Below the pieces are notes generated by a model that ran no database searches, was not told the DNA's origin, and saw only the letters and a list, made by a program, of their open reading frames with translations. This document shows positions 1 through 64,000 of a stretch of 64,000 bases of DNA, piece by piece. The stretch is from positions 62,001-126,000 of the forward strand of contig VCJN01001147.1 of NCBI GenBank assembly GCA_006384855.1, given 5' to 3'. The first letter of the stretch is position 1; each line of letters starts with the position of its first letter. The position numbers and the translations under genes are program-made. This DNA comes from Tetraselmis striata. Lineage: Eukaryota > Chlorophyta > Chlorodendrophyceae > Chlorodendrales > Chlorodendraceae.

Positions 1-805
1 ACCGGCAGAGAGAATGCCGCCCAAGGTACCATGCACGCAAGCCGAGACCCGCTGCAACAGCCCCCGCCGTGTGCGCGACAGGTGACGGCGGAACTCAGCA
101 GGTTGGCCGGCGACAAAGTTCCGAAGTGCCTGACCGGATTGACCACGAAGAAAGCAAGAGGTCGGGGCGGAAGGACCGCCAGGGAAGTTGCGCACAGCCA
201 ACAGCACCGCGAAGATGTAGACCACCGTCAAAGCGGACTTCCCGAGTCGGCCGCGGTCCTCAACCACAAAAGGGTAGTACCGGTGAACACCCTGCACTGG
301 GGCGGAAGACGCCCGGTCCGCTGCCAACTTAGCATGCTCCGCCTCGGTCGCCGCGATTTCCGGGATGCACCAGCGGGGGTCGTTGCTCCAAGTGGGGGTC
401 GTGGAGGACACGCACGCGAAGTCGATCATGTAATCGCACGCCGCCCCTCCCCACCCCGCCAGCGTCATGTCCGACGGCCGCGAGCGGTCCGCTGGGCGCA
501 GCCCACTCGTCTCAAGGGTCAAGTCGCCGGCTCCCGAGCGGTCCCGGTCAAGCACCGCCCCCGCATCAATTGCCACAGATGCCCACAGATTCTTCAAAGC
601 GGTATGCATGCGGTGCTTGTAGTTCGCTACGGGGCATATGGGTAGATGATCCACGATGAAATCCGTAGCGCTCCGGTTCGAGCCATCCGTAGAGCGAAGC
701 CATAAGGGATCAATACCACACGTTGGGCCAGGGCAAGTGACAAGCGCGGAACCTCCGCGCGGGCAAAGGCCCAGTACCCGCGCAGCGGCGGCCGAATAAG
801 CAGCA
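1..805 (-). mobile_element. LINE A 3' fragment, antisense, runs off left edge
   Basis: Read on the minus strand this stretch matches the 3' part of the plus-strand LINE A at about 2545-3370, so it is a 5'-truncated copy whose truncation point is near 805 and whose 3' end lies left of the window. The reverse-strand translation keeps the C-terminal restriction-like endonuclease pattern: an R-P-S-D motif, then D-Y-M-I-D-F, A-x-x-A-E-H-x-K, and P-F-V-V-E-D-R-G-R-L-G. The reading frame is interrupted in places. In this copy the tract corresponding to the long G-run at 2895-2911 is only G4-T-G4-A-G4. Seen: the copy-to-copy match. Inferred: LINE identity, from the neighbouring RT. Confidence 0.85.
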
Positions 806-889
806 TAGTGAGGTATATCCCGGGGTGCGACACTTTACGGCTTGCTTCAGCACCCGCGGCTACATGGCATGATCCCTTTTTTCCTGATG

Positions 890-945
890 TTTTTTTTTCC
901 GCCCCCGGGACAGGACTGGCACCAGTGAAAACCCTTGCAGCGTCT
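890..945 (-). repeat. A-tailed short repeat R1, copy 1
   Basis: The stretch from GCCCCCGGGACAGGACTGGC (902-920) to about 945 recurs almost identically at 37531-37575, and its first 17 bases recur near 20269. On the minus strand each copy ends in an A-rich tail (T-run on plus at 890-898), as expected of a retroposed 3' end. It is not matched elsewhere in either LINE seen here, so it may be a SINE or the 3' end of a third LINE. Confidence 0.6.
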
Positions 946-963
946 GCATGTTGTTTCCTGATG

Positions 964-3142
964 TTGTACGATCGCGACCTGTACTACTACGCGCCGGATG
1001 ATCCCGGTACTTTGCGCGCCACCCTACAGTCTCGTACGGGTGTACGCCAGGGTGATGTCCTGGCCCCGCTATACTTCTGCCCCGCTATCGCGGGCCCGGT
1101 GCAAGCGGTTGTGGCTCGTACCGCCGCTGATACTTTTTGCCAGAGTTTTGCGGATGATTGCGGCGCGGCCACTGCCGCGGCCCACGTTCCGCGCGTTTTC
1201 GACGAGTACCACACGGAGCTTTCCAAAGTCGGACTGGTGGTACAGGACAGTAAGACGCGGTACGTTCGTCACCCCGGCGACAGCGAGTCCGAGTTGCGGA
1301 CAGTACGGGAGAAGTTGGCCCCGGGAGGATTTCGGACCCCGGCCGATGATCCTCTCCAGGATGGCGCCGTGTACCCGGGTGCTCCTATTAGCCATTACCC
1401 CGAGTGGATGACCGGCGCGTTGGGGCGGCGCCGGGAGGCCCACGCCACACTATTGGAGCGCATCGCCTCCTTTGGCACGTCGGGATACGGCTGCTGCCAC
1501 CATGGGGCCATGCGGTTGCTAGTCGTATGCGCGGTGCGGCAGACTGGCTTCCTCAGCCGCATGATGCCGCCGTCGGAGCTGGACCCTTTCTTGGAGGCCG
1601 TGGATACCGCCAACATTTCGGCTGCGTGTTCGCTGCTTGGCCTGGACGCTTGCGACCAGTCTACACCGCGCATGCATGGAGGCTGCAATCATTCAGATGA
1701 GTATGCCCGCGGATTTTGGCGGTCTGAATCCGGCCTTGCGACAGTCCGAGGCCCCTCCGTTTTATTCCGCGCAATCGGCTGTCCTGCCAAAGCTGGTACG
1801 GGAGTACGAGCCCGCCCGGGCCCCTTGTACGAGGCGGTCCGCGCCGAGGTGTCGTCTGTGGCTACGAGTGCTTTGCCATGGGTGCGTGAGACGCGCCGCG
1901 CGTACGAGACTGTACGGGCCCTAACCACGTTACCGCAAGAAGATGTGCGGCACGCACACGCGGCGTATGGGCACGCCCACGAGATCTTCGTGTTACTTAC
2001 GGTCAGCTACGACCACCGCTGCATCGGATCCAACAGCTGGTACTACGACCCGTACGGGTACGAGCACTAGCGGAGGACTGCGCGTCACCACATCTCCTTT
2101 TGCGGCCACTCCTCTTGGAGTTGGTACTGCTGAGGCCGCCTCTGCTGCCCAGCAATTGCTTCCTATCGGTGGTACGAGTACTGCCAATACCGTTACTACA
2201 TACGCTTTTGTCGCTCTGAAGATACCGTCGCCTGGCGATTTAGTGGCACACCCTCCGTCAGCAGCGACTGTTTCCCTCCCAGAATCGCTGCCAGGTTCTA
2301 CTGCTCCGCCCTCGGGTACGGGTTTGGGTGCGACCTCCGATGATCATCCCACGACCATGGTTGTCCAACGCCACCTCAGCCGTGCGATTCGCTTGCGTGA
2401 CTTCGTGGCCCTCGATCTCAGCTTCCATCGTACTTGTGCCGCGGCCTCGCGACTTGATACCCTGCGCATGTACAGCGCGTGCGGGCCGGGCTCCCTATCG
2501 CTTTTCCAGTCGGATCACGAGTCAGCCCGCAAGATTCCCCATGATGCTTATTCGGCCGCCGCTTCGCGGGTACTGGGCCTTTGCCCGCGCGAAGGTTCCG
2601 CGCTTGTCACTTGCCCTGGCCCCACGTGTGGTATTGATCCCTTATGGCTTCGCTCTACGGATGGCTCGAACCGGAGCGCTACGGATTTCATCGTGGATCA
2701 TCTACCCATATGCCCCGTAGCGAACTACAAGCACCACATGCATACCGCTTTGAAGAATCTGTGGGCATCTGTGGCAATTGATGCGGGGGTGGTGCTTGAC
2801 CGGGACCGTTCGGGAGCCGGCGACTTGACCCTTGAGACGAGTGGGCTGCGCCCAGCGGACCGCTCGCGGCCGTCGGACATGACGCTGGCGGGGTGGGGGG
2901 GGGGGGGGGGGAGCGGGGGGCGGCTTGCGATTACACGATCGACTTCGCGTGCGTGTCCTCCACGACTCTCACTTGGAGCAACGACCCCCGCTGCTGGTGC
3001 ACCCCGGAAATCGCGGCGACCGAGGCGGAGCATGGTAAGTTGGCAGCGGACGTGCGTCTTCCGCCCCAGTGCAGGGTGTTCACCGGTACTACATACCCTT
3101 TTGTGGCTGAGGACCGCGGCCGTCTCGGGAAGTCCGCTTTGA
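964..3142 (+). pseudogene. LINE A RT plus restriction-like endonuclease ORF, broken
   Basis: The RT part reads open from 964 (Met-Leu-Tyr) to a stop at 2070. The downstream part continues in a second frame through about 2890. It starts after RT motifs 1 and A, so the fingers and the first catalytic Asp are absent. The second frame ends in the region with R-P-S-D-M-T-L-A-G-W, followed in the third frame (2893-3375) by D-Y-T-I-D-F, A-T-E-A-E-H-x-K and P-F-V-A-E-D-R-G-R-L-G, which resembles restriction-like endonucleases (REL) of R2/Dong/Dualen-type LINEs. The REL assignment is by motif memory only and is moderate. No activity is expected. Confidence 0.75.
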
Positions 3143-3543
3143 CGGTGGTCTACATCTTCGCGGTGCTGTTGGCTGTGCGCAACTTCCCTGGCGGTCCTTC
3201 CGCCCCGACCTCTTGCTTTCTTCGTGGTCAATCCGGTCAGGCACTTCGGAACTTTGTCGTCAACCAACCTGCTGAGTTCCGCCGTCACCTGTCGCGCACA
3301 CGGCGGGGGCTGTTGCAGCGGGTCTCGGCTTGCGTGCATGGTACCCTGCCTGCGCGTCATTCTCTATGCCGGTAAGCAGATGGCCAAGTATGATGCGTGT
3401 GCTCGTGCCCATCATGCGTCTTCTCATGTTAATGCTTCCACCCTGCAGTCGCTGTAGAGGACCTGCTTTCTGATTGTCCCCCCTTTTTTTGGTGATTTCC
3501 GATATCGCCTTCTGCTAGCTCATGTAAATATATATTCATCCGC

Positions 3544-3850
3544 TCCGCCTCACATATTTATATTTACATGAGCTAGCAGCAGAAGGCGATATCGGAAATC
3601 ACCAAAGAAAAGGGCAATCAGAAAGGTCCTCTACAACGACTGCGGGGTGGAAGCAGCAACATGAGAAGACGTGGAGTGGGCACGAGCACTCGCATCAGAC
3701 TTGGCCATCTACACACCGGCAGAGAGAATACCGCCCAGGGTACCATGCACGCAAGCCGAGACCCGCTGCAACAGCCCCCGCCGTGTGCGCGACAGGTGAC
3801 GGCGGAACTCAGCAGGTTGGCTGGCGACAAAGTTCCGCCTCACATATTTA
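3544..3850 (-). mobile_element. LINE A short copy with 17-bp target-site duplication
   Basis: A 273-bp, 5'-truncated minus-strand copy of the LINE A 3' end (3561-3833) is flanked by an exact 17-bp direct repeat TCCGCCTCACATATTTA at 3544-3560 and 3834-3850. This is the product expected from target-primed reverse transcription. Together with the plus-strand copy ending near 3535 it makes a long imperfect inverted repeat (about 3300-3535 against 3561-3833), with a conserved block around the GATATCGCCTTCTGC motif. The element 3' end can be placed precisely at CATGTAAATA. Confidence 0.9.
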
Positions 3851-4305
3851 CAATATGGCTACAGGCCAGGCCAGGGTATCGCGGTCTTTCGTAGTCCGCG
3901 CGAGGTCGCGACTACAAGTAGGCGACTCCCTGAATGTATCCCGGCGAAAAAATACCCGCTAAAGCTGTAAATCTTTAAATTGTCGCCACTTAAAGCATCA
4001 GCAATAATATGATACAATATCCTGATTCATGCCGCAAGGGCCGCTACCATAGTGACCGGCATATATACTCTGTACAGTGCAAGCAAGCAGTACAGTCGCT
4101 AAGCAGGCGTGCAACCCGAAGGCGGCAGGTTTGATAAGCAAGCACACCTCCATGAGCAGGCACACAACTATCTGGTCACCTGAGTGGGCTGCGCCCCCAG
4201 CCGTGCTGTGGACACTAGCTGCTGGCGAGCAGAGGCCTGTATAACCTGGTGGCACTTAGGGCGGGAGGCGGCTGCCGGGCGAGGTCAGGGGGGCCGAGGG
4301 CGGGC
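3851..4305 (+). other. Upstream region of the bZIP-like gene
   Basis: No ORF of note. It lies between the LINE A target-site duplication and the first ATG of the next gene, so it should hold that gene's promoter and leader. No TATA box or recognised operator could be assigned. The first 200 bases are AT-richer than the coding DNA that follows. Confidence 0.4.
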
Positions 4306-7300
4306 ATGGACCTGTCGCTGTTTCAGCCCTCAGGGGCGGGCGACCCGGCGGCCGGGCTGTCCCCAGAGGAGGCAGCCACTGCCAACGACATGCTGTCAGG
4401 AATGATGTCCGTCAGCTTCGAGGACATGGTGGCGATGATGGACTCCGAGCTGACGAACAACAGCGAGCCCGGCGCCGAGCGCGCGCTGTCCAGCGACTTC
4501 AACCACCTGCTGGCCGGCGTTAGGGGGCCCAGCCGCGGGCCGTCCTCCTCGGTGTTGTTTCCGGGCCTCAGCAGCAACATGAGCGCGGAGCTCAGCCTTG
4601 CAGCGGTACAGCTCGCCAGGCATGCGCAGGTGAATCTGGCGCCCCAGGGCGCTGGACCTAGTCACCAGCATGAGCCGTCCCGGCTCGGTTTCCAGGCACA
4701 GCCATACGCTGCCCAATGGGGCGGCGGTGGCGCGCTAGCCGGAGGTCTCCCGCCACCGCAGCAGCAGCCGTTCCAGCAGCAGCAGGCGTTTTATCAGCAG
4801 CAGGCGTACCACCAGCAGCAGCAGCTCTACCAGCAGCAGCAGGCCTACCAGCAGCAGGAGCAGGAGGATGGGAGCGGACAGCAGGTGTACCACTCCCAGC
4901 AGCAGCAGCTGTACCAGCAGCAGCAGCAGCAGCAGGGGCAGGCGGAGCAGCACGGCTACGGGCAAGGGTCGGGGTACTACTTCCAGGGTACTGCCACTGC
5001 TTACTACCAAGGTGGACCGGCAGCTGCAGCAGCAGCACCTGCAGCAGGAGGCGTACCAGCACTTTGACTCGCCGTTTGCGGAGCAGGAGCACCTCTCTGA
5101 CCCGGAGGGCAGCAGCGACCACGGGCGTAACCATTGGCAGCCGGAGCAGCCGCAGGTGCCCATCACTCCCTGGCCCGACCCCAATCTGAGCGCCAGCGGC
5201 TTTGCCCTAAGCAGCGGCCTGTCCAGCATCGTGTACGGCCTCAACCCGGCGGACAAGTTTGGCAGCGGCAGCAGTGATCAGGTTGCGCCGTCGGCGGAGA
5301 CCATTAAGCAGCACGAGAGTGCTCTGGTGAAGATGCACCCGCTCGCCAGCAACCTGCCCCGCGACGCGCCCAAGGAGCAGGGCATGTCCACGCTCAAGCA
5401 GCTGGAGGAGAAGGTGGTGCGGGAGATCAAGCAGGGCGCGGAGCCGAAGCAAGACGTGCTGGTGCAGACGCTGGCGAACCACACGGTGGAGAAGCTGCAC
5501 AGCCGCAACCCCAACACCCTGTACGCGCAGATGCTGCGCCAGGCCAAGTCGCGCGTGAAGCTGCCCGGCAAGGGGCGCACCAGCGCCAAGGAGCGGATGG
5601 ACGGTCTGGAGAGGCAGGTGGCGGACCTGCAGGCACAGAAGGGGTCGCTCACGGACGAGACGGAAAACCTCTCCTGCAGGTGGCTGTCCCCCTCCCACCC
5701 CTCCCCGGGCGGTTGCCGGCACCCGCCGCCCCTCCCAATCCCAAAGTGCACACGCCACGCCCGTCCGCGCGGAGCCGGAGGGCGAGGGGGGAGCGCTGCC
5801 GCTGAGCGCTGTCGGTGCCCGCAGGATGAACATCATGGACCGGATGATCCAGCTGCGGCGCGAGATTGCGGACGAGCTGCTTGTGCACAACGTGCGGCTG
5901 GATGAGCAGCTGCAGGTGAGAGCGCGCCGCGCGCGGGCATGGCACACTCGGGGGGCGGGCCTCCACACTCGTGGTCACGCTTTGGGTTCGCCATGTGGTC
6001 TTCTTTGTACCCCCTCCTGAACAAGGCAAACCTTTATTTATCAGAGTACACGAGGACTGTAGCATGCATGCAGTCTCCGGCTTGATGATGCAAAACACCT
6101 TTGTGAGCTGTGAACGCAATCGTTATACGGGCCTGGCAATGGGCAAGCGGAAATGTGAATGCATCCAACGACGAATGGTTATCGCGCTTTCCTCGGGTAG
6201 ACTGGGTTTCCATGTGAATGCATCCAACGACGAGCCACATTAGCGGAGGCCATCACAAGTTACCATGCCGCTGCCGGGAGGTGAAACGCCGCACACCTCG
6301 GTTGTTTCGGGCGCTTGCCACAGCAATTGAGTAGTGATGGCAAGACGCACTTGGCGATGAGAACATTGCAAATGTGACCCCGCCCTACCTGCCAGAGATA
6401 GCGGGCCGGTTTCAACTATAAACATAGACGAAAGTATAGCGGGCCGGTTGCGAATCCTCCTCACACAATTTCAGTCTAGGACTCCGGGGTCGTCTCGGTG
6501 CGTTGTGCCTAACTCCGTTTTGAGCTGGCTTAGCTGGACTGCGCTGCACTTGAGTCCGCCAGCTTGAGTTATAAAGTTCCAGTGAACGCGGTAATGGCAG
6601 CTCAGTTTCGTTTCATGCTCGAGCGGGACGGTTGCGCACCGCGCCCTTAAGCGGCCAGCTCTCGTGGAATGAGGTCAACCCCTAAGCAAACCATCCGTCG
6701 ATTTCTCTCATAATTGGCGCGTTTCCCTGTCGCGCCATCTGCATGTCGTAGGGTGCATCACGTGTCTAAGACGTACCAACTTGAATTAGCCTGGCTTGGT
6801 AGTGGGAATAATTGCACGAGCCGCTAAAGTGCTGTGAACTCTGAGGGTTATACTGTACGTAAAGTCTTACTTCAAGCCGGCGTAATCAAGTTGCGCAGCT
6901 TTCACACATTAGACTACTTGCGCGCAGCGCTGGTTGGCACCCGTGGCGAGAACAAAGCAATGGGAGCACATGTCTCCAGGCGGCGCTCGCACGTCCTGCT
7001 TTGCTTCTACACGTAGGGAGGGAGGGAAGGGGGAATTTGCCTACAGGCGCATCTGTGCGCGCGGCCAAGCGCTCACCCTCCCCCGCTTCCCCTTTCCTGC
7101 AGGCCACCAACCTGGAGAAGGACATCAAGCAGTTCTTCCTGGAGAATGGCCAGGTCGACTGGGCCGGTCTGCCCAGCACGAAGACCATCCCCGAGATCAT
7201 GGCGCGGCTGCGATCCTCGGTGCGCCCCCCAATTCCCCCCCCCCCCCCGTCCCCCTTCCCAAATCCCCTCCTTCCTTTGAGCGTCCGCGCACCCACCCAC

Positions 7301-8830
7301 CCACCGCGCAGTGAGACAGTCGCCCTGACAGCCGACCCCCTCATGAACCATGCAGGGCGTCTTTGACGAGATGTCCGCCTTCTTCACCGACGTCGTCAAC
7401 AAGCTCAAAACGCTGCTGTCGGAGATCGACAAGCTGCCCCCCGGCACGGACGCCGCGGCCTCCCCGCTGCATGCGTCGCTCGAGAAGGAGGTTCACAGCA
7501 TGCAGGCCTACATGCTCCAGAAGCAGACGGAGGGGGGCTACTTGGTGGCGCACTGGCAGATGGATGTCCACGACAAGGTAGGGAAATGGACTGGGGTGTT
7601 GGTTGTTGCAAGCACCCAAGAGGGCGGTCCCCGGTTGTGCTACCACTACTACCCGTGCCATTTCTATTGGGTTGGCGAATTGTCCGGAAACTATTACCCT
7701 TTTTCTTCAACATGAGTCGGGGTCTCCTGGAAGGTTTCGAGCTATGTTGTATTCCAATGCATTTTCACGCCGATATTGGTTGTCTTCCTCTTTTCGCGGG
7801 GCATCAAAAGCAATGCTGATATATGTAGCGAACCATCGCGTGGGTACAGTACACCTCTGACGCTGCCCATAGTGTACCCTCTGGCAGCCTTACCCTCCGC
7901 CACTCGCGCCAACCGGTGCATGTTGCTGTGCCGCGAAGCCACGTCCTGACGCGGCACTCTGCGGCGTGCTGCGCGGCGCACAGGCAACAAAGATAAACCC
8001 GACGCTAGCGCTGGACCTGCAGACGCGCTACCGCAGCGTGTACCCGACCCTGCAGCTGACGCTGCAGCAAAAGGAGAGAATAAAGCTCTCGTACGACATC
8101 TACACAAAGCGGATTGCCGTCATGAACGACGAGAAGCAGGCTCAAGTCCAGATGCTGGAGACGCTGACGGTCACCGACGGGGACATGTCCATGCACGAGC
8201 GCACGAGGTGCGGCAACGGGCGCTCTTTCTCCCGCCCCCGCTGTCCTTGTTGCGGCGGTGCGCTTGGATGGACGGCAGCGGGCCTGACCAATGGCCAAAT
8301 GGGCGGGCCGCGCAGGGAGGTCCTGAAAGCGAACCAGGCGCTCTGGCGGCTGCGCTGCATCAATGAGAACTACAAGGAGGGGCACATGATGTTCAACTTC
8401 ATCGTGATGAGGAAGATTCTCAGCGTCACGCAGCTGGCCCGCCTGACCGTGCTGGCGCACCCTGTTTTGCCCTGCGTCCTCATCGTGCGCCCCTGCCTGG
8501 CCACGTCCCGACCAACCTGCACGCGCAGTGCTCCCGCGTGTCATGCTACTTGCCCTGTACTAAACCCTCATTCGTTATGCTATGCCAGTGCTATCCCAGC
8601 GCTAAGTTGGATAGCACTTGAGCTCTCCCACTTTCTGTCACTGCCACTGCGGCGCGCTTGTCCCACTGTTTTGCTGACCCGCGGGCAACTGCTTGCAGAT
8701 ATCTGAGCTGGTGGCACAGGACCTGAAGAAGACGTACGGGCTGGACACCACAGAACGCACAGCGGAGGAGATTCTCAAGATGTGCAGGAACTACAACAGC
8801 AAGTACATGCACCTAATGACCAACAGCTAG
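4306..8830 (+). CDS. Gln-rich bZIP-like coiled-coil protein, putative transcription regulator
   Basis: Seven exons: 4306-5679, 5825-5915, 7103-7219, 7356-7577, 7984-8207, 8316 to 8448 or 8463, and 8699-8830. Splice phases agree throughout and give about 768 aa. The start is the ATG at 4306 (M-D-L-S-L-F). Residues about 165-230 form a Gln/Tyr-rich tract encoded by CAG repeats. A Leu-heptad region preceded by basic residues follows (A-K-S-R-V-K ... L-E-R-Q-V-A-D-L), continuing into exon 2, then a helical C-terminal half with an M-M-F-N-F-I-V-M-R-K-I-L-S-V-T-Q-L-A block like the C-terminal domain I associate with algal bZIP factors. Exon 1 needs a one-base shift between about 4990 and 5030: the Gln-rich frame stops at 5067 while the coiled-coil frame is open. 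The basic region is atypical, so DNA binding is inferred, not shown. Confidence 0.7.
6153..6233. repeat. 22-bp direct repeat inside a bZIP-like gene intron
   Basis: A 22-bp word beginning ATGTGAATGCATCCAACG occurs at 6153-6174 and again at 6212-6233, inside the 1.2-kb second intron. No function is recognised. Confidence 0.7.
6300..6440 (-). repeat. Intron repeat family IR150, divergent copy
   Basis: The core CCCCGCCCTACCTGCCAGAG at 6378-6397 is the reverse complement of the family core (T-C-T-G-G-C-A-G-G-C-x-G-G-G-C-G-G-G-T-T), preceded on plus by GATGAGAACATTGC as in the copy at 20050. It lies in intron 2 of the bZIP-like gene. The outer boundaries are uncertain. Confidence 0.5.
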
Positions 8831-10530
8831 CTTCCCCGGCCTCAACTGCGGCATTGATGTGCTGTCGCACCCGGCTGCACATCGCCCCCAGGGTCTGTCT
8901 CGATAGGCCATTCTCATGCAGTCAGGCGCATTTCCTGGGGTTTTAGTCTTCAGCAGTTCCTGTCGGAGTGCACCATAGGGCTGCCCGCCTGGTTGGCTCC
9001 CCGGCTGGCTGTGTCTGCCATAGTGTCGCTCCTGACCCTCCTGACAGCGCATCGGATACGCAGACTTGTCACAGCTTCACACCATCATGCGCACCCTGCA
9101 ACTTAAGTCGATACATAACGCATGCTGCAATCCCTCTTTGGATAGCGGGCGATGTGCACTTTCGCAGTGGCCAATGTTCGCCTTGAAATGCACGCCCTTC
9201 TGCAAATCATACCTCCTTGCTGCCTTGCGCGGGGAAAGGTGCTGCTGGGAACATTGGAAGGGCAACTATGTGTACCCGTAGTCTGCTTGTGTGTCACTTC
9301 TAGCACATTTAATCGCCATGTACCCGTAGTCTGCACTGCGATACCCGAGCCTGTTGTCTTCGATGTTGGCGTAGATGGGGACATGCTGACAAGGGATGAC
9401 TGCACCACCAGCACAAATCTCGTGGGTAGCCTATGCGTGGAACAGTGTACGAGTACTCGTATACTTATCCTGTATTAAAGTACTATTTGTACGCGCGCGG
9501 TAGAGGCGTAGTAGAGCCGCCCTGCGGCGAGTCGACTAGAAATGATTAGCGACTACATGTGCTAGATGCAAAATTCCAGAAATCCATACAGAAATCCAAA
9601 AATCCAGTCGACTAGAAATACTGCTGGTACCCGGTACGAGACACTCGAGGATACGAGGGTACAATGGCTGTGCTCTGATGTTAGGTTTCGACTACCCTAT
9701 CGTCGCTACCCTAGATCATGCCTGGAATGTGCGCGCGGGCCTGTGCTAAACCCTGTTTATCGCAGCACGGGACTGCACCGAACCCCTCGTGCGGAAAACA
9801 GCACCGGTTCGTATCTGTCACGCGATCACGTTGACTGCATGGGACGTAAGCTAACAAAGATCCACAGCAGATACTGTCGCGAGTGACTGGGGGACGTACA
9901 ATAAAAAACTAATAAACGAAAATGATAGTCGCCATACGTCGAAGGACTGAGAGCACAGAAATATATAGATTGCATGTGGTAACGTGACGTACCGTACGGG
10001 TAGGTTTGTCATCCAATCGTCTTCGCCGGCGGCCGCACGTGGGCAGGATAGGGTGGCGGCGCTCGGATGAGGACACATCAATAAATATTCATTCGGCTGG
10101 CGGGCGCAATATAAGCCGCGAGGCGATAGTGACCATTATATTCGCGACGATTACGAGCACCAGTACCCGTACCCGTAGCAGAAAGGTCGGTGTAATATTG
10201 AGGCGGGGGTGGCGACAATCATCATGTCGAGATATGGCCGCATCGATTCCGCGCTTCGTCTGGGCGCCCTGGGGCCGGGACAGGTATGGCAGCCCCTAAG
10301 CTGGCGCAGGGTTTGTATTGGGACTCGTCTCCCGGCTCGGCGGCCCGACGACGGGGGCGCAGGCGGCGCTATCCGCCCCGTCATCCCGGGCCAGTGGTCA
10401 CGGACCTTATTTCTCGTCTGCCACTCCGCCGTGCTCCTTCTGCTCCAGCCGTGGCTCGCACCAGCAGTCGCGCCAGCCATCTCGCCAAGGGACGTTCCTG
10501 ACCCGCATTTGGTCCGATCCTATCCCCGTG
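8831..10530. other. Intergenic region between bZIP-like gene and DAHP synthase
   Basis: No credible gene. It contains a 16-bp repeated word TGTACCCGTAGTCTGC at 9271-9286 and 9319-9334, short palindromes such as GTACGAGTACTCGTATAC near 9446, and AGCGACTA-type words near 9549. The part from 9450 to 10200 is AT-richer than the flanking genes. The DAHP synthase promoter should lie in its right end, but no element was recognised. Confidence 0.5.
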
Positions 10531-14145
<3,615 letters not shown>

Positions 14146-17100
14146 GGTGGCTAAGCCTGGCGCGAAGGGCAGCCGGGGGCGGGGGCGGGGGGGGGGGGGG
14201 GGGCAGCCCCTATTCCGGCCGCCCCCTCTCCTTACCGCCCCCCCGGCCCCGGCCAGTCCGCGCTCCCTGCACTAAGTATTGGTAGAGCCCGTTAGCCTGA
14301 TGGCGCTGCATTGATGTAACGCAGCGCTTCGTAGTCGCCGCGCTCTGGGCCGCCGCTGCGGGGCGGGGGCAAATGCGCACGGGCCGTCCCCTCCGGCAGC
14401 TGGGGGAGCTGCCTCACCCGAGATGCATGCAGCCGCAGGCTCTTGTGGTCCTGACGCTCTGCTCTCCACTCCCTCGGACTAACCCGGCCCAATGTTGGGG
14501 CCCGCCGTTTACCGGACAACATGTCAAGGAGGGGGGGGGGGGGGGGGGGGCGATGTCGGGCCTTCCTTGCTGTGATGCAGGTCCTTGATAATGTATCGGT
14601 GGGTCCACCAGAGACACGTCATCGGCTGTAAAGTCTCTGTGGTCGCGCGCCACGGCCAGCTCCAAGCCCCGTGGGTGTGCGAAGCTGTTGGGACATCTCC
14701 TCCCGCTAGCTACAGCGAGTCGGTTAGTTCGCGAACGGGTTGTGGTACCGGCTGACAGCCGAGGATGTTGCATGTGCGAATAGACAGTGCCCAACGGTGC
14801 GACCACATGGGTGTGCTCACTGGCTTTATTTGCGCCATTCCTGACTACTATATGACCAGCTATATACACAGGAAAAGGTAAGCTTTCGGGAGGTCAAACG
14901 GGCTGAAGTCGCGGCGGCGGTGCTTCCCTGGAGATCGGACCGCAGCTTTTTCGCGATTTCGTTCTCGAGGTGGTCGACCGTGTGCCGATGGCTCTCCCGC
15001 TTCATGCTGGCTAATGGCGCAGTCTGACGCCACCGAGAGAACCCACCGCGGCTGCTGCCGTTCACGGGACGACAGAAATCACGAGCGGACAGGGAGAAAT
15101 GCAGTGCAATGTAACCTTGGGTATCGCCGCCCCATTGCCCTGACTGCCGGCGCGAAAAGTATCCAGTGTCCACTGGCAAACCAGCTAACTCGGCAACACA
15201 CGAGTCGAGCGGTCGAGCCTGCCCTTTGTAGGTGGGCGGAAGCGGGAACTGGTTGCGGTAGTCGCTACTTGCAAGGTACTTGTGCAAATCACGACTGTGA
15301 GTGCCGCGGCGGTGCAAAGTCTGGGATCGGCAGCTAGATAGTAGGGGGCGATGCAGCAGACTTGAGGCGGCAGGCGGGGGTGACATTCAGAGGGTGTCCC
15401 GAGCTAGGAGCGAGGAGGGCGGGGCAATGGTCGTCAAGCAGGCAGGTTTGTTAAACCAGCCAGTGGACTTGTTATGAAAAGTATCCAGTGTCCACTGGCA
15501 AACCAGCTAACTCGACAACACACGCCGATAGCTACGATAACTCGATAACTACTCGATAACTAACGCCGATAGCTACGGTATCACTCGATAACGAGTGAAG
15601 CACTGGAATTGGCAATGCGTTGCGCGTCACAATTAGCGTGTGTCAACGAGACGACCGTCGACAGTGGCTCATCAACATCCCGCTCGCTGTCGTCCCGCCG
15701 GTCATAAAATCCCCCAGTCCCCCGGGTGAACTGCCGGGGTGAAGTAAAGTACAATGAACCTAAGATAATACTAGTACGTGTGATAAATACATGCATGTAG
15801 AGATATGAATTCACCTATGTACCCATCTGCTACTACTTTTCCACGATATATGGCGGGGCGGATATGGCAAGCTCAGCACAGCAGATGAAGACACAACGCG
15901 CGGCAGATCCGAATGAGAATGATGAGCTGACAGAATAAAATGCAGCAGGCTACATGACACATGACGCGGGCAGTTTTAAGATTACTGGGTATGATAATAA
16001 TGTGCTCCTGGTATAATATATAGAGGCTCTATAAACATTATTCTGAAAATCATTGATATATTATGCACCCTGGTAGATCACGTGGCTCGCCACTTGGTGC
16101 TACTCATCGCACTCAGCTAGCGCACCAACGCTGTCGCTGCGTGCAGCCGCCCATAACATAGCCACACTCCTACCTGTATGCTGACATTACACGCACACTG
16201 ATGTACCTGGTTCCAAATGACGAATCCTTCATCACGAGACTACACAAGCACATCCGGTAGCAGCACATGCAACGCCCCGTCGCTCGCGCCGACTATTCGC
16301 AGCTCTAAATACACCATTCCACATAAGTCTGTTTGCATAGAAATCCGCAAGTAGCCTCGCCTTCGTGGAGGCCACCGCTTCGTCCGGTTATCGCACTCGT
16401 AAAATATCGCAGTCGTATCGCACTCGGTTTTCGGCACTGGTATTGTTTGGCACAAGGCTAGACCGCCGAAACACGGTCAACGCCAAGGGGAGCAGCATGT
16501 TGGCGGTGTAGCTACCGTCCGTCGCATTTTCACGCGCGATCCCAGTGATGGGTGTACACATACATGGGATGTATGACGCGCAAGCTGGAGCCCAATCGAT
16601 ATGCCAGCGACCGTTCCAGTGCATGGGCATTTCCAAGATAGTGCGCCAATAATGCAGAAAATTCTCTACAATTTTCAATCCCACAACTATCCAAGGTACG
16701 GGATAAATGCCGTTGGCTGCGCGCCTGCCTGCACCTCGCTGGTTTACAGTTGTATGCATGAAGTGCTTTCGATTCCACAGGGGCACCGAATCCCACAGGG
16801 GTTTCGATATAACACCCGCACCGAGGCCTCAGCGCGGGCTCGCTCCCTCAACAACATTGTCACGACCAGCGCACATGTCCGCACTGTGCGCATCTGCTGG
16901 AACGCCACCAGTGGCACACACACATATATACATATGTATGTGGGTGCGTGGGTGTGTGGGTGTGTGCTGGTTATTGTAAACCCGCCTATCTCCTGTACAT
17001 TGCACTCGCGTCTCGGCGGCCGACGGCTCGCCCCGTCCCGCACACCACCAAGCTGCGCCTCCACGACGCATCACTCTCGACCAGCCCGCGGCCGCACAAT

Positions 17101-18075
17101 AAACCAGGCGGGCTGCTAAGCCGGGGGTGCAGCCATTGTGAGGGGTCGCCGACCTCCGCCCGCTCGCTGGCGACCGCCGCAAATGGAAGGGGCGCCCCCA
17201 GTACGGCGCTCATCTTCGGTCGGCGCATTCGAATAGCTGCCGAGCAAAGGTGGGCTGACATCGCTGTTGGGAATCTCAACGACCGTCGACAGGTAGGGCA
17301 ACCGGAAATTCCAGCCGGCAGGCAACGAGGTACGGCAGGGCTCGGCTTCCGGCTCCGAACAATGCTGGTGCCGAGACGGAAACATTGCTGCCCTTAGTAC
17401 GTTCCATGGACGAAATACGGCGGGAGCCGACGACGGTAAACTCCAAGAAATACCTGACATACGGGAGGCGACGACACTAGCAGAATACGAGAACGACAGT
17501 GATTGGAAAATGAACGGTCGCGACGCAGTAGTAGGGGGCACCAATGATGATGCGATGCAATATATACAGGTACCAGTGGTTTATGGAGCACTCATTCGCA
17601 GTACACGTACAGGCAGCGACACGTATCGGCAGCGACGATAATAATCGTCGCGCAGGGGACTGGCGACTACTAGTTTCGTTGGTCTCTGCGAGCACCCCCT
17701 CGCGACTGCCACCGTGCTGAACTATGCTGTCCGCAGCTTCCCGCCATTCTGTGACATCTTTGACGAACCCCACAGAGGCACCGGGATTGTCAAGAGGCAT
17801 TTTTCACGGAGGGCGGCGGCGATTCATTATTAGGCTTGCATGCACCCAGCTTGCTGCAACGGAGTGCGACGCTCCAGACCCACGACATCGGGTGCCTGTG
17901 CGCTTCCGGGACGAGAATAATACAGACGGAATAATAGATACGGCGACTTATCATATGGAGTGGTATATAAGCCGCCCGTATATTTGCTGCGCGGGGTGAC
18001 AAACAGCCTGCAGCCTACCCGTCCTGCGTTTGAGGCGTCGCAGCCATTCTTTCCGCCGATAGCGACGCATTGCGA
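14146..18075. other. Convergent intergenic region between DAHP synthase and Der
   Basis: Both flanking genes end into this region. A TGTAA at 14315-14319, about 170 bases after the DAHP synthase stop, could be a chlorophyte-style poly(A) signal; it sits in the loop of an inverted repeat (GCGCTGC / GCAGCGC). G-runs occur at about 14042, 14190 and 14531. Several ORFs here, including 14826-15386 (-), have no recognisable domain and I do not call them. The part from 15.5 to 16.7 kb is AT-rich. Confidence 0.5.
15154..15524. repeat. 49-bp direct repeat pair
   Basis: Positions 15154-15202 and 15476-15524 are identical except for one base (both begin GAAAAGTATCCAGTGTCC and end CAACACACG). The units are 322 bp apart. 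After the second copy, short tandem words around CGATAACT and GATAGCTACG follow to about 15593. This could be the edges of a small mobile element or an unstable tandem locus; no ORF with a known domain lies between. Confidence 0.85.
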
Positions 18076-21000
18076 CTACCGCCGGGCGCGCTTGCTCTTG
18101 CTCTTGCTGGGTGGGGGCCGGTCTCGACCGCTGGCGCGCAGGAAGATGCGCAGCGGCACGCTGAAGATGCCGTAGTCCTCGCGGATTGCGTTGGTGAGGA
18201 AGCGCGTGGCGCTGTTGCCCGCGTCTACTTTGCTGCCGCTCAGGAAGGCGCTGAAGGTGGGCGGCCGCCGCTTGATCTGGCGTCCGGGGGATGGAGCAGG
18301 GGTCCCACGGTCGGTACTGTCCTCGTTATTCACGCGACCTTTTTTGTCCCGCTGATGGCCACTACTCGCGCGGTGCGACAAGTATACATGCATACATATG
18401 GACAATGTATGCTGGGTTCTTGCTGACGGGATGTCGGGACGGGGATCAGGGAGCAGATAGGGTGCCAAACGCGAATCAAAGTTCGCGCGCGGCATTTTGT
18501 TTTGGACCCCCTCCTCCCCCGATCGCCCGCCCGCCGCCGAGGAAACAACAAGTCGGAATTAATTAGTCCGCGACCTACTATGTCATTGTATTCTCAAATT
18601 AGTCTAACACGACGAAATGTGTAAGGAATTAGCTGCACGTACTTTCGCCTAATTCGTCGAATTCGCCTGAAGAAATGCGCGAAACTCTACGGAGTCGTGT
18701 CGCAAAGACGCCGCGAAAAAATCGACGCGGTTTGCCGAATCGATTTAATGTTTTGGGGGGGGCGCGAGCCCGATGTAAAATGCACCGAGAGCGGCGGCCC
18801 GCGCACCTGCGTGATGTACTTGATCTTCGCGAGCCCGGTGGAGCTGCCCGAGCCGGCTTGGCGCGCCTTGAACTTGGCCATCCAGCGGTTGAGCTCGCCG
18901 GTGCCGATGCGCCTGTTCCACTCCAGGTACGTCGCCTCCATCGCGGGCATCAGCGCGCCGAGCCCCTCGCCTGCGCGCGGCGCCGGGATGGCCTCAGTCG
19001 CCACCCCCTGCGCAACACCCCTCGCGCCCCCCCGCCACCCAGCGATATCAGGGGTGGGCACTGGGCAGCAACTACGGTGCCGCCGATGCGGTAATAACAA
19101 CACCGCTAATAGCAACCCGCCTTGCCAGCCAAAAGTCAAATGCAGACGAAGCTATTGCCGAACCATAGCGAAGGATCCCAAAGGTTGCACGCCAGTAAGC
19201 CCGATAAAAGCCTTATAATACGGGCACTTATGGGTGCGTCCGCGCTCGTCCTCCACACCGGGCAAACGGAACATGTGTGACGTTTCGACGTGGACCATGG
19301 GGTCCGCCATCAATAATCGCAAGTGTTGCAAGAATGGGGACGTGGCATTGCACGTTCCGCTACCTTTTTCACATCCATGTGGATGCCTTCCGCGCACCCT
19401 CTGGCAACGGATGCCCCCCCCCCCCCCCCCCCCCCCTTCACACACAGAGAGACACACGCCTCTCTCTATCTGTCGCTGCCTCCCTCTGTGTGGAGTTTGA
19501 CTTTTGGGCAGGTTCGAGGGGCAAAGACTGAAGCAGAGCGTTGGCGCAGGAAACGGGAGCCGGCAGCAGCGTGGGTGGCGGCCAGGCGCGGCGGTGCGCT
19601 CGCCTGTGGTGGCGGAGGTCCAGAGGCACGCGACGCCCGGCACCTGCGGCAGGCTCTCGCGGACCGCTGCCTGCAGGCGCGCCAGCACCTTTTCGCGCTG
19701 CTGCGGCGGCAGCAGGTCCGCCTTGTTCAGCACCAGCACCAGCCCGCGCCCCTCCTCCACCACCTCGCTCGCCATGGAGAGCTCCCGGCGCGTGAGGCCC
19801 TGTCAGCACACCGGCACGCGACTCCTCAAATCAATCGGCACGGCCGCAAGTGCGATCCGGATGGCATCCCTTTGTTTAGCCCGTAGTAGCTCCATGGGGA
19901 AGTTGTGTGTGTGTGTGGGGGGGAAGGGCACTGACATGTTCAGTCCTGTCTTATGCCCAGTGGCAGCTTGGCGCTCGAGAAAGTGGTATCGGAGCCGATT
20001 CAAAGACTAAACATGTTGCGATTATTCCTACACGGGTGCCGCCGCGGTAATGAGAACACTACGAGGCAGAACCCGCCCCGCCTGCCAGAGGTCAAATGTA
20101 GACGCCACTGCAGCGGAACAATGGTGAATGTTCTGGTCTGTACTTCGCCTGCGCAGTATCGACACGGATATATCTGAATGCCAATACGGTAATCCTGCGG
20201 GCGCGTGAAACCTCTAGCAGCAGGAGCTTTTTAATGAGGTTTCAGGTGCCCGCACCATTTGTTTGTTCGCCCCCGGGACAGGACTACTTATACCGTACCG
20301 TTACCGTACTGTTAATATCGTCATATCCGTCATATAGTAGTTCTTTACAGATGAGCCATATCGTCACATCTAATCCTTACACAGTCGCTATCCTGCTTGA
20401 TGACGGCTGATTCATTTGCGCAGGTAAAGTTCGGGTTAGCCCAGGGATATTACGTAAGCGTCATGCAAACGAACGGAACACGAAAGCTGTTGGGCAGCCC
20501 TTGCGCGCCGAGAGTGGCCCGCGCTCCCTCGGGCGGAGTGGCGCGACAGTGGCCCGCAATGAAACTTATTAGCCCCGTGTCTCGGGACGGCCCACCGCGC
20601 GCACCTCGGTGCCCGCCGCGGCGGCGTGCGCGTCCACCACCAGCCCCACGACATGCGAGAGCCGCAGGCTGCGTTGCCGCTCCATTGCCGCCATCTTGGC
20701 CACCGCACCGCCCACGTCATCGTACCTTCACACCATTCGGGAGGGGGCACCGGAGCGGGCGAGGGGGGATTTGAGGTCAGCTACGTGTCGAATAGCCCGC
20801 CAAGGGCTGTCAGTGCTAATATGCGCGCTGGGTGACCGCCAGGTGTCACGTGCTGAGGGGAGCCGTGCCTCGACTTTCTCTCCGCGCAACAGGGGACACC
20901 ATGTACATGGCAAGACAATCCCCATGGGCTCCCACCGACTGTGCCCCCACTTACTCAAACGGCAACGCCACTGCGCCATGCTGTCGGCGGATTTCCGTAC

Positions 21001-23591
21001 ACGTGTGCGCACTTTGCTGTGTTGACTCCGGCGTGCGATGAGAAGGCGCATTCTTGTAAGCCGAGCTAGGGCTATTGCATCCCTAGTAATATGCGGGTGA
21101 CGAGGCACCTGTAGATTCAAAGGGTCCAGGGAAACACTGACAGCCAAGGAACGACCAGAAACAAACCGAAAGGGAAACAGGAAACCAATGGAGACCACCG
21201 CCCAGGGGTGGGCCATCAGCCGCGGCGAGTGCGCGTGCAGCCGATGACCCGGGTCATAGCAACACAGGCTGACGAGCGACGCGACGCAGGCGCAGGAGCA
21301 CCATCATCATCATATATATAGAGAGATTACCCACGCTATGCGAAAAAACAAGTCCTCGTACAAAAGCGCGCCCTGCAGCGCACAGTTCAAAGCTCAGTTT
21401 TGGTCGTTTGGGGTTTGTGCGTGAGGTGACACAAAAATCTAGCCGATTAGTCGCTACTTACTTCGCGGTGAAGAGCTTGCTCAAAGATATTCACCGGATC
21501 ACAACTTTGAGCCATAGGGCAAAATTCATCCGCATTGTACTGTCCTGGTAAAATCTATAGGAAGCCATATCACAAGGCCTCTAATTGGGCTCGCAGGCAA
21601 CCTCCGAAAACACACACAATACGGTAGTTCATCTGCTAAAGTTTTGTCTGCGTGTGTCCTCTGACAGGCCGGGCGGGTTCTAATTTGCAGTGATCCATAC
21701 TACCGCGTCGGCTCCCATACGCAATCATAACACGGTACCACAACACCGCTCCCATTGTTGGAAGTCCTCTTCCTCTTTATCAGTTGGTTGTGCAACATCA
21801 CGTGGCACAAGAGCGCTTCCGCCGAGGGGAGAAGAGTCCATTGACTTCCGTAGGCCCTTTTAGGCCCCACTGGGGCCTTCCCGCTGAGGCGCGGAGAGAG
21901 CGGAGGAAGTAGGGGCAGGGATGGGGGGGGGGGGGGGGGGGGGGCCTGCAAGGGGGGGGGGGGGGGGGCGCACCGGTCCAGCCGCGTGCCGCGCATCCAG
22001 CCGGCAGTGTCCACCAGGTGCACGCGCCAGCCCTCCCAGTCGAAGCGCGCGCGCACCGAGTCCCGCGTCAGGCCGGGCTCAGGCCCCGTCAGGCTGCGCT
22101 CCTCGCCCGCCAGCACGTTGCACAGCGTGGACTTGCCCTGCCGCGGCCGGCCATGAGGTGCCTCAGCTCCTTGGATGGCTCCATCAGTCAGGGAGCGCAC
22201 CAGAGTGAATCGCATGCCAGCACTCATCCGGTGGCTGTCTCCTGGCCGCAGTGCCGTTTATGTGGCCAATACCGCCCCAACACGACGGCCATAACTAAGA
22301 GGCGGACCCCCCCCCCCCCCCCCCCCCCCCCTCTTCCAAACAACAACTGACCATCGGATTTTAGGGTCAAGGGGTTTAGAATTTTCCAAACCCTGATACC
22401 CTAAATCCGCAAAACCTCCCTGTGCGATGCTGAACCCTCTGGTTTTCGCAGGCGCACTGCACCCGGCGAGCCACACGGCCGCTAGCGGCACCCACAGGGA
22501 CGCCGCAACAGGCCGCGCCGCTGCAGGGACCGGGTCATCCCGTGCCGCGCCTTATCATCGCACTCGCCCGTACTCTATGGAGGAATTGGCCTCCAGGGGA
22601 CCTCATGCTACGGGCAATGCGGCCCCACGGGCGCAGCGGACCCCATGCGGGTTCAAGTCATCCGGGCCGTGAGGCAGCTGGTCTGGTTCGTCCGGGAATG
22701 AAGTTGTCAGAAACTTCAAATTTATATGGCGGAGTTCCCGCCTGCGATAAGTTGGACTTGTTCGGTCTCACGGCCCAAAAATTGGACTGTTGCCCACTGC
22801 ACTCAGGCCGTGTGTATCGCCTTGCCCGGTCTTCACCACATATGCGGGTGCCGACTCACCTATGACAGCCCCTACAACGAGCCTCAGATTGGGCTTGGAT
22901 GCCACCTTTGAGAACAGTCGCTGCAGTTCCGGTACAGTTTGGTCCAAATTTGACCTCTGGCAGGCGGGGCGGGTTCCCATTCGCACTGCTCGTATTACCG
23001 TGCCGGCAGCCGTAGCACATGTTTGTGGCATCACGCGAGCGCAGACCCCGGGCAGGCCTGAGCTTTGAGCCGTGTGCTACGCTGCACGAGGACTTTCCGG
23101 TAGGATGGAATTCCTCCGTAAAGGCACGACAGGGTGCGGCGGGGCGCCCACCGGCAGGGGAGTTGGGGGGCACGGGCAGACGCACCACGTTGGGCAAGCC
23201 CACTAGCGCCATCTTCAGTGGGTGTGCCTTCAGGTCGATCTCGGTGTCCATGTCTGCGGGGCCACGGCGGCGGAGGCACCATCAGCGCACCCAGCGGCGC
23301 ACATTCACCACGGCCCCTATCATGATTCACTCTACTGTTTATATACCCCGCCACACAATGTGTGTACTCCAAGTCTCACGCACCATGTGCTGCCCTTGGC
23401 CCGCCTGAACATGCACTTGACCCGCCTAGCGACGTCAGGACACATGAGCTTCTACCCCCCCCCCCCCCCCCCCCCCAACACACACACACAACGCTCTTCT
23501 CTTTATTTAGTCTAGATACATAGATAGATACATATATACACACATATCTAATATACATCATGGTGTATATAGGTATGTATGTATGTATGTA

Positions 23592-23624
<33 letters not shown>

Positions 23625-24156
23625 TACAAAGAGAGAGATACAGAGAGGGTTGGGGGAGGTCCCCTTGCCCCCACAGGATGGCGTGCCTCCGCTCCGTCAC
23701 GCACGTCTCAGCAAGCCCTCCCTCAGGTCAAGGGTCACCGTGGGAAAAGGGTCCCGTCTGTACGCTCGGCATGTCGATACGCGCAGAATACATGCCATGT
23801 ACGGCTGCCGTCGCGCCCACAGGAACCCTTTTTCTCATAGGCCTCAAATTGGGGACTGCATGCAACCTGTAAGAACGCCCGCTACAGTTCCGCAACCGTT
23901 TCGTCTGGGGCGAAGTCAGTTCATCGTGGGTAAAATATGGCGGACCTTTGGGGTATGTGGGCGGTGCACTGCGATTCTCTGGGTGCAATCCGGCATAATC
24001 GCGTTTGTACGTACGGTTTGCATAAGTGGGTACGGAATCCAACAAGTGGATGTTGTCTGCGGCGTTTGACACTTTTAACCGTTATACAATCGGCGTCCGA
24101 CGATACCTGCGGCGTGTGTGGCTGCAATGCCCCCCCCCCCCCCCCCCCCCCACCAC

Positions 24157-24187
<31 letters not shown>

Positions 24188-24244
24188 CACCACCACCACC
24201 GCCGACGCCCTCTCTCCCTGCGGCGCGCGCGCGCGCCCTCCCTA

Positions 24245-24281
<37 letters not shown>

Positions 24282-24282
24282 A

Positions 24283-24332
<50 letters not shown>

Positions 24333-24350
24333 ACAAATGCTTTCGCAGAA

Positions 24351-24382
<32 letters not shown>

Positions 24383-25023
24383 CTGACAATGAAATACGAA
24401 TGCCCCCGACTGTCCCTCTTAATCATTACTCTGGTCTCACAGACCAACAAGATAAGCCAGAGTCCTATCATGTTATTCCATGCTAATGTATTCAGAAATG
24501 TATTCCTAAAACATCAAGGACCCCTGAACCCTAACCTCCAAAAGACAAAGGAGTCATCTCAAATCATCCACTTCACACCCTTGCTACATGATTGTAATGG
24601 AATCTCGATTCACGACACCAGCAGCGCAGGTCCTGACACTGCCCGTCACCGCATGCAATTGGTCACTGCATCTACACATTATCAGTACGGAAGGATTCCA
24701 CGCAGTCAACCATTCCCGCAACTGACTCATACTGCAAAAACACTATACTGCAAATAGCACTTCGTTTCAGATTGTACCGCGACGGGATACCTTGCGGAGC
24801 ATTAGTTCAAATAGAACCAAAATCTGGCGTTGGCACCCACAAAATGCTATGTTATGCACCCACAAGTGCAAAGGGCATCGTACCCGCCTACGCCACGGTC
24901 CGTCATATTGTACCCACAGATGGAATTTGCCCTTTCGTCTACGTTTGACCTCTGGCGGGCTCTCATGCGCAGTGTTCAAATTGGCATCTGTGCTGAGCCA
25001 AGGAGAGGGGGAAGGGGGAGGGG

Positions 25024-25054
<31 letters not shown>

Positions 25055-27211
25055 CTTCCCACCCGCAAGCTGCGCCTCGCTGACCGCCGCCTTCGCGTGC
25101 TCCAGCTTGGCGTCCACGTACGGCTGCAGCGCCGCGTACAGGTCCGCCATGCCCTCGCCATGCGCCGCCGAGATGGCGACCGGCTCGCCCAGCCCCAGCG
25201 CCTCCGCCTCGGCCAGCACCACCGCGTTCTCCGCCTCCCCTGCGCCGCGCCGCCCCCGGGCCGTCAGCCCGCACCGGCGCCGTCGCTCGCCGGTGCCCAC
25301 CATTACGCATCAGGCCAGGGTGCTTGCTCTCCCGCTGTCGCGTGCCCGCCCTAGGACCCCTGGGACCTTCAGGTGCGTTGCCGCCCCCCGGGTCGCACTG
25401 ATGGTCACTGACGCACGGCAAGCACCTCCGGTCACCCATGGGCATGTGCACGATGGATGCCAGCGGGACCCCCATGCGCTTCCTTGCTGACGCAGCTACC
25501 ACAGCGCTCTGATCAGCGGCAATTCCGCTTTCTGTCCATAGTGTAAATACCCGTGGGGGCGGCGCACCCGTGAGAACCCTTATTATAAGCCTCCCTGATC
25601 GGGCTTGTGTGCAACCTATGGGAGCATTCGCTAAAGTTCCGCTGTAGTTTCGTTTTCTGTTGATCCCTGGCAGGCAGGGCAGGTTGATTGCTATCCGCGG
25701 TGCTATCTCATCGGCACCCGCAGCTATCATGTCAACATTGACCAGCACCAGTACCGCATCCTCACCCTTGTCGTCAAATGCATCGAGAACACCGCCGCAT
25801 GGGGCCCTTCCTCGCGCTCGGTGGGAATACCGGGTTAGCATGCAGGAGGGGTGAAGTGGGCGGGGGTGGAGGGCACACCGGTGTGCGTGCGCCGCTCGCA
25901 CTTGTTGGCGGTGACGATGATCTGCGACTTGATGTTGGCGCGCATCCAGTTGGCGATCTCCTCGTCGGCTGCGGGGCGCGGCGAGGGTAAAGGGGGGTCT
26001 CAGCATGATGCTGGTAGTTGCCTTGGTGGGGGGGGTGACATGAGGGAGCCGCAGGGAAGGGGGGGGAAGGGAGGGGGGGCAGTGGCTGACCTGGTAGCAG
26101 CCCCTCGCGAGCGTCCTGTGCCGCGGTGCAGGCATCAGCCAGGGAGGGGTCAGGCGTGCGGGTAGGCCGGGGTGAGCGCAGGGGTGGGAAGGGTGGGGGG
26201 ATGAGGAGGGCGCGGGGGCGTCACCAGCATGAAAAGCGTCACGTCGCTGCGCTGCATCATGCGCCCCGTCAGCTGCGCGGCGCGCCCCTGCAGTGACCAG
26301 TGGCAGGTGGCGATCAGATGGGGAGGACTGTCAGCGGCGGCTGCATGAGGTTGGGAATAAGGCGGGAGAGGGGGGGGGGGGGGGGGGGGGGGCTTGCCTG
26401 CAGGGAGGAGGTGGGCAGGAAGGGCTCCAGCCCGGAGGTGTCCACCACGCGGAAAAACCATGTCGCCCAGCTGCCCCACGCCCTCGCGGTAGTCCCGCGT
26501 CACGTGGCTCCCGGGCGTGTCAAAGACCTGAGCCCCACACACCCCGCGGCCCTCAGCCCGCACGCACCACCGCTGGGTTGGGGAGGGGGGGGGGCTGTGA
26601 CAGGGCACGGCGCCGCCCGCACCAGTGCCTCCTTACGCCGGACGAGCCGGTTGTACAGCGCCGACTTGCCGACGTTGGGGCGCCCCACCAAGCACACCTG
26701 CGCACAGCCAGCCCGCCACAGCTTTCCCGTCTGTCACACTTTCGTCGTTATCTTGTGTGCCACCCCTCCCCCTATGTCCCCGTCTTTAGCTGCCGGTGGT
26801 GCGGTGGGGTACAATCAGTACTCTCGGCACTCGACAGTCCAGGCACTCTGGGTACTATGAGGAATAGGATGCGTAATAATAATAGCTATCGATCGGGCCT
26901 CTCAGGGGTGCCGCAAATGAGAATATTCGCAGCTGATGCGAGTCGCCATCAGCGCGCACCTGCGGCAAAAGGTCCGCGTCGAGGGAGTCCAGTTCCGAGC
27001 TTCGAGCGTCCACCCGCCGACGGCTGCGCCTGTTCTTTCCCCCGCCAGCGCTTACGCCCGCCAGGTCCGCAGCCGCGGCTGGCCGGCAAGTAGCGTACGA
27101 GATGTCGCAGCGTGGCGGCCCAAGGGTGCCCGCCCCGGGGGCGCTGCCAGCCATCGCGGCCCATCGGGGTGCAGCCGCCGCCCAGAAGCGCGCGGCCGCT
27201 CGCCGTGCCAT
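18076..27211 (-). CDS. der: Der (EngA) double GTPase, ribosome assembly, probably plastid-targeted
   Basis: Thirteen exons (high to low): 27211-26960, 26697-26623, 26527-26398, 26287-26225, 26115-26091, 25968-25879, 25239-25063, 23253-23186, 22137-21974, 20725-20605, 19799-19604, 18970-18807, 18276-18076. Phases agree at all junctions and give 574 aa. GTPase domain 1: G-R-P-N-V-G-K-S (residues 89-96), D-T-S-G (138-141), N-K-C-E (203-206), I-S-A (234-236). Domain 2: G-L-P-N-V-G-K-S-T (289-297), D-T-A-G (336-339), N-K-A-D (413-416). A C-terminal KH-like domain follows (N-R-R-I-G-T-G-E-L-N; K-I-K-Y-I-T-Q; P-P-T-F). Der family proteins act in large ribosomal subunit maturation. The first 84 residues are an Arg/Ala-rich extension typical of organelle import. 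Exon 3 has one extra base in an A5 run on plus at 26453-26457, which breaks the frame unless it is an error. Exons 3 and 11 end at GC donors. Exon 5 is 25 nt. Confidence 0.95.
19080..19215 (-). repeat. IR150 repeat in a Der intron
   Basis: The core AACCCGCCTTGCCAGCC is at 19114-19130. Read on minus, it shares with other copies a G-G-G-C-T-T ... G-C-A-A-C-C-T-T start, TTCGTCTGCATTTGAC, and a GTTATTACCGC end. It lies in intron 11 of Der. Confidence 0.75.
20030..20170 (-). repeat. IR150 repeat in a Der intron
   Basis: The core ACCCGCCCCGCCTGCCAGAG is at 20071-20090, flanked by GGTAATGAGAAC and TCAAATGTAGACG as in the neighbouring copies. It lies in intron 10. Confidence 0.75.
20257..20285 (-). 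repeat. A-tailed repeat R1, short copy
   Basis: CGCCCCCGGGACAGGACT at 20269-20286 equals the 3' end of R1 (copies at 902 and 37531) and is preceded on plus by TTTGTTTGTT, the counterpart of the A-rich tail. Only the end of the unit is kept. Confidence 0.6.
21117..21310 (-). mobile_element. LINE B fragment in a Der intron
   Basis: The minus strand matches LINE B just upstream of its 3' end (compare 49290-49445 on plus). Shared words include AACGACCAGAAA, GACCACCGCCC and ATGACCCGGGTCATAGC. The terminal ~190 bases of LINE B are missing, so this is not a simple 3'-anchored insertion; deletion or rearrangement followed. It lies in intron 9 of Der. Confidence 0.8.
21580..21715 (+). repeat. IR150 repeat in a Der intron
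   Basis: Family landmarks in order: TCTAATTGGGCTCGCAGGCA, AAAGTTTTGTCTGCGTG, then CTCTGACAGGCCGGGCGGGT near 21659-21678, and an end at ACCGCGTCGGCTCCC. Confidence 0.75.
22855..23015 (+). repeat. IR150 repeat in a Der intron, one of the best copies
   Basis: Shows the whole series: CAGATTGGGCTTGGATGCCA, GCAGTTCCG, AAATTTGACCTCTGGCAGGC, GGGGCGGGTTCCCATTCGCA, and an end at ATTACCGTGCCGGCAGCC. Confidence 0.8.
23571..23646. repeat. Compound microsatellite
   Basis: GTAT repeats pass into GT repeats and then GA repeats within a Der intron. Simple-sequence DNA; no other role seen. Confidence 0.9.
23828..23915 (+). repeat. IR150 repeat, truncated copy in a Der intron
   Basis: The 5' part is present (CTCAAATTGGGGACTGCATG, CAACCTGTAAGAACG, CTACAGTTCCG, TTTCGTCTGG) but the G-rich core is missing. 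Confidence 0.65.
24130..24183. repeat. C22 tract joined to a CA microsatellite
   Basis: A run of C from 24130 to 24151 is followed directly by CA repeats to 24183, inside Der intron 7. On the gene's sense strand this is a TG repeat followed by a G-run. Confidence 0.9.
24300..24760. other. AT-rich island inside a Der intron
   Basis: Base composition shifts sharply to AT-rich compared with the flanks. No ORF with a recognisable domain (the open frame 24311-24757 has none). It may be an old insertion. Confidence 0.5.
24900..24985 (+). repeat. IR150 repeat, partial copy in a Der intron
   Basis: TTTCGTCTACGTTTGACCTC followed by TGGCGGGC and CATGCGCAGTGTTC matches the middle of the family; the G-rich core is shortened. 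Confidence 0.55.
25580..25735 (+). repeat. IR150 repeat in a Der intron
   Basis: Landmarks: TGATCGGGCTTGTGTGCAAC, CATTCGCTAAAGTTCCGCTG, ATCCCTGGCAGGCAGGGCAG, GCGGTGCTATCTCATCGGCA. It lies in intron 6. Confidence 0.8.
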
Positions 27212-30200
27212 GCTGTCGACGGTCGGAATATGGGCCAGAGCCGTCAGGGTGGATAGCGCAGCCCTTTGCACCGCCACCAAGCAATCGCTACCTCGGATGA
27301 AGTGGTGGAGTTGGCTGCTTGAGCACTACAGGCACTCGTACTTGTACCTGTCGCGGCGAGGTGCGCCAGACGAAATAAAAGAGGTTTGCTTGCTTATGGG
27401 ACGCTGTGGTGGCGTGAGAAGCAGATAGCGACTAGCGAGGGACTACCGCCAGCAGGTACCTGTAGTGTGATCGGCAGCCAGTGGGTGCGCCGCCGGCGAT
27501 TCCCGCCGCCGCAATTAAAAGGAATAGTCGCGATATTTAGGGCCAACATACGGTAGCTATAGCAGCGACTTAGGACTACCTGAATGAGGATTGGCGACTA
27601 CATTTGCGCCTTGACGTTGCGCAAACGCGCGCGCGCTGCTGTGGACGACGACGATTAGTAGCGATTAGCGACTTTATGTAGCGAGTATGCAATCCTCATC
27701 TATTGCCAATGATCGCAATTGGGCTTATGTCTCTCTTCTGCTGGCAACCTTTCATAGTTGCTGTTAGTTCTGTTGTAGTGCGCTGCGCTTCTGTGAAAGC
27801 CCTGATGTAATTACAGTTTATCGCAATTGTCAATGATCGCTACTGCTGGCTACGGGTACTAGTACCCGTACCGGCGGCATATCTCCATACAGTACATACT
27901 CGTGCTGGTACTACACACTGTATAGTCGTAGGTATATTTACATCATCGGGATCCATCCTCATATACCTCTCCACATAAGTATGGGGTTTGCGAATTCGAT
28001 CGACATGCCCATATGCTGCGCGGCTTAACTGGGGCCGTGCGCGCGTGCATGCATGTTACTCAGAGTCTCAGGGCTGTATGGCTTGCTGCTGGGGGAATGC
28101 TGTGTTAGCGCGACACACCCGATATTGCCACACGGTATTGCACCGTTGCCGTCAACACTTTCAGTTAGCCAAAAGCAGAGCTTCTGCTAACGCTAACCCT
28201 TCAAAACTACAAATAGCGCCACTCGTGTGCATACATAGGCATGGGACACCCTAGCCCCCGTAAGCATACCCCCACATCACCCAACATCACCCTTGGTATG
28301 ATAACTACCCACAATGCATGTAGGGCATTGAAATTAGGTCATTCAAGGTGTAGTGGACCAAACCCTACGTGTCAAGGACGATGTTTATATGCAAAATCAT
28401 GGACAAAATGCGGCTGTGATCGTTGCACGTGCAAGTGGAAGATGGTTCTCGCCGCGCCTCTGCCAAAGAGCAAAGCTTTTCTATAGTAGTACATGCGCCG
28501 CGCATGCTCATAACTATGCGCCATCGTGAGCCTAGTGGCACGGCAATGGCGTGCACCTTAGTGCGTCGATGCTGGTGGAAATGATATGTTGTGAAAGAGG
28601 GATCCGGCATGGCGGCCGTGGACATCGCTCAAGGGGGGCATCATGTGCCAAGTATGAGTGGTCCGTGCACAATTACACACCACGCACTGTCCCGCCACTG
28701 TGTATCAGGTTTTGAGATCCACTTGGCGTAAAGTTCCACGCCAATGTGTTGACCACACGCTGTCACAGACGTCGATTTTGACCTTGCCTATTTTTCTATA
28801 CACTCATATAGTGCCTAAACGACCTCGGACGACCGTGCTGCCGATGAAGAAATTGTAGTTCTGCTCGCGTAGATGTTAGTAGTGTAAAAATAAATACATT
28901 CTGACATTTAATCGCAACGCACTGAGTGATACCGCGAGTTTGAGAGCTGCATCTCAAAGGCAGCACAGCAGTGGCGATGGTATCACACCACATCGTGCAC
29001 GGCCATCCCGGGCACCATGCAATGGTCGATGCATGCGCGGCGGCACGTGCGGGGCACCAACCCCCGTTGTTTTTGAGGTATTGGAAACGCTCCATGTGGC
29101 GCAAAGTGGCACTCGTGTACGAACCTTGTTATATAGGGCCAAAAGGCTTGCTTACACCCTATTGAGATGAAAACTGCAAATAAATGTGCACCATTCCAGG
29201 ATTTTAGGTCATAAACTCTAGATTTAGCTGCCCTATACTATTCCTAAACTCGGATTCGGCGAGAAAGGGGACTAGGACTTATGCGGATGGGTGTAAAATT
29301 ATGAATTCATGACCCACGAATGACCTACAATATGCTGTGTGACCCAGGCACAGCTCATCTATACTATGGTAGCGCGTAGGCGGCGAAAAACATCGATAAA
29401 CGGCGGTGTCTGGCCCTGGTTGCGACATCCTTCTAGCGTTATTTTCCCGTTATTATATTCAGCTATTACCTGTAGTCTATTCTGTTATGATATGGCTACG
29501 AAACGCGCCCAAGCAGCCCGGAGGCCTGGGAGTTGCTAAAGGGCATCACCCGACATTCGCCTGTTTCTGTTTCATTGCTGAAGTTCCATCGTAGCATTTG
29601 TTTTTTTCAGACGGTGCTCACTTAGGATTAGGTCGTGATTGTCTACACCTACTGATCAGTGATTCCTGGCACGGGTACATCACGGCGTTTGCAATGACCC
29701 CAATTACTCGAGCACTACCAGGATTATACATCAATATACAAATACGCGCGTTGTAGTTCATCATTGCTAGAGGCATTTGTATCCCATATATGTGAGATGC
29801 GATCCGACGCGGAAGCACAAGCCAGGCTTATGTAACAATAAAGCGCATAGTTATCGGTGTCACTATGATACCATGATTAACGTAATAAACTTAATATCGG
29901 TACTGCGCATATATAAGTGCGCATTCCTGTATCATCGCTATCTGACGATTATAAAAATGTATGTGAGCTTTCCCGAATAAATGGCGAGCAATACAAACTC
30001 AAACAATGTACTTAGTGCCATCCCTAACTGATTCGCAATATGACTAAGATGTATATATCAGTTTTCTTTGAGATGGTCAACACTTTTTCTATTTCTATAC
30101 TCACATTTTTTTTTCTACTTGACGCACTTGCATCCTAATAGACTGTCGAGTTGCCTTTCCACTGTAGTAGCACACGCTGCACTGACTCATCACTGACTCT

Positions 30201-31523
30201 TAGGAACTTGTTGGGTTGTTCACTGCTTTATCTATTTATATTGGTTACTCGGAACTTATCATTCCTGGTCTATTTATTTATGCAGTAGCGACTACTATCT
30301 AGCGGCGGATGATGAATGTTTGTCACGAATACGCTGCTGACCATAGTTGCTACCTGATGAACTGATGATAGTTTGTGCTGGAGTGAAGGAGGGGCCCCAT
30401 CATACATTTCATATTCAATGTGTGTGTACCGGTATGTGCTGGCGAGCGTGAAACACTATCTGCTGCTGTACAGGCGGAACAACTCTTACACCCGTATATG
30501 CAACACGCGCTACTCGTATATGCAACACGCGCGCGGTGGGTCACGGGCACGGGCTGACATATGTAGTCGGTTATTTGAGGCGCCCATGCGTTATGAGTGC
30601 ATCACACGCCGCGATATCATAGCGCGCTACAGCAACGAGCGACGTGCATTTGTCGTCCGTATATGAGATGGCGTCTGCCTACTATACGCCGTGCTATCCG
30701 CGCCCGCCATGCTGCATGTACAAATAACGCCCGCAGCACGAGTCGTTGTTGCCGCATTGTGGCCTAGCTATGGTCAGCTGATCGGCGAGCGCACTAGGCT
30801 GGATGTATCGTCTATTGCTGTGACAATCATCGGGGTGCTACACAAGTAAGAACACCGCCAACAAGCAGCATGGTGCGAGATACATAAAAGCAGGCAGACA
30901 AGTTCTTGCATCAATGTATGCATAGATACAGTCGCATCGCTGCGTCGGGATGTATCGACCGTTTCCAACATGTATCGACCGTTTCTTGGCGAGTTTCCTC
31001 TCCTGCTTGCGCTAGAGGGGGCTATTGCTGAAAGTCGGCACAAACACGCAGCTGATAAACACTCGAAATGGCTACCTCGTCTCCTGCTCGGCGTGCATGG
31101 GGGGTTGTATACTGTGAAATGCAAAGCCTGACGGCCAGTTTCTAGCTCTATGTAAGTCGTACCCATAGTATCAATATTGCATGACAATTCATTACATGAT
31201 AATGACAGGCAGTACCTACACTGTGTTTCTTATAATTGCTGGAAGGCGTTATAATCAGCGAGGCGTCCTCACAGCATGGGCAGTTGTTGCCCATGTAAAA
31301 TGAACATGTAATTGCCGGGGGGTATTGAACATGTTGGAGGCGGACAGAGGTGCGGTTGATGGCGGAGCCCCCCTCGACGGTGGGCCCTCCTATAATCCTT
31401 TCACACAAGCTAGCGCAGCCTTAAGGCATACGCATGCAGCCAAGCACACCCCAGCCCTCTTCCTGCGCTCTCGATCACTCGGTGCCTGTCAGCTGGTGGA
31501 AGGGTTGGCTAATCAATGGCCGC
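27212..31523. other. Intergenic region upstream of Der and downstream of the glycosyltransferase gene
   Basis: No convincing gene in 4.3 kb. The Der promoter should lie at its left end. 27.4-27.9 kb is dense in TAGCGACTA and GTACCCGTA words, and a LINE B scrap with target duplication is at 27712-27829. From about 28.1 to 31.2 kb the DNA is AT-rich with many short ORFs lacking domains. Confidence 0.5.
27712..27829 (+). mobile_element. LINE B 98-bp 3' scrap with 10-bp target duplication
   Basis: 27722-27819 matches the last ~95 bases of LINE B (GGCTTATGTCTCTCTTCTGC, TGGCAACCTTTCATAGTTGC, then CTGATGTAATT at the end). It is flanked by the exact direct repeat ATCGCAATTG at 27712-27721 and 27820-27829. 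This is an extremely 5'-truncated target-primed insertion. Confidence 0.85.
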
Positions 31524-34500
31524 TCAGCAGGTGGCGGGCATATTGGCGTGGCACTCAGGGTGCTTGCTCCGCTCCGCTTTCGCCTCCGCCAGGCGCTCCT
31601 TGCCCACAGTGAGCTCCAGGAAGGCCTGCAGCCGCAGCGCGGAGCGCCATCGGCCGTAGTGCTCCGTGATCCAGGCCCGCGGCGCCAGGCCGGCCGCAAA
31701 CTCCGGGCTGCGCAGCCGCTCGATGGCGGCGCGCACGTCGTCCTTGCCGCTGAAGAAGACGCCGGTGCGGTCGTTGATGTACTTCCAGCCGCCCACGATG
31801 TTGACGTTCATCAGGACCGGCACGTTCAGCGCCAGCGCCTCGGCCGCCGAGCGCGGGGAGGCGTCTGCCACGCTGGGCGTGAACATCGCGCGCGAGCGCG
31901 CTACGTCCGCGAGCCAGTCGATTGTCCCCTCTGCGCGCGGCGAAAAAGCCGGGGGGGGGGGGGGGGGGGTCAGGATCCCAATGTCCATCATCGCTCAGAA
32001 AAACAGCCATATGTCAACCTAGCATTCCCAAACAAAAGTCTGCAGTGTCCACGAAGCAGACAATGGTCCTCCATTGCCCTCAGTTCGTGCGAGCAAGTAG
32101 GGCACGGTTATAAAGTGTCCCAGTCCATGAGCCTGCCAGCAATAACCAGTCCCAACAAAATACGCTCCGGTACTTTCGTGGCGAAACCCGCAGTACTGTC
32201 ACAGCTGCCATGGGAAGTACAGTGGCACCGGGTTTGAGTCGTCGGCGGCACATGCGCTGCCTCCTGGTCAGCGAACCTTGCAGGCACGGTGCGGGAAAGG
32301 GACGGCTGTCCGAGTGGGCGCCGCTCACCGAACGGGCGGTACACCAGCTGCCCGCTGTCCACGTAGCGAGCCAGCTCGGGCGTGTCCTTCTTGACGTCGC
32401 GCGTGGTGAGCACCTTGAGCCCCATCTCCATCATCACCACCAGGCAGTCCTTGGCCAGCGTCCAGTTGCGGTTGTAGTCCTGCCACGGGCCGCCCTACGA
32501 ACCCCGGGGGCAGCGCTGCCTCCGTCAGAAACTACGCGGGCATTGGGACCCCACCGCACCCTGGTAATTGTGATACGACTTACTTCGTGGCGAAGTGTAG
32601 TAGGAATGGCGGCACGTGGCTGCTTTATGTATCGCATACATTGTCGGGCGCGAAGAACACCTAACTTTTCCTCACAGCATTCGGTGCCGGTAGCCCGTCT
32701 TAATTCTGTCTATAATTCCGATGTGATTGGGCTCTAAAGGGTAGAACGCGCTCTCTAGTCATATACGAATCGTTTTCGAACAATGTCGCGCGGGTACAGG
32801 ACCAGTTGTAACGGTCGGGTCACTGTTGGGACTGTGTTGCTGTACTGCGAGTTGAAATGGGTTTATTGGGCTTATTGCCCGAGACGAGCCACCATTGGCA
32901 GGACTATGTGTGGGACCGTGGGGTTGTGCCATCTGTCTTGTTGACAGGTGTGTTATAAAAGTGTAGTTGGGGTGCCATCATAGTCGTCGAAATGTCGAGG
33001 AGACGGAACGATGGCCAAATCAGTAGTCGCTACTGCAACGGCGACTATGGTAGTAACCCACCCGAAGTAGTCGCTAGTATAAATCGCAAATACTCGGAGA
33101 GGCGAATGCAGTATAAAGTTCCGCTCTTGGACTGGCGCAGGGGCAGCGGCATTCGCGCTGCGCCGGCGTTTTAAGTCTTTCGGTGCATGAGTGGGACGGG
33201 TTCGTAATCTACGGCTCGGAGTCATTGCCGTCAGGCTATACACAGGAGCGCAGGGACGCAGAGGGGCGACAGCGTTGGGGGAGCATAAATACCCACGTTG
33301 TCAACATAAACGAAATCAAACATCTTCGGGGGAGCATAAAGACCGACGGGCTTGATGGTGTCGGTGTCCACAAAGTCGCTGTGGCTGATGCGCACGCGCG
33401 GCACGCCGGCGGGCAGCACCGCCCCCGGGTCGCGCGCGCAGTGCAGCCAGCCGTCCAGCGCCTCGAACATGGCCCAGTCGTCCGGATTCTGCGCCGGGAG
33501 GGCAGGAGGCGATTCAGAGCCACTCGGCGCCCGCTACGGCCCAAGCATGCAATGGTCTTGGCGGGGCGGACGTCGGGCGGCGAGGGGCTCACTCTGCGCA
33601 CGTGGCGCCCGTCGTACGGGTTGTGCAACTCCTCGGGAAAGTGTTCGAAGGACATGACGCCGATGGCGATGTAGCCCGCGTTCTTCAGCCACCAGAACGC
33701 GCCGCGCTCCATCTCGCCCTGCGCGAAAGAGGATCGCACAGCCTGTCACCGCCCATTCTAGGCGTAACTCTGAAGGCGGGCAAAAACAGCGTCGGCGCGT
33801 CCCAGACTGCACTTCCGAACGGACCAGTAGATAAGTGCCCCTGAGCGTGTTAGCATGGGTGCGGCAGCGTCGTCACGTACGCCGTAGTACTCGTCGAGGT
33901 AGGGGCAGGTGACGCCCAGCACGCCGGTTTCCTTGCCATACCAGTCGCTGATGATGTTGTATGGCAGCTTGGGCATCTCGCGCCAGCTGGCGATGATGTA
34001 CCCAGGACGCTCCTTCTCCGGCGACCCCGCCGCCCGCCACTCGGCTTCGATCTCCTGCAGCGAATGCGCGGCAGGTATCACAATCAGAGCGGGCATTCAG
34101 ACTGCTGCCTGCCGGGCGAGGGGAGGTGACGACGACGACGACGGTGTGTGTGTGTGAATATGCGTGCGTGTGTGTGTGCGTGCGTTCGTGTGTGTGTGTG
34201 TGTTTTGGGGGTGGGGGCGGGGGGGATCGCACAAGCGCGCGCGTCTCCACGAGGTCGTCCAGGTCCAGCGGCCCCTCGTAGATCTTTCTGCTCACCAATC
34301 AGCAGCGGGCCAGTCGGGTGAGATACACAGCCGGGGCGACGGGCAGTGCACCAAGGGTCGGGGCGTCGTCGCCCACGGGTTTCATATGGGCCCTATATGC
34401 AGAACCCCCCCCCCCCCCCCCCCCCCACCGGGGGTCGCGAGAGGTCGTCGGCGGCCACAGCGGAACATAATCGTCGCCATCGTCCGGCACGGTAGCCCAG

Positions 34501-36697
34501 GTCGTCATGCCCGCAAAAGCAAGAGAAACCCAAAGTCCTGGAGGGAATCAGCAATACATCCCTGCAACCTGTGCGGCGTACACTCCTGATGCCGACTCCG
34601 CCCCAGATATTGGGGTCGGTGGCCTGACATATTGGGGTCCACGGCATGCTACTCGGTACATAAAAGAACGATCGATGTCTGTCTGCCATAGGTTTGTCGA
34701 CACATGGAGTTTGGCAGGCAAGGCGGGTTCTTGTTGGGCCTATTGTCATCACCGCACCCCAAATCACTATTAACCATCCAAAAAACGAACCGCAGGAGGT
34801 CACAGCGGCGCCATCCAAAGTCACATGCCATTTGACTGGCGAGACCGCTCTGCGCCCCGTCGACCCCCCCCCCCCCCTCCCCGCCTGCGGCCTCCAGCCT
34901 GCAAAAGGCTCTCACCGCGGCGCGAGCTCCTGTGTCGCACGCCTCATGTTGTGCTCCGCGAACTCCTTCATGCCGGTGAAGCGCAGGTCGTACGGCACGT
35001 GCAGGGCGTCGTACGCCTGCTCCAGCGTGAGCTCCTCGCCGGACGGTGGCTCCCCGGACCCGCCCGACAGCTTCTCCTCCATCAGATGCACTACAAGGCG
35101 GGGGGGAGGGGGGGGTGGGGGGTGGGTCATGCTGCTGCTGTCAGTAACAACGAATTGCAGCGTCCGTCATGATCAGCCCAGCTAGGCGTGCCGACGCGGT
35201 GGTGGGAACACCGCAGATAAGAGCTACATTCCTTGTGCGCCAGACGATAATGCAGATGAAAACATAGCGAACCTGGTACCAAAGAACCTGTTGGCAGCGT
35301 GCAACCCCAGTTTGAGACTTGCACCCCGGTGTGTTATAGATGCGCCGGCACCTGTACACCTGCTCATTGCATCGCCACTTGCCGGCACTCAAATGCAATT
35401 GTGCTTGCTGTTGCCATCCCCCCCCCCCCCCCCCCCCCGGCCCTCCCCTGCATGCCCCATATCATGTAGCCCTCACCGATCTCCTGAGACGCCTCATGGA
35501 GTTTCTCCTCTATCATCTCCCGCGCTGCCGCCTCCACACGCTTGGCTGCAGCAGAGCCAGCGAGAAAGGGGGTGGGGTTCAGGTCAGCAACCCTAGTATG
35601 GTCTAACGGCAGGCCGTGCCCCCCCCCCCCCCCCCCCCCGGGGTGCGCCCCTCACCGATCTGCTCCTCCACCTCGTCCAGCGAGTCACTCAGCAGCGCGA
35701 TGTCCTCACCCTGCAGCTGCCCTGCACACCGATTCCAGGGACGCCATCAGCGCGGCGGCCGGGCGCATGCGTCGGGGGTTCAGGGCGTCTGACCAGCCTC
35801 CGCAGGCACAATGGCAGGCGAAGGCGGCTGATCCCGCGGGCGCAGGCGTTTCGCCACAGTCATCACGACAGTCCCCCCCCCCCCCCCCCCCTCCCACCCA
35901 CCCACACCCCCGGGTGCTGACGTATGGTGCCAGGCAGGCAGATATACCCTCTGCCGCCACCGCTCCCACGGGCGCCGCAGCAGCGCTGAGCATGGCGGGT
36001 AACATTGCCATCGCCGCGTTTGCCCCCTCAGCAGCTAGTGGGGCAGCTGCCTGGCGGTGGTGCCCCCCTCCCCCCTGAGGACCCCCCCCCCCCCCCCCCC
36101 CCCCCGCGCGCGCGCGCGCTCTGTTGCACGTGTCGTCCTTCCAGGCAGCAATGGGCACTCTAGTCCACAGTGCCCTACCTACCTCCTCCTCAAAAACCTT
36201 TTTCATCTTTGCAGGGGAAGAGAGGGCATGAAGAAGAGGATGCCGCGGGAGGGGAGGGGGGGGGGGGGGGGGGGGGCAAAGGGGGAGAGGGGGTCACACC
36301 TGAACCCGCGGAGAATCCGGTGTGTGGGCCTGCATCCGGGAAATCAGCTGGTTCAGCACCTGAGCAGATAAAGTGGCAATGATACCGGGCGTGGAGGGTG
36401 AAGTGTGTGTGTGTGTGTGTGTTTGTGGGGGGGGGGGAGTGCACCTGGGAGCGCAGCATGAGAGTGGCTGAGCTGCATGCCGGCATAGATCCCATATGCC
36501 ACCCCCCCGCACAGTAGCAGCACAACTGCCGCTTGCACAGTGCTTGCCCCCGGCGCCGAGGTCAGCCCCTGAGCGCGCCGCTTGCGAGTCACCGGGCCTG
36601 GTAGCAGGCCATGGCTGCCGCCGCCGCGGCCGCCGCTCAACCGGGATGGCGAAGCGGGGGCGCCCACGATGCTGCGGGGTCTACCCAGGCCCGACAT
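31524..36697 (-). CDS. Type II membrane, Golgi-style glycosyltransferase-like protein
   Basis: About 12 exons (high to low): 36697-36445, 36359-36300, 36206-36183, 35710-35656, 35545-35477, 35090-34916, 34287-34233, 34054-33881, 33718-33593, 33488-33297, 32494-32329, 31930-31524; roughly 585 aa. Phases agree from exon 3 to the stop. Exon 1 has a short basic tail (T-R-K-R-R) and one membrane helix (V-Q-A-A-V-V-L-L-L-C-G-G-V-A-Y-G), then a Glu-rich, helical stem, the layout of Golgi glycosyltransferases. The catalytic region has Y-D-L-R-F-T-G, P-P-K-M-F-D-F-V-Y-V, Q-D-Y-N-R-N-W, and E-G-T-I-D-W-L-A-D followed by S-P-R-S-A-A-E-A-L-A-L-N-V-P-V-L-M-N, the last resembling the donor-binding end of GT-B enzymes. 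I recognise similar proteins in algae and stramenopiles but no named family. The exon 1/2 phase does not fit by one base. Substrate unknown. Confidence 0.8.
34143..34202. repeat. TG/CG microsatellite in an intron
   Basis: An interrupted TG repeat lies in the intron between exons 7 and 8 of the glycosyltransferase-like gene. Confidence 0.85.
34705..34765 (+). repeat. IR150 repeat, core only
   Basis: GGAGTTTGGCAGGCAAGGCG followed by GGTTCTTGTTGG and CTATTGTCATCACCGCACC matches the family core and 3' end. It lies in an intron of the glycosyltransferase-like gene. Confidence 0.6.
35195..35345 (-). repeat. IR150 repeat in a glycosyltransferase-gene intron
   Basis: Read on minus: CAAACTGGGGTTGCACGC, GGTTCGCTATG, TTTTCATCTGCATTATCGTC, GCGGTGTTCCCACCACCGCG, TCGGC. 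The order matches the family although the G-rich core has diverged. Confidence 0.65.
36402..36424. repeat. GT microsatellite next to a G-run
   Basis: A GT repeat is followed by an 11-base G-run in the first intron of the glycosyltransferase-like gene; on the sense strand a C-run follows the donor, then CA repeats. Confidence 0.85.
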
Positions 36698-38759
36698 GCT
36701 GCCCGAGCTGCGCTCCCCCCTCGGTCACGCTTCCTGCGCTCACTCCCCTGAGCCATGTCCAGACAGTTCGCATGTCAGGCGGTGCGGCGCAATGATGCGA
36801 GGATGTGGGTGAAAGTGCATCAAGATGGAACAATGGCAGAGGAGGCGGGCGGAAGGAGCTGGAGAGGGAGGCGGGGGGGGGGGGGGGGGGTAGATGACGT
36901 GTGCATGAGTTTGGGATGTGATGGGGAACGGGAATGGAAGAAAGCAGAGGGAGCAAGGAAGGCTGCCTGCGGCCATCAGAGGGGCTGTGTGGGATGGCAC
37001 GAGGGGAGTGCACATGCAGCCCACACGGCAGGGTGGTGCCTGGGAACCTGGATACAGTGGCCCTCACGTCTCGATGTGTGTTCGAGTGAGTGCATGTCAG
37101 GGTGGTAGTGGTAGTGGTGGTGGTGATGGGGATTATGGGGGCGGGAAGGGGTCACGGGAGGGTAGCTCCACCGGTGCTGAGCGGCTGATGGCGGAGGCCG
37201 AGCGCCTCGCCCTCGCCTCGCCCTCCACCACCGCCCGGCCAGCGGAGGGGGACGACGTCGCCCCGCGTCAGCAGACAAGCGGACCGGCCGGACGGGCACC
37301 TGCTCGATTGATATGATTTCTCCCGACGTGAGCGACGGTTGTGGTTGTGGATGGGGGTTGAGGGGAGAGTTCTGGTCCAGGCGAGCTGATGCTGCTCGGC
37401 CGCGCCCTGAAACGCGTGGACTGGCGCGCGCGGACTCACGCGCGGAGTCACGAGCGTGGACTGATGGCGGGCACCGCTTCCATTCTGTCGGCGGAGACCA
37501 TCCCGCGGCCGTTTTTTTTCTTTTTTTTTCGCCCCCGGGACAGGACTGGCACCAGTGAAACCCTTGCAGCGTCTCTACGACGGCCGTTTAGGCAGCAATC
37601 CAGCTACGGAAAGCCCTGGGTAGGCGACGCTCCGTTATAGTCATCAAGCAAATTGCCGAAGCATTTCGCAAGACTAATTGGAGGCCAGTGACGGAATTTC
37701 CAACACTGTTGGATCACCGTCTAAAACACTGCCATCAAAATACCCGGCACTGACCACGAAAGGTCCGCGGCCGTTATCCACCGGACGATGCGGACGTTGC
37801 GGACGAAGCGCATCAGGCTAGGGTCTGCACATCTGCGCTAGGGTTTGAATTTGAATCAACGATGCTGCAGTCAGCAAACACTACAGGTACATACTGTAGC
37901 CACCGACTGGCCTAGGTCGTCGGTGTCATCAACACTCGGGCGACCGTACGGGTCGCTAGCGTCGCTCGTCCCTCGCGCATCCGGCGGTGGCATACGCGAC
38001 GACGGGTGACGCGTGGAAGCGACTCCAGGCGCTATAAAATGCAGGGTACAAGCAGGGTACAAGTAGGGTACCGTAGCGAGTACTGTACTGGTGCCGTGTA
38101 GTATGATACCCGGATAAATGCTGGTGCTGGCGCTGGCGGTGCTGGTGCTGCGCGGCTCGCGGCGGGGCCACGAGGCCAATTTGGCGGCGGCCAGCGCTGA
38201 TCGTCGGGCGCGGAGGGTGGCCAGAGGAAGATTGGCAGGGCGACGTGGGCGACAACAGATCGCTTGGCACGGCTCCCCGGCTACCCGTGCACGACTGCAG
38301 CAGATTGATAAGATGCCAGCCGCGCACGCTGCGACCGGAGTGTCTCCGCTCCCTCCAGACCCGGCGGGGGCGTTCCTTGTATGCTGCCCCCACCCTTCTC
38401 GACCCCGGTCATCGGAAAGGATTTAAACTTTTTAAATATGAAAATACTTCGACAGCTTTATTTGAATTCTGAGCGCAGCACTATATGTCGGAGGGGGGCG
38501 CAAGTAGAGCGCCGGCCAGCGCGGCGTGCGACCCCCCCCCCCCCCCCCCCCTTCCCTACTTATCCGCATCCTGGGCCCTCGTTGGGTAGTTCGGTTTGTG
38601 CGCAGCTGCAAAGGGGCGGCTGTTGGGTTCGCTTCTGCCGCCGAGCCATGGCCGCAACCCTGACGCCGCCGCGTTGACCGCTTTGAACCCCCCCCCCGCT
38701 TCGCCCCCTCCGCCGTCACCTCCGCCCTTCCCCCCTTCCCTTCTCATGCCTCGCCACAG
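36698..38759. other. Divergent intergenic region between the glycosyltransferase-like and BRCT genes
   Basis: It should hold the promoters of both divergent genes and the unplaced first exon(s) of the BRCT gene. A short ATG frame at 38648 with good context (GCCGAGCCATGG, then A-A-T-L-T-P-P) is a candidate first exon, but its phase does not join the first clear exon. A second R1 copy is at 37512-37575. The stretch 38.0-38.1 kb has repeated AGGGTAC words. Confidence 0.45.
37512..37575 (-). repeat. A-tailed repeat R1, copy 2
   Basis: T8-C-T9 at 37512-37529 precedes CGCCCCCGGGACAGGACTGG and the rest of the unit to about 37575. Read on minus it is a unit ending in an A-rich tail, nearly identical to 890-945. 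Confidence 0.75.
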
Positions 38760-41700
38760 GGATGCTCCGTCGTGTTGGACCTGCTGGACGCTTCCGGGCA
38801 GAAAGATGACGCTATGGAGGCGCAGCTCAGCCAGATGATCCTAGCCCATGGTTGCCCCCCCCCCCCCCCCCCCCCCCCCCCTCCTTCCCCTGGTGCCTCC
38901 GGCGCACAATGAGATCACTATCCCGGTATAGCAGCCTGGGGCACTCGTGACCGTATTTTTCCTCGTTGGGGCGCAGCAGGGCTGTGTGCTGCAGTGGGCG
39001 GGTGGCTGGGTGGGGGCCTGCAGACGCTCATCCCGCCCGAACGTTTATACTTTCTCTCCCCCTTTGGGAGGGGTCAGGATGCACGCCCCGCATCAGGACG
39101 TGCAGGCGTCCAAATGCTTCTCGCAAACATTGACGCCGGTCCATACTGCTGACTTCCTTTGTGCCATCAGGCGGAGAGCTTGCAGCGCCAGGCGCGCAGC
39201 ACCACACGCACGTGGTGTGCTCCAACATGGAGCAGCCGGTCGCGCAGGCTGCGCTCGCCTCGGGGCGCCAGCTTGTGTCGGAGTTCTGGGTGCACGCGTG
39301 CTGCCGCTTCCAGACCCGGCCGAGTCCGGAAGACGAGGTCGCTCACCCCTCCAAGCCCCCCCACTCTCCTCCCATGCCCCCTCCCCTTGCCGTTTGCCTC
39401 CGCCACCGTGTTTCCACTCTCAGCCCCCTTCCAAATGCGCCGCCTCCCTCACATGCACCCCCCTCTGGCGTCCCATCAGATCTTCTGGAAGCCGCGGCCG
39501 CACAGCGCCAGCACGGAAGGCGCGGAGCAGCTGCTGGTGTGCATCACTGGCTTCACGGTCAGGCCCCCCCCTCCACCCCCGACCCCGGCTTTGCCACGCT
39601 CATCATCGCAACTCCCTGTCAGGCACAATTCCTCAGCTTCACCAGGCCCTTTGATTTACACACTTTGAATGGGCACATGATCCTCGACTTTGACCCCCTC
39701 CCCCCCTGTGAGAAGGCAAGTGAATGGTCGATATGTATCAGCACATATCACGAATGTAACACAGACATATCCAAGCAACACTGCGAGTAAACTGTATTTC
39801 TTTGTGCCCGCGGAGGCACTTAAACGATACCGATGCGTCTCTCAGACTATACCCTGACTATTGCCGGTCTACTCGGATGATGGGCACTTTATGCTATATT
39901 CCCCTGATGCTCATTCCATACTTACACACCTGGGGCCTGCTGTTACTTTCACGCTTATCTGCACCCCTCTCAACCCTAGCATGATGCATGCGAATGGTGC
40001 GGCGCTTGCAACGCAGGGCATGGAGCGCCGCATGCTGAGCTTTGCGTGCCAGTGGATCGGCTTCCGCTTCGAGGCGCAGCTGTCGCGCGCCACCACCCAC
40101 CTGCTCACCTTCAAGCAGGAGGGCGCCAAGTACGACGCCGCGCTGCGCTGGGGCGCCGAGAGCGTGGCCGCGGGGGGCGCCGGCGGCCCGCACGCCGTGA
40201 ACCACCGCTGGCTGATCGACTGCCTCAGCCTGTGGCGGGTGCTGCCGGCGGGTGCGCTCCCCCCCCCCCCCCCCCTCCCTTGTGCATCAGCCCATCCTCG
40301 CCAACTTAATGCACATACAGATGCTGGCGCAGTAACACAAACACTCCGAAAGTATTTGAGGCTTGTAACGAGGCTACTTGCAGGGGTGCCTCGGCTCTAT
40401 ATAGGAGAGGAGAGCCCTCCAAGTAGCGCTCTGGGGACGCTGATCCGACACCCCCCCCCCCCCCCCCCCCCCCTCCCCCCCACCCGGCCCACCTGCCCGC
40501 TGGCAGACCCCTACAAGCAGCACAGCGGCGAGGTGCTGCTGAGGCACCCCCACCTGCTGCCGCCCCCGATCAGCTCCACAACAACCAGCTGGCCAGCTTG
40601 GGCAGCCGCAGCCCCGAAGGCATCGCCACCCCGGAGGCCCTACCGGGGGGTGCGGAGCCGGCCGCGGCCGGGGTGAAGCTCGAGGGCGTGGAGCAGGCGG
40701 CCGGGGGGTGCGCCAAGGGCTCCCCCGGCGGCGCGGCGGCCCCTGCCAGCGCGGAGAAGGAGAACGAGGCGCCGGGGGAGCAGCGCGGCGGGCCCAACCC
40801 CAATCCCAATCCCGCCAACGGCGTCGCCACCGCCGCAGCTGTGGCGGCACCCCCGCATGCCCCCGCACTCGCCGCGCCGCGCCGAGGCAGCGCCCCCTGC
40901 GACGGCTCCGCTCCCTCGGGGCCCTCGGACTCGGAGGCCTTCCTGGTGCGTGCCCCCCCCCCCCCCCCCAAACCTGACTCCCCGTGGCCAACAACACGAG
41001 TTGTAGAGACACACTATAATTATGTTTGGTGGGCATTCTATAAAGAAGAAGCAAAATCATCGAATACTCCAAAGACCCAGAAACGAGCATGGCTATAATA
41101 TTAAGTTCCGTTCTCATCCGTCTAGCGCTCTGCTGATGAGAAAGCGGTGTAGCCTTCGCTGTTGATCACGATACCGGTAAGAATGAACCATCCAGGACAG
41201 TTTTCTTCATCTCTCTTGGATGGGGATTGTTTTCTGCCGCGTGATGCGGAAAGGGCAGCGCGGTGCGGCTGGGCTGAGCTGAGCTGGTTGCGTGTGCCGG
41301 GCGCGGCTGCAGGAGGCGCAGCGGACGACGGGGCTGCTGGTGGATGCGCTGGACCCGCTGGGGACGGGCGCCCCCGCGCCGGCCCGCCTGCCGGCGCTCC
41401 TGGGCGCGTTGCATGCGCCGCCGCCTGCCGCAGCTGCCGCGACTGCCGCGACGCCGGCCGCGGAGCCGCCCCCACCCGCCACGGAGCGCCGCCCGGGGAG
41501 CAGCGCCCGGCGGTCCGCCACCCCGCGCGAGGCGCGGACGCCGCGACAGGCCACGCCGGCCACCGCGGCGACAGCGCCCCCGGCAGCTACCGCCAGCGCC
41601 AAGCAGGTGGGCGCCCACACGCGCGACCGCCAGGCTCACTAGCGCCGGCCACCCGCCAGGCACCTGTTCCCCCCCCCTTCTTCAGCGCCTGGCCCTGTGG

Positions 41701-44700
41701 GACGACCTTGGCTTTCTGTGCAACCATCAAACGGATCCACAAGTTGATATCTTGCTGATGAACTACTCAAGCTCGAGCGTTTGAAAGGAACTCCGAGCCA
41801 CACCAGACAGTTCCAAACATGAGAAGCATACGAAATGCCATCACGGCCGCTGAGGTACCAATAAGAGTCCTTTGTATAACCCCGAGTTGGGATTGCATGC
41901 ACGCAGTGCTGTTGTTACCGCGACAGCACCCGTCTAAGCATACTAAATGCCATCACGGGTGCCAAGGTACGAATAAATAAGAGCCCTTTATGTGAACTCG
42001 AGTTGGGATTGCATGCAACCTGTAAGTACAGTTGCTATGGTTCCGCTATACATTTGTCCTCTGGCAGGCCGGGCGGGTTGTTCGCAGTGCTGTCGTTATA
42101 ACGTCGGCACCCGTGCACAGTGGCGATTCGGAATACGTTGTCCGGCAAGTAGTACGACACCGCTGGAATGTAAAGTGGCAATGCCTTGAGTGGTGTTCTC
42201 AATCTGGTGATAGAACTGACGAGGATGGTGGGGTGCAGGCCCCGGCGAGCAGCGCCCAGCGGTCCGCCACCCCGCGCGAGGCGCGGACGCCGCGACAGGC
42301 CACGCCGGCCACCGAGGCGGCAGCGCCCCGGGCAGCTACCGCCAGCGCCAAGCAGGTGGGCGCCCACACGCCCGACCGCCACGGCTGATGCCATGTGCGC
42401 CGGCCACGTGCCTGCCACCTGTCCACCCCAGCGTCCCTCCATCTCCCTCTTTTGTCACCGGCCCGACCAGAGGCGTGCACCTCATTTTGGTGTGGTATCA
42501 CCATCAAAGCGGCCCATGAGTCTGTGTGTCGTTGGGCTGCTTGGCAGCGAGTCTTCACCACCAACTGCGAGCCACTACCTGCGATAGCCGCCAGTCTCAT
42601 CAGGATATCCTCGGCCCGTGAAATATCCGCGCTGCAGGGCGCGGGGTATTTATTGAGTTCACCGCGTGAACAGTCGCCGCCTCTGCGGTGACAGTCATTC
42701 AGTCAGCCGGTCGATCATTTCCGCCGTCCTATCGGGCAAGGTCTGGTCCCTAGCTGGACCAGACCACCCTGGAGGATGCGCCGCACAAGGGGCGTTACTA
42801 CTGCCATTACTGCCTAACGATTTTCTGTGACACCCCCCGATGCGACTGACAAGGATGGTGGCGGGATGCAGGCCGCGACAGGCAGCGCCCGGCGCCGCGC
42901 CCCCATGAGCAGCCGCAGCGCCGGCAACCAGGCGGGCGGGGCCTCCCCGCCGCCCACGGGTGGGCCGTGCATTGCGGATGAGCCCATGGAGGCGCCGGCA
43001 AGCGAGGGCGGCGAGGAGCCCGCGTGCGAGGCGCAGCCTGAGCCCCCGTCCGCGCAGAGCCGGCTGCTGGGCCGCCGCGTGGCGGCGCGCGCGGGCCGCC
43101 GGCTGCGCAACGGCACCGTAGTGGCGTGGGACGACGCGCAGCAGCTGTTCCGCGTCAAGTTTGACGGCCACGAGGCGGAGGAGGCGCTGGACGAGGCGCA
43201 GGTGCGCCATGGGAAGCCCCCCCCCCCCCCCCCCCCCCCCCCACCCCCCTTCCATTTCCCCTCCTTCTGCCGAGTGGCGGAGTGCCGATCAACGATGGCA
43301 GCCATCAGCTGCATCAGCGGCGGAACGACGAGGCGATCAGTGATTGTCAGATGCATAATAACTGCTGACACATCACATCGAATCTCGCAATGCGCCGCGA
43401 TTCCTCTACGTGTCGGACCAATTTGACTGGGATCGCTGCATTGCTGTTGAACAATCGACTTCTGGATCGCCGTGGCTTTAATCAAATGCGTAGCGTGTGA
43501 CACCCCGGATGGGATAAAGGCAGTGGCGTATTGCATTAATGCGGATGGTTAGGTTTCGAGGATGGATGTGGACCCGTGAGGCCCTTTTGGTCGGGCGGGG
43601 GGGGGGGGGGGGGGGGGCAGCCGGCCGTCCTCTGAGCCCTCTTGCGCCCCCTTCCGCGGCGACTCCAGGTCACGGGGCTGCTTGTGGACGGGGACAACGA
43701 GGCCGAGCAAGACGCGTCTGGCGAGAAGCCGAGCGCCGCCTCCCCGCCGCCTGCAAAGAAGGCCAAGACGGGCCGCGCTCCCGCCAAGAAGGGAAGCAAG
43801 AAGGCGGCGGCGCAGCTGGCGCCAGCAGAGGCGGCGGCAGAGGAGCCGGAGGCGCGGCCGGCCGCAGCGCCGAAGGCCGCCGCCGCCGCTGCAACGAAGA
43901 CGAAGGGCGGCAAAGCGAGCATGGCGGAGGAGCCCGTGCCCAGCAGGTCGCGCATGGTCGTCGCGCTCAGCGGCTTCCACACCGAGTCGAGGCGCCAGTA
44001 CACCGACGCCATCTTCCGCCTGGGCGTCCAGAAGTCGCTCAAGTCGGACAAGCAGATGTGGGAGCACGAGGTGCGGCGCCCTGGCCATGCATAGATGCGC
44101 ATCGCCGCGAAGCGGAGGCGCCACGCCCGCACGGAACGTATACGGCAGTCATTTGATGAATTACGACACCGCAGTCCTCAGTTCGGAAAGGGGTGTGACT
44201 GCGGGCTACATCAATTACTAGGTGTATCAGATTGGCGGATTGGCGGATGTGGGTCTCGTGTCCTGTCAGGAAACACCTCGCCTCTGCGGTCCATCTGCCA
44301 TGCCCACATGTCCACACGAGGTCATGTCTCACCTCATGGCACATGACCTCCTGTGAGCGGTGTCGTGTAGTGTCGTGTCTCCTGGCATGTGTGACCTCCG
44401 CGGATGGCCCATGCTCCGCCAAACCCCCCTGCTCACACCTGCTTTTGTTTATTACATATGTCCCGCGCTGTGGCTGGCATGCATGGAGGTTTTCGTATGA
44501 GTATGGCCAAGTTGTGCCATGCCGAAGGTAGGAAGAAAATATGGCCTTGCTTGCTATTTTTACATTGAACGTGGCAATGCCTTTCATGACCCGCTCCGCA
44601 CGTGCTGGTGTGGTAATCTTGGGCCGGCCGACCAGCTGCGTGTCGGCGGTTGCCCATTGCCTTTGTTCTTCTTCGGTGCCAAAGAGTTCAGCATCCGACG

Positions 44701-47700
44701 CGAAACTGAGGAATTCAGGAACCCTTCTTTGGGACCTCTGTGATCGGCCCCGGTGTTCTGTGCCTCTGAGTTGAGCGCGCGGAGCAGAGATGTCCAGCTC
44801 TCAGCCTCTCCCCCCCCCCCCCCCCCCAACCCACTCACACACACCAGGTGACCCACCTGGTGGCGCCGTCCCTGAGGCGCATGGAGAAGACGGTGGCGGC
44901 GATGGCCACGGGCGCGTGGCTGCTGTCCGCGGCCTTCCTGGACTCGAGCCTCATGGAGGGCCGCGTGCTGGACGAGGTGGGTGTGACGGCCCGGGGCAAT
45001 CGCCCGGTGGCTCCAGGCGGTGCGGTGCGGGGGGTGAATGGCTGAACTCTAACGCCCCTCGCCCGCCCGCCCCGTGGTTGCCAAGGCCAAAGCATAGTAG
45101 AGACGGGTCGCATTGTGTTTGTTATGATGATAGTACCCTCGTCTGGTGCTGCTTCCACCGCGCAATTGCTGCAGTGGACGTTTTCTGTTTCCTTTTCGGG
45201 TGGTTTACGTATTGCCTTTTGCAGCTAGCTCATGTTACCATGCAATACCATTATATACACTGAATCACGACTACTTGCTGACGAAAAAATACATTTCTTG
45301 GGCCCTGTAGTTCAGCTTCATCAGCTTGCGACAGAGCTGCCGTCACCTGCCACGCGATATGGCGACGTCTGGTGACAGTTTATTGTCTTGCGACATGTCG
45401 ACGTCCGCTCTTCCGTGGATGAGCAGCCATTTCCGTGTACTCCGACAGAATTCCGAAATTGCTCCGCCATCGCAGTCTCGGCATCCGATCTTTTTAAGTA
45501 CCGGTGCTGCATCAGTAAGATTGCGACCATTATAATGATATGAGTTTACTACTGCCATTCAACCCGGGATGTCCCCGTACTATTACGGCACTACAGTGCT
45601 CGGGCAATGATAACGACGCCCGCCCAGCGTATGGCTGGGAAACCCGTACGAGTACCCCCCCCCCCCCCCCCCCCCTTCGTAGTATGTATGCCGGCTGAGC
45701 TGGGCCGGCTGTCTGCGCAGGAGTCGTTTGAGCTGAGCAAGTGCGACCCGGCAGCGAAGGGCGCCATCAGTGATGTAAGCATTCTCCCCCCCTCCCCCCC
45801 CCCCGAACACCCGCGTGCCCGCCACCTGTCCGGGGCTTTGGTTCAGTTTGTGCCAAATCTTGCTTGTGTATATCTATCTATATTATATATATATATATAT
45901 ATTATTTGTACCAGGTATGTAATAGCTATTTTATTAGGGGCCCTTCCTCACTCCCACCAAGCAACCTTGAGTGAACAGTGGAATATACGCCACATGCGGC
46001 ACCCTTAGTGATTACGGCATGTATACACAAATATACGGTCAGCGCCAATATACTCACGTACATGTCCAGCAGAAGCCGCGTTGCTCATGCAATGTGTATC
46101 CTCGATGCGATCCGTTCAAGATCCGAGTTGCTGGACGATAAATGCTGGATAGATGCTGGACTGTATAAATGCGTTGGTACAATATCCGCCGGATCGCTTG
46201 TTGGATTGCTCTCAGCACGGCAGCGCATAAACATACTCTGCACCGGGAATCGACCTTCGCCCTGTACTACATCGGTTCGATCGCGGCCGCCATAGCGGAG
46301 CGCGGGGAGGAGGCTGACGGCGCGGATGGCGGCGCTGCTGCAGGGCGCCCCGCGGCATTGGCGCACGCGGCGGCAGCGGTGCGGGGCGGGCGCGTTCCAC
46401 GGCCTCAGGGTGGTCTTCTACGGGAAGGGCTTCAGCCCCACGGCGGACACCCTCACCCGGATCATCGAAGCCGGCGAGGGCAGCGTGCTCAAGAGGTCGA
46501 CCCCTCTCCTCCCCCCCCCCCCCCCCCTCTCTCCCCCTTGCTATTGCCCGGCTGACGTCCCCCATCCCCAATTGCTTGCCGTAAACACGCTGATTAAGAA
46601 TCATTGTGTCACAAGTTAATTGGGTTTTAGGTGTAGTTATTGACCCCCCCCCCCCCCTTTCCTCTCTGCGAAGAGGGAGTAACACTGTGAACTAGCTTGA
46701 ACCCATTCGAACACACCACACAGAGCGGGGAACCGGGATACATGCAGGTGATAAATACACCGGCATAAAATAGTAATATAGTTCTAAAAACACTGTAGAG
46801 TAGTGGATGTATACATATGGGTGCCGACGCACTGATGGAAATTATAAGCGTCAAGTTCGGCTACCTGCATGCAACCTATGAGAGCATTCGCTACTGTTCC
46901 GCTGTAGTTCCACCCCTGGCAGGCAGCGCGGGTTCTCAGTATTTGCCGTCCTCTTATGACCCTGGCTTACCTCATCGGCTCCCGAATGTTTATCGCCATG
47001 TATTTTTTATAGCGTAAAGCTATGCTTTTGGGATTGCTACAATAACTGACTGCCAGAGTAGTCGAAGCCAGAGTAGTGATGTTCGACTACTCGTTTGTTA
47101 ACGCCCGCCAAGAGAGTAAAAACTGTAGAACCTGCCAAAATCTACCAAGACCTATCAAATCAGGATACACCACGAATAAAGGGCGGAATCTTCAGCAGGA
47201 TGGTGGTATGAAAACAGGTCCTGTTTTTATTGACCCGCGGACCCTTAAATTTTAGAATATTGATCGCAAAGGTGGACTCCTCTAGTGTGGCCAGCGTGGC
47301 GCTCCTCACCGTGTTGGGCGGTCCACATCGCCGCTGCGCCCGCAGGTCGTATCCGTACACCAGCGTGCTGAAGGAAGGCGTCGACATCGCCGTCGTGGAG
47401 AGCTCCAAGTCGCCCACCGACAAGTGAGCGCACCCCCCCCCCCCCCCCCCCCCTGGCCGCCGGCACGCTCAGACCCCTCTGCGGTGAAGGGCAAACAAGT
47501 GTCCGAAACCCCAACGTGCGGGAAACGAGGGAGAGGAAGAGAGGGAGAAAGGGGGGGGGGGTCGAGGGAGGGAGGGAGAGAGAGGGAGATCCAATGAGCG
47601 CCTGGGACGTGCGCTTGTTGGCAAAGCAAAAGCACCCGCTGTGGCTTCTCCCGCCAGTGTGTGCCCCAAAAAGGCGCCGTAGCGACATGAGGGGCAACGT

Positions 47701-48610
47701 CTGTAGTAAGAGCACCCCCGGCCCCCGCCTGGCTCGATTCTGGACCGAACGATCCCGGGATCAATGCCACGTGTTCAATGGCCTTATTGGATGAAGCTCT
47801 CGGGCGCCTCGCTCTCGGAGCATAAACAGGTGTTATTAACGCCGAGCCCGCATGTGCGAAGGTCACACTTTGGGTTTGTACACCCCTCCTACCGGCCCCC
47901 TTCGCCGGCAAATTGGGAGACACTAGGACGAATAGTCGAGTTTTATAGTCATGTTGGTAATATAGAGGTTTGATTACATCGGGCTATTCTGTCACCGGTA
48001 CTGGTAACGTTAAGATTCTAGTTTGAATGCTAGCTACCAGTACCTGTACTCGCAGTACGCGTACCGCTTGGACTTCTCGATGTCCAGCGGCGCTAGCGAC
48101 AGCATGCGACAGCCCTGCTACATGACGCACCCGCACCACGAGGGGAGTCCACCTTCCGCCTTTTCGCCAGCTGACCAGCTAGCGCAACCCACCCATTCCG
48201 CTATGCTACCCTTTTCAATGCGGATAGTACGCCCGTGGGCCTACTCACACCCAAAAATGCAAGAGATTCACATCTTTGGCGGCCCCACAATGGTTAAACC
48301 AGAATACACCCAGCCGGGGTTGAAGGGCATCCCCCGCAAGGGTGAGGTCGAGCCGTGCCGATGGCCCTGAGCGCTCTGGGTTGTGCACAGCCTGAGCCAC
48401 GTCACCCTTCCGGCGCACGTTTGACCGCGGCAGTTGCGCCGCCCTTGTAGGTGGGTCAAGGCATTTCTGGAGGCGGGCGTGGCGTGCGTGACGGACGAGT
48501 ACATCGTGGAGTGGGTGGTGCACCCCCGGGCAAGCCTGGCTGGCTTCTACCTCTTTAACTCCTGCGCAAGTGACAAGCTGCGCCAAGCCGAGCAGGCACG
48601 GGGTGATTGA
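38760..48610 (+). CDS. Four-BRCT, Tudor-like DNA-damage or chromatin scaffold (5' end not placed)
   Basis: Exons: 38760-38850, 39171-39337, 39480-39557, 40017-40251, 40507-40945, 41313-41606, 42239-42355, 42872-43201, 43669-44070, 44848-44976, 45721-45774, 46344-46495, 47346-47423, 48451-48610. Phases join throughout, giving about 908 aa plus a missing N-terminus. BRCT1: G-C-S-V-V-L-D ... H-G-G ... T-H-V-V-C ... S-E-F-W-V-H-A-C. BRCT2: L-L-V-C-I-T-G-F ... T-T-H-L-L ... H-R-W-L-I-D-C. Then a low-complexity linker, a Tudor/Agenet-like stretch (G-T-V-V-A-W-D-D ... F-R-V-K-F-D-G) and a Lys-rich stretch. BRCT3: M-V-V-A-L-S-G-F ... V-T-H-L-V-A ... A-W-L-L-S-A-A-F. BRCT4: G-L-R-V-V-F-Y-G ... V-T-D-E-Y-I-V-E-W. 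Tandem BRCT pairs bind phosphopeptides, so a PTIP/MDC1/53BP1-like role is inferred. One base appears missing in the C5 run at 40563-40567. Confidence 0.9.
41499..42382 (+). repeat. Tandem exon duplication within the BRCT gene
   Basis: The 3' half of one exon plus the start of its intron (about 41497-41632) recurs nearly identically at 42240-42382, including the donor (CAAGCAGGTGGGCGCCCACA). The acceptor side of the second copy (GAGGATGGTGG ... TGCAGGCC) recurs a third time at 42853-42875. Both exon copies stay in frame, adding a second A-T-P-R-E-A-R-T-P-R-Q-A-T-P repeat to the linker. Confidence 0.9.
41875..42120 (+). repeat. IR150 repeat, tandem half copy plus full copy
   Basis: A partial unit at 41875-41935 (GAGTTGGGATTGCATGCACG, GTTGTTACCGCGACAGCACC) is followed by a full one at 41975-42120 with GATTGCATGCAACCTGTAAG, GGTTCCGCTATACATTTGTC, CTCTGGCAGGCCGGGCGGGT and ACGTCGGCACCCG. 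It is in an intron of the BRCT gene, between the two duplicated exons. Confidence 0.8.
45883..45902. repeat. TA microsatellite
   Basis: About ten TA units in an AT-rich part of a BRCT-gene intron. Confidence 0.85.
46855..47000 (+). repeat. IR150 repeat in a BRCT-gene intron
   Basis: Landmarks: CTGCATGCAACCTATGAGAG, CATTCGCTACTGTTCCGCTG, CCCTGGCAGGCAGCGCGGGT, ending in ACCTCATCGGCTCCCG. Confidence 0.8.
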
Positions 48611-48794
48611 GAGGAGAGACAACCCGACACGACTTGTACGGTACTTTGCTTGTTGGGCGGTCTTCCGCTTCCGAGCCCCGATGAAGAAAGAGGCGGACAT
48701 GGGTCCGCTGTTGTTCGGGGCGCGGCATTAAGATCCGAGCGCTGAGCGGCTAGCGGCTAGCCCTGGGCTAGCTATACGCGCTGCTCGCCTCCTC

Positions 48795-48960
48795 ATGCAA
48801 TCCGACACGGGCCGAGGTCGTTGATGTAGCGGGTGTCTGCTTGCGTGCATGGTACCTTGGGCGGATTTCTCTCTGCCGGTGTGCAAACGGCTAGGGCTGC
48901 TGCATGTGCTCGTGCGCATTCCACCTCCTGCTCTGCTGCTGCGTCCACCTCGCGGTAGTG
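48795..48960 (+). mobile_element. Diverged LINE A-like 3' fragment
   Basis: Words such as CTTGCGTGCATGGTACC, TTCTCTCTGCCGGTGTG and GTGCTCGTGCGCATTCC appear in the order found in LINE A at 3325-3430 and on minus at 3660-3760. The reverse frame keeps H-T-G-R-E-x-x-A-Q-G-T-M-H-A-S-R. It is more diverged than the copies at the left edge and lies just after the BRCT gene stop. Confidence 0.75.
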
Positions 48961-49062
48961 GGCGTTCTTAGAGGGGCTGGGCCACTCGCATTCCATATGT
49001 AACGACAGTACATTACAGTGTTTGCTCGAAGTGGCCCCTGTCGCATAGGAATCTTAGCCAGG

Positions 49063-51181
49063 AGTCTTACCCAGTCTGGCTTTTGTATTTTACATCAATG
49101 CTTTCAAAACATATGCGCACTACAAACAGAACCAAAAGCAACTTTGAAAGGTTGCCAGCAAAAAAGAGACGTAAGCCTGAAACCAAGGTCAAGCAAGAGG
49201 CCAGGGAGCGAAGAACCAAGGAAGAGCCAAGGGAACCACGAAGTCGCCAAGCTGCCAAGGAACCAAAGGGTCAAGGGAAGCATTGAATCCAAAGAACGAC
49301 CAGAAAGACCGAAAGGGAAACATGAAACCAATGGTGACCACCGCCCCAGGGTAGGCTATCTGCCGCGGCGAGTACGCTTGCAACCGATGACCCGGGTCAT
49401 AGCAACACATGCTGACGAGCGATGCGGCGTAGGCGTAGGAGCACCATCACGTGCCGCGTGCGCCGCCGCGACCCCGCCAAGAACGTTGTCTGCATGCGCC
49501 ATGTTGATGAGCAAGGAGAAACGGCGGCGCCATGCACACAAGAGCTAGCCGATTTCCTAACCAGTGTGCGTGTGCGTGGCTTGCTTTCGCGAGCTCCACC
49601 AAGAAGGCCTCAGTGTGCGGGGCCAGCGAGCCAAACTCAGAGACGGCGAAAGGAACAAAGCGAAGCATGCCGGCGGGGTGTCGGACACCCGCGTCATAGT
49701 TTTGGATTTTGTGGCGTTCTGCCGCGGCCCGCAATGCAGTCTTTCGATCCGAGCTTGACACGCCGATGCATAAACCGTGTTCCCGCATATACCACCAAAC
49801 CCCCAAAAGCCCAACATCGGCCTGCCGGCCGGCGCTGCCCTTCGGAAGAGAAAGAAGCACCGACGGGTCCGTGAGGACACCCACGCCCAGGGCGGACTTC
49901 ACGTCGTGGCAAACGTCGGAAAGGCCATGTGCCGCCCACTCGTGTGCGGCGTGATTGGAGTCGCCCCCAGAGCCACGTGCAACGTGATTAGCGTACGCAA
50001 TCGCCCAAGCCGAAGGAGTGAATTCCACGCCAGCATCCTCAAAACGGGCCAGTATGCCTTGTACCGGCGAGAAGTAGCAAAACGCACAAGGGCATGGCTT
50101 GCCAAGGGAGAGGACAAGAGCCGCCGGAAGGCCAAATGGGCGGCAAGCGGCGACATGGAACATGGAATCGTAGTACTCAGGGGAACGCTCACGGGCTTCA
50201 CCAAACAACGCGACCCTCACTTGGAGAATCAGTCACCAGGAACGCTGTCGCAGCGCGAAACAGGCGGCCCCGGAAGCGGTTCCTGTCAAGGCCACTCGTA
50301 GGCATATGTGCAGCAAGCTTTGCGAAGCGGACCGTGTGGATGCGGTGGCTCAGGGTTTCCTGGAGTTTCCGCATGGAGTGCAAGGGAAGTCCGAGTAATG
50401 GGAAATAGCTTGGAGGTCGGCCGCGGAGCGCATCGCAGACGCCGGCTCAGCCCCAGCGGCCGAGCAGCCGGCACGGGCAACGGGAGAGCGCTTGGAGGGG
50501 AGCAACTTTAGGGCAGAGGCCAACGGCCCCGCTAGATCCTTGAGCACCCCGTCTCCACACTCGTCAACGACACAGGTATGAGCAACGGGAAGCTCGACAA
50601 CCCACATCGGCGCCGCAGAATTGGCGCCGACACGTTGGCGCCGGCATCGGGCGCCAACGCTTGGGTGGCCAAAGCCTGGTGAATCGAGGATGCCCCAACA
50701 AGGTAGAGGCTCTGAGGGTTGGATACGCCTGACGGCTCGGAAAGGAACGCGCCGGCGTCGCTCAGGGTGGCGTGTTGATGAGCACGGAGGAAAGCCACAG
50801 CTTGGCCAACCACAATGGCGGCAACGCCGATGTGGGAAGCATCTACGATAACCACGCTATCGCCGATGCCGAGACCACCAAATTGGACCGGGAGGGACAG
50901 CAGGGAGCCGCATGAGAAAACGGGCGCGCACAGAAAGCCAGGGGCGGACGCGGTCGATCGCATGTCGGTCGCAGGCGCGAAGCTCCAACAAAAACGGCCG
51001 TAGCGGGAAGAGATCTCCAAGGACGCTCAACAAGCAAGGGGGGGGGGGGGGGGGGGGGGGGGTCGGTCCGCGAGACGCCATGCGGGTGACGGGCAAGCGC
51101 AAGGCGCGGCGGCCGGTCGGTCGGCTGGATCTTCGTACTACTATCACTATAGCCCATCCTAACGCAGTCTTAACCAGTCTG
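49063..51181 (-). mobile_element. LINE B copy 2, bounded by a near-perfect 16-bp target duplication
   Basis: AGTCTTACCCAGTCTG at 49063-49078 and AGTCTTAACCAGTCTG at 51166-51181 differ by one base and bracket a minus-strand LINE B copy of 2,087 bp. From about 49100 to 50890 it matches LINE B copy 1 (61316-63110). The remaining 51-kb end, including a long G-run at 51037-51062, does not visibly match copy 1; it may be diverged 5' sequence, an inversion made during insertion, or later rearrangement. The 3' end reads GATGTAAAAT. Confidence 0.8.
49447..51020 (-). pseudogene. LINE B C-terminal ORF fragment, copy 2
   Basis: The longest open frame is 50220-49447 (257 codons) and matches the copy 1 frame at 61648-62820. 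Upstream, 51020-50532 keeps the post-RT motif L-P-V-Q-F-G-G-L-G-I-G-D. The C-terminal part shows an R-x-A-D-V-G-L-L-G ... Y-x-x-G-V ... P-F-A-V-S-E-F-G-x-L-A-P-H series, which I read as a restriction-like endonuclease. The frame is broken between the two ORFs. Confidence 0.75.
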
Positions 51182-52241
51182 AGGTGCCGGCTACATAGCT
51201 TTATCCAGCGAAGCGTCGATTTTTCGGCGGTGAGCTTTATTGCCGTACGGGTACCCGTATAGTGCAGCGGATCGGGCCTATAGGTGCATGACTAAAGCGC
51301 TTATCTACTGGCATGTACTACTAAGTACTATAATCCACCCACCCACCCGCCCACCCACCCACGGTCCTTAATTACACAGCCGTCCGATTACGATTTCACG
51401 GCTAGGAGGTACTGGCACTGGGACTCGTTACTCGCTGCTGGTAATGTAAAAAAAACTCTGGTAGCGACTACTTCAAGTAAAGCGCTGGCAATGCGAACGC
51501 TCGCTGCTTGTAATCCTTACTGCAAAGGTGTGCCTAGGGAATTCCCAGGAAAACGGGAATACGGGAAATTCCCGAGGAATTCCCGATCGCCAAAAAATAA
51601 TAGGAATTCCCGGAATCCCTAGGGAATTCCTAGGTACCGGCACTATATATGTACCGGCTCATTCAGGGGCCAAGGCCGTCAATGTGACGCAGATTTGCAT
51701 TTCCCATGCACGTACGTAGGGATGTCCTTTTAAAACATATTTATCCCGTGAGCACTGATGTGGCTAGCGCAGTAATGGAGAGCGCATGCAGGTGGATGGA
51801 GCAGTCGAGCAGAGCATGCTGTAATGCCGGCCGGGGCCGGGCCAAGCGGGGCGGCACGGGGCGGATGCGCAAGCGGCCGGCTGGCCCGCCTGGCCGGAAG
51901 GGAAGACGGCGGGGTAACGGTATCTGTCCCGGACTAAGGCAGTCGTCATGCCTCAGGCCCTCATTGACCCTTGGCCGCCCCCCTTGCTGACAGCTTGTAG
52001 GATGACAGTCGTCCGCCCGCAGGCTGCAGGCATGCATGTGCAGTAGGGGGTCGAGAGACGGCTGACATGGTGACAGTTTGATATGGCAGTCGCTGCATCC
52101 GTCACTACTTGACGGCCGCTGGCGGGCACGCGCTTGACAGCCTGGACTCGTGTTCGCTGGGTTTGTGACAGTCGCGCCCGGATAGAGTGCCACGTAGCGC
52201 AACCGGTACATTAACTATAACTATCCCAGGAGCGGAGGGCG
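51182..52241. other. Repeat-rich gap between LINE B copy 2 and the piggyBac remnant
   Basis: No gene. It contains CCCACCC repeats at about 51335-51360, a 90-bp unit at 51426-51514 repeated at 54968-55070, and a GAATTCCC cluster at 51536-51640. The ORF 51741-52211 (-) has no recognisable domain. Confidence 0.5.
51536..51640. repeat. GGGAATTCCC palindrome cluster, left
   Basis: At least six perfect or near-perfect copies of the 10-bp palindrome GGGAATTCCC or its half GGAATTCCCG lie within about 100 bp, separated by A-rich words. A second cluster is at 54784-54866, on the other side of the piggyBac remnant. Confidence 0.85.
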
Positions 52242-54749
52242 CTAGTACGCGCGTACTAAAAAAGGTACTTTCCGCGCATGGACCAAAGGGGCACCCGAAA
52301 GGTGACCCCATCCTATCAGCTCTGAATATATGTTAGAGGACTCCTAAATGAAGTTTACTGGGCAGTGGTACGGGTCCGTGGGTACCCGCACCGCTCCGAT
52401 ATCGGCATACTAAAAAAACCCATTTTTATTTCTTTGGCATTTTCAGCAGTTGTATTTTCACATACACCTACCGGACAGCCACCTATGCCATACCTGACCA
52501 AACCCGGTGAAAACATGTGTCCATATGTGTACTTTGATACCCCAAATCTGCTCGTGCAGTTAAATTTTCCCGGGGTGGCATCATGTGGGGTGCATTTTTG
52601 GGTGTTTTTGGGTATTTTCTGCCAGCGTGAAATCTTCAAACATTTACATATCACACCAGTGCCAGTGGGAGCTGTGCTACAGTTTAAATAGCCACACTAC
52701 TTGGGTGCAGTCCACCCCAGCGCTTTCAAATGCCAAACAAAGTGAACGGCAAAGCACTTGCGGGGCACCGTGGTGTTGCACACCGGCTCCATACAGATGT
52801 TGCAAACCGAGCGGATCTGGGTTCTGCACACCTCACATGTGCCACGGGGCCCTTGATGCTTCTTGTTGTCTGCCTTCCGGGCAGCAGGGGAAGCCGTTGC
52901 CTTGCCAATCATCACTGCAACGTTGCTGCTGACTGAGAAAATGTTGGGAATGTGCGAATGGCCATGCTTCATCCAACACCCAGGGGTGATGGCTGGGGGA
53001 GCACACCTGTGCCAGTGTTGGTGCCGCCGTGAGACGCAACACTAGGCCATCATTGTTGGATGCCACAGTGAGAGTTTTAGACCTCCTGCGGTTAGCTGCA
53101 CCAGGGGTAATAGGGGAGCCATCACCGGGGTCCGAGGCGGGCCGCTTGTTCATCCTAGCGGTGCCATACTGGATGAGCTCCTCCGCAAGATGATGCTTCC
53201 ACTCAGCTGTGGTCATGTCAGTCCGGTTAGTGAACTGTCGGTAGGCATTGTAAGCATTGGTCTCACACACTGCCAGGGTGCACATGAAAAACTTCTTCAT
53301 GTGCTCCCTTGTCTGCCACACAGTAGACACGCCGTTCGGGCCAACAGAGAGCTTGTTCAGGATGTCAATGGCATTGAAGTGATGCCGGTAAAAGGCATGA
53401 CAGTTGGGCTGCGAGATTGGATAGCGGTGCTTCACAATCTTACCGCCCTCATACTTGCTGCGGATACGGATGTCCTCATCTGCCGCCTCGTGATCAGTGC
53501 ATGTGGCAACCACGAGCATGCACTGCTTGTCTTGCCATGCACCAGCAAGCAGTGGGACTTCCAGAGGGGGCACACCCGCATGATCCCCGGGCTTCTTCAC
53601 GGGAAAGGTGGTTGTGCGGAAGCATGTCGAGAAGCGGACTTCCTCTGTGGCCTCCAGCAGCTCTTCCTTGGGGTATCTTGCCTTGCCACCCTTCACAGCC
53701 AGGACAGAGAACATGTCACGTGCGGAGAGCTGCAATGCGCAGCGGACAGAGCCAAACCAGGAGTCCGCCACCACGATGCGGCCGGGCCCAAAGCTCGTCC
53801 TGAGACACGGTCTGATACTTGCACATCGCAAAGTTAACGCCCAGGAAGACGTGAAACTCAGCGGTGGCGAAGGGGGTGGGGAAGTACTGCTCGCCAGCAG
53901 TCGCGCGCTCGTTCATGAGGGCGATGGCGTCCTCCATGTCGCGCATGGGGAAGAATGCGTGGAAATAGCCGATAGCGTCGACGTCCTCAGGAGGACAGCC
54001 CAGCTTCATCATGCCAGTCTTCCGCACATTGAACTTGTGCGCAGACTGGGCACGAGGGCAGCTTCGCGCTCGCTCGCCGGGCTGGACGCCGACAGGCGTC
54101 CATGCAGTCTTGGGCGGGTCTGGGGGTGGGCCGTACGCGGTCTCGGGCGGGTCGTCCTCGCCAGCGTCCGCCGGATCGCTCATCGCCGCTTCCATCAGCG
54201 TCCGTTTGTTAGCCACCTCGTGCCTTGGCGCAGGGGTAGAGGACCCTGCCTTCCCCTCTACCGGGTTTGGGGAGGTTCTGTCGCCGGTGAGGGTCAGGGC
54301 AGTGGGGCGCAGCCTAGCCGGAACTGACAGCGGCGGGTGCGCGTCAGGGAACGCCACTGTCACCCACCCGACATTCGTGCCTATGACCGTACCCCGCAAG
54401 CAAGCTCACCGCCGCAGGGTCACCCTCAGGGTTAGACTTCTTCCATTTCGCCACGTAACGGTCGCCTAGGCAGCTCACCGTGGTGGTGATGTCGTCGCCA
54501 GCATGGCACCTCATGGTGGAGATCGGCGGGTGGACATGTGGAATGCCCATTGCGCGGCACCGCACCGCCGTCATATACGACACTTGCCCCCCCCCCCCCC
54601 CCCCCCCCCCCAATACTTATATATGCCGTACTTTAGGCCCCAAAGGACTCCCAAACGGGTGGACACAAGCCATTGTCACGTCTGGACGCCCTGGGGATAC
54701 TCCAACCGTAAGTAGTACGCGCGTACTAAATTTAGTACGCGCGTGCTAG
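52242..54749 (-). mobile_element. piggyBac-type DNA transposon remnant with inverted terminal repeats
   Basis: CTAGTACGCGCGTACTAAA at 52242-52260 and, inverted, CTAGCACGCGCGTACTAAA at 54749-54731 match at 18 of 19 positions and bracket a 2.5-kb block holding a minus-strand piggyBac-like transposase. Each terminal repeat contains the palindrome TAGTACGCGCGTACTA; the right end has a second one at 54713-54728. No TTAA target duplication is visible at these ends, which is unlike classic piggyBac, so the true ends may differ or the copy may have decayed. Confidence 0.7.
52697..54399 (-). pseudogene. piggyBac-like transposase, internally deleted and frameshifted
   Basis: The N-terminal frame (54399-53716) has F-N-V-R-K-T-G and a Y-F-x-x-F-F-P-M-R block. 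The catalytic frame (53831-52833) has V-V-A-D-S-W-F-G-S, the second Asp of the DDE_Tnp_1_7 fold, and later F-N-A-I-D-I-L-N-K and E-T-N-A-Y-N-A-Y. A third frame (52972-52697) carries the C-terminal cysteine-rich finger (C-E-V-C ... C-N-I-C-M-E-P-V-C ... C-F). The region that should hold the first catalytic Asp is missing between the first two frames, and the finger is one frame off. Not functional as read. Confidence 0.85.
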
Positions 54750-54783
54750 ACGAGTACGTGGACAGCGATAAATTACAGCCGGG

Positions 54784-54866
54784 TATTCCCGATTCCGGGG
54801 AATTCCCGGAAAAAACGGGAATTCCCGTGAATTCCCGACACCCCAAATAGGTATTCCCTGGAAAGG
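54784..54866. repeat. GGGAATTCCC palindrome cluster, right
   Basis: Four or five GAATTCCC-type palindromes with A-rich spacers, matching the cluster at 51536-51640. Confidence 0.85.
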
Positions 54867-55247
54867 ACCACCTATGCGTACTCGCTACTCGCTGCTGGTA
54901 CTGCTTGTACTGGTGTGAATTACAAAAAGGGCAGTTCCCTAGCTAGAACTGCTGGTACTGGTACTGGTACTCGCTACCCGCTGCTGGTATTAATGGGAAA
55001 AAAACTCTGGTACTGCAAAGCGCTGGCAATGCAAACGCTCGCTGCTGGTACTTCAAAGCGCTGGCAATGCAATTCATGGAACTGTAGGCCAGTGATATAG
55101 AACCCGTTCTTTTAAAATTTTCTGAAAAACCGACGCATCGCTGATTCAACTGTCAAGTTACTTCATAGCTTTATCTATGCTGTTCCAAAGTAATCCTTAT
55201 CATGATCCGACTCCTACTCAGCCAATATCTTCTTTTGTGGATCCAGG
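54867..55247. other. GTACTG-rich satellite-like stretch
   Basis: Repeated words TGCTGGTACT and AGCGCTGGCAATGC; part (54968-55070) repeats the unit at 51426-51514 (AAAAAAACTCTGGTA ... GCGCTGGCAATGC). No gene. Confidence 0.7.
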
Positions 55248-56139
55248 GTTTTCACCGATGGGCCCGCCTGTGAAGGCGGCACTACTGTGACACGGTACAC
55301 AACTGTATGTAGTCTCAGTGTGTACCGGTTTGGTCACAAGGGGTACCCGTTGCAGAAAGTGAAAGATGCCAGAAACCGCAGCCACTAGCCACAGCGCACT
55401 AGTCTTTAGGCCAGCAGTGTCCGGCAGTAAAACACCCGTTGTCCGTACATCCCTTGTCCGCTCGATTGATGAGCGGTCGTCTCGTACGCGAGAGGTCCCG
55501 GTATCGATTCTTGGCCGATGTATTTTCTGCAATATCGTCATCCCGGCGTGTCATGGGTTTACCCGGTTGATGCATTAGCCCTTCGGGGTTCGAATGAGGC
55601 AATGGTCTACGGGCTATGCCAGACCTACGAGTGCAGTTGGCGCAAGAGGTCAAGTGCTAGGGCGGTTTCGGCCGATGTCCCGGGGCAAACTTTACTCTAC
55701 CTTCAAAACACCCCAAACAACAAATCTCACACATTTAGCCCATTCACTCAAAGTAGTGCCAATCATATCCCGTACCACAGCAAACATCGTCAATTCACCG
55801 CAAAATCATCATCAAAGCAACAATCGGTGTCGATGAACCGCAAAATAAAATCCAGACCACCCGAGGGCGGGCGGGCGGGAAATTGTAGACCGTGCCGGTA
55901 TGACACGAGAGAATGAATGCCACCTCAGTAGCGGCCGTCTCATATAGGCGGGCCGACAGCAGTGAAAACCGGCATTTTGAGACACCGGTCTTCAGCTGTA
56001 CTCCGCAAGCTGGGTGCAGCTACATCCACGCACGGTATCTGAAAATGCTCAGTTTTCACCGATGTGCCCGCCTGTCAAGGGCTCAAGGCGGCACTGCTGT
56101 GACACAATCCGCAGCTGTATGTAGCCTCAGTATGTACCG
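55248..56139. repeat. 80-88 bp direct repeat pair 0.8 kb apart
   Basis: 55248-55327 and 56052-56139 share GTTTTCACCGATG, GCCCGCCTGT, AAGGCGGCACT, CTGTGACAC and CTCAGT-TGTACCG in the same order and orientation. The internal DNA has no recognised ORF. This could be a solo or degenerate LTR-like element or a tandem relic. Confidence 0.7.
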
Positions 56140-56917
56140 AGAGCCAGTGTCAGGGTAACATCAAAATATATACAGAACACAACCATCAGGGCCAAAGATT
56201 TTTATTTTTCAATAACTAGGACTAGCCCGCACATAGAAACTAAGTAGAACACTAGAAAATGAATATGCTCCCTCAGTTATATGAATTATGTTTGTTTTAT
56301 CCGGTGAGAACCAAACAAACTTGCCGATGAAGCCCTAGAAAGTAAGACGGTCACGGGCCAGCCTACCGGCATGCTTAGTAACGTCCATACATCGGCGTAG
56401 GCTGCGTAGCAGCCCAGCAAGACAAGCTGGGCCAAGAATACGACCGCGAAGTTGGTAAAGATTGGATATAATCTTTCGACAACGAATCGTCCCCGAATTC
56501 GCCCGGATCGAAATCTTCGTCTGCCGGTGTCCGCCCGCCGGGAAGTTGCTAACCCCAAAACTCGCTCTGAAAGCCCCAAATCTTGAGATGCCGCGGACAC
56601 GGAGCGCAGGGGCCGCAGGATTTGGGGCCCAAATCCTGCGGCAGCCGCCCGCATCATTTGGCGCCGCATCATTTCAGGTGAGCTCTCCAACCCCCCCCCC
56701 CCCCCCCCCTTTTATTCGGCTCCCCCACTGCCCCAATCATGCTACCCCTCGCGCCTCTCTCGCGGTCTCTCCCACACTCGGCGGCACGGTCGGCCGAGAC
56801 GCGGTTGTTGTGTTGGTGCGTATTGCAGACATCGCGCCCCACCCCGCGATCATACTGCGCGCCGCGCGCGTTGACCAGCCGTCTACTGCCCAGCCGCTCC
56901 GGTCGGAATATTTGAAA

Positions 56918-56951
<34 letters not shown>
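56140..56951. other. Unassigned region with a C-run after a GTGAGC donor
   Basis: An open frame on minus, 56690-56286, has one membrane-like segment but no known domain. On plus, TTTCAGGTGAGCTC near 56673-56685 is followed by an 18-C run at about 56692-56709, the donor-plus-C pattern of the host genes, so an unrecognised plus-strand exon may end at 56678. A GCC repeat leads up to the ATG at 56952. Confidence 0.35.
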
Positions 56952-56952
<1 letters not shown>

Positions 56953-57522
56953 TGGAGCACGCCTCGCTGTCCAACGCGCTCGCTCCTCGCCAGAGCTTCG
57001 CCAGTCTGCTGGATGCAGCTGGCGAGCTTGACGCGCGCGGACCTCAAAAACCCAGCGTCCGAGGGCGCGCCGGCCCAAGAGGCTAGCCGCAGCGGTCTTG
57101 TTGGTACCCCTGTCGGCGGCGACCATCACGGTGGCGAGAGCGATGTCGTCACCACGACGGCGCCACATGCAATGGCGGGAACGGCCGAAACGTGTAGGCA
57201 GGTAGTTTGGGTCCCGCTACGAGCAGCGCGGAAGCGTTGCGTCGTCTGTGGGGATGGCAGCGGTGATGGCAATGGCGGCGGGCGACGGGGCGGCGCGTGC
57301 GTGCGGGCGTGGTTCTGCAACCGCGCGTGCAGTCATCGAGTGCCGACAATAATTACCAACTTCAACGCGGTGGACACACCCGCGTGTCCGCGTGCCGCAG
57401 AATATGCGTCCTATAGATCCTGCGCCGCCGCAGGATTTACAATATCCTCATCCTCATCGGAATTGTTGACCAACTTCGGTGTAATCGCGGAAATAGTCAC
57501 GCATGTCCTTTGGCGGTACTGA
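56952..57522 (+). pseudogene. Cys-rich finger fragment, possibly transposase-derived
   Basis: An ATG at 56952 has a strong context (GCCGCCATGG) but its frame closes after 44 codons. The overlapping frame 57013-57522 is open and has R-K-R-C-V-V-C followed about 20 residues later by W-F-C-N-R-A-C, like the C-terminal zinc knuckle of DDE transposases. Nothing else is recognisable. It may be the decayed end of a transposon gene; a host protein is not excluded. Confidence 0.35.
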
Positions 57523-57838
57523 TCCGCCTTACATTTTGCGAACGTAATCGTCAGAAATCTATCACCCCGGGCGAAGATAACCTCGGTGTGTTTCAAGTTA
57601 TTAATGCAGTCGAATCGGCACGTAGCGCCAAAATAGAGGACACGTAGAACTGCTACCGCAAAGTGGCAATATGCAACCTCTTCAAGAGCATACGCGAACG
57701 CAAAAGCCAGGACAACACGCCAAAGAAAAGGTTTTTTGCGGAATATCACCAGAATAAATGAACACTTTACATTCGTGTACCACTTCACAGAGTTGTACTT
57801 GTTATAGTGTGTATTATATTAAGTGGTCATGACATGTC

Positions 57839-58760
57839 GTGCCGATAGTTATGGGTGATTGGGCATGTGCTCGCACATCGCAGCGGGCACTCACCAGCAA
57901 AAGCTGCCTTCACCACACGGACGCTGCCAGGGAAGGAAGGCATGGTCAGCATGGACTTGCATGGAATATGCACGTCTCTTGTGTCCGAGTCGTCCAACGC
58001 TGCCGCAATCTTGGCCTCAAAGTCAAACTCTAGTCCGTCATGAGCGCCCTCTGTGTAGGATACTAAGCTTGTGCATGCAATGCACGAGGCATCTCAAACC
58101 CGTAGCAGTGTGCTGGCGTATTCCCCACTGATGGAACACTGGTTTGGTGCCCCTCGTTCATGTTTGCCGCGGTCTATTCCCGCTCCCCCGCAAAGAAGGT
58201 TTTCAACACCGGCGCGCCTCCCCTCTCGTGCGATCTAGGCTCCGCATGAAGTTGCAAGCGCAAGCGACGCTCACCGAGGGCATCCAACAATACCTTGGCG
58301 CACTTGCACACGGAAGCGATTTCGGGGGCAGGGGGCACGACGTCCGCAACGAATCCATGTGTCAAAGATGCCTCGCGGGGTACAAGCCTCTCCGAAACGG
58401 GGGTTCGTCGCATGCCCTTCGGCACGAGCCGCCGTTGCACCACCCAAACAGAACGTCGTCGTCGCTGCACTCCAAGCGTCTGAAGCCCACGATCACAAAC
58501 TCTCGGTATGAGTGGTGGTATGAGCTGGACGTGTTGGCCGGCACGGCGTAGTGAATTTCCCTTCCGTCTAACCAGTGGTACAAGAATGTGCGTTCCTCGA
58601 GCTTCATGCGCTCCCACCAGGGCAGCGTCCGTCCACCCGGGACGTACGCATAGCTGTCTCCACCCTCGGAGGCTGTCTCAAGGGGGTCCGGTACTTCGGA
58701 TTCTTGTCCGCAGGGACATGTACCCCCTCGCGACGTGCTACTACCCGGCGGCAACTACGG
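57839..58760 (-). CDS. Unrecognised minus-strand coding segments
   Basis: Three minus-strand frames look coding but belong to no family I recognise. 58754-58362 has W-W-E-R-M-K-L-E-E-R-T-F-L-Y-H-W-L-D-G and G-W-C-N-G-G-S-C. 58386-58174 in the next frame has A-S-V-C-K-C-A-K-V-L-L-D-A-L-G. About 58040-57900 encodes L-E-F-D-F-E-A-K-I-A-A-A-L-D-D-S-D followed by a possible GTGAGT donor. The changes of frame could be introns or decay. Its position in the transposon-rich end suggests a mobile-element protein. Confidence 0.35.
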
Positions 58761-59590
58761 AGCGCCTGCCCGTGCGTCGCGCATGCGTTTGGCGTTCCAC
58801 AGAACCTTCTGCCCACCGCTCGCCGTGCGGAGGCTACAACGACCCGCCCAACGCTTCATCTACGCGTCTTGTCAAGTATCCGGCTCCAACTGTGGTGTTG
58901 GCGACGTGTGTGCCTGTGCGGTTGCGTGTGCATTGGCGCGTGCGTGTGGGCAGCAGGGGTGGTTTGATCGGAGCCACCTAAAGTAAGTCGTACTGACCAT
59001 CAGTTTGAATTCCAAAGTCACTAGCCGTCATTTCATATTACATTACAGCCAGACTCGGCGAATCCGCAGTCTCAAAGTCACCACGTACTCAAGTGGTAGG
59101 TATATAGTGGTAAGGGCGGGCGCGGGCGGGCGGCATGCGGCACTCGCCGATCCTCGCGCGGGGCCAAACACCCTTCGCTTCCTGTAGCCTACAACCCCTT
59201 AGCCATGCCCGTAGCAACCTGCCCGGTCCTAATAGCTCGCGGACGCGACTCAGTGGCCGGTCGCCACAAGAACAGCCGCCCGTCCGGCGCGTTGCGCCGC
59301 TATCGGAGCGCCGGCGTGCGAAGCGGCCATGCGTCTGGGCGGCAGCGTCCGTCGCTGCGCTCAACCACGCGAGCGAAGTCACTTGTGCGCCACCCTAAGG
59401 TGCCGGCTCGAAACCCTACGGCTATCCCTGTGGGGTAAAGCGCATCTGCAGTGGCGGCTTCTGTGCGTGGTGCCTAGGTGCGCTGAGCGCAGTTGCGAGC
59501 GAGGAGTGGCGCGCGACTGCGAGCTCGCCTACATGGATGCATGTGCTTTGTCGATTTTCTACCTCTAAGAACATTCCTGCAACCCTTGCA
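58761..59590. other. Gap before LINE B copy 1
   Basis: No gene recognised. Several short plus-strand frames overlap without domains. Confidence 0.4.
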
Positions 59591-62500
59591 TCCTATCCTC
59601 ACTTCAGGATAAGAGGCTGCCCATGCTGCGTGGAGTGCCTACCTCTTGTTCTTCAAGTTGATATTGCGGCCCATAATGGCTGACTCCCCCCTGGGGTCTT
59701 TACCCCCTGACCCGGTGCCGGACTTCCGCGACAACCGTATGTCGCGCATTGGAAGCGTGGTGATCTAGACACGTTGCTCGCCCTCGCGCGCACGCATGCC
59801 TATGTTCGGGCTACTCCTCGTGATTACGTGGCTCCGGCATCGGCCACTTGTGGGGACCCACCCCCGGTAACCAAACGCCAAGTTGCTTGGGCCTCGGCCT
59901 TGGCTGCGGTGGGCGAGTACAACCGCACAGCTGCCGCCCTTCATCACTCAGTCCCGCTCGCGCCCGCTGGCCCGCGGTTTCACAACGAGCTCCTCCGGTT
60001 GAATCCCCAGACCCCGGACCTTGCTCCTTGCGCGCTCCCGAATCCGTTCTCGTTGGACCGCCTCACTTTCCCTGAGAACTCGGTGGACGTTTGCGACGTA
60101 TTGTCCAATAGCCCCAATGGTTCCTCGATGGCGTCCGCTTTGAGGCTCCCCGTGCCCTCTGCTCGCGCTCCCACCTGCGTGGCATCGCTGAGGCCATCGC
60201 GAATGCGGAGGTCCTTGCTGGTGTCGCCCATTTCCTTTCCTCCGCTACTTTGCTACCCCTAGATAAGCTCACGTCGGCGGAGCGCAAAGCGTTGGAATTC
60301 AATGCTGGAGACATGAAGGGCTCGGTTCGGCCCATTGGCATCGGCAGGGTGCTCGTCCGGTACGCTATGCGCGTCCCCTTGCGCGCTCAAGCCGAGCCCA
60401 TCGCCCAATGGCTTGCCGCCCGCGGCCACTTCGGCTTTGGCGTTAAGGGTAGCGTGGAATTAGTTCAATTCCTTGTGCGATCTCTCCTAGACTCAGATCC
60501 ATCCCTCGTCTTGGTGCAGCTCGACGTCGAGTACGCGTTCGATTCTTTCTACCGTTCCGAAATGTTCCGCACACTGTTTGAGGCCCCGTTTGGCAGCTTT
60601 TGCTGCGTTCGGTGATCATGCTTTATGGTCAAGAGTCCAATATGTACGTTTTCAACGGCTCGTCCCAACCCGGCCCCTCTGTCCGGATTCCAAGCCGTCG
60701 AGGGCCCGCCATGGTTGCGACCTCGGCCCCATCCTGTTCGCCGCCGTCGCTGCCCGAGTGTATGCTCGCATGGCCGCGGCTGACCCCAGCCACTCAGTAT
60801 TGGCAGCCTTCTCTGACGACGCCAACCTGGTCGGCACTGGTCACGGACTTGCGCTTGCTACATGGGTGGCCTCGTCCGCTTTTGCCGCCGTTGGGTTAAG
60901 CGTCACCATTCGCAAACGACAAGCATATTGTTAGCTTGGCTCTTCGTCCGCGTTCGGCGCCCTTCCTTTTGGGCATTTGTTGCATGGTGCTGCAGCCTCC
61001 TCGTCCGGAATCAAGGTGCTTAGTGCCCGAGTGGCCTCGGCTACTTTCGCCCGGGACTTGTTCACCATTTCTGGCTCCCGGCTTATCGGTTTGGCCGACC
61101 ACTACCACTCCCACACCACTACTCTTTTGCTGCAGGTTTGCGGCCGCCGTTTCGGCCACCACCTCCGCTCCACGCCTCGGGGCTTGGGTCGGTCTGAGGG
61201 GTATGGCGACACCATTACGTCCTTCCTCGAAGATACAGACGCCGCCGCGTTTTCAACGCTCGCCGGCATTTGGGGTGTTAGCCCCGACCTCTTGGATAAG
61301 CCCTCCATGCGCACGTAGCTGTCCCTCCCAGTCCAATTTGGCGGCCTCGGGTTCGGCGATCATGTGGGTATCGCAGATGCCTCCCACATCGGCGCTGCCG
61401 CCCTTGTGGTTAGCCAAGCTGTGACTTTCCTCCGTGCTCAACACGCCACCCTGAGCGACGCCGGCGCGTTCCTTTCCTAGACGTCAGGCGCATCCAGCCC
61501 TCATAGCCTATACCTTGTTGGAGCGTCCTCGATTCATCAGGCTTTGGCCACCCAAGCGTTGGCGCCCGATGCCGGCGCCAACGACGTGTCGGCGGCGCCG
61601 ATATGGGCTGTCGATCTTCGCGCTGCTCATACCCGTGTTGTTGACGAGTGTGGAGACGGGGTGCTCGAGGATCTAGCGGGGCCGTTGGCCTCCCCTCCAA
61701 GCGCTCTCCCGTTCCCTGTGCTGGCTGCTCAACCGCAGGGGCTGAGCCGGCGTCATCGATGCGCTCGGGGGCCGACCCCCAAGCTATCCCGCACTACTCG
61801 GACTTGCCCTTGCACTCCATGCGGAAAGTCCAGGAAACCCTGAGCCACCGCATCCACACGGTCCGCTTCGCAAAGCTTGCTGCGCGGATGCCTACAAGCG
61901 GCCCTGACAGTAACCGCTTCCGGGGCCGCCTCTTACTCGATGCGACGACGTTCCTGGTGATTGATCCTCCAAGTGAGGGTCGCCTTGGTGAAGTCCGTGA
62001 GCGTTCCCCTGAGTACTACGATTCCATGTTCCACGTTGCCACTTGCCGCCCATTTGGCCTTCCGGCGGCTCTTGTCCTCTCCCTCGGCGAGCCATGCCCT
62101 TGTTCTTTTTGCTCCTTCTCGGTACAAGGCATGCTGGCCCGTTTTGAGGATGCTGGCGTGGAATTTGCTCCTTCGGCTTGGGCGATCGCGTACGCTGTAG
62201 TTCACGTGGGACGTTGCTCTGGGGGCGACTCGTCCAATCACACCGCACACGAGTGGGCGGCACATGGCCTTTCCGACGTTTGCCACGACGTTAAGTCCGC
62301 CCAGGGCGTGGGTGTCCAAATCGTCCTTACGGACCCATCGGTGCTTGTTTTCTTCCGAAGGGCAGCGACGGCCGGACGGCCGATGTTGGGCTTTTTGGGT
62401 ATGGTGATATCCGCGGAAACACGGTTGCTGTCAATACCACCATTGCCCCTATCCTCGGAGTGTCAAGCTGGGATCGAACGACTGCATTGCGGGCCGCAGA

Positions 62501-63145
62501 GCGCCACAACATCCAAAACTATGACGCAGGTGTCCAAAACGCCGCCGGCATGCTTCGCTTATTTGTTCCTTTCGCCGTCTCCGAGTTCGGCTCGCTTGCC
62601 CCGCACGCTGAGGCTTTCTTGGTGGAGCTTGCGAAAGCTAGCCACACGCACACTAGCCACAAAATCGGCTAGCTCTTATCTGCATGGCGTCGCCGTTTCG
62701 CCTTGCTCATCAACATGGAACATGCAGACGACGTTCTTGGCGGGGTCGCGGCGGCGCACGCGGCACGTGATGGTGCTCCTGCGCCTGCGCCGCATCGCTC
62801 GTCAGCATGTGTTGCTATGACCCGGGTCATCGGCTGCAAGCGTACTCGCCGCGGCAGATGGCCTACCCCGGGGCGGTGGTCCCCATTGGTTTCATGTTTA
62901 CTTGTCGGTCTTTCTGGTCGTTCCTTGGCTTCGGTGCTTCCCTTGACCCTTTGGTTCCTTGGCAGCTTGGCGACTTCGGGGCCCCTTGGCCCTTCCTTGG
63001 TTCTTGGCCTCCTGCTTGACCTTGGTTTCAGGCTTATGTCTCTCTTTTGCTGGCAACCTTTCAGAGTTGCTTTTAGTTCCGTTTTTAGGGCGCATATGTT
63101 TTAAAAGCATTCATGTTAAACTAGGTAAATGTCCTATCCTCACTT
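59591..63145 (+). mobile_element. LINE B copy 1, 3.5 kb with 14-bp target duplication
   Basis: The exact direct repeat TCCTATCCTCACTT at 59591-59604 and 63132-63145 brackets a 3,527-bp intronless non-LTR retrotransposon on plus. It ends in CATGTTAAACTAGGTAAATG without a long poly(A). Three other pieces of the family are in the window (49.1-51.2 kb, 21.1 kb, 27.7 kb). The coding part has RT motifs and a C-terminal endonuclease-like domain but several frame changes. Confidence 0.9.
59676..62672 (+). pseudogene. LINE B polyprotein: RT and restriction-like endonuclease, frameshifted
   Basis: Frames in order: a short ATG frame at 59676; a weakly coding N-terminal stretch to 60250; RT motifs V-R-P-I-G-I-G (about 60326) and L-V-Q-L-D-V-E-Y-A-F-D-S (motif A, about 60510-60545); then, in a second frame, H-G-C-D-L-G-P-I-L-F-A (motif B) and F-S-D-D-A-N-L-V (motif C, 60810-60833); L-P-V-Q-F-G-G-L-G near 61330; and the frame 61648-62820 with the C-terminal domain. 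Stops and shifts between these make it nonfunctional. The endonuclease reading (R-P ... V-P-F-A-V-S-E-F-G-S-L-A-P-H) is clearer when copy 2 is compared. Confidence 0.85.
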
Positions 63146-63196
63146 AAAACATTAAGCGGCACCTGTACGTATATGTTAAGACCCATATGAAAACGT

Positions 63197-63511
63197 GACA
63201 CATGTGCACATGTGTCGCCACATGTGCACATGTGTCATCGGGGGACACATCTGCACATGTGTCATTTTGCTTTTGACACATGTGCAGATGTGTTGCCTCG
63301 TGACACATCTGCATATGTGTCAAAATCAAAACGACACATATGCACATGTGCTAGCACATGTACACATATGTCATTTTTCCGGCTGATCACGACACATGTG
63401 CACATGAGGCATGAACAGTATGGCTCATGTGCATATGTGTGGCCCGACACGTCACACATGTGCACATGTGTCATTTTCGAGAGTGAGATAAGACACATAT
63501 GAATATACGTT
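63197..63511. repeat. Array of a 20-bp palindrome
   Basis: Ten or eleven perfect or near-perfect copies of GACACATGTGCACATGTGTC lie in 315 bp with spacers of 0 to about 28 bp. Variants change one or two bases (CATCTG, CATATG) while mostly keeping the dyad. It lies between the LINE B target duplication and a CXC-domain ORF. It could be an array of protein-binding sites (each unit holds two CACATGTG E-box-like dyads), a satellite, or transposon subterminal repeats. Confidence 0.9.
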
Positions 63512-63733
63512 CATTTTCGTCCGCGGAATTTGAGCGTGGGGTTCTAATTTAGAATTATTGAAATATAAATATTCCGGAAGGCACAAATTAATTATTTAAG
63601 CATGCCGGCCACTCGTTTGATGCCCTTAAAATGTATACTAAGGCACTACAGAGCAACATCAGCCAGCAATATACAAAAGGATGTCGTCAGCATTTAGACA
63701 ATGGCAAAGTTAGTGTTGGCAGGTGTCATATCA
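63512..63733. other. AT-rich spacer
   Basis: AT-rich, no ORF or recognised element; it lies immediately 3' of the CXC-domain ORF. Confidence 0.4.
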
Positions 63734-63994
63734 TTACATTGCTGCGCACTTTAGGACACGGACATGGGTCAGAACTTGGCTAGTGGAAGCACCCTCGTCG
63801 TAAATGTTCTCACATTTACTGTTGCCATTCTGACACCCGGAGTTGCATTTCCTGCGTGCTTTGCGGCATGCGCATACATTGGTTCTGCACGGACCCTTGC
63901 AACTACACCTCAACACACCCTGGCCAGCAAATAGGGATACAGAAGCCGAAGCATTGCGCACTGATATCTGTTTCCAGTTGGCTTCTCTCGCCAT
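63734..63994 (-). CDS. CXC-type Cys-rich domain protein, probably partial at the right edge
   Basis: The frame ends at 63734 and has its first ATG in the window at 63994; the true start may lie outside. The 86 residues include a compact cysteine array (R-C-S-C-K-G-P-C-R-T-N-V-C-A-C-R-K-A-R-R-K-C-N-S-G-C-Q-N) of the tesmin/TSO1-like CXC type. In animals similar short CXC modules occur in integrase-derived genes, so a mobile-element origin is possible; host CXC proteins also exist in plants and algae. The function is unassigned beyond likely metal or DNA binding. Confidence 0.6.
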   Translation of the reverse strand: MAREANWKQISVRNASASVSLFAGQGVLRCSCKGPCRTNVCACRKARRKCNSGCQNGNSKCENIYDEGASTSQVLTHVRVLKCAAM

Positions 63995-64000
63995 TGTTCA

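Follow-up and report, generated by a model that had tools for sequence, protein, structure and literature searches.

The window, a stretch of 64,000 nucleotides from the Tetraselmis striata genome (contig VCJN01001147.1, positions 62,001 to 126,000), contains a dispersed repeat, IR150, in the introns of several predicted genes. Such a repeat could have settled in introns that were already present or could itself have made them. We conclude that IR150 is in all likelihood an old MITE family, mobilised in trans by a transposase that was probably of the Tc1/mariner type, and inserted mostly into pre-existing introns. The nature of this intronic repeat is now assigned accordingly: IR150 is a known type of element and does not seem to be the source of its host introns.

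Copies of IR150 in the window

An nhmmer profile built from eight window copies detected repeated DNA at all 12 places listed in an earlier note on this DNA (E 6e-38 to 0.004), the same eight copies being among the 12 matches above inclusion. A second profile, built from window and genome copies, gave the same 12 places together with two partial pieces at 41843-41933. The gene models below are predictions of a self-trained gene finder, and the Pfam threshold was E 0.01.

4306..8830, plus strand: gene A, 9 predicted exons, one IR150 copy; no Pfam match at E 0.01
6353..6505, minus strand: IR150, diverged, TIR unrecognisable, gene A intron; nhmmer E 1.2e-13
10531..14145, plus strand: gene B, class-II DAHP synthase, 8 predicted exons, IR150-free; PF01474, 2.1e-64, obtained on the unspliced ORF 11268-12350
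18076..27211, minus strand: gene C, Der/EngA GTPase, 15 predicted exons, 7 intronic IR150 copies; two MMR_HSR1 stretches (PF01926) and an EngA KH domain (PF14714)
19081..19249, minus strand: IR150 copy, Der intron; nhmmer E 3.8e-38
20032..20141, minus strand: IR150, diverged 5' part, 3' TIR 20031-20045 (2 mismatches), Der intron; nhmmer E 2.4e-29
21553..21718, plus strand: IR150, 3' TIR 21705-21719 (2 mismatches), Der intron; nhmmer E 3.8e-32
22843..23014, plus strand: IR150, full length, TIRs 22843-22857 (2 mismatches) and 23000-23014 (3), Der intron; nhmmer E 4.5e-47
23800..23907, plus strand: IR150, 5' TIR 23800-23814 (2 mismatches), 3' part unmatched, Der intron; nhmmer E 1.2e-21
24933..24983, plus strand: IR150 fragment, Der intron; nhmmer E 1.1e-7
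25557..25721, plus strand: IR150, 3' TIR 25708-25722 (3 mismatches), Der intron; nhmmer E 1.1e-35
31524..36697, minus strand: gene D, 10 predicted exons, 2 IR150 copies; no Pfam match at E 0.01
34623..34757, plus strand: IR150, diverged, gene D intron; nhmmer E 1.4e-12
35186..35356, minus strand: IR150, TIRs 35342-35356 and 35183-35197 (2 mismatches each), gene D intron; nhmmer E 8.5e-20
38118..48610, plus strand: gene E, 16 predicted exons, protein with a BRCT domain, IR150 at 2 sites, of which one has additional partial pieces; PF12738, 2.9e-11
41843..41933, plus strand: two partial IR150 pieces adjoining the next copy, gene E intron; nhmmer E 5.4e-7 and 3.8e-4
41954..42114, plus strand: IR150, TIRs 41954-41968 (4 mismatches) and 42101-42115 (2), gene E intron; nhmmer E 5.5e-35
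46816..46984, plus strand: IR150, TIRs 46816-46830 (1 mismatch) and 46972-46986 (4), gene E intron; nhmmer E 1.7e-27

All 12 copies are located in predicted introns, in both orientations and with seven in Der, in agreement with the earlier note. The repeat is not a low-complexity artefact: exact searches of the genome returned 71 matches to the landmark TTTCGTCTGCATTTGAC and 0 to its reversed control, and a 21-base landmark with up to two mismatches gave 1,164 genome matches against 5 for the reversed control. The latter count suggests a genome total of roughly 3,600-5,000 copies. The letters CGGGTGCCGACGC did not occur in the literature searched.

Terminal repeats, target site and superfamily

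The length first noted, about 150 bp, covers most of the element, but the whole is about 173 bp (173 model positions), the landmarks having omitted the first 40 or so bases. The consensus of 86 aligned matches has matching terminal inverted repeats (TIRs), TACGGGTGCCGACGC...GCGTCGGCACCCGTA, which the earlier note had declared not evident; a 3' tail is lacking. The element is short (<600 bp) and without coding capacity. A 14-mer of the TIR occurs 553 times, compared with 4 for the reversed controls. TIR-pair spans below 900 bp in the loci numbered 28, neither deduplicated nor all IR150, and measured 155-260 bp in 26 cases and 740-770 bp in two. Folding of two copies against shuffles gave z 0.82 (no better) and z -2.97. 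The median identity to the consensus is 0.81 (134 copies), and copies at this level, about 80%, indicate an old family; no age gap was seen between intronic and other copies. The TIRs, the TA-flanked ends, the shortness, the high copy number and the age together support the MITE among the three candidates proposed at the outset; the introner and the SINE were not supported in this sample, as described below.

In a tally of 185 ends from 135 copies, the flanking bases are T at 73% and A at 74%. The outward preference is alike on both sides, with A/T 70% at +4, T 40% and A 13% at +5, A/T 66% at +8 and T 35% at +9, indicating an AT-rich palindromic target centred on TA. The Tc1/mariner element Sleeping Beauty likewise has a palindromic target consensus (PMC5801840). 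In 55 end-anchored copies no duplication longer than TA was detected. The pattern is that predicted for a TA duplication; alternatively, the TA might belong to the TIR as its outermost bases, without any duplication. A search for empty sites with 91 joined flanks against the loci examined gave tandem-array artefacts only, and in two paralogous contexts searched genome-wide every full match also carried the element.

Judging from these flanks, the transposase probably belonged to the Tc1/mariner superfamily, with a Stowaway-like TA duplication. TIRs of plant Stowaway elements start with CTCCCTCC. Since the IR150 TIR starts with CGGGTGCC and does not match CTCCCTCC, the family is not filed as a plant Stowaway but only as behaving like one. 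An assignment of this MITE to a different superfamily, such as PIF/Harbinger, is unlikely. The PIF/Harbinger (Tourist) target duplication is the 3-bp TWA, whereas the third flanking base of IR150 is unconstrained. The PIF/Harbinger transposase domain DDE_Tnp_4 is plentiful in the genome (150 matches scored), and one TIR place (L070, C11) has such a match 1.5 kb inside. This is, however, a single place, present in both of two lists of 100 TIR places compared by eye with the DDE_Tnp_4 matches (100 of 553 and 100 of 424 places), and is near chance, the estimated expectation within 2 kb being about 0.3 per list of 100; C11 was rejected as the place of a PIF/Harbinger partner.

Intron bias and its possible causes

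In the loci examined, 121 of 142 distinct copies are in predicted introns. The remaining 21 lie outside, so that 'almost only in introns', as first claimed, is overstated. None of the 142 is mostly coding, and five extend into predicted coding sequence, the overlap being 2 to 49 bases. For the 12 of 12 in the window, P is 4.7e-5 assuming independent placement in non-coding DNA; the DNA outside the five main genes, earlier put at about 25 kb, measured about 29.7 kb of non-coding DNA. When the copies were slid round the window with their spacing kept, 3 of 1,280 shifts (the unshifted placement included) reached 12, and shifts of more than 500 bases never gave more than 9 intronic copies. Same-strand predicted exons were found on both sides of 75 of 84 central copies, compared with 90 of 200 random non-coding points in the window. 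Among copies that did not themselves fetch a locus, 47 of 56 are intronic against a local intron share of 72% (P 0.026); with less strict selection the figure was 48 of 59 (P 0.063). The excess over the local share is modest. TA occurs at 10.1 per kb in predicted coding DNA, 42.4 in introns and 48.7 in other non-coding DNA, and its density does not explain the excess of IR150 in introns over intergenic DNA.

The copies are also clustered about tenfold above chance. Local duplication was rejected as the source, because same-locus pairs (123, including 55 of the window) are no more alike than others, with a median similarity of 0.648 compared with 0.674 in 8,788 other pairs, and above 0.85 in 2 of 68 non-window same-locus pairs. 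Such clustering of old copies is a candidate for gene-body targeting or differential survival. Independent insertions pile up in a few places, Der with its seven among them, where their density is some ten times the average and beyond what TA content and exon avoidance give. IR150 or its transposase might have actively favoured the introns of certain genes, which would make it a gene-body-targeting MITE, but we regard such targeting as unlikely.

With IR150 as an old MITE family, the following course may be proposed. The element would have been excised and pasted at TA sites by a transposase acting in trans, which probably belonged to the Tc1/mariner superfamily. Exonic insertions would have been purged, and TA is scarcer by a factor of about four in predicted coding DNA; both would favour the survival of copies in non-coding DNA and especially in introns. 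Copies within introns of pre-existing genes would be spliced out together with the intron, and the family may have long been silent, its copies drifting to about 80% of the consensus.

An intron-rich distribution is by itself no evidence for introners; the ends, the leftover intron length and the target site separate intron-dwelling from intron-making elements. That IR150 made introns by insertion into exons, bringing the splice sites, is very improbable despite its mostly intronic location. TIR-bearing introners are known from several protists and algae (PMC9860276), and in one copy (L077) a single base pair (1 bp) separates one end from a predicted exon, but 666 bp of intron remain on the other side of the copy. 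Among 110 intronic copies with predicted exons on both sides, none fills its intron, and the smallest remainder is 94 bp, the closest fit leaving 41 and 53 bp on the two sides. When only exons of at least 46 bp were considered, 109 copies gave remainders of at least 102 bp (median 585). The residual length of 91 IR150-bearing introns has a median of 471, compared with 480 in element-free introns (length-weighted, n=283), and 16 of the 91 contain several elements. The introners described from Micromonas, Aureococcus, Symbiodinium and others (PMC9860276) and from Amoebophrya (PMC7789003) are, like IR150, non-autonomous and intronic, some of them with TIRs. These introners, however, are the introns, with splice sites borne by the element or taken from the insertion site, whereas IR150 sits inside longer predicted introns in all 110 testable copies.

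A strand-bearing functional RNA or regulatory element retained in introns would agree with the mostly intronic location and the ordered landmarks, but is still less probable, given the occurrence in both orientations (70 sense, 51 antisense), the inverted terminal repeats, the wide divergence and an Rfam search at gathering thresholds that gave no match to the copies of the window. Spread by reverse transcription as a SINE can be dismissed almost entirely: the repeat is short, dispersed and non-coding, and a separate tRNA-like repeat exists in the genome, but IR150 has TIRs, a TA flank and a tailless 3' end, and no long target duplication. For Pol III features, ARAGORN found no tRNA in the window and Rfam no match at its IR150 copies; the ARAGORN negative is weak, because a tRNA-like repeat at 55.4 kb was also missed.

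Comparable MITEs and candidate partners

Among known systems IR150 resembles Stowaway-like MITEs such as BRAMI-1 of Brassica (PMC3626606). Both are short and non-coding with TIRs, are mostly in or near genes and have no autonomous partner identified, and the TA on both sides of IR150 parallels the TA target duplication of BRAMI-1. The TIR of IR150 is about 15 bp and GC-rich, in contrast to 33 bp and AT-rich in BRAMI-1; IR150 is far more intronic (BRAMI-1, 71 of 697 inside genes), and empty sites were demonstrated for BRAMI-1 but not found for IR150. The Submariner MITEs of Pandoravirus salinus, assigned to Tc1/mariner (PMC4495683), are TA-flanked like IR150, but differ in TIRs of about 100 bp, a virus host and a related transposase remnant.

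Near the TIR places listed (100 of 553 exact-TIR and 100 of 424 longer-TIR), no autonomous partner was found with the transposase domains DDE_Tnp_4 and DDE_3. As a Tc1/mariner partner, the closest of 97 DDE_3 (PF13358) matches was rejected; it is a weak tandem match on C164, at a distance of 3.5 kb from the listed TIR. An element at C29:139607-142812 has TIRs on both sides and, between them, peptides that we read as tyrosine recombinase (YR)-like; Pfam gave no match at E 0.01 on the frames submitted. With a query over the end of this element, all 40 other reported matches stop at base 449-477 of 560, 24-52 bases short of the TIR at 501, which marks the YR element as an insertion of its own and not as the partner. 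Two non-IR150 elements of similar size, one of 186 bp (L072) and one of 178 bp (L085), carry the IR150 TIR at both ends, as expected if one transposase serves several MITEs.

Terminal structure, target and abundance of IR150

IR150 was defined from an alignment of 86 matches (at least 60 bits, from 130 found) in the window and the extracted loci, each taken with 150 bp of flank on either side. Conservation spans about 173 positions with sharp edges, and these edges form inverted repeats, TACGGGTGCCGACGC and GCGTCGGCACCCGTA. The earlier note had overlooked the first 40 or so of these positions, and had seen no terminal inverted repeat (TIR). No direct repeat longer than TA was detected at the ends of 55 end-anchored copies. 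The flank composition was determined from 80 left and 105 right ends (185 in all) belonging to 135 copies; ends cut short, overly diverged or lying where a locus stops were left out. Outward from the element the flank reads T (73%), A (74%), an unconstrained base, then A/T and T, and the preference recurs as A/T, T at +8 and +9, both ends being alike. Based on the inverted-repeat ends, the TA flank and the lack of a longer direct repeat, IR150 is a MITE, one of the original candidates, with a TA target. A palindromic target consensus is shared with Sleeping Beauty, a Tc1/mariner element (PMC5801840). Stowaway-like MITEs with TA duplications in or near genes are well known (PMC3626606). A literature search without the host name found no publication recognisably on the IR150 family, which is weak evidence that the family is new. 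Two further short elements, at loci L072 and L085, carry the TIR at both ends but are not matched by the IR150 profile.

A profile built from eight copies recovered IR150 at all twelve window places initially listed, each above inclusion; since eight of these places supplied the training copies, the E-values there do not count as independent. Landmark counts in the whole assembly (224 Mb, 2,903 contigs), of which the window is C911:62001-126000, gave support that is independent: a 17-base landmark occurs exactly 71 times, against 0 for the reversed control, and CTCTGGCAGGCNGGGCGGGTT occurs 1,164 times with up to two mismatches, against 5. For the TIR word of 14 bases the count is 553, against 4 for controls. 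The two-mismatch landmark is carried by 28 of 86 copies (16 of 59 from loci, 7 of 12 in the window, 5 of 15 from TIR loci) and by 13 of a stricter 56-copy set, giving a rough figure of 3,600 to 5,000 detectable copies in the genome.

Identity to the consensus has a median of 0.81 (134 copies). IR150 copies cluster about tenfold, as judged from the less selected surroundings of the loci, where 13 extra landmark-bearing copies were found against 1.4 expected; the window, chosen for its visible repeat, holds 7 landmark matches against 0.33. Copies at the same locus are no more alike than others (similarity 0.648 versus 0.674), which makes the clusters mostly separate insertions. There are also a few tandem arrays (contig positions C2415:267870-271747 and C202:16188-16735), in one of which the unit recurs about every 640 bp.

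Position of IR150 relative to genes

Genes were predicted by a hidden-Markov gene finder, self-trained on the window and loci DNA from a few seed exons. The Der and BRCT-domain gene models were confirmed by Pfam, and the open reading frame across the class-II DAHP synthase gene by a match to that family. The predicted introns of the five genes in the window add up to 22,905 bp and the remaining non-coding DNA to 29,674 bp, and all twelve window copies lie in predicted introns (P 4.7e-5 under independent placement). In circular shifts that preserve clustering, twelve intronic copies arose at 3 of 1,280 positions, the unshifted placement among them, and shifts beyond 500 bp gave at most nine.

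The claim that IR150 lies almost only in introns holds in the window and weakens outside it: among 142 distinct copies (from 169 matches in 98 loci and the window; E up to 1e-5, at least 71 bp), 121 are in predicted introns, 21 outside and none mostly coding. Predicted coding bases are overlapped by five copies, by 2 to 49 bases each, and three of the intronic copies are assigned to the intron state over only 65-73% of their length. For 84 non-window copies with more than 1 kb on each side, same-strand exons were found on both sides in 75 cases, opposite-strand exons in 2 and exons on one side only in 7; the corresponding numbers for 200 random non-coding points, all drawn from the window, were 90, 6 and 74, with 30 points lacking an exon on either side. 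The loci are gene-rich, intron making up 72% of their non-coding bases. Against this share, 114 of 135 non-window copies being intronic is a clear excess (P 0.0004), and 47 of the 56 copies that fetched no locus a modest one (P 0.026), so that the preference for introns has to be stated in tempered form. Intronic copies are sense in 70 cases and antisense in 51.

An introner, another of the early candidates, was rejected. Introners, TIR-bearing ones included, carry splice sites or recruit them where they insert (PMC9860276), whereas IR150 leaves predicted intron over in each of the 110 intronic copies, out of 121, with a predicted exon of any size on both sides. None of these fills its intron, and no leftover is shorter than 94 bp; the closest fit, at locus L087, leaves 41 and 53 bp, and a copy at L077 lies 1 bp from a predicted exon with 666 bp of intron on its other side. 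For 91 complete element-bearing introns, the length minus the element has a median of 471 (quartiles 360-733), against 480 (240-667) for 283 element-free introns, length-weighted.

TA occurs 10.1 times in each kb of predicted coding sequence and 44.4 times in each kb of non-coding DNA. The choice of target would by itself protect exons roughly fourfold, and selection may account for the remaining avoidance. Within non-coding DNA the TA densities are similar (42.4 in introns, 48.7 elsewhere), so that any surplus in introns relative to intergenic DNA would have to be explained otherwise. The cause could be open chromatin; alternatively, newer repeats might turn over intergenic DNA faster. Divergence is equal inside and outside introns (109 versus 16 copies, above 130 bp; P 0.385), giving no support for a simple age difference. 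Stowaways are reported to be relatively enriched in introns in sugar beet (PMC12804786) and, as cited there, in rice, and in intergenic and upstream DNA in carrot (PMC8227079).

Transposases and recombinases near TIR places

No autonomous partner was found in searches for two transposase families, DDE_Tnp_4 and DDE_3, among the listed 100 of 553 places of the TIR word and 100 of 424 of a longer TIR pattern, a coverage with which a partner may be missed. The sole DDE_Tnp_4 neighbour among the listed places (contig C11) does not hold up as a partner, and the nearest DDE_3 match there is 3.5 kb from a TIR (C164). Most of the strongest DDE_3 frames, which are intact, are crowded on a few long contigs (C2605, C2385, C2441, C554), which might be bacterial contamination. 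On contigs C211, C1257 and C1788, units of about 2.68 kb that each contain a 437-residue frame weakly matching DDE_3 are arranged in tandem arrays. A tyrosine-recombinase neighbour on C29 does not hold up either. The element, with tyrosine-recombinase-like peptides, is abundant (L081:1001-1471 and L095; at least 41 genome matches, 3,218 first-look candidates); its C29 copy stops within a TIR element, about 45 bp in, and has a direct repeat of about 163 bp, 84% alike, near both ends.

Other features of the window

24201-24817, minus strand: eukaryotic 18S rRNA fragment (202.9 bits, model 626-1112 of 1831), in a Der intron and flanked by two IR150 copies
25014-25054 and 38855-38881: examples of the many long poly-G/poly-C tracts across the whole window
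41492-41632 and 42241-42381: direct repeat (96%) that overlaps two adjacent predicted exons in the BRCT-domain gene, which flank the IR150 copies there
49.09-50.90 kb and 61.32-63.12 kb: a pair of large inverted arms whose pieces are 87-96% complementary
55449-55552: repeat of about 100 bp, about 84% alike to one at L095 (about positions 32-129, counted inward from the TIR)

The direct repeat is likely an internal exon duplication. Exons predicted between the inverted arms weakly match a piggyBac-like family (PF13843), with an E of 0.008 that falls short of the family's cut-off. The repeat of about 100 bp contains, as read by eye, a tRNA-like T-arm, GGTTCGACTCC, and is a candidate tRNA-derived SINE.
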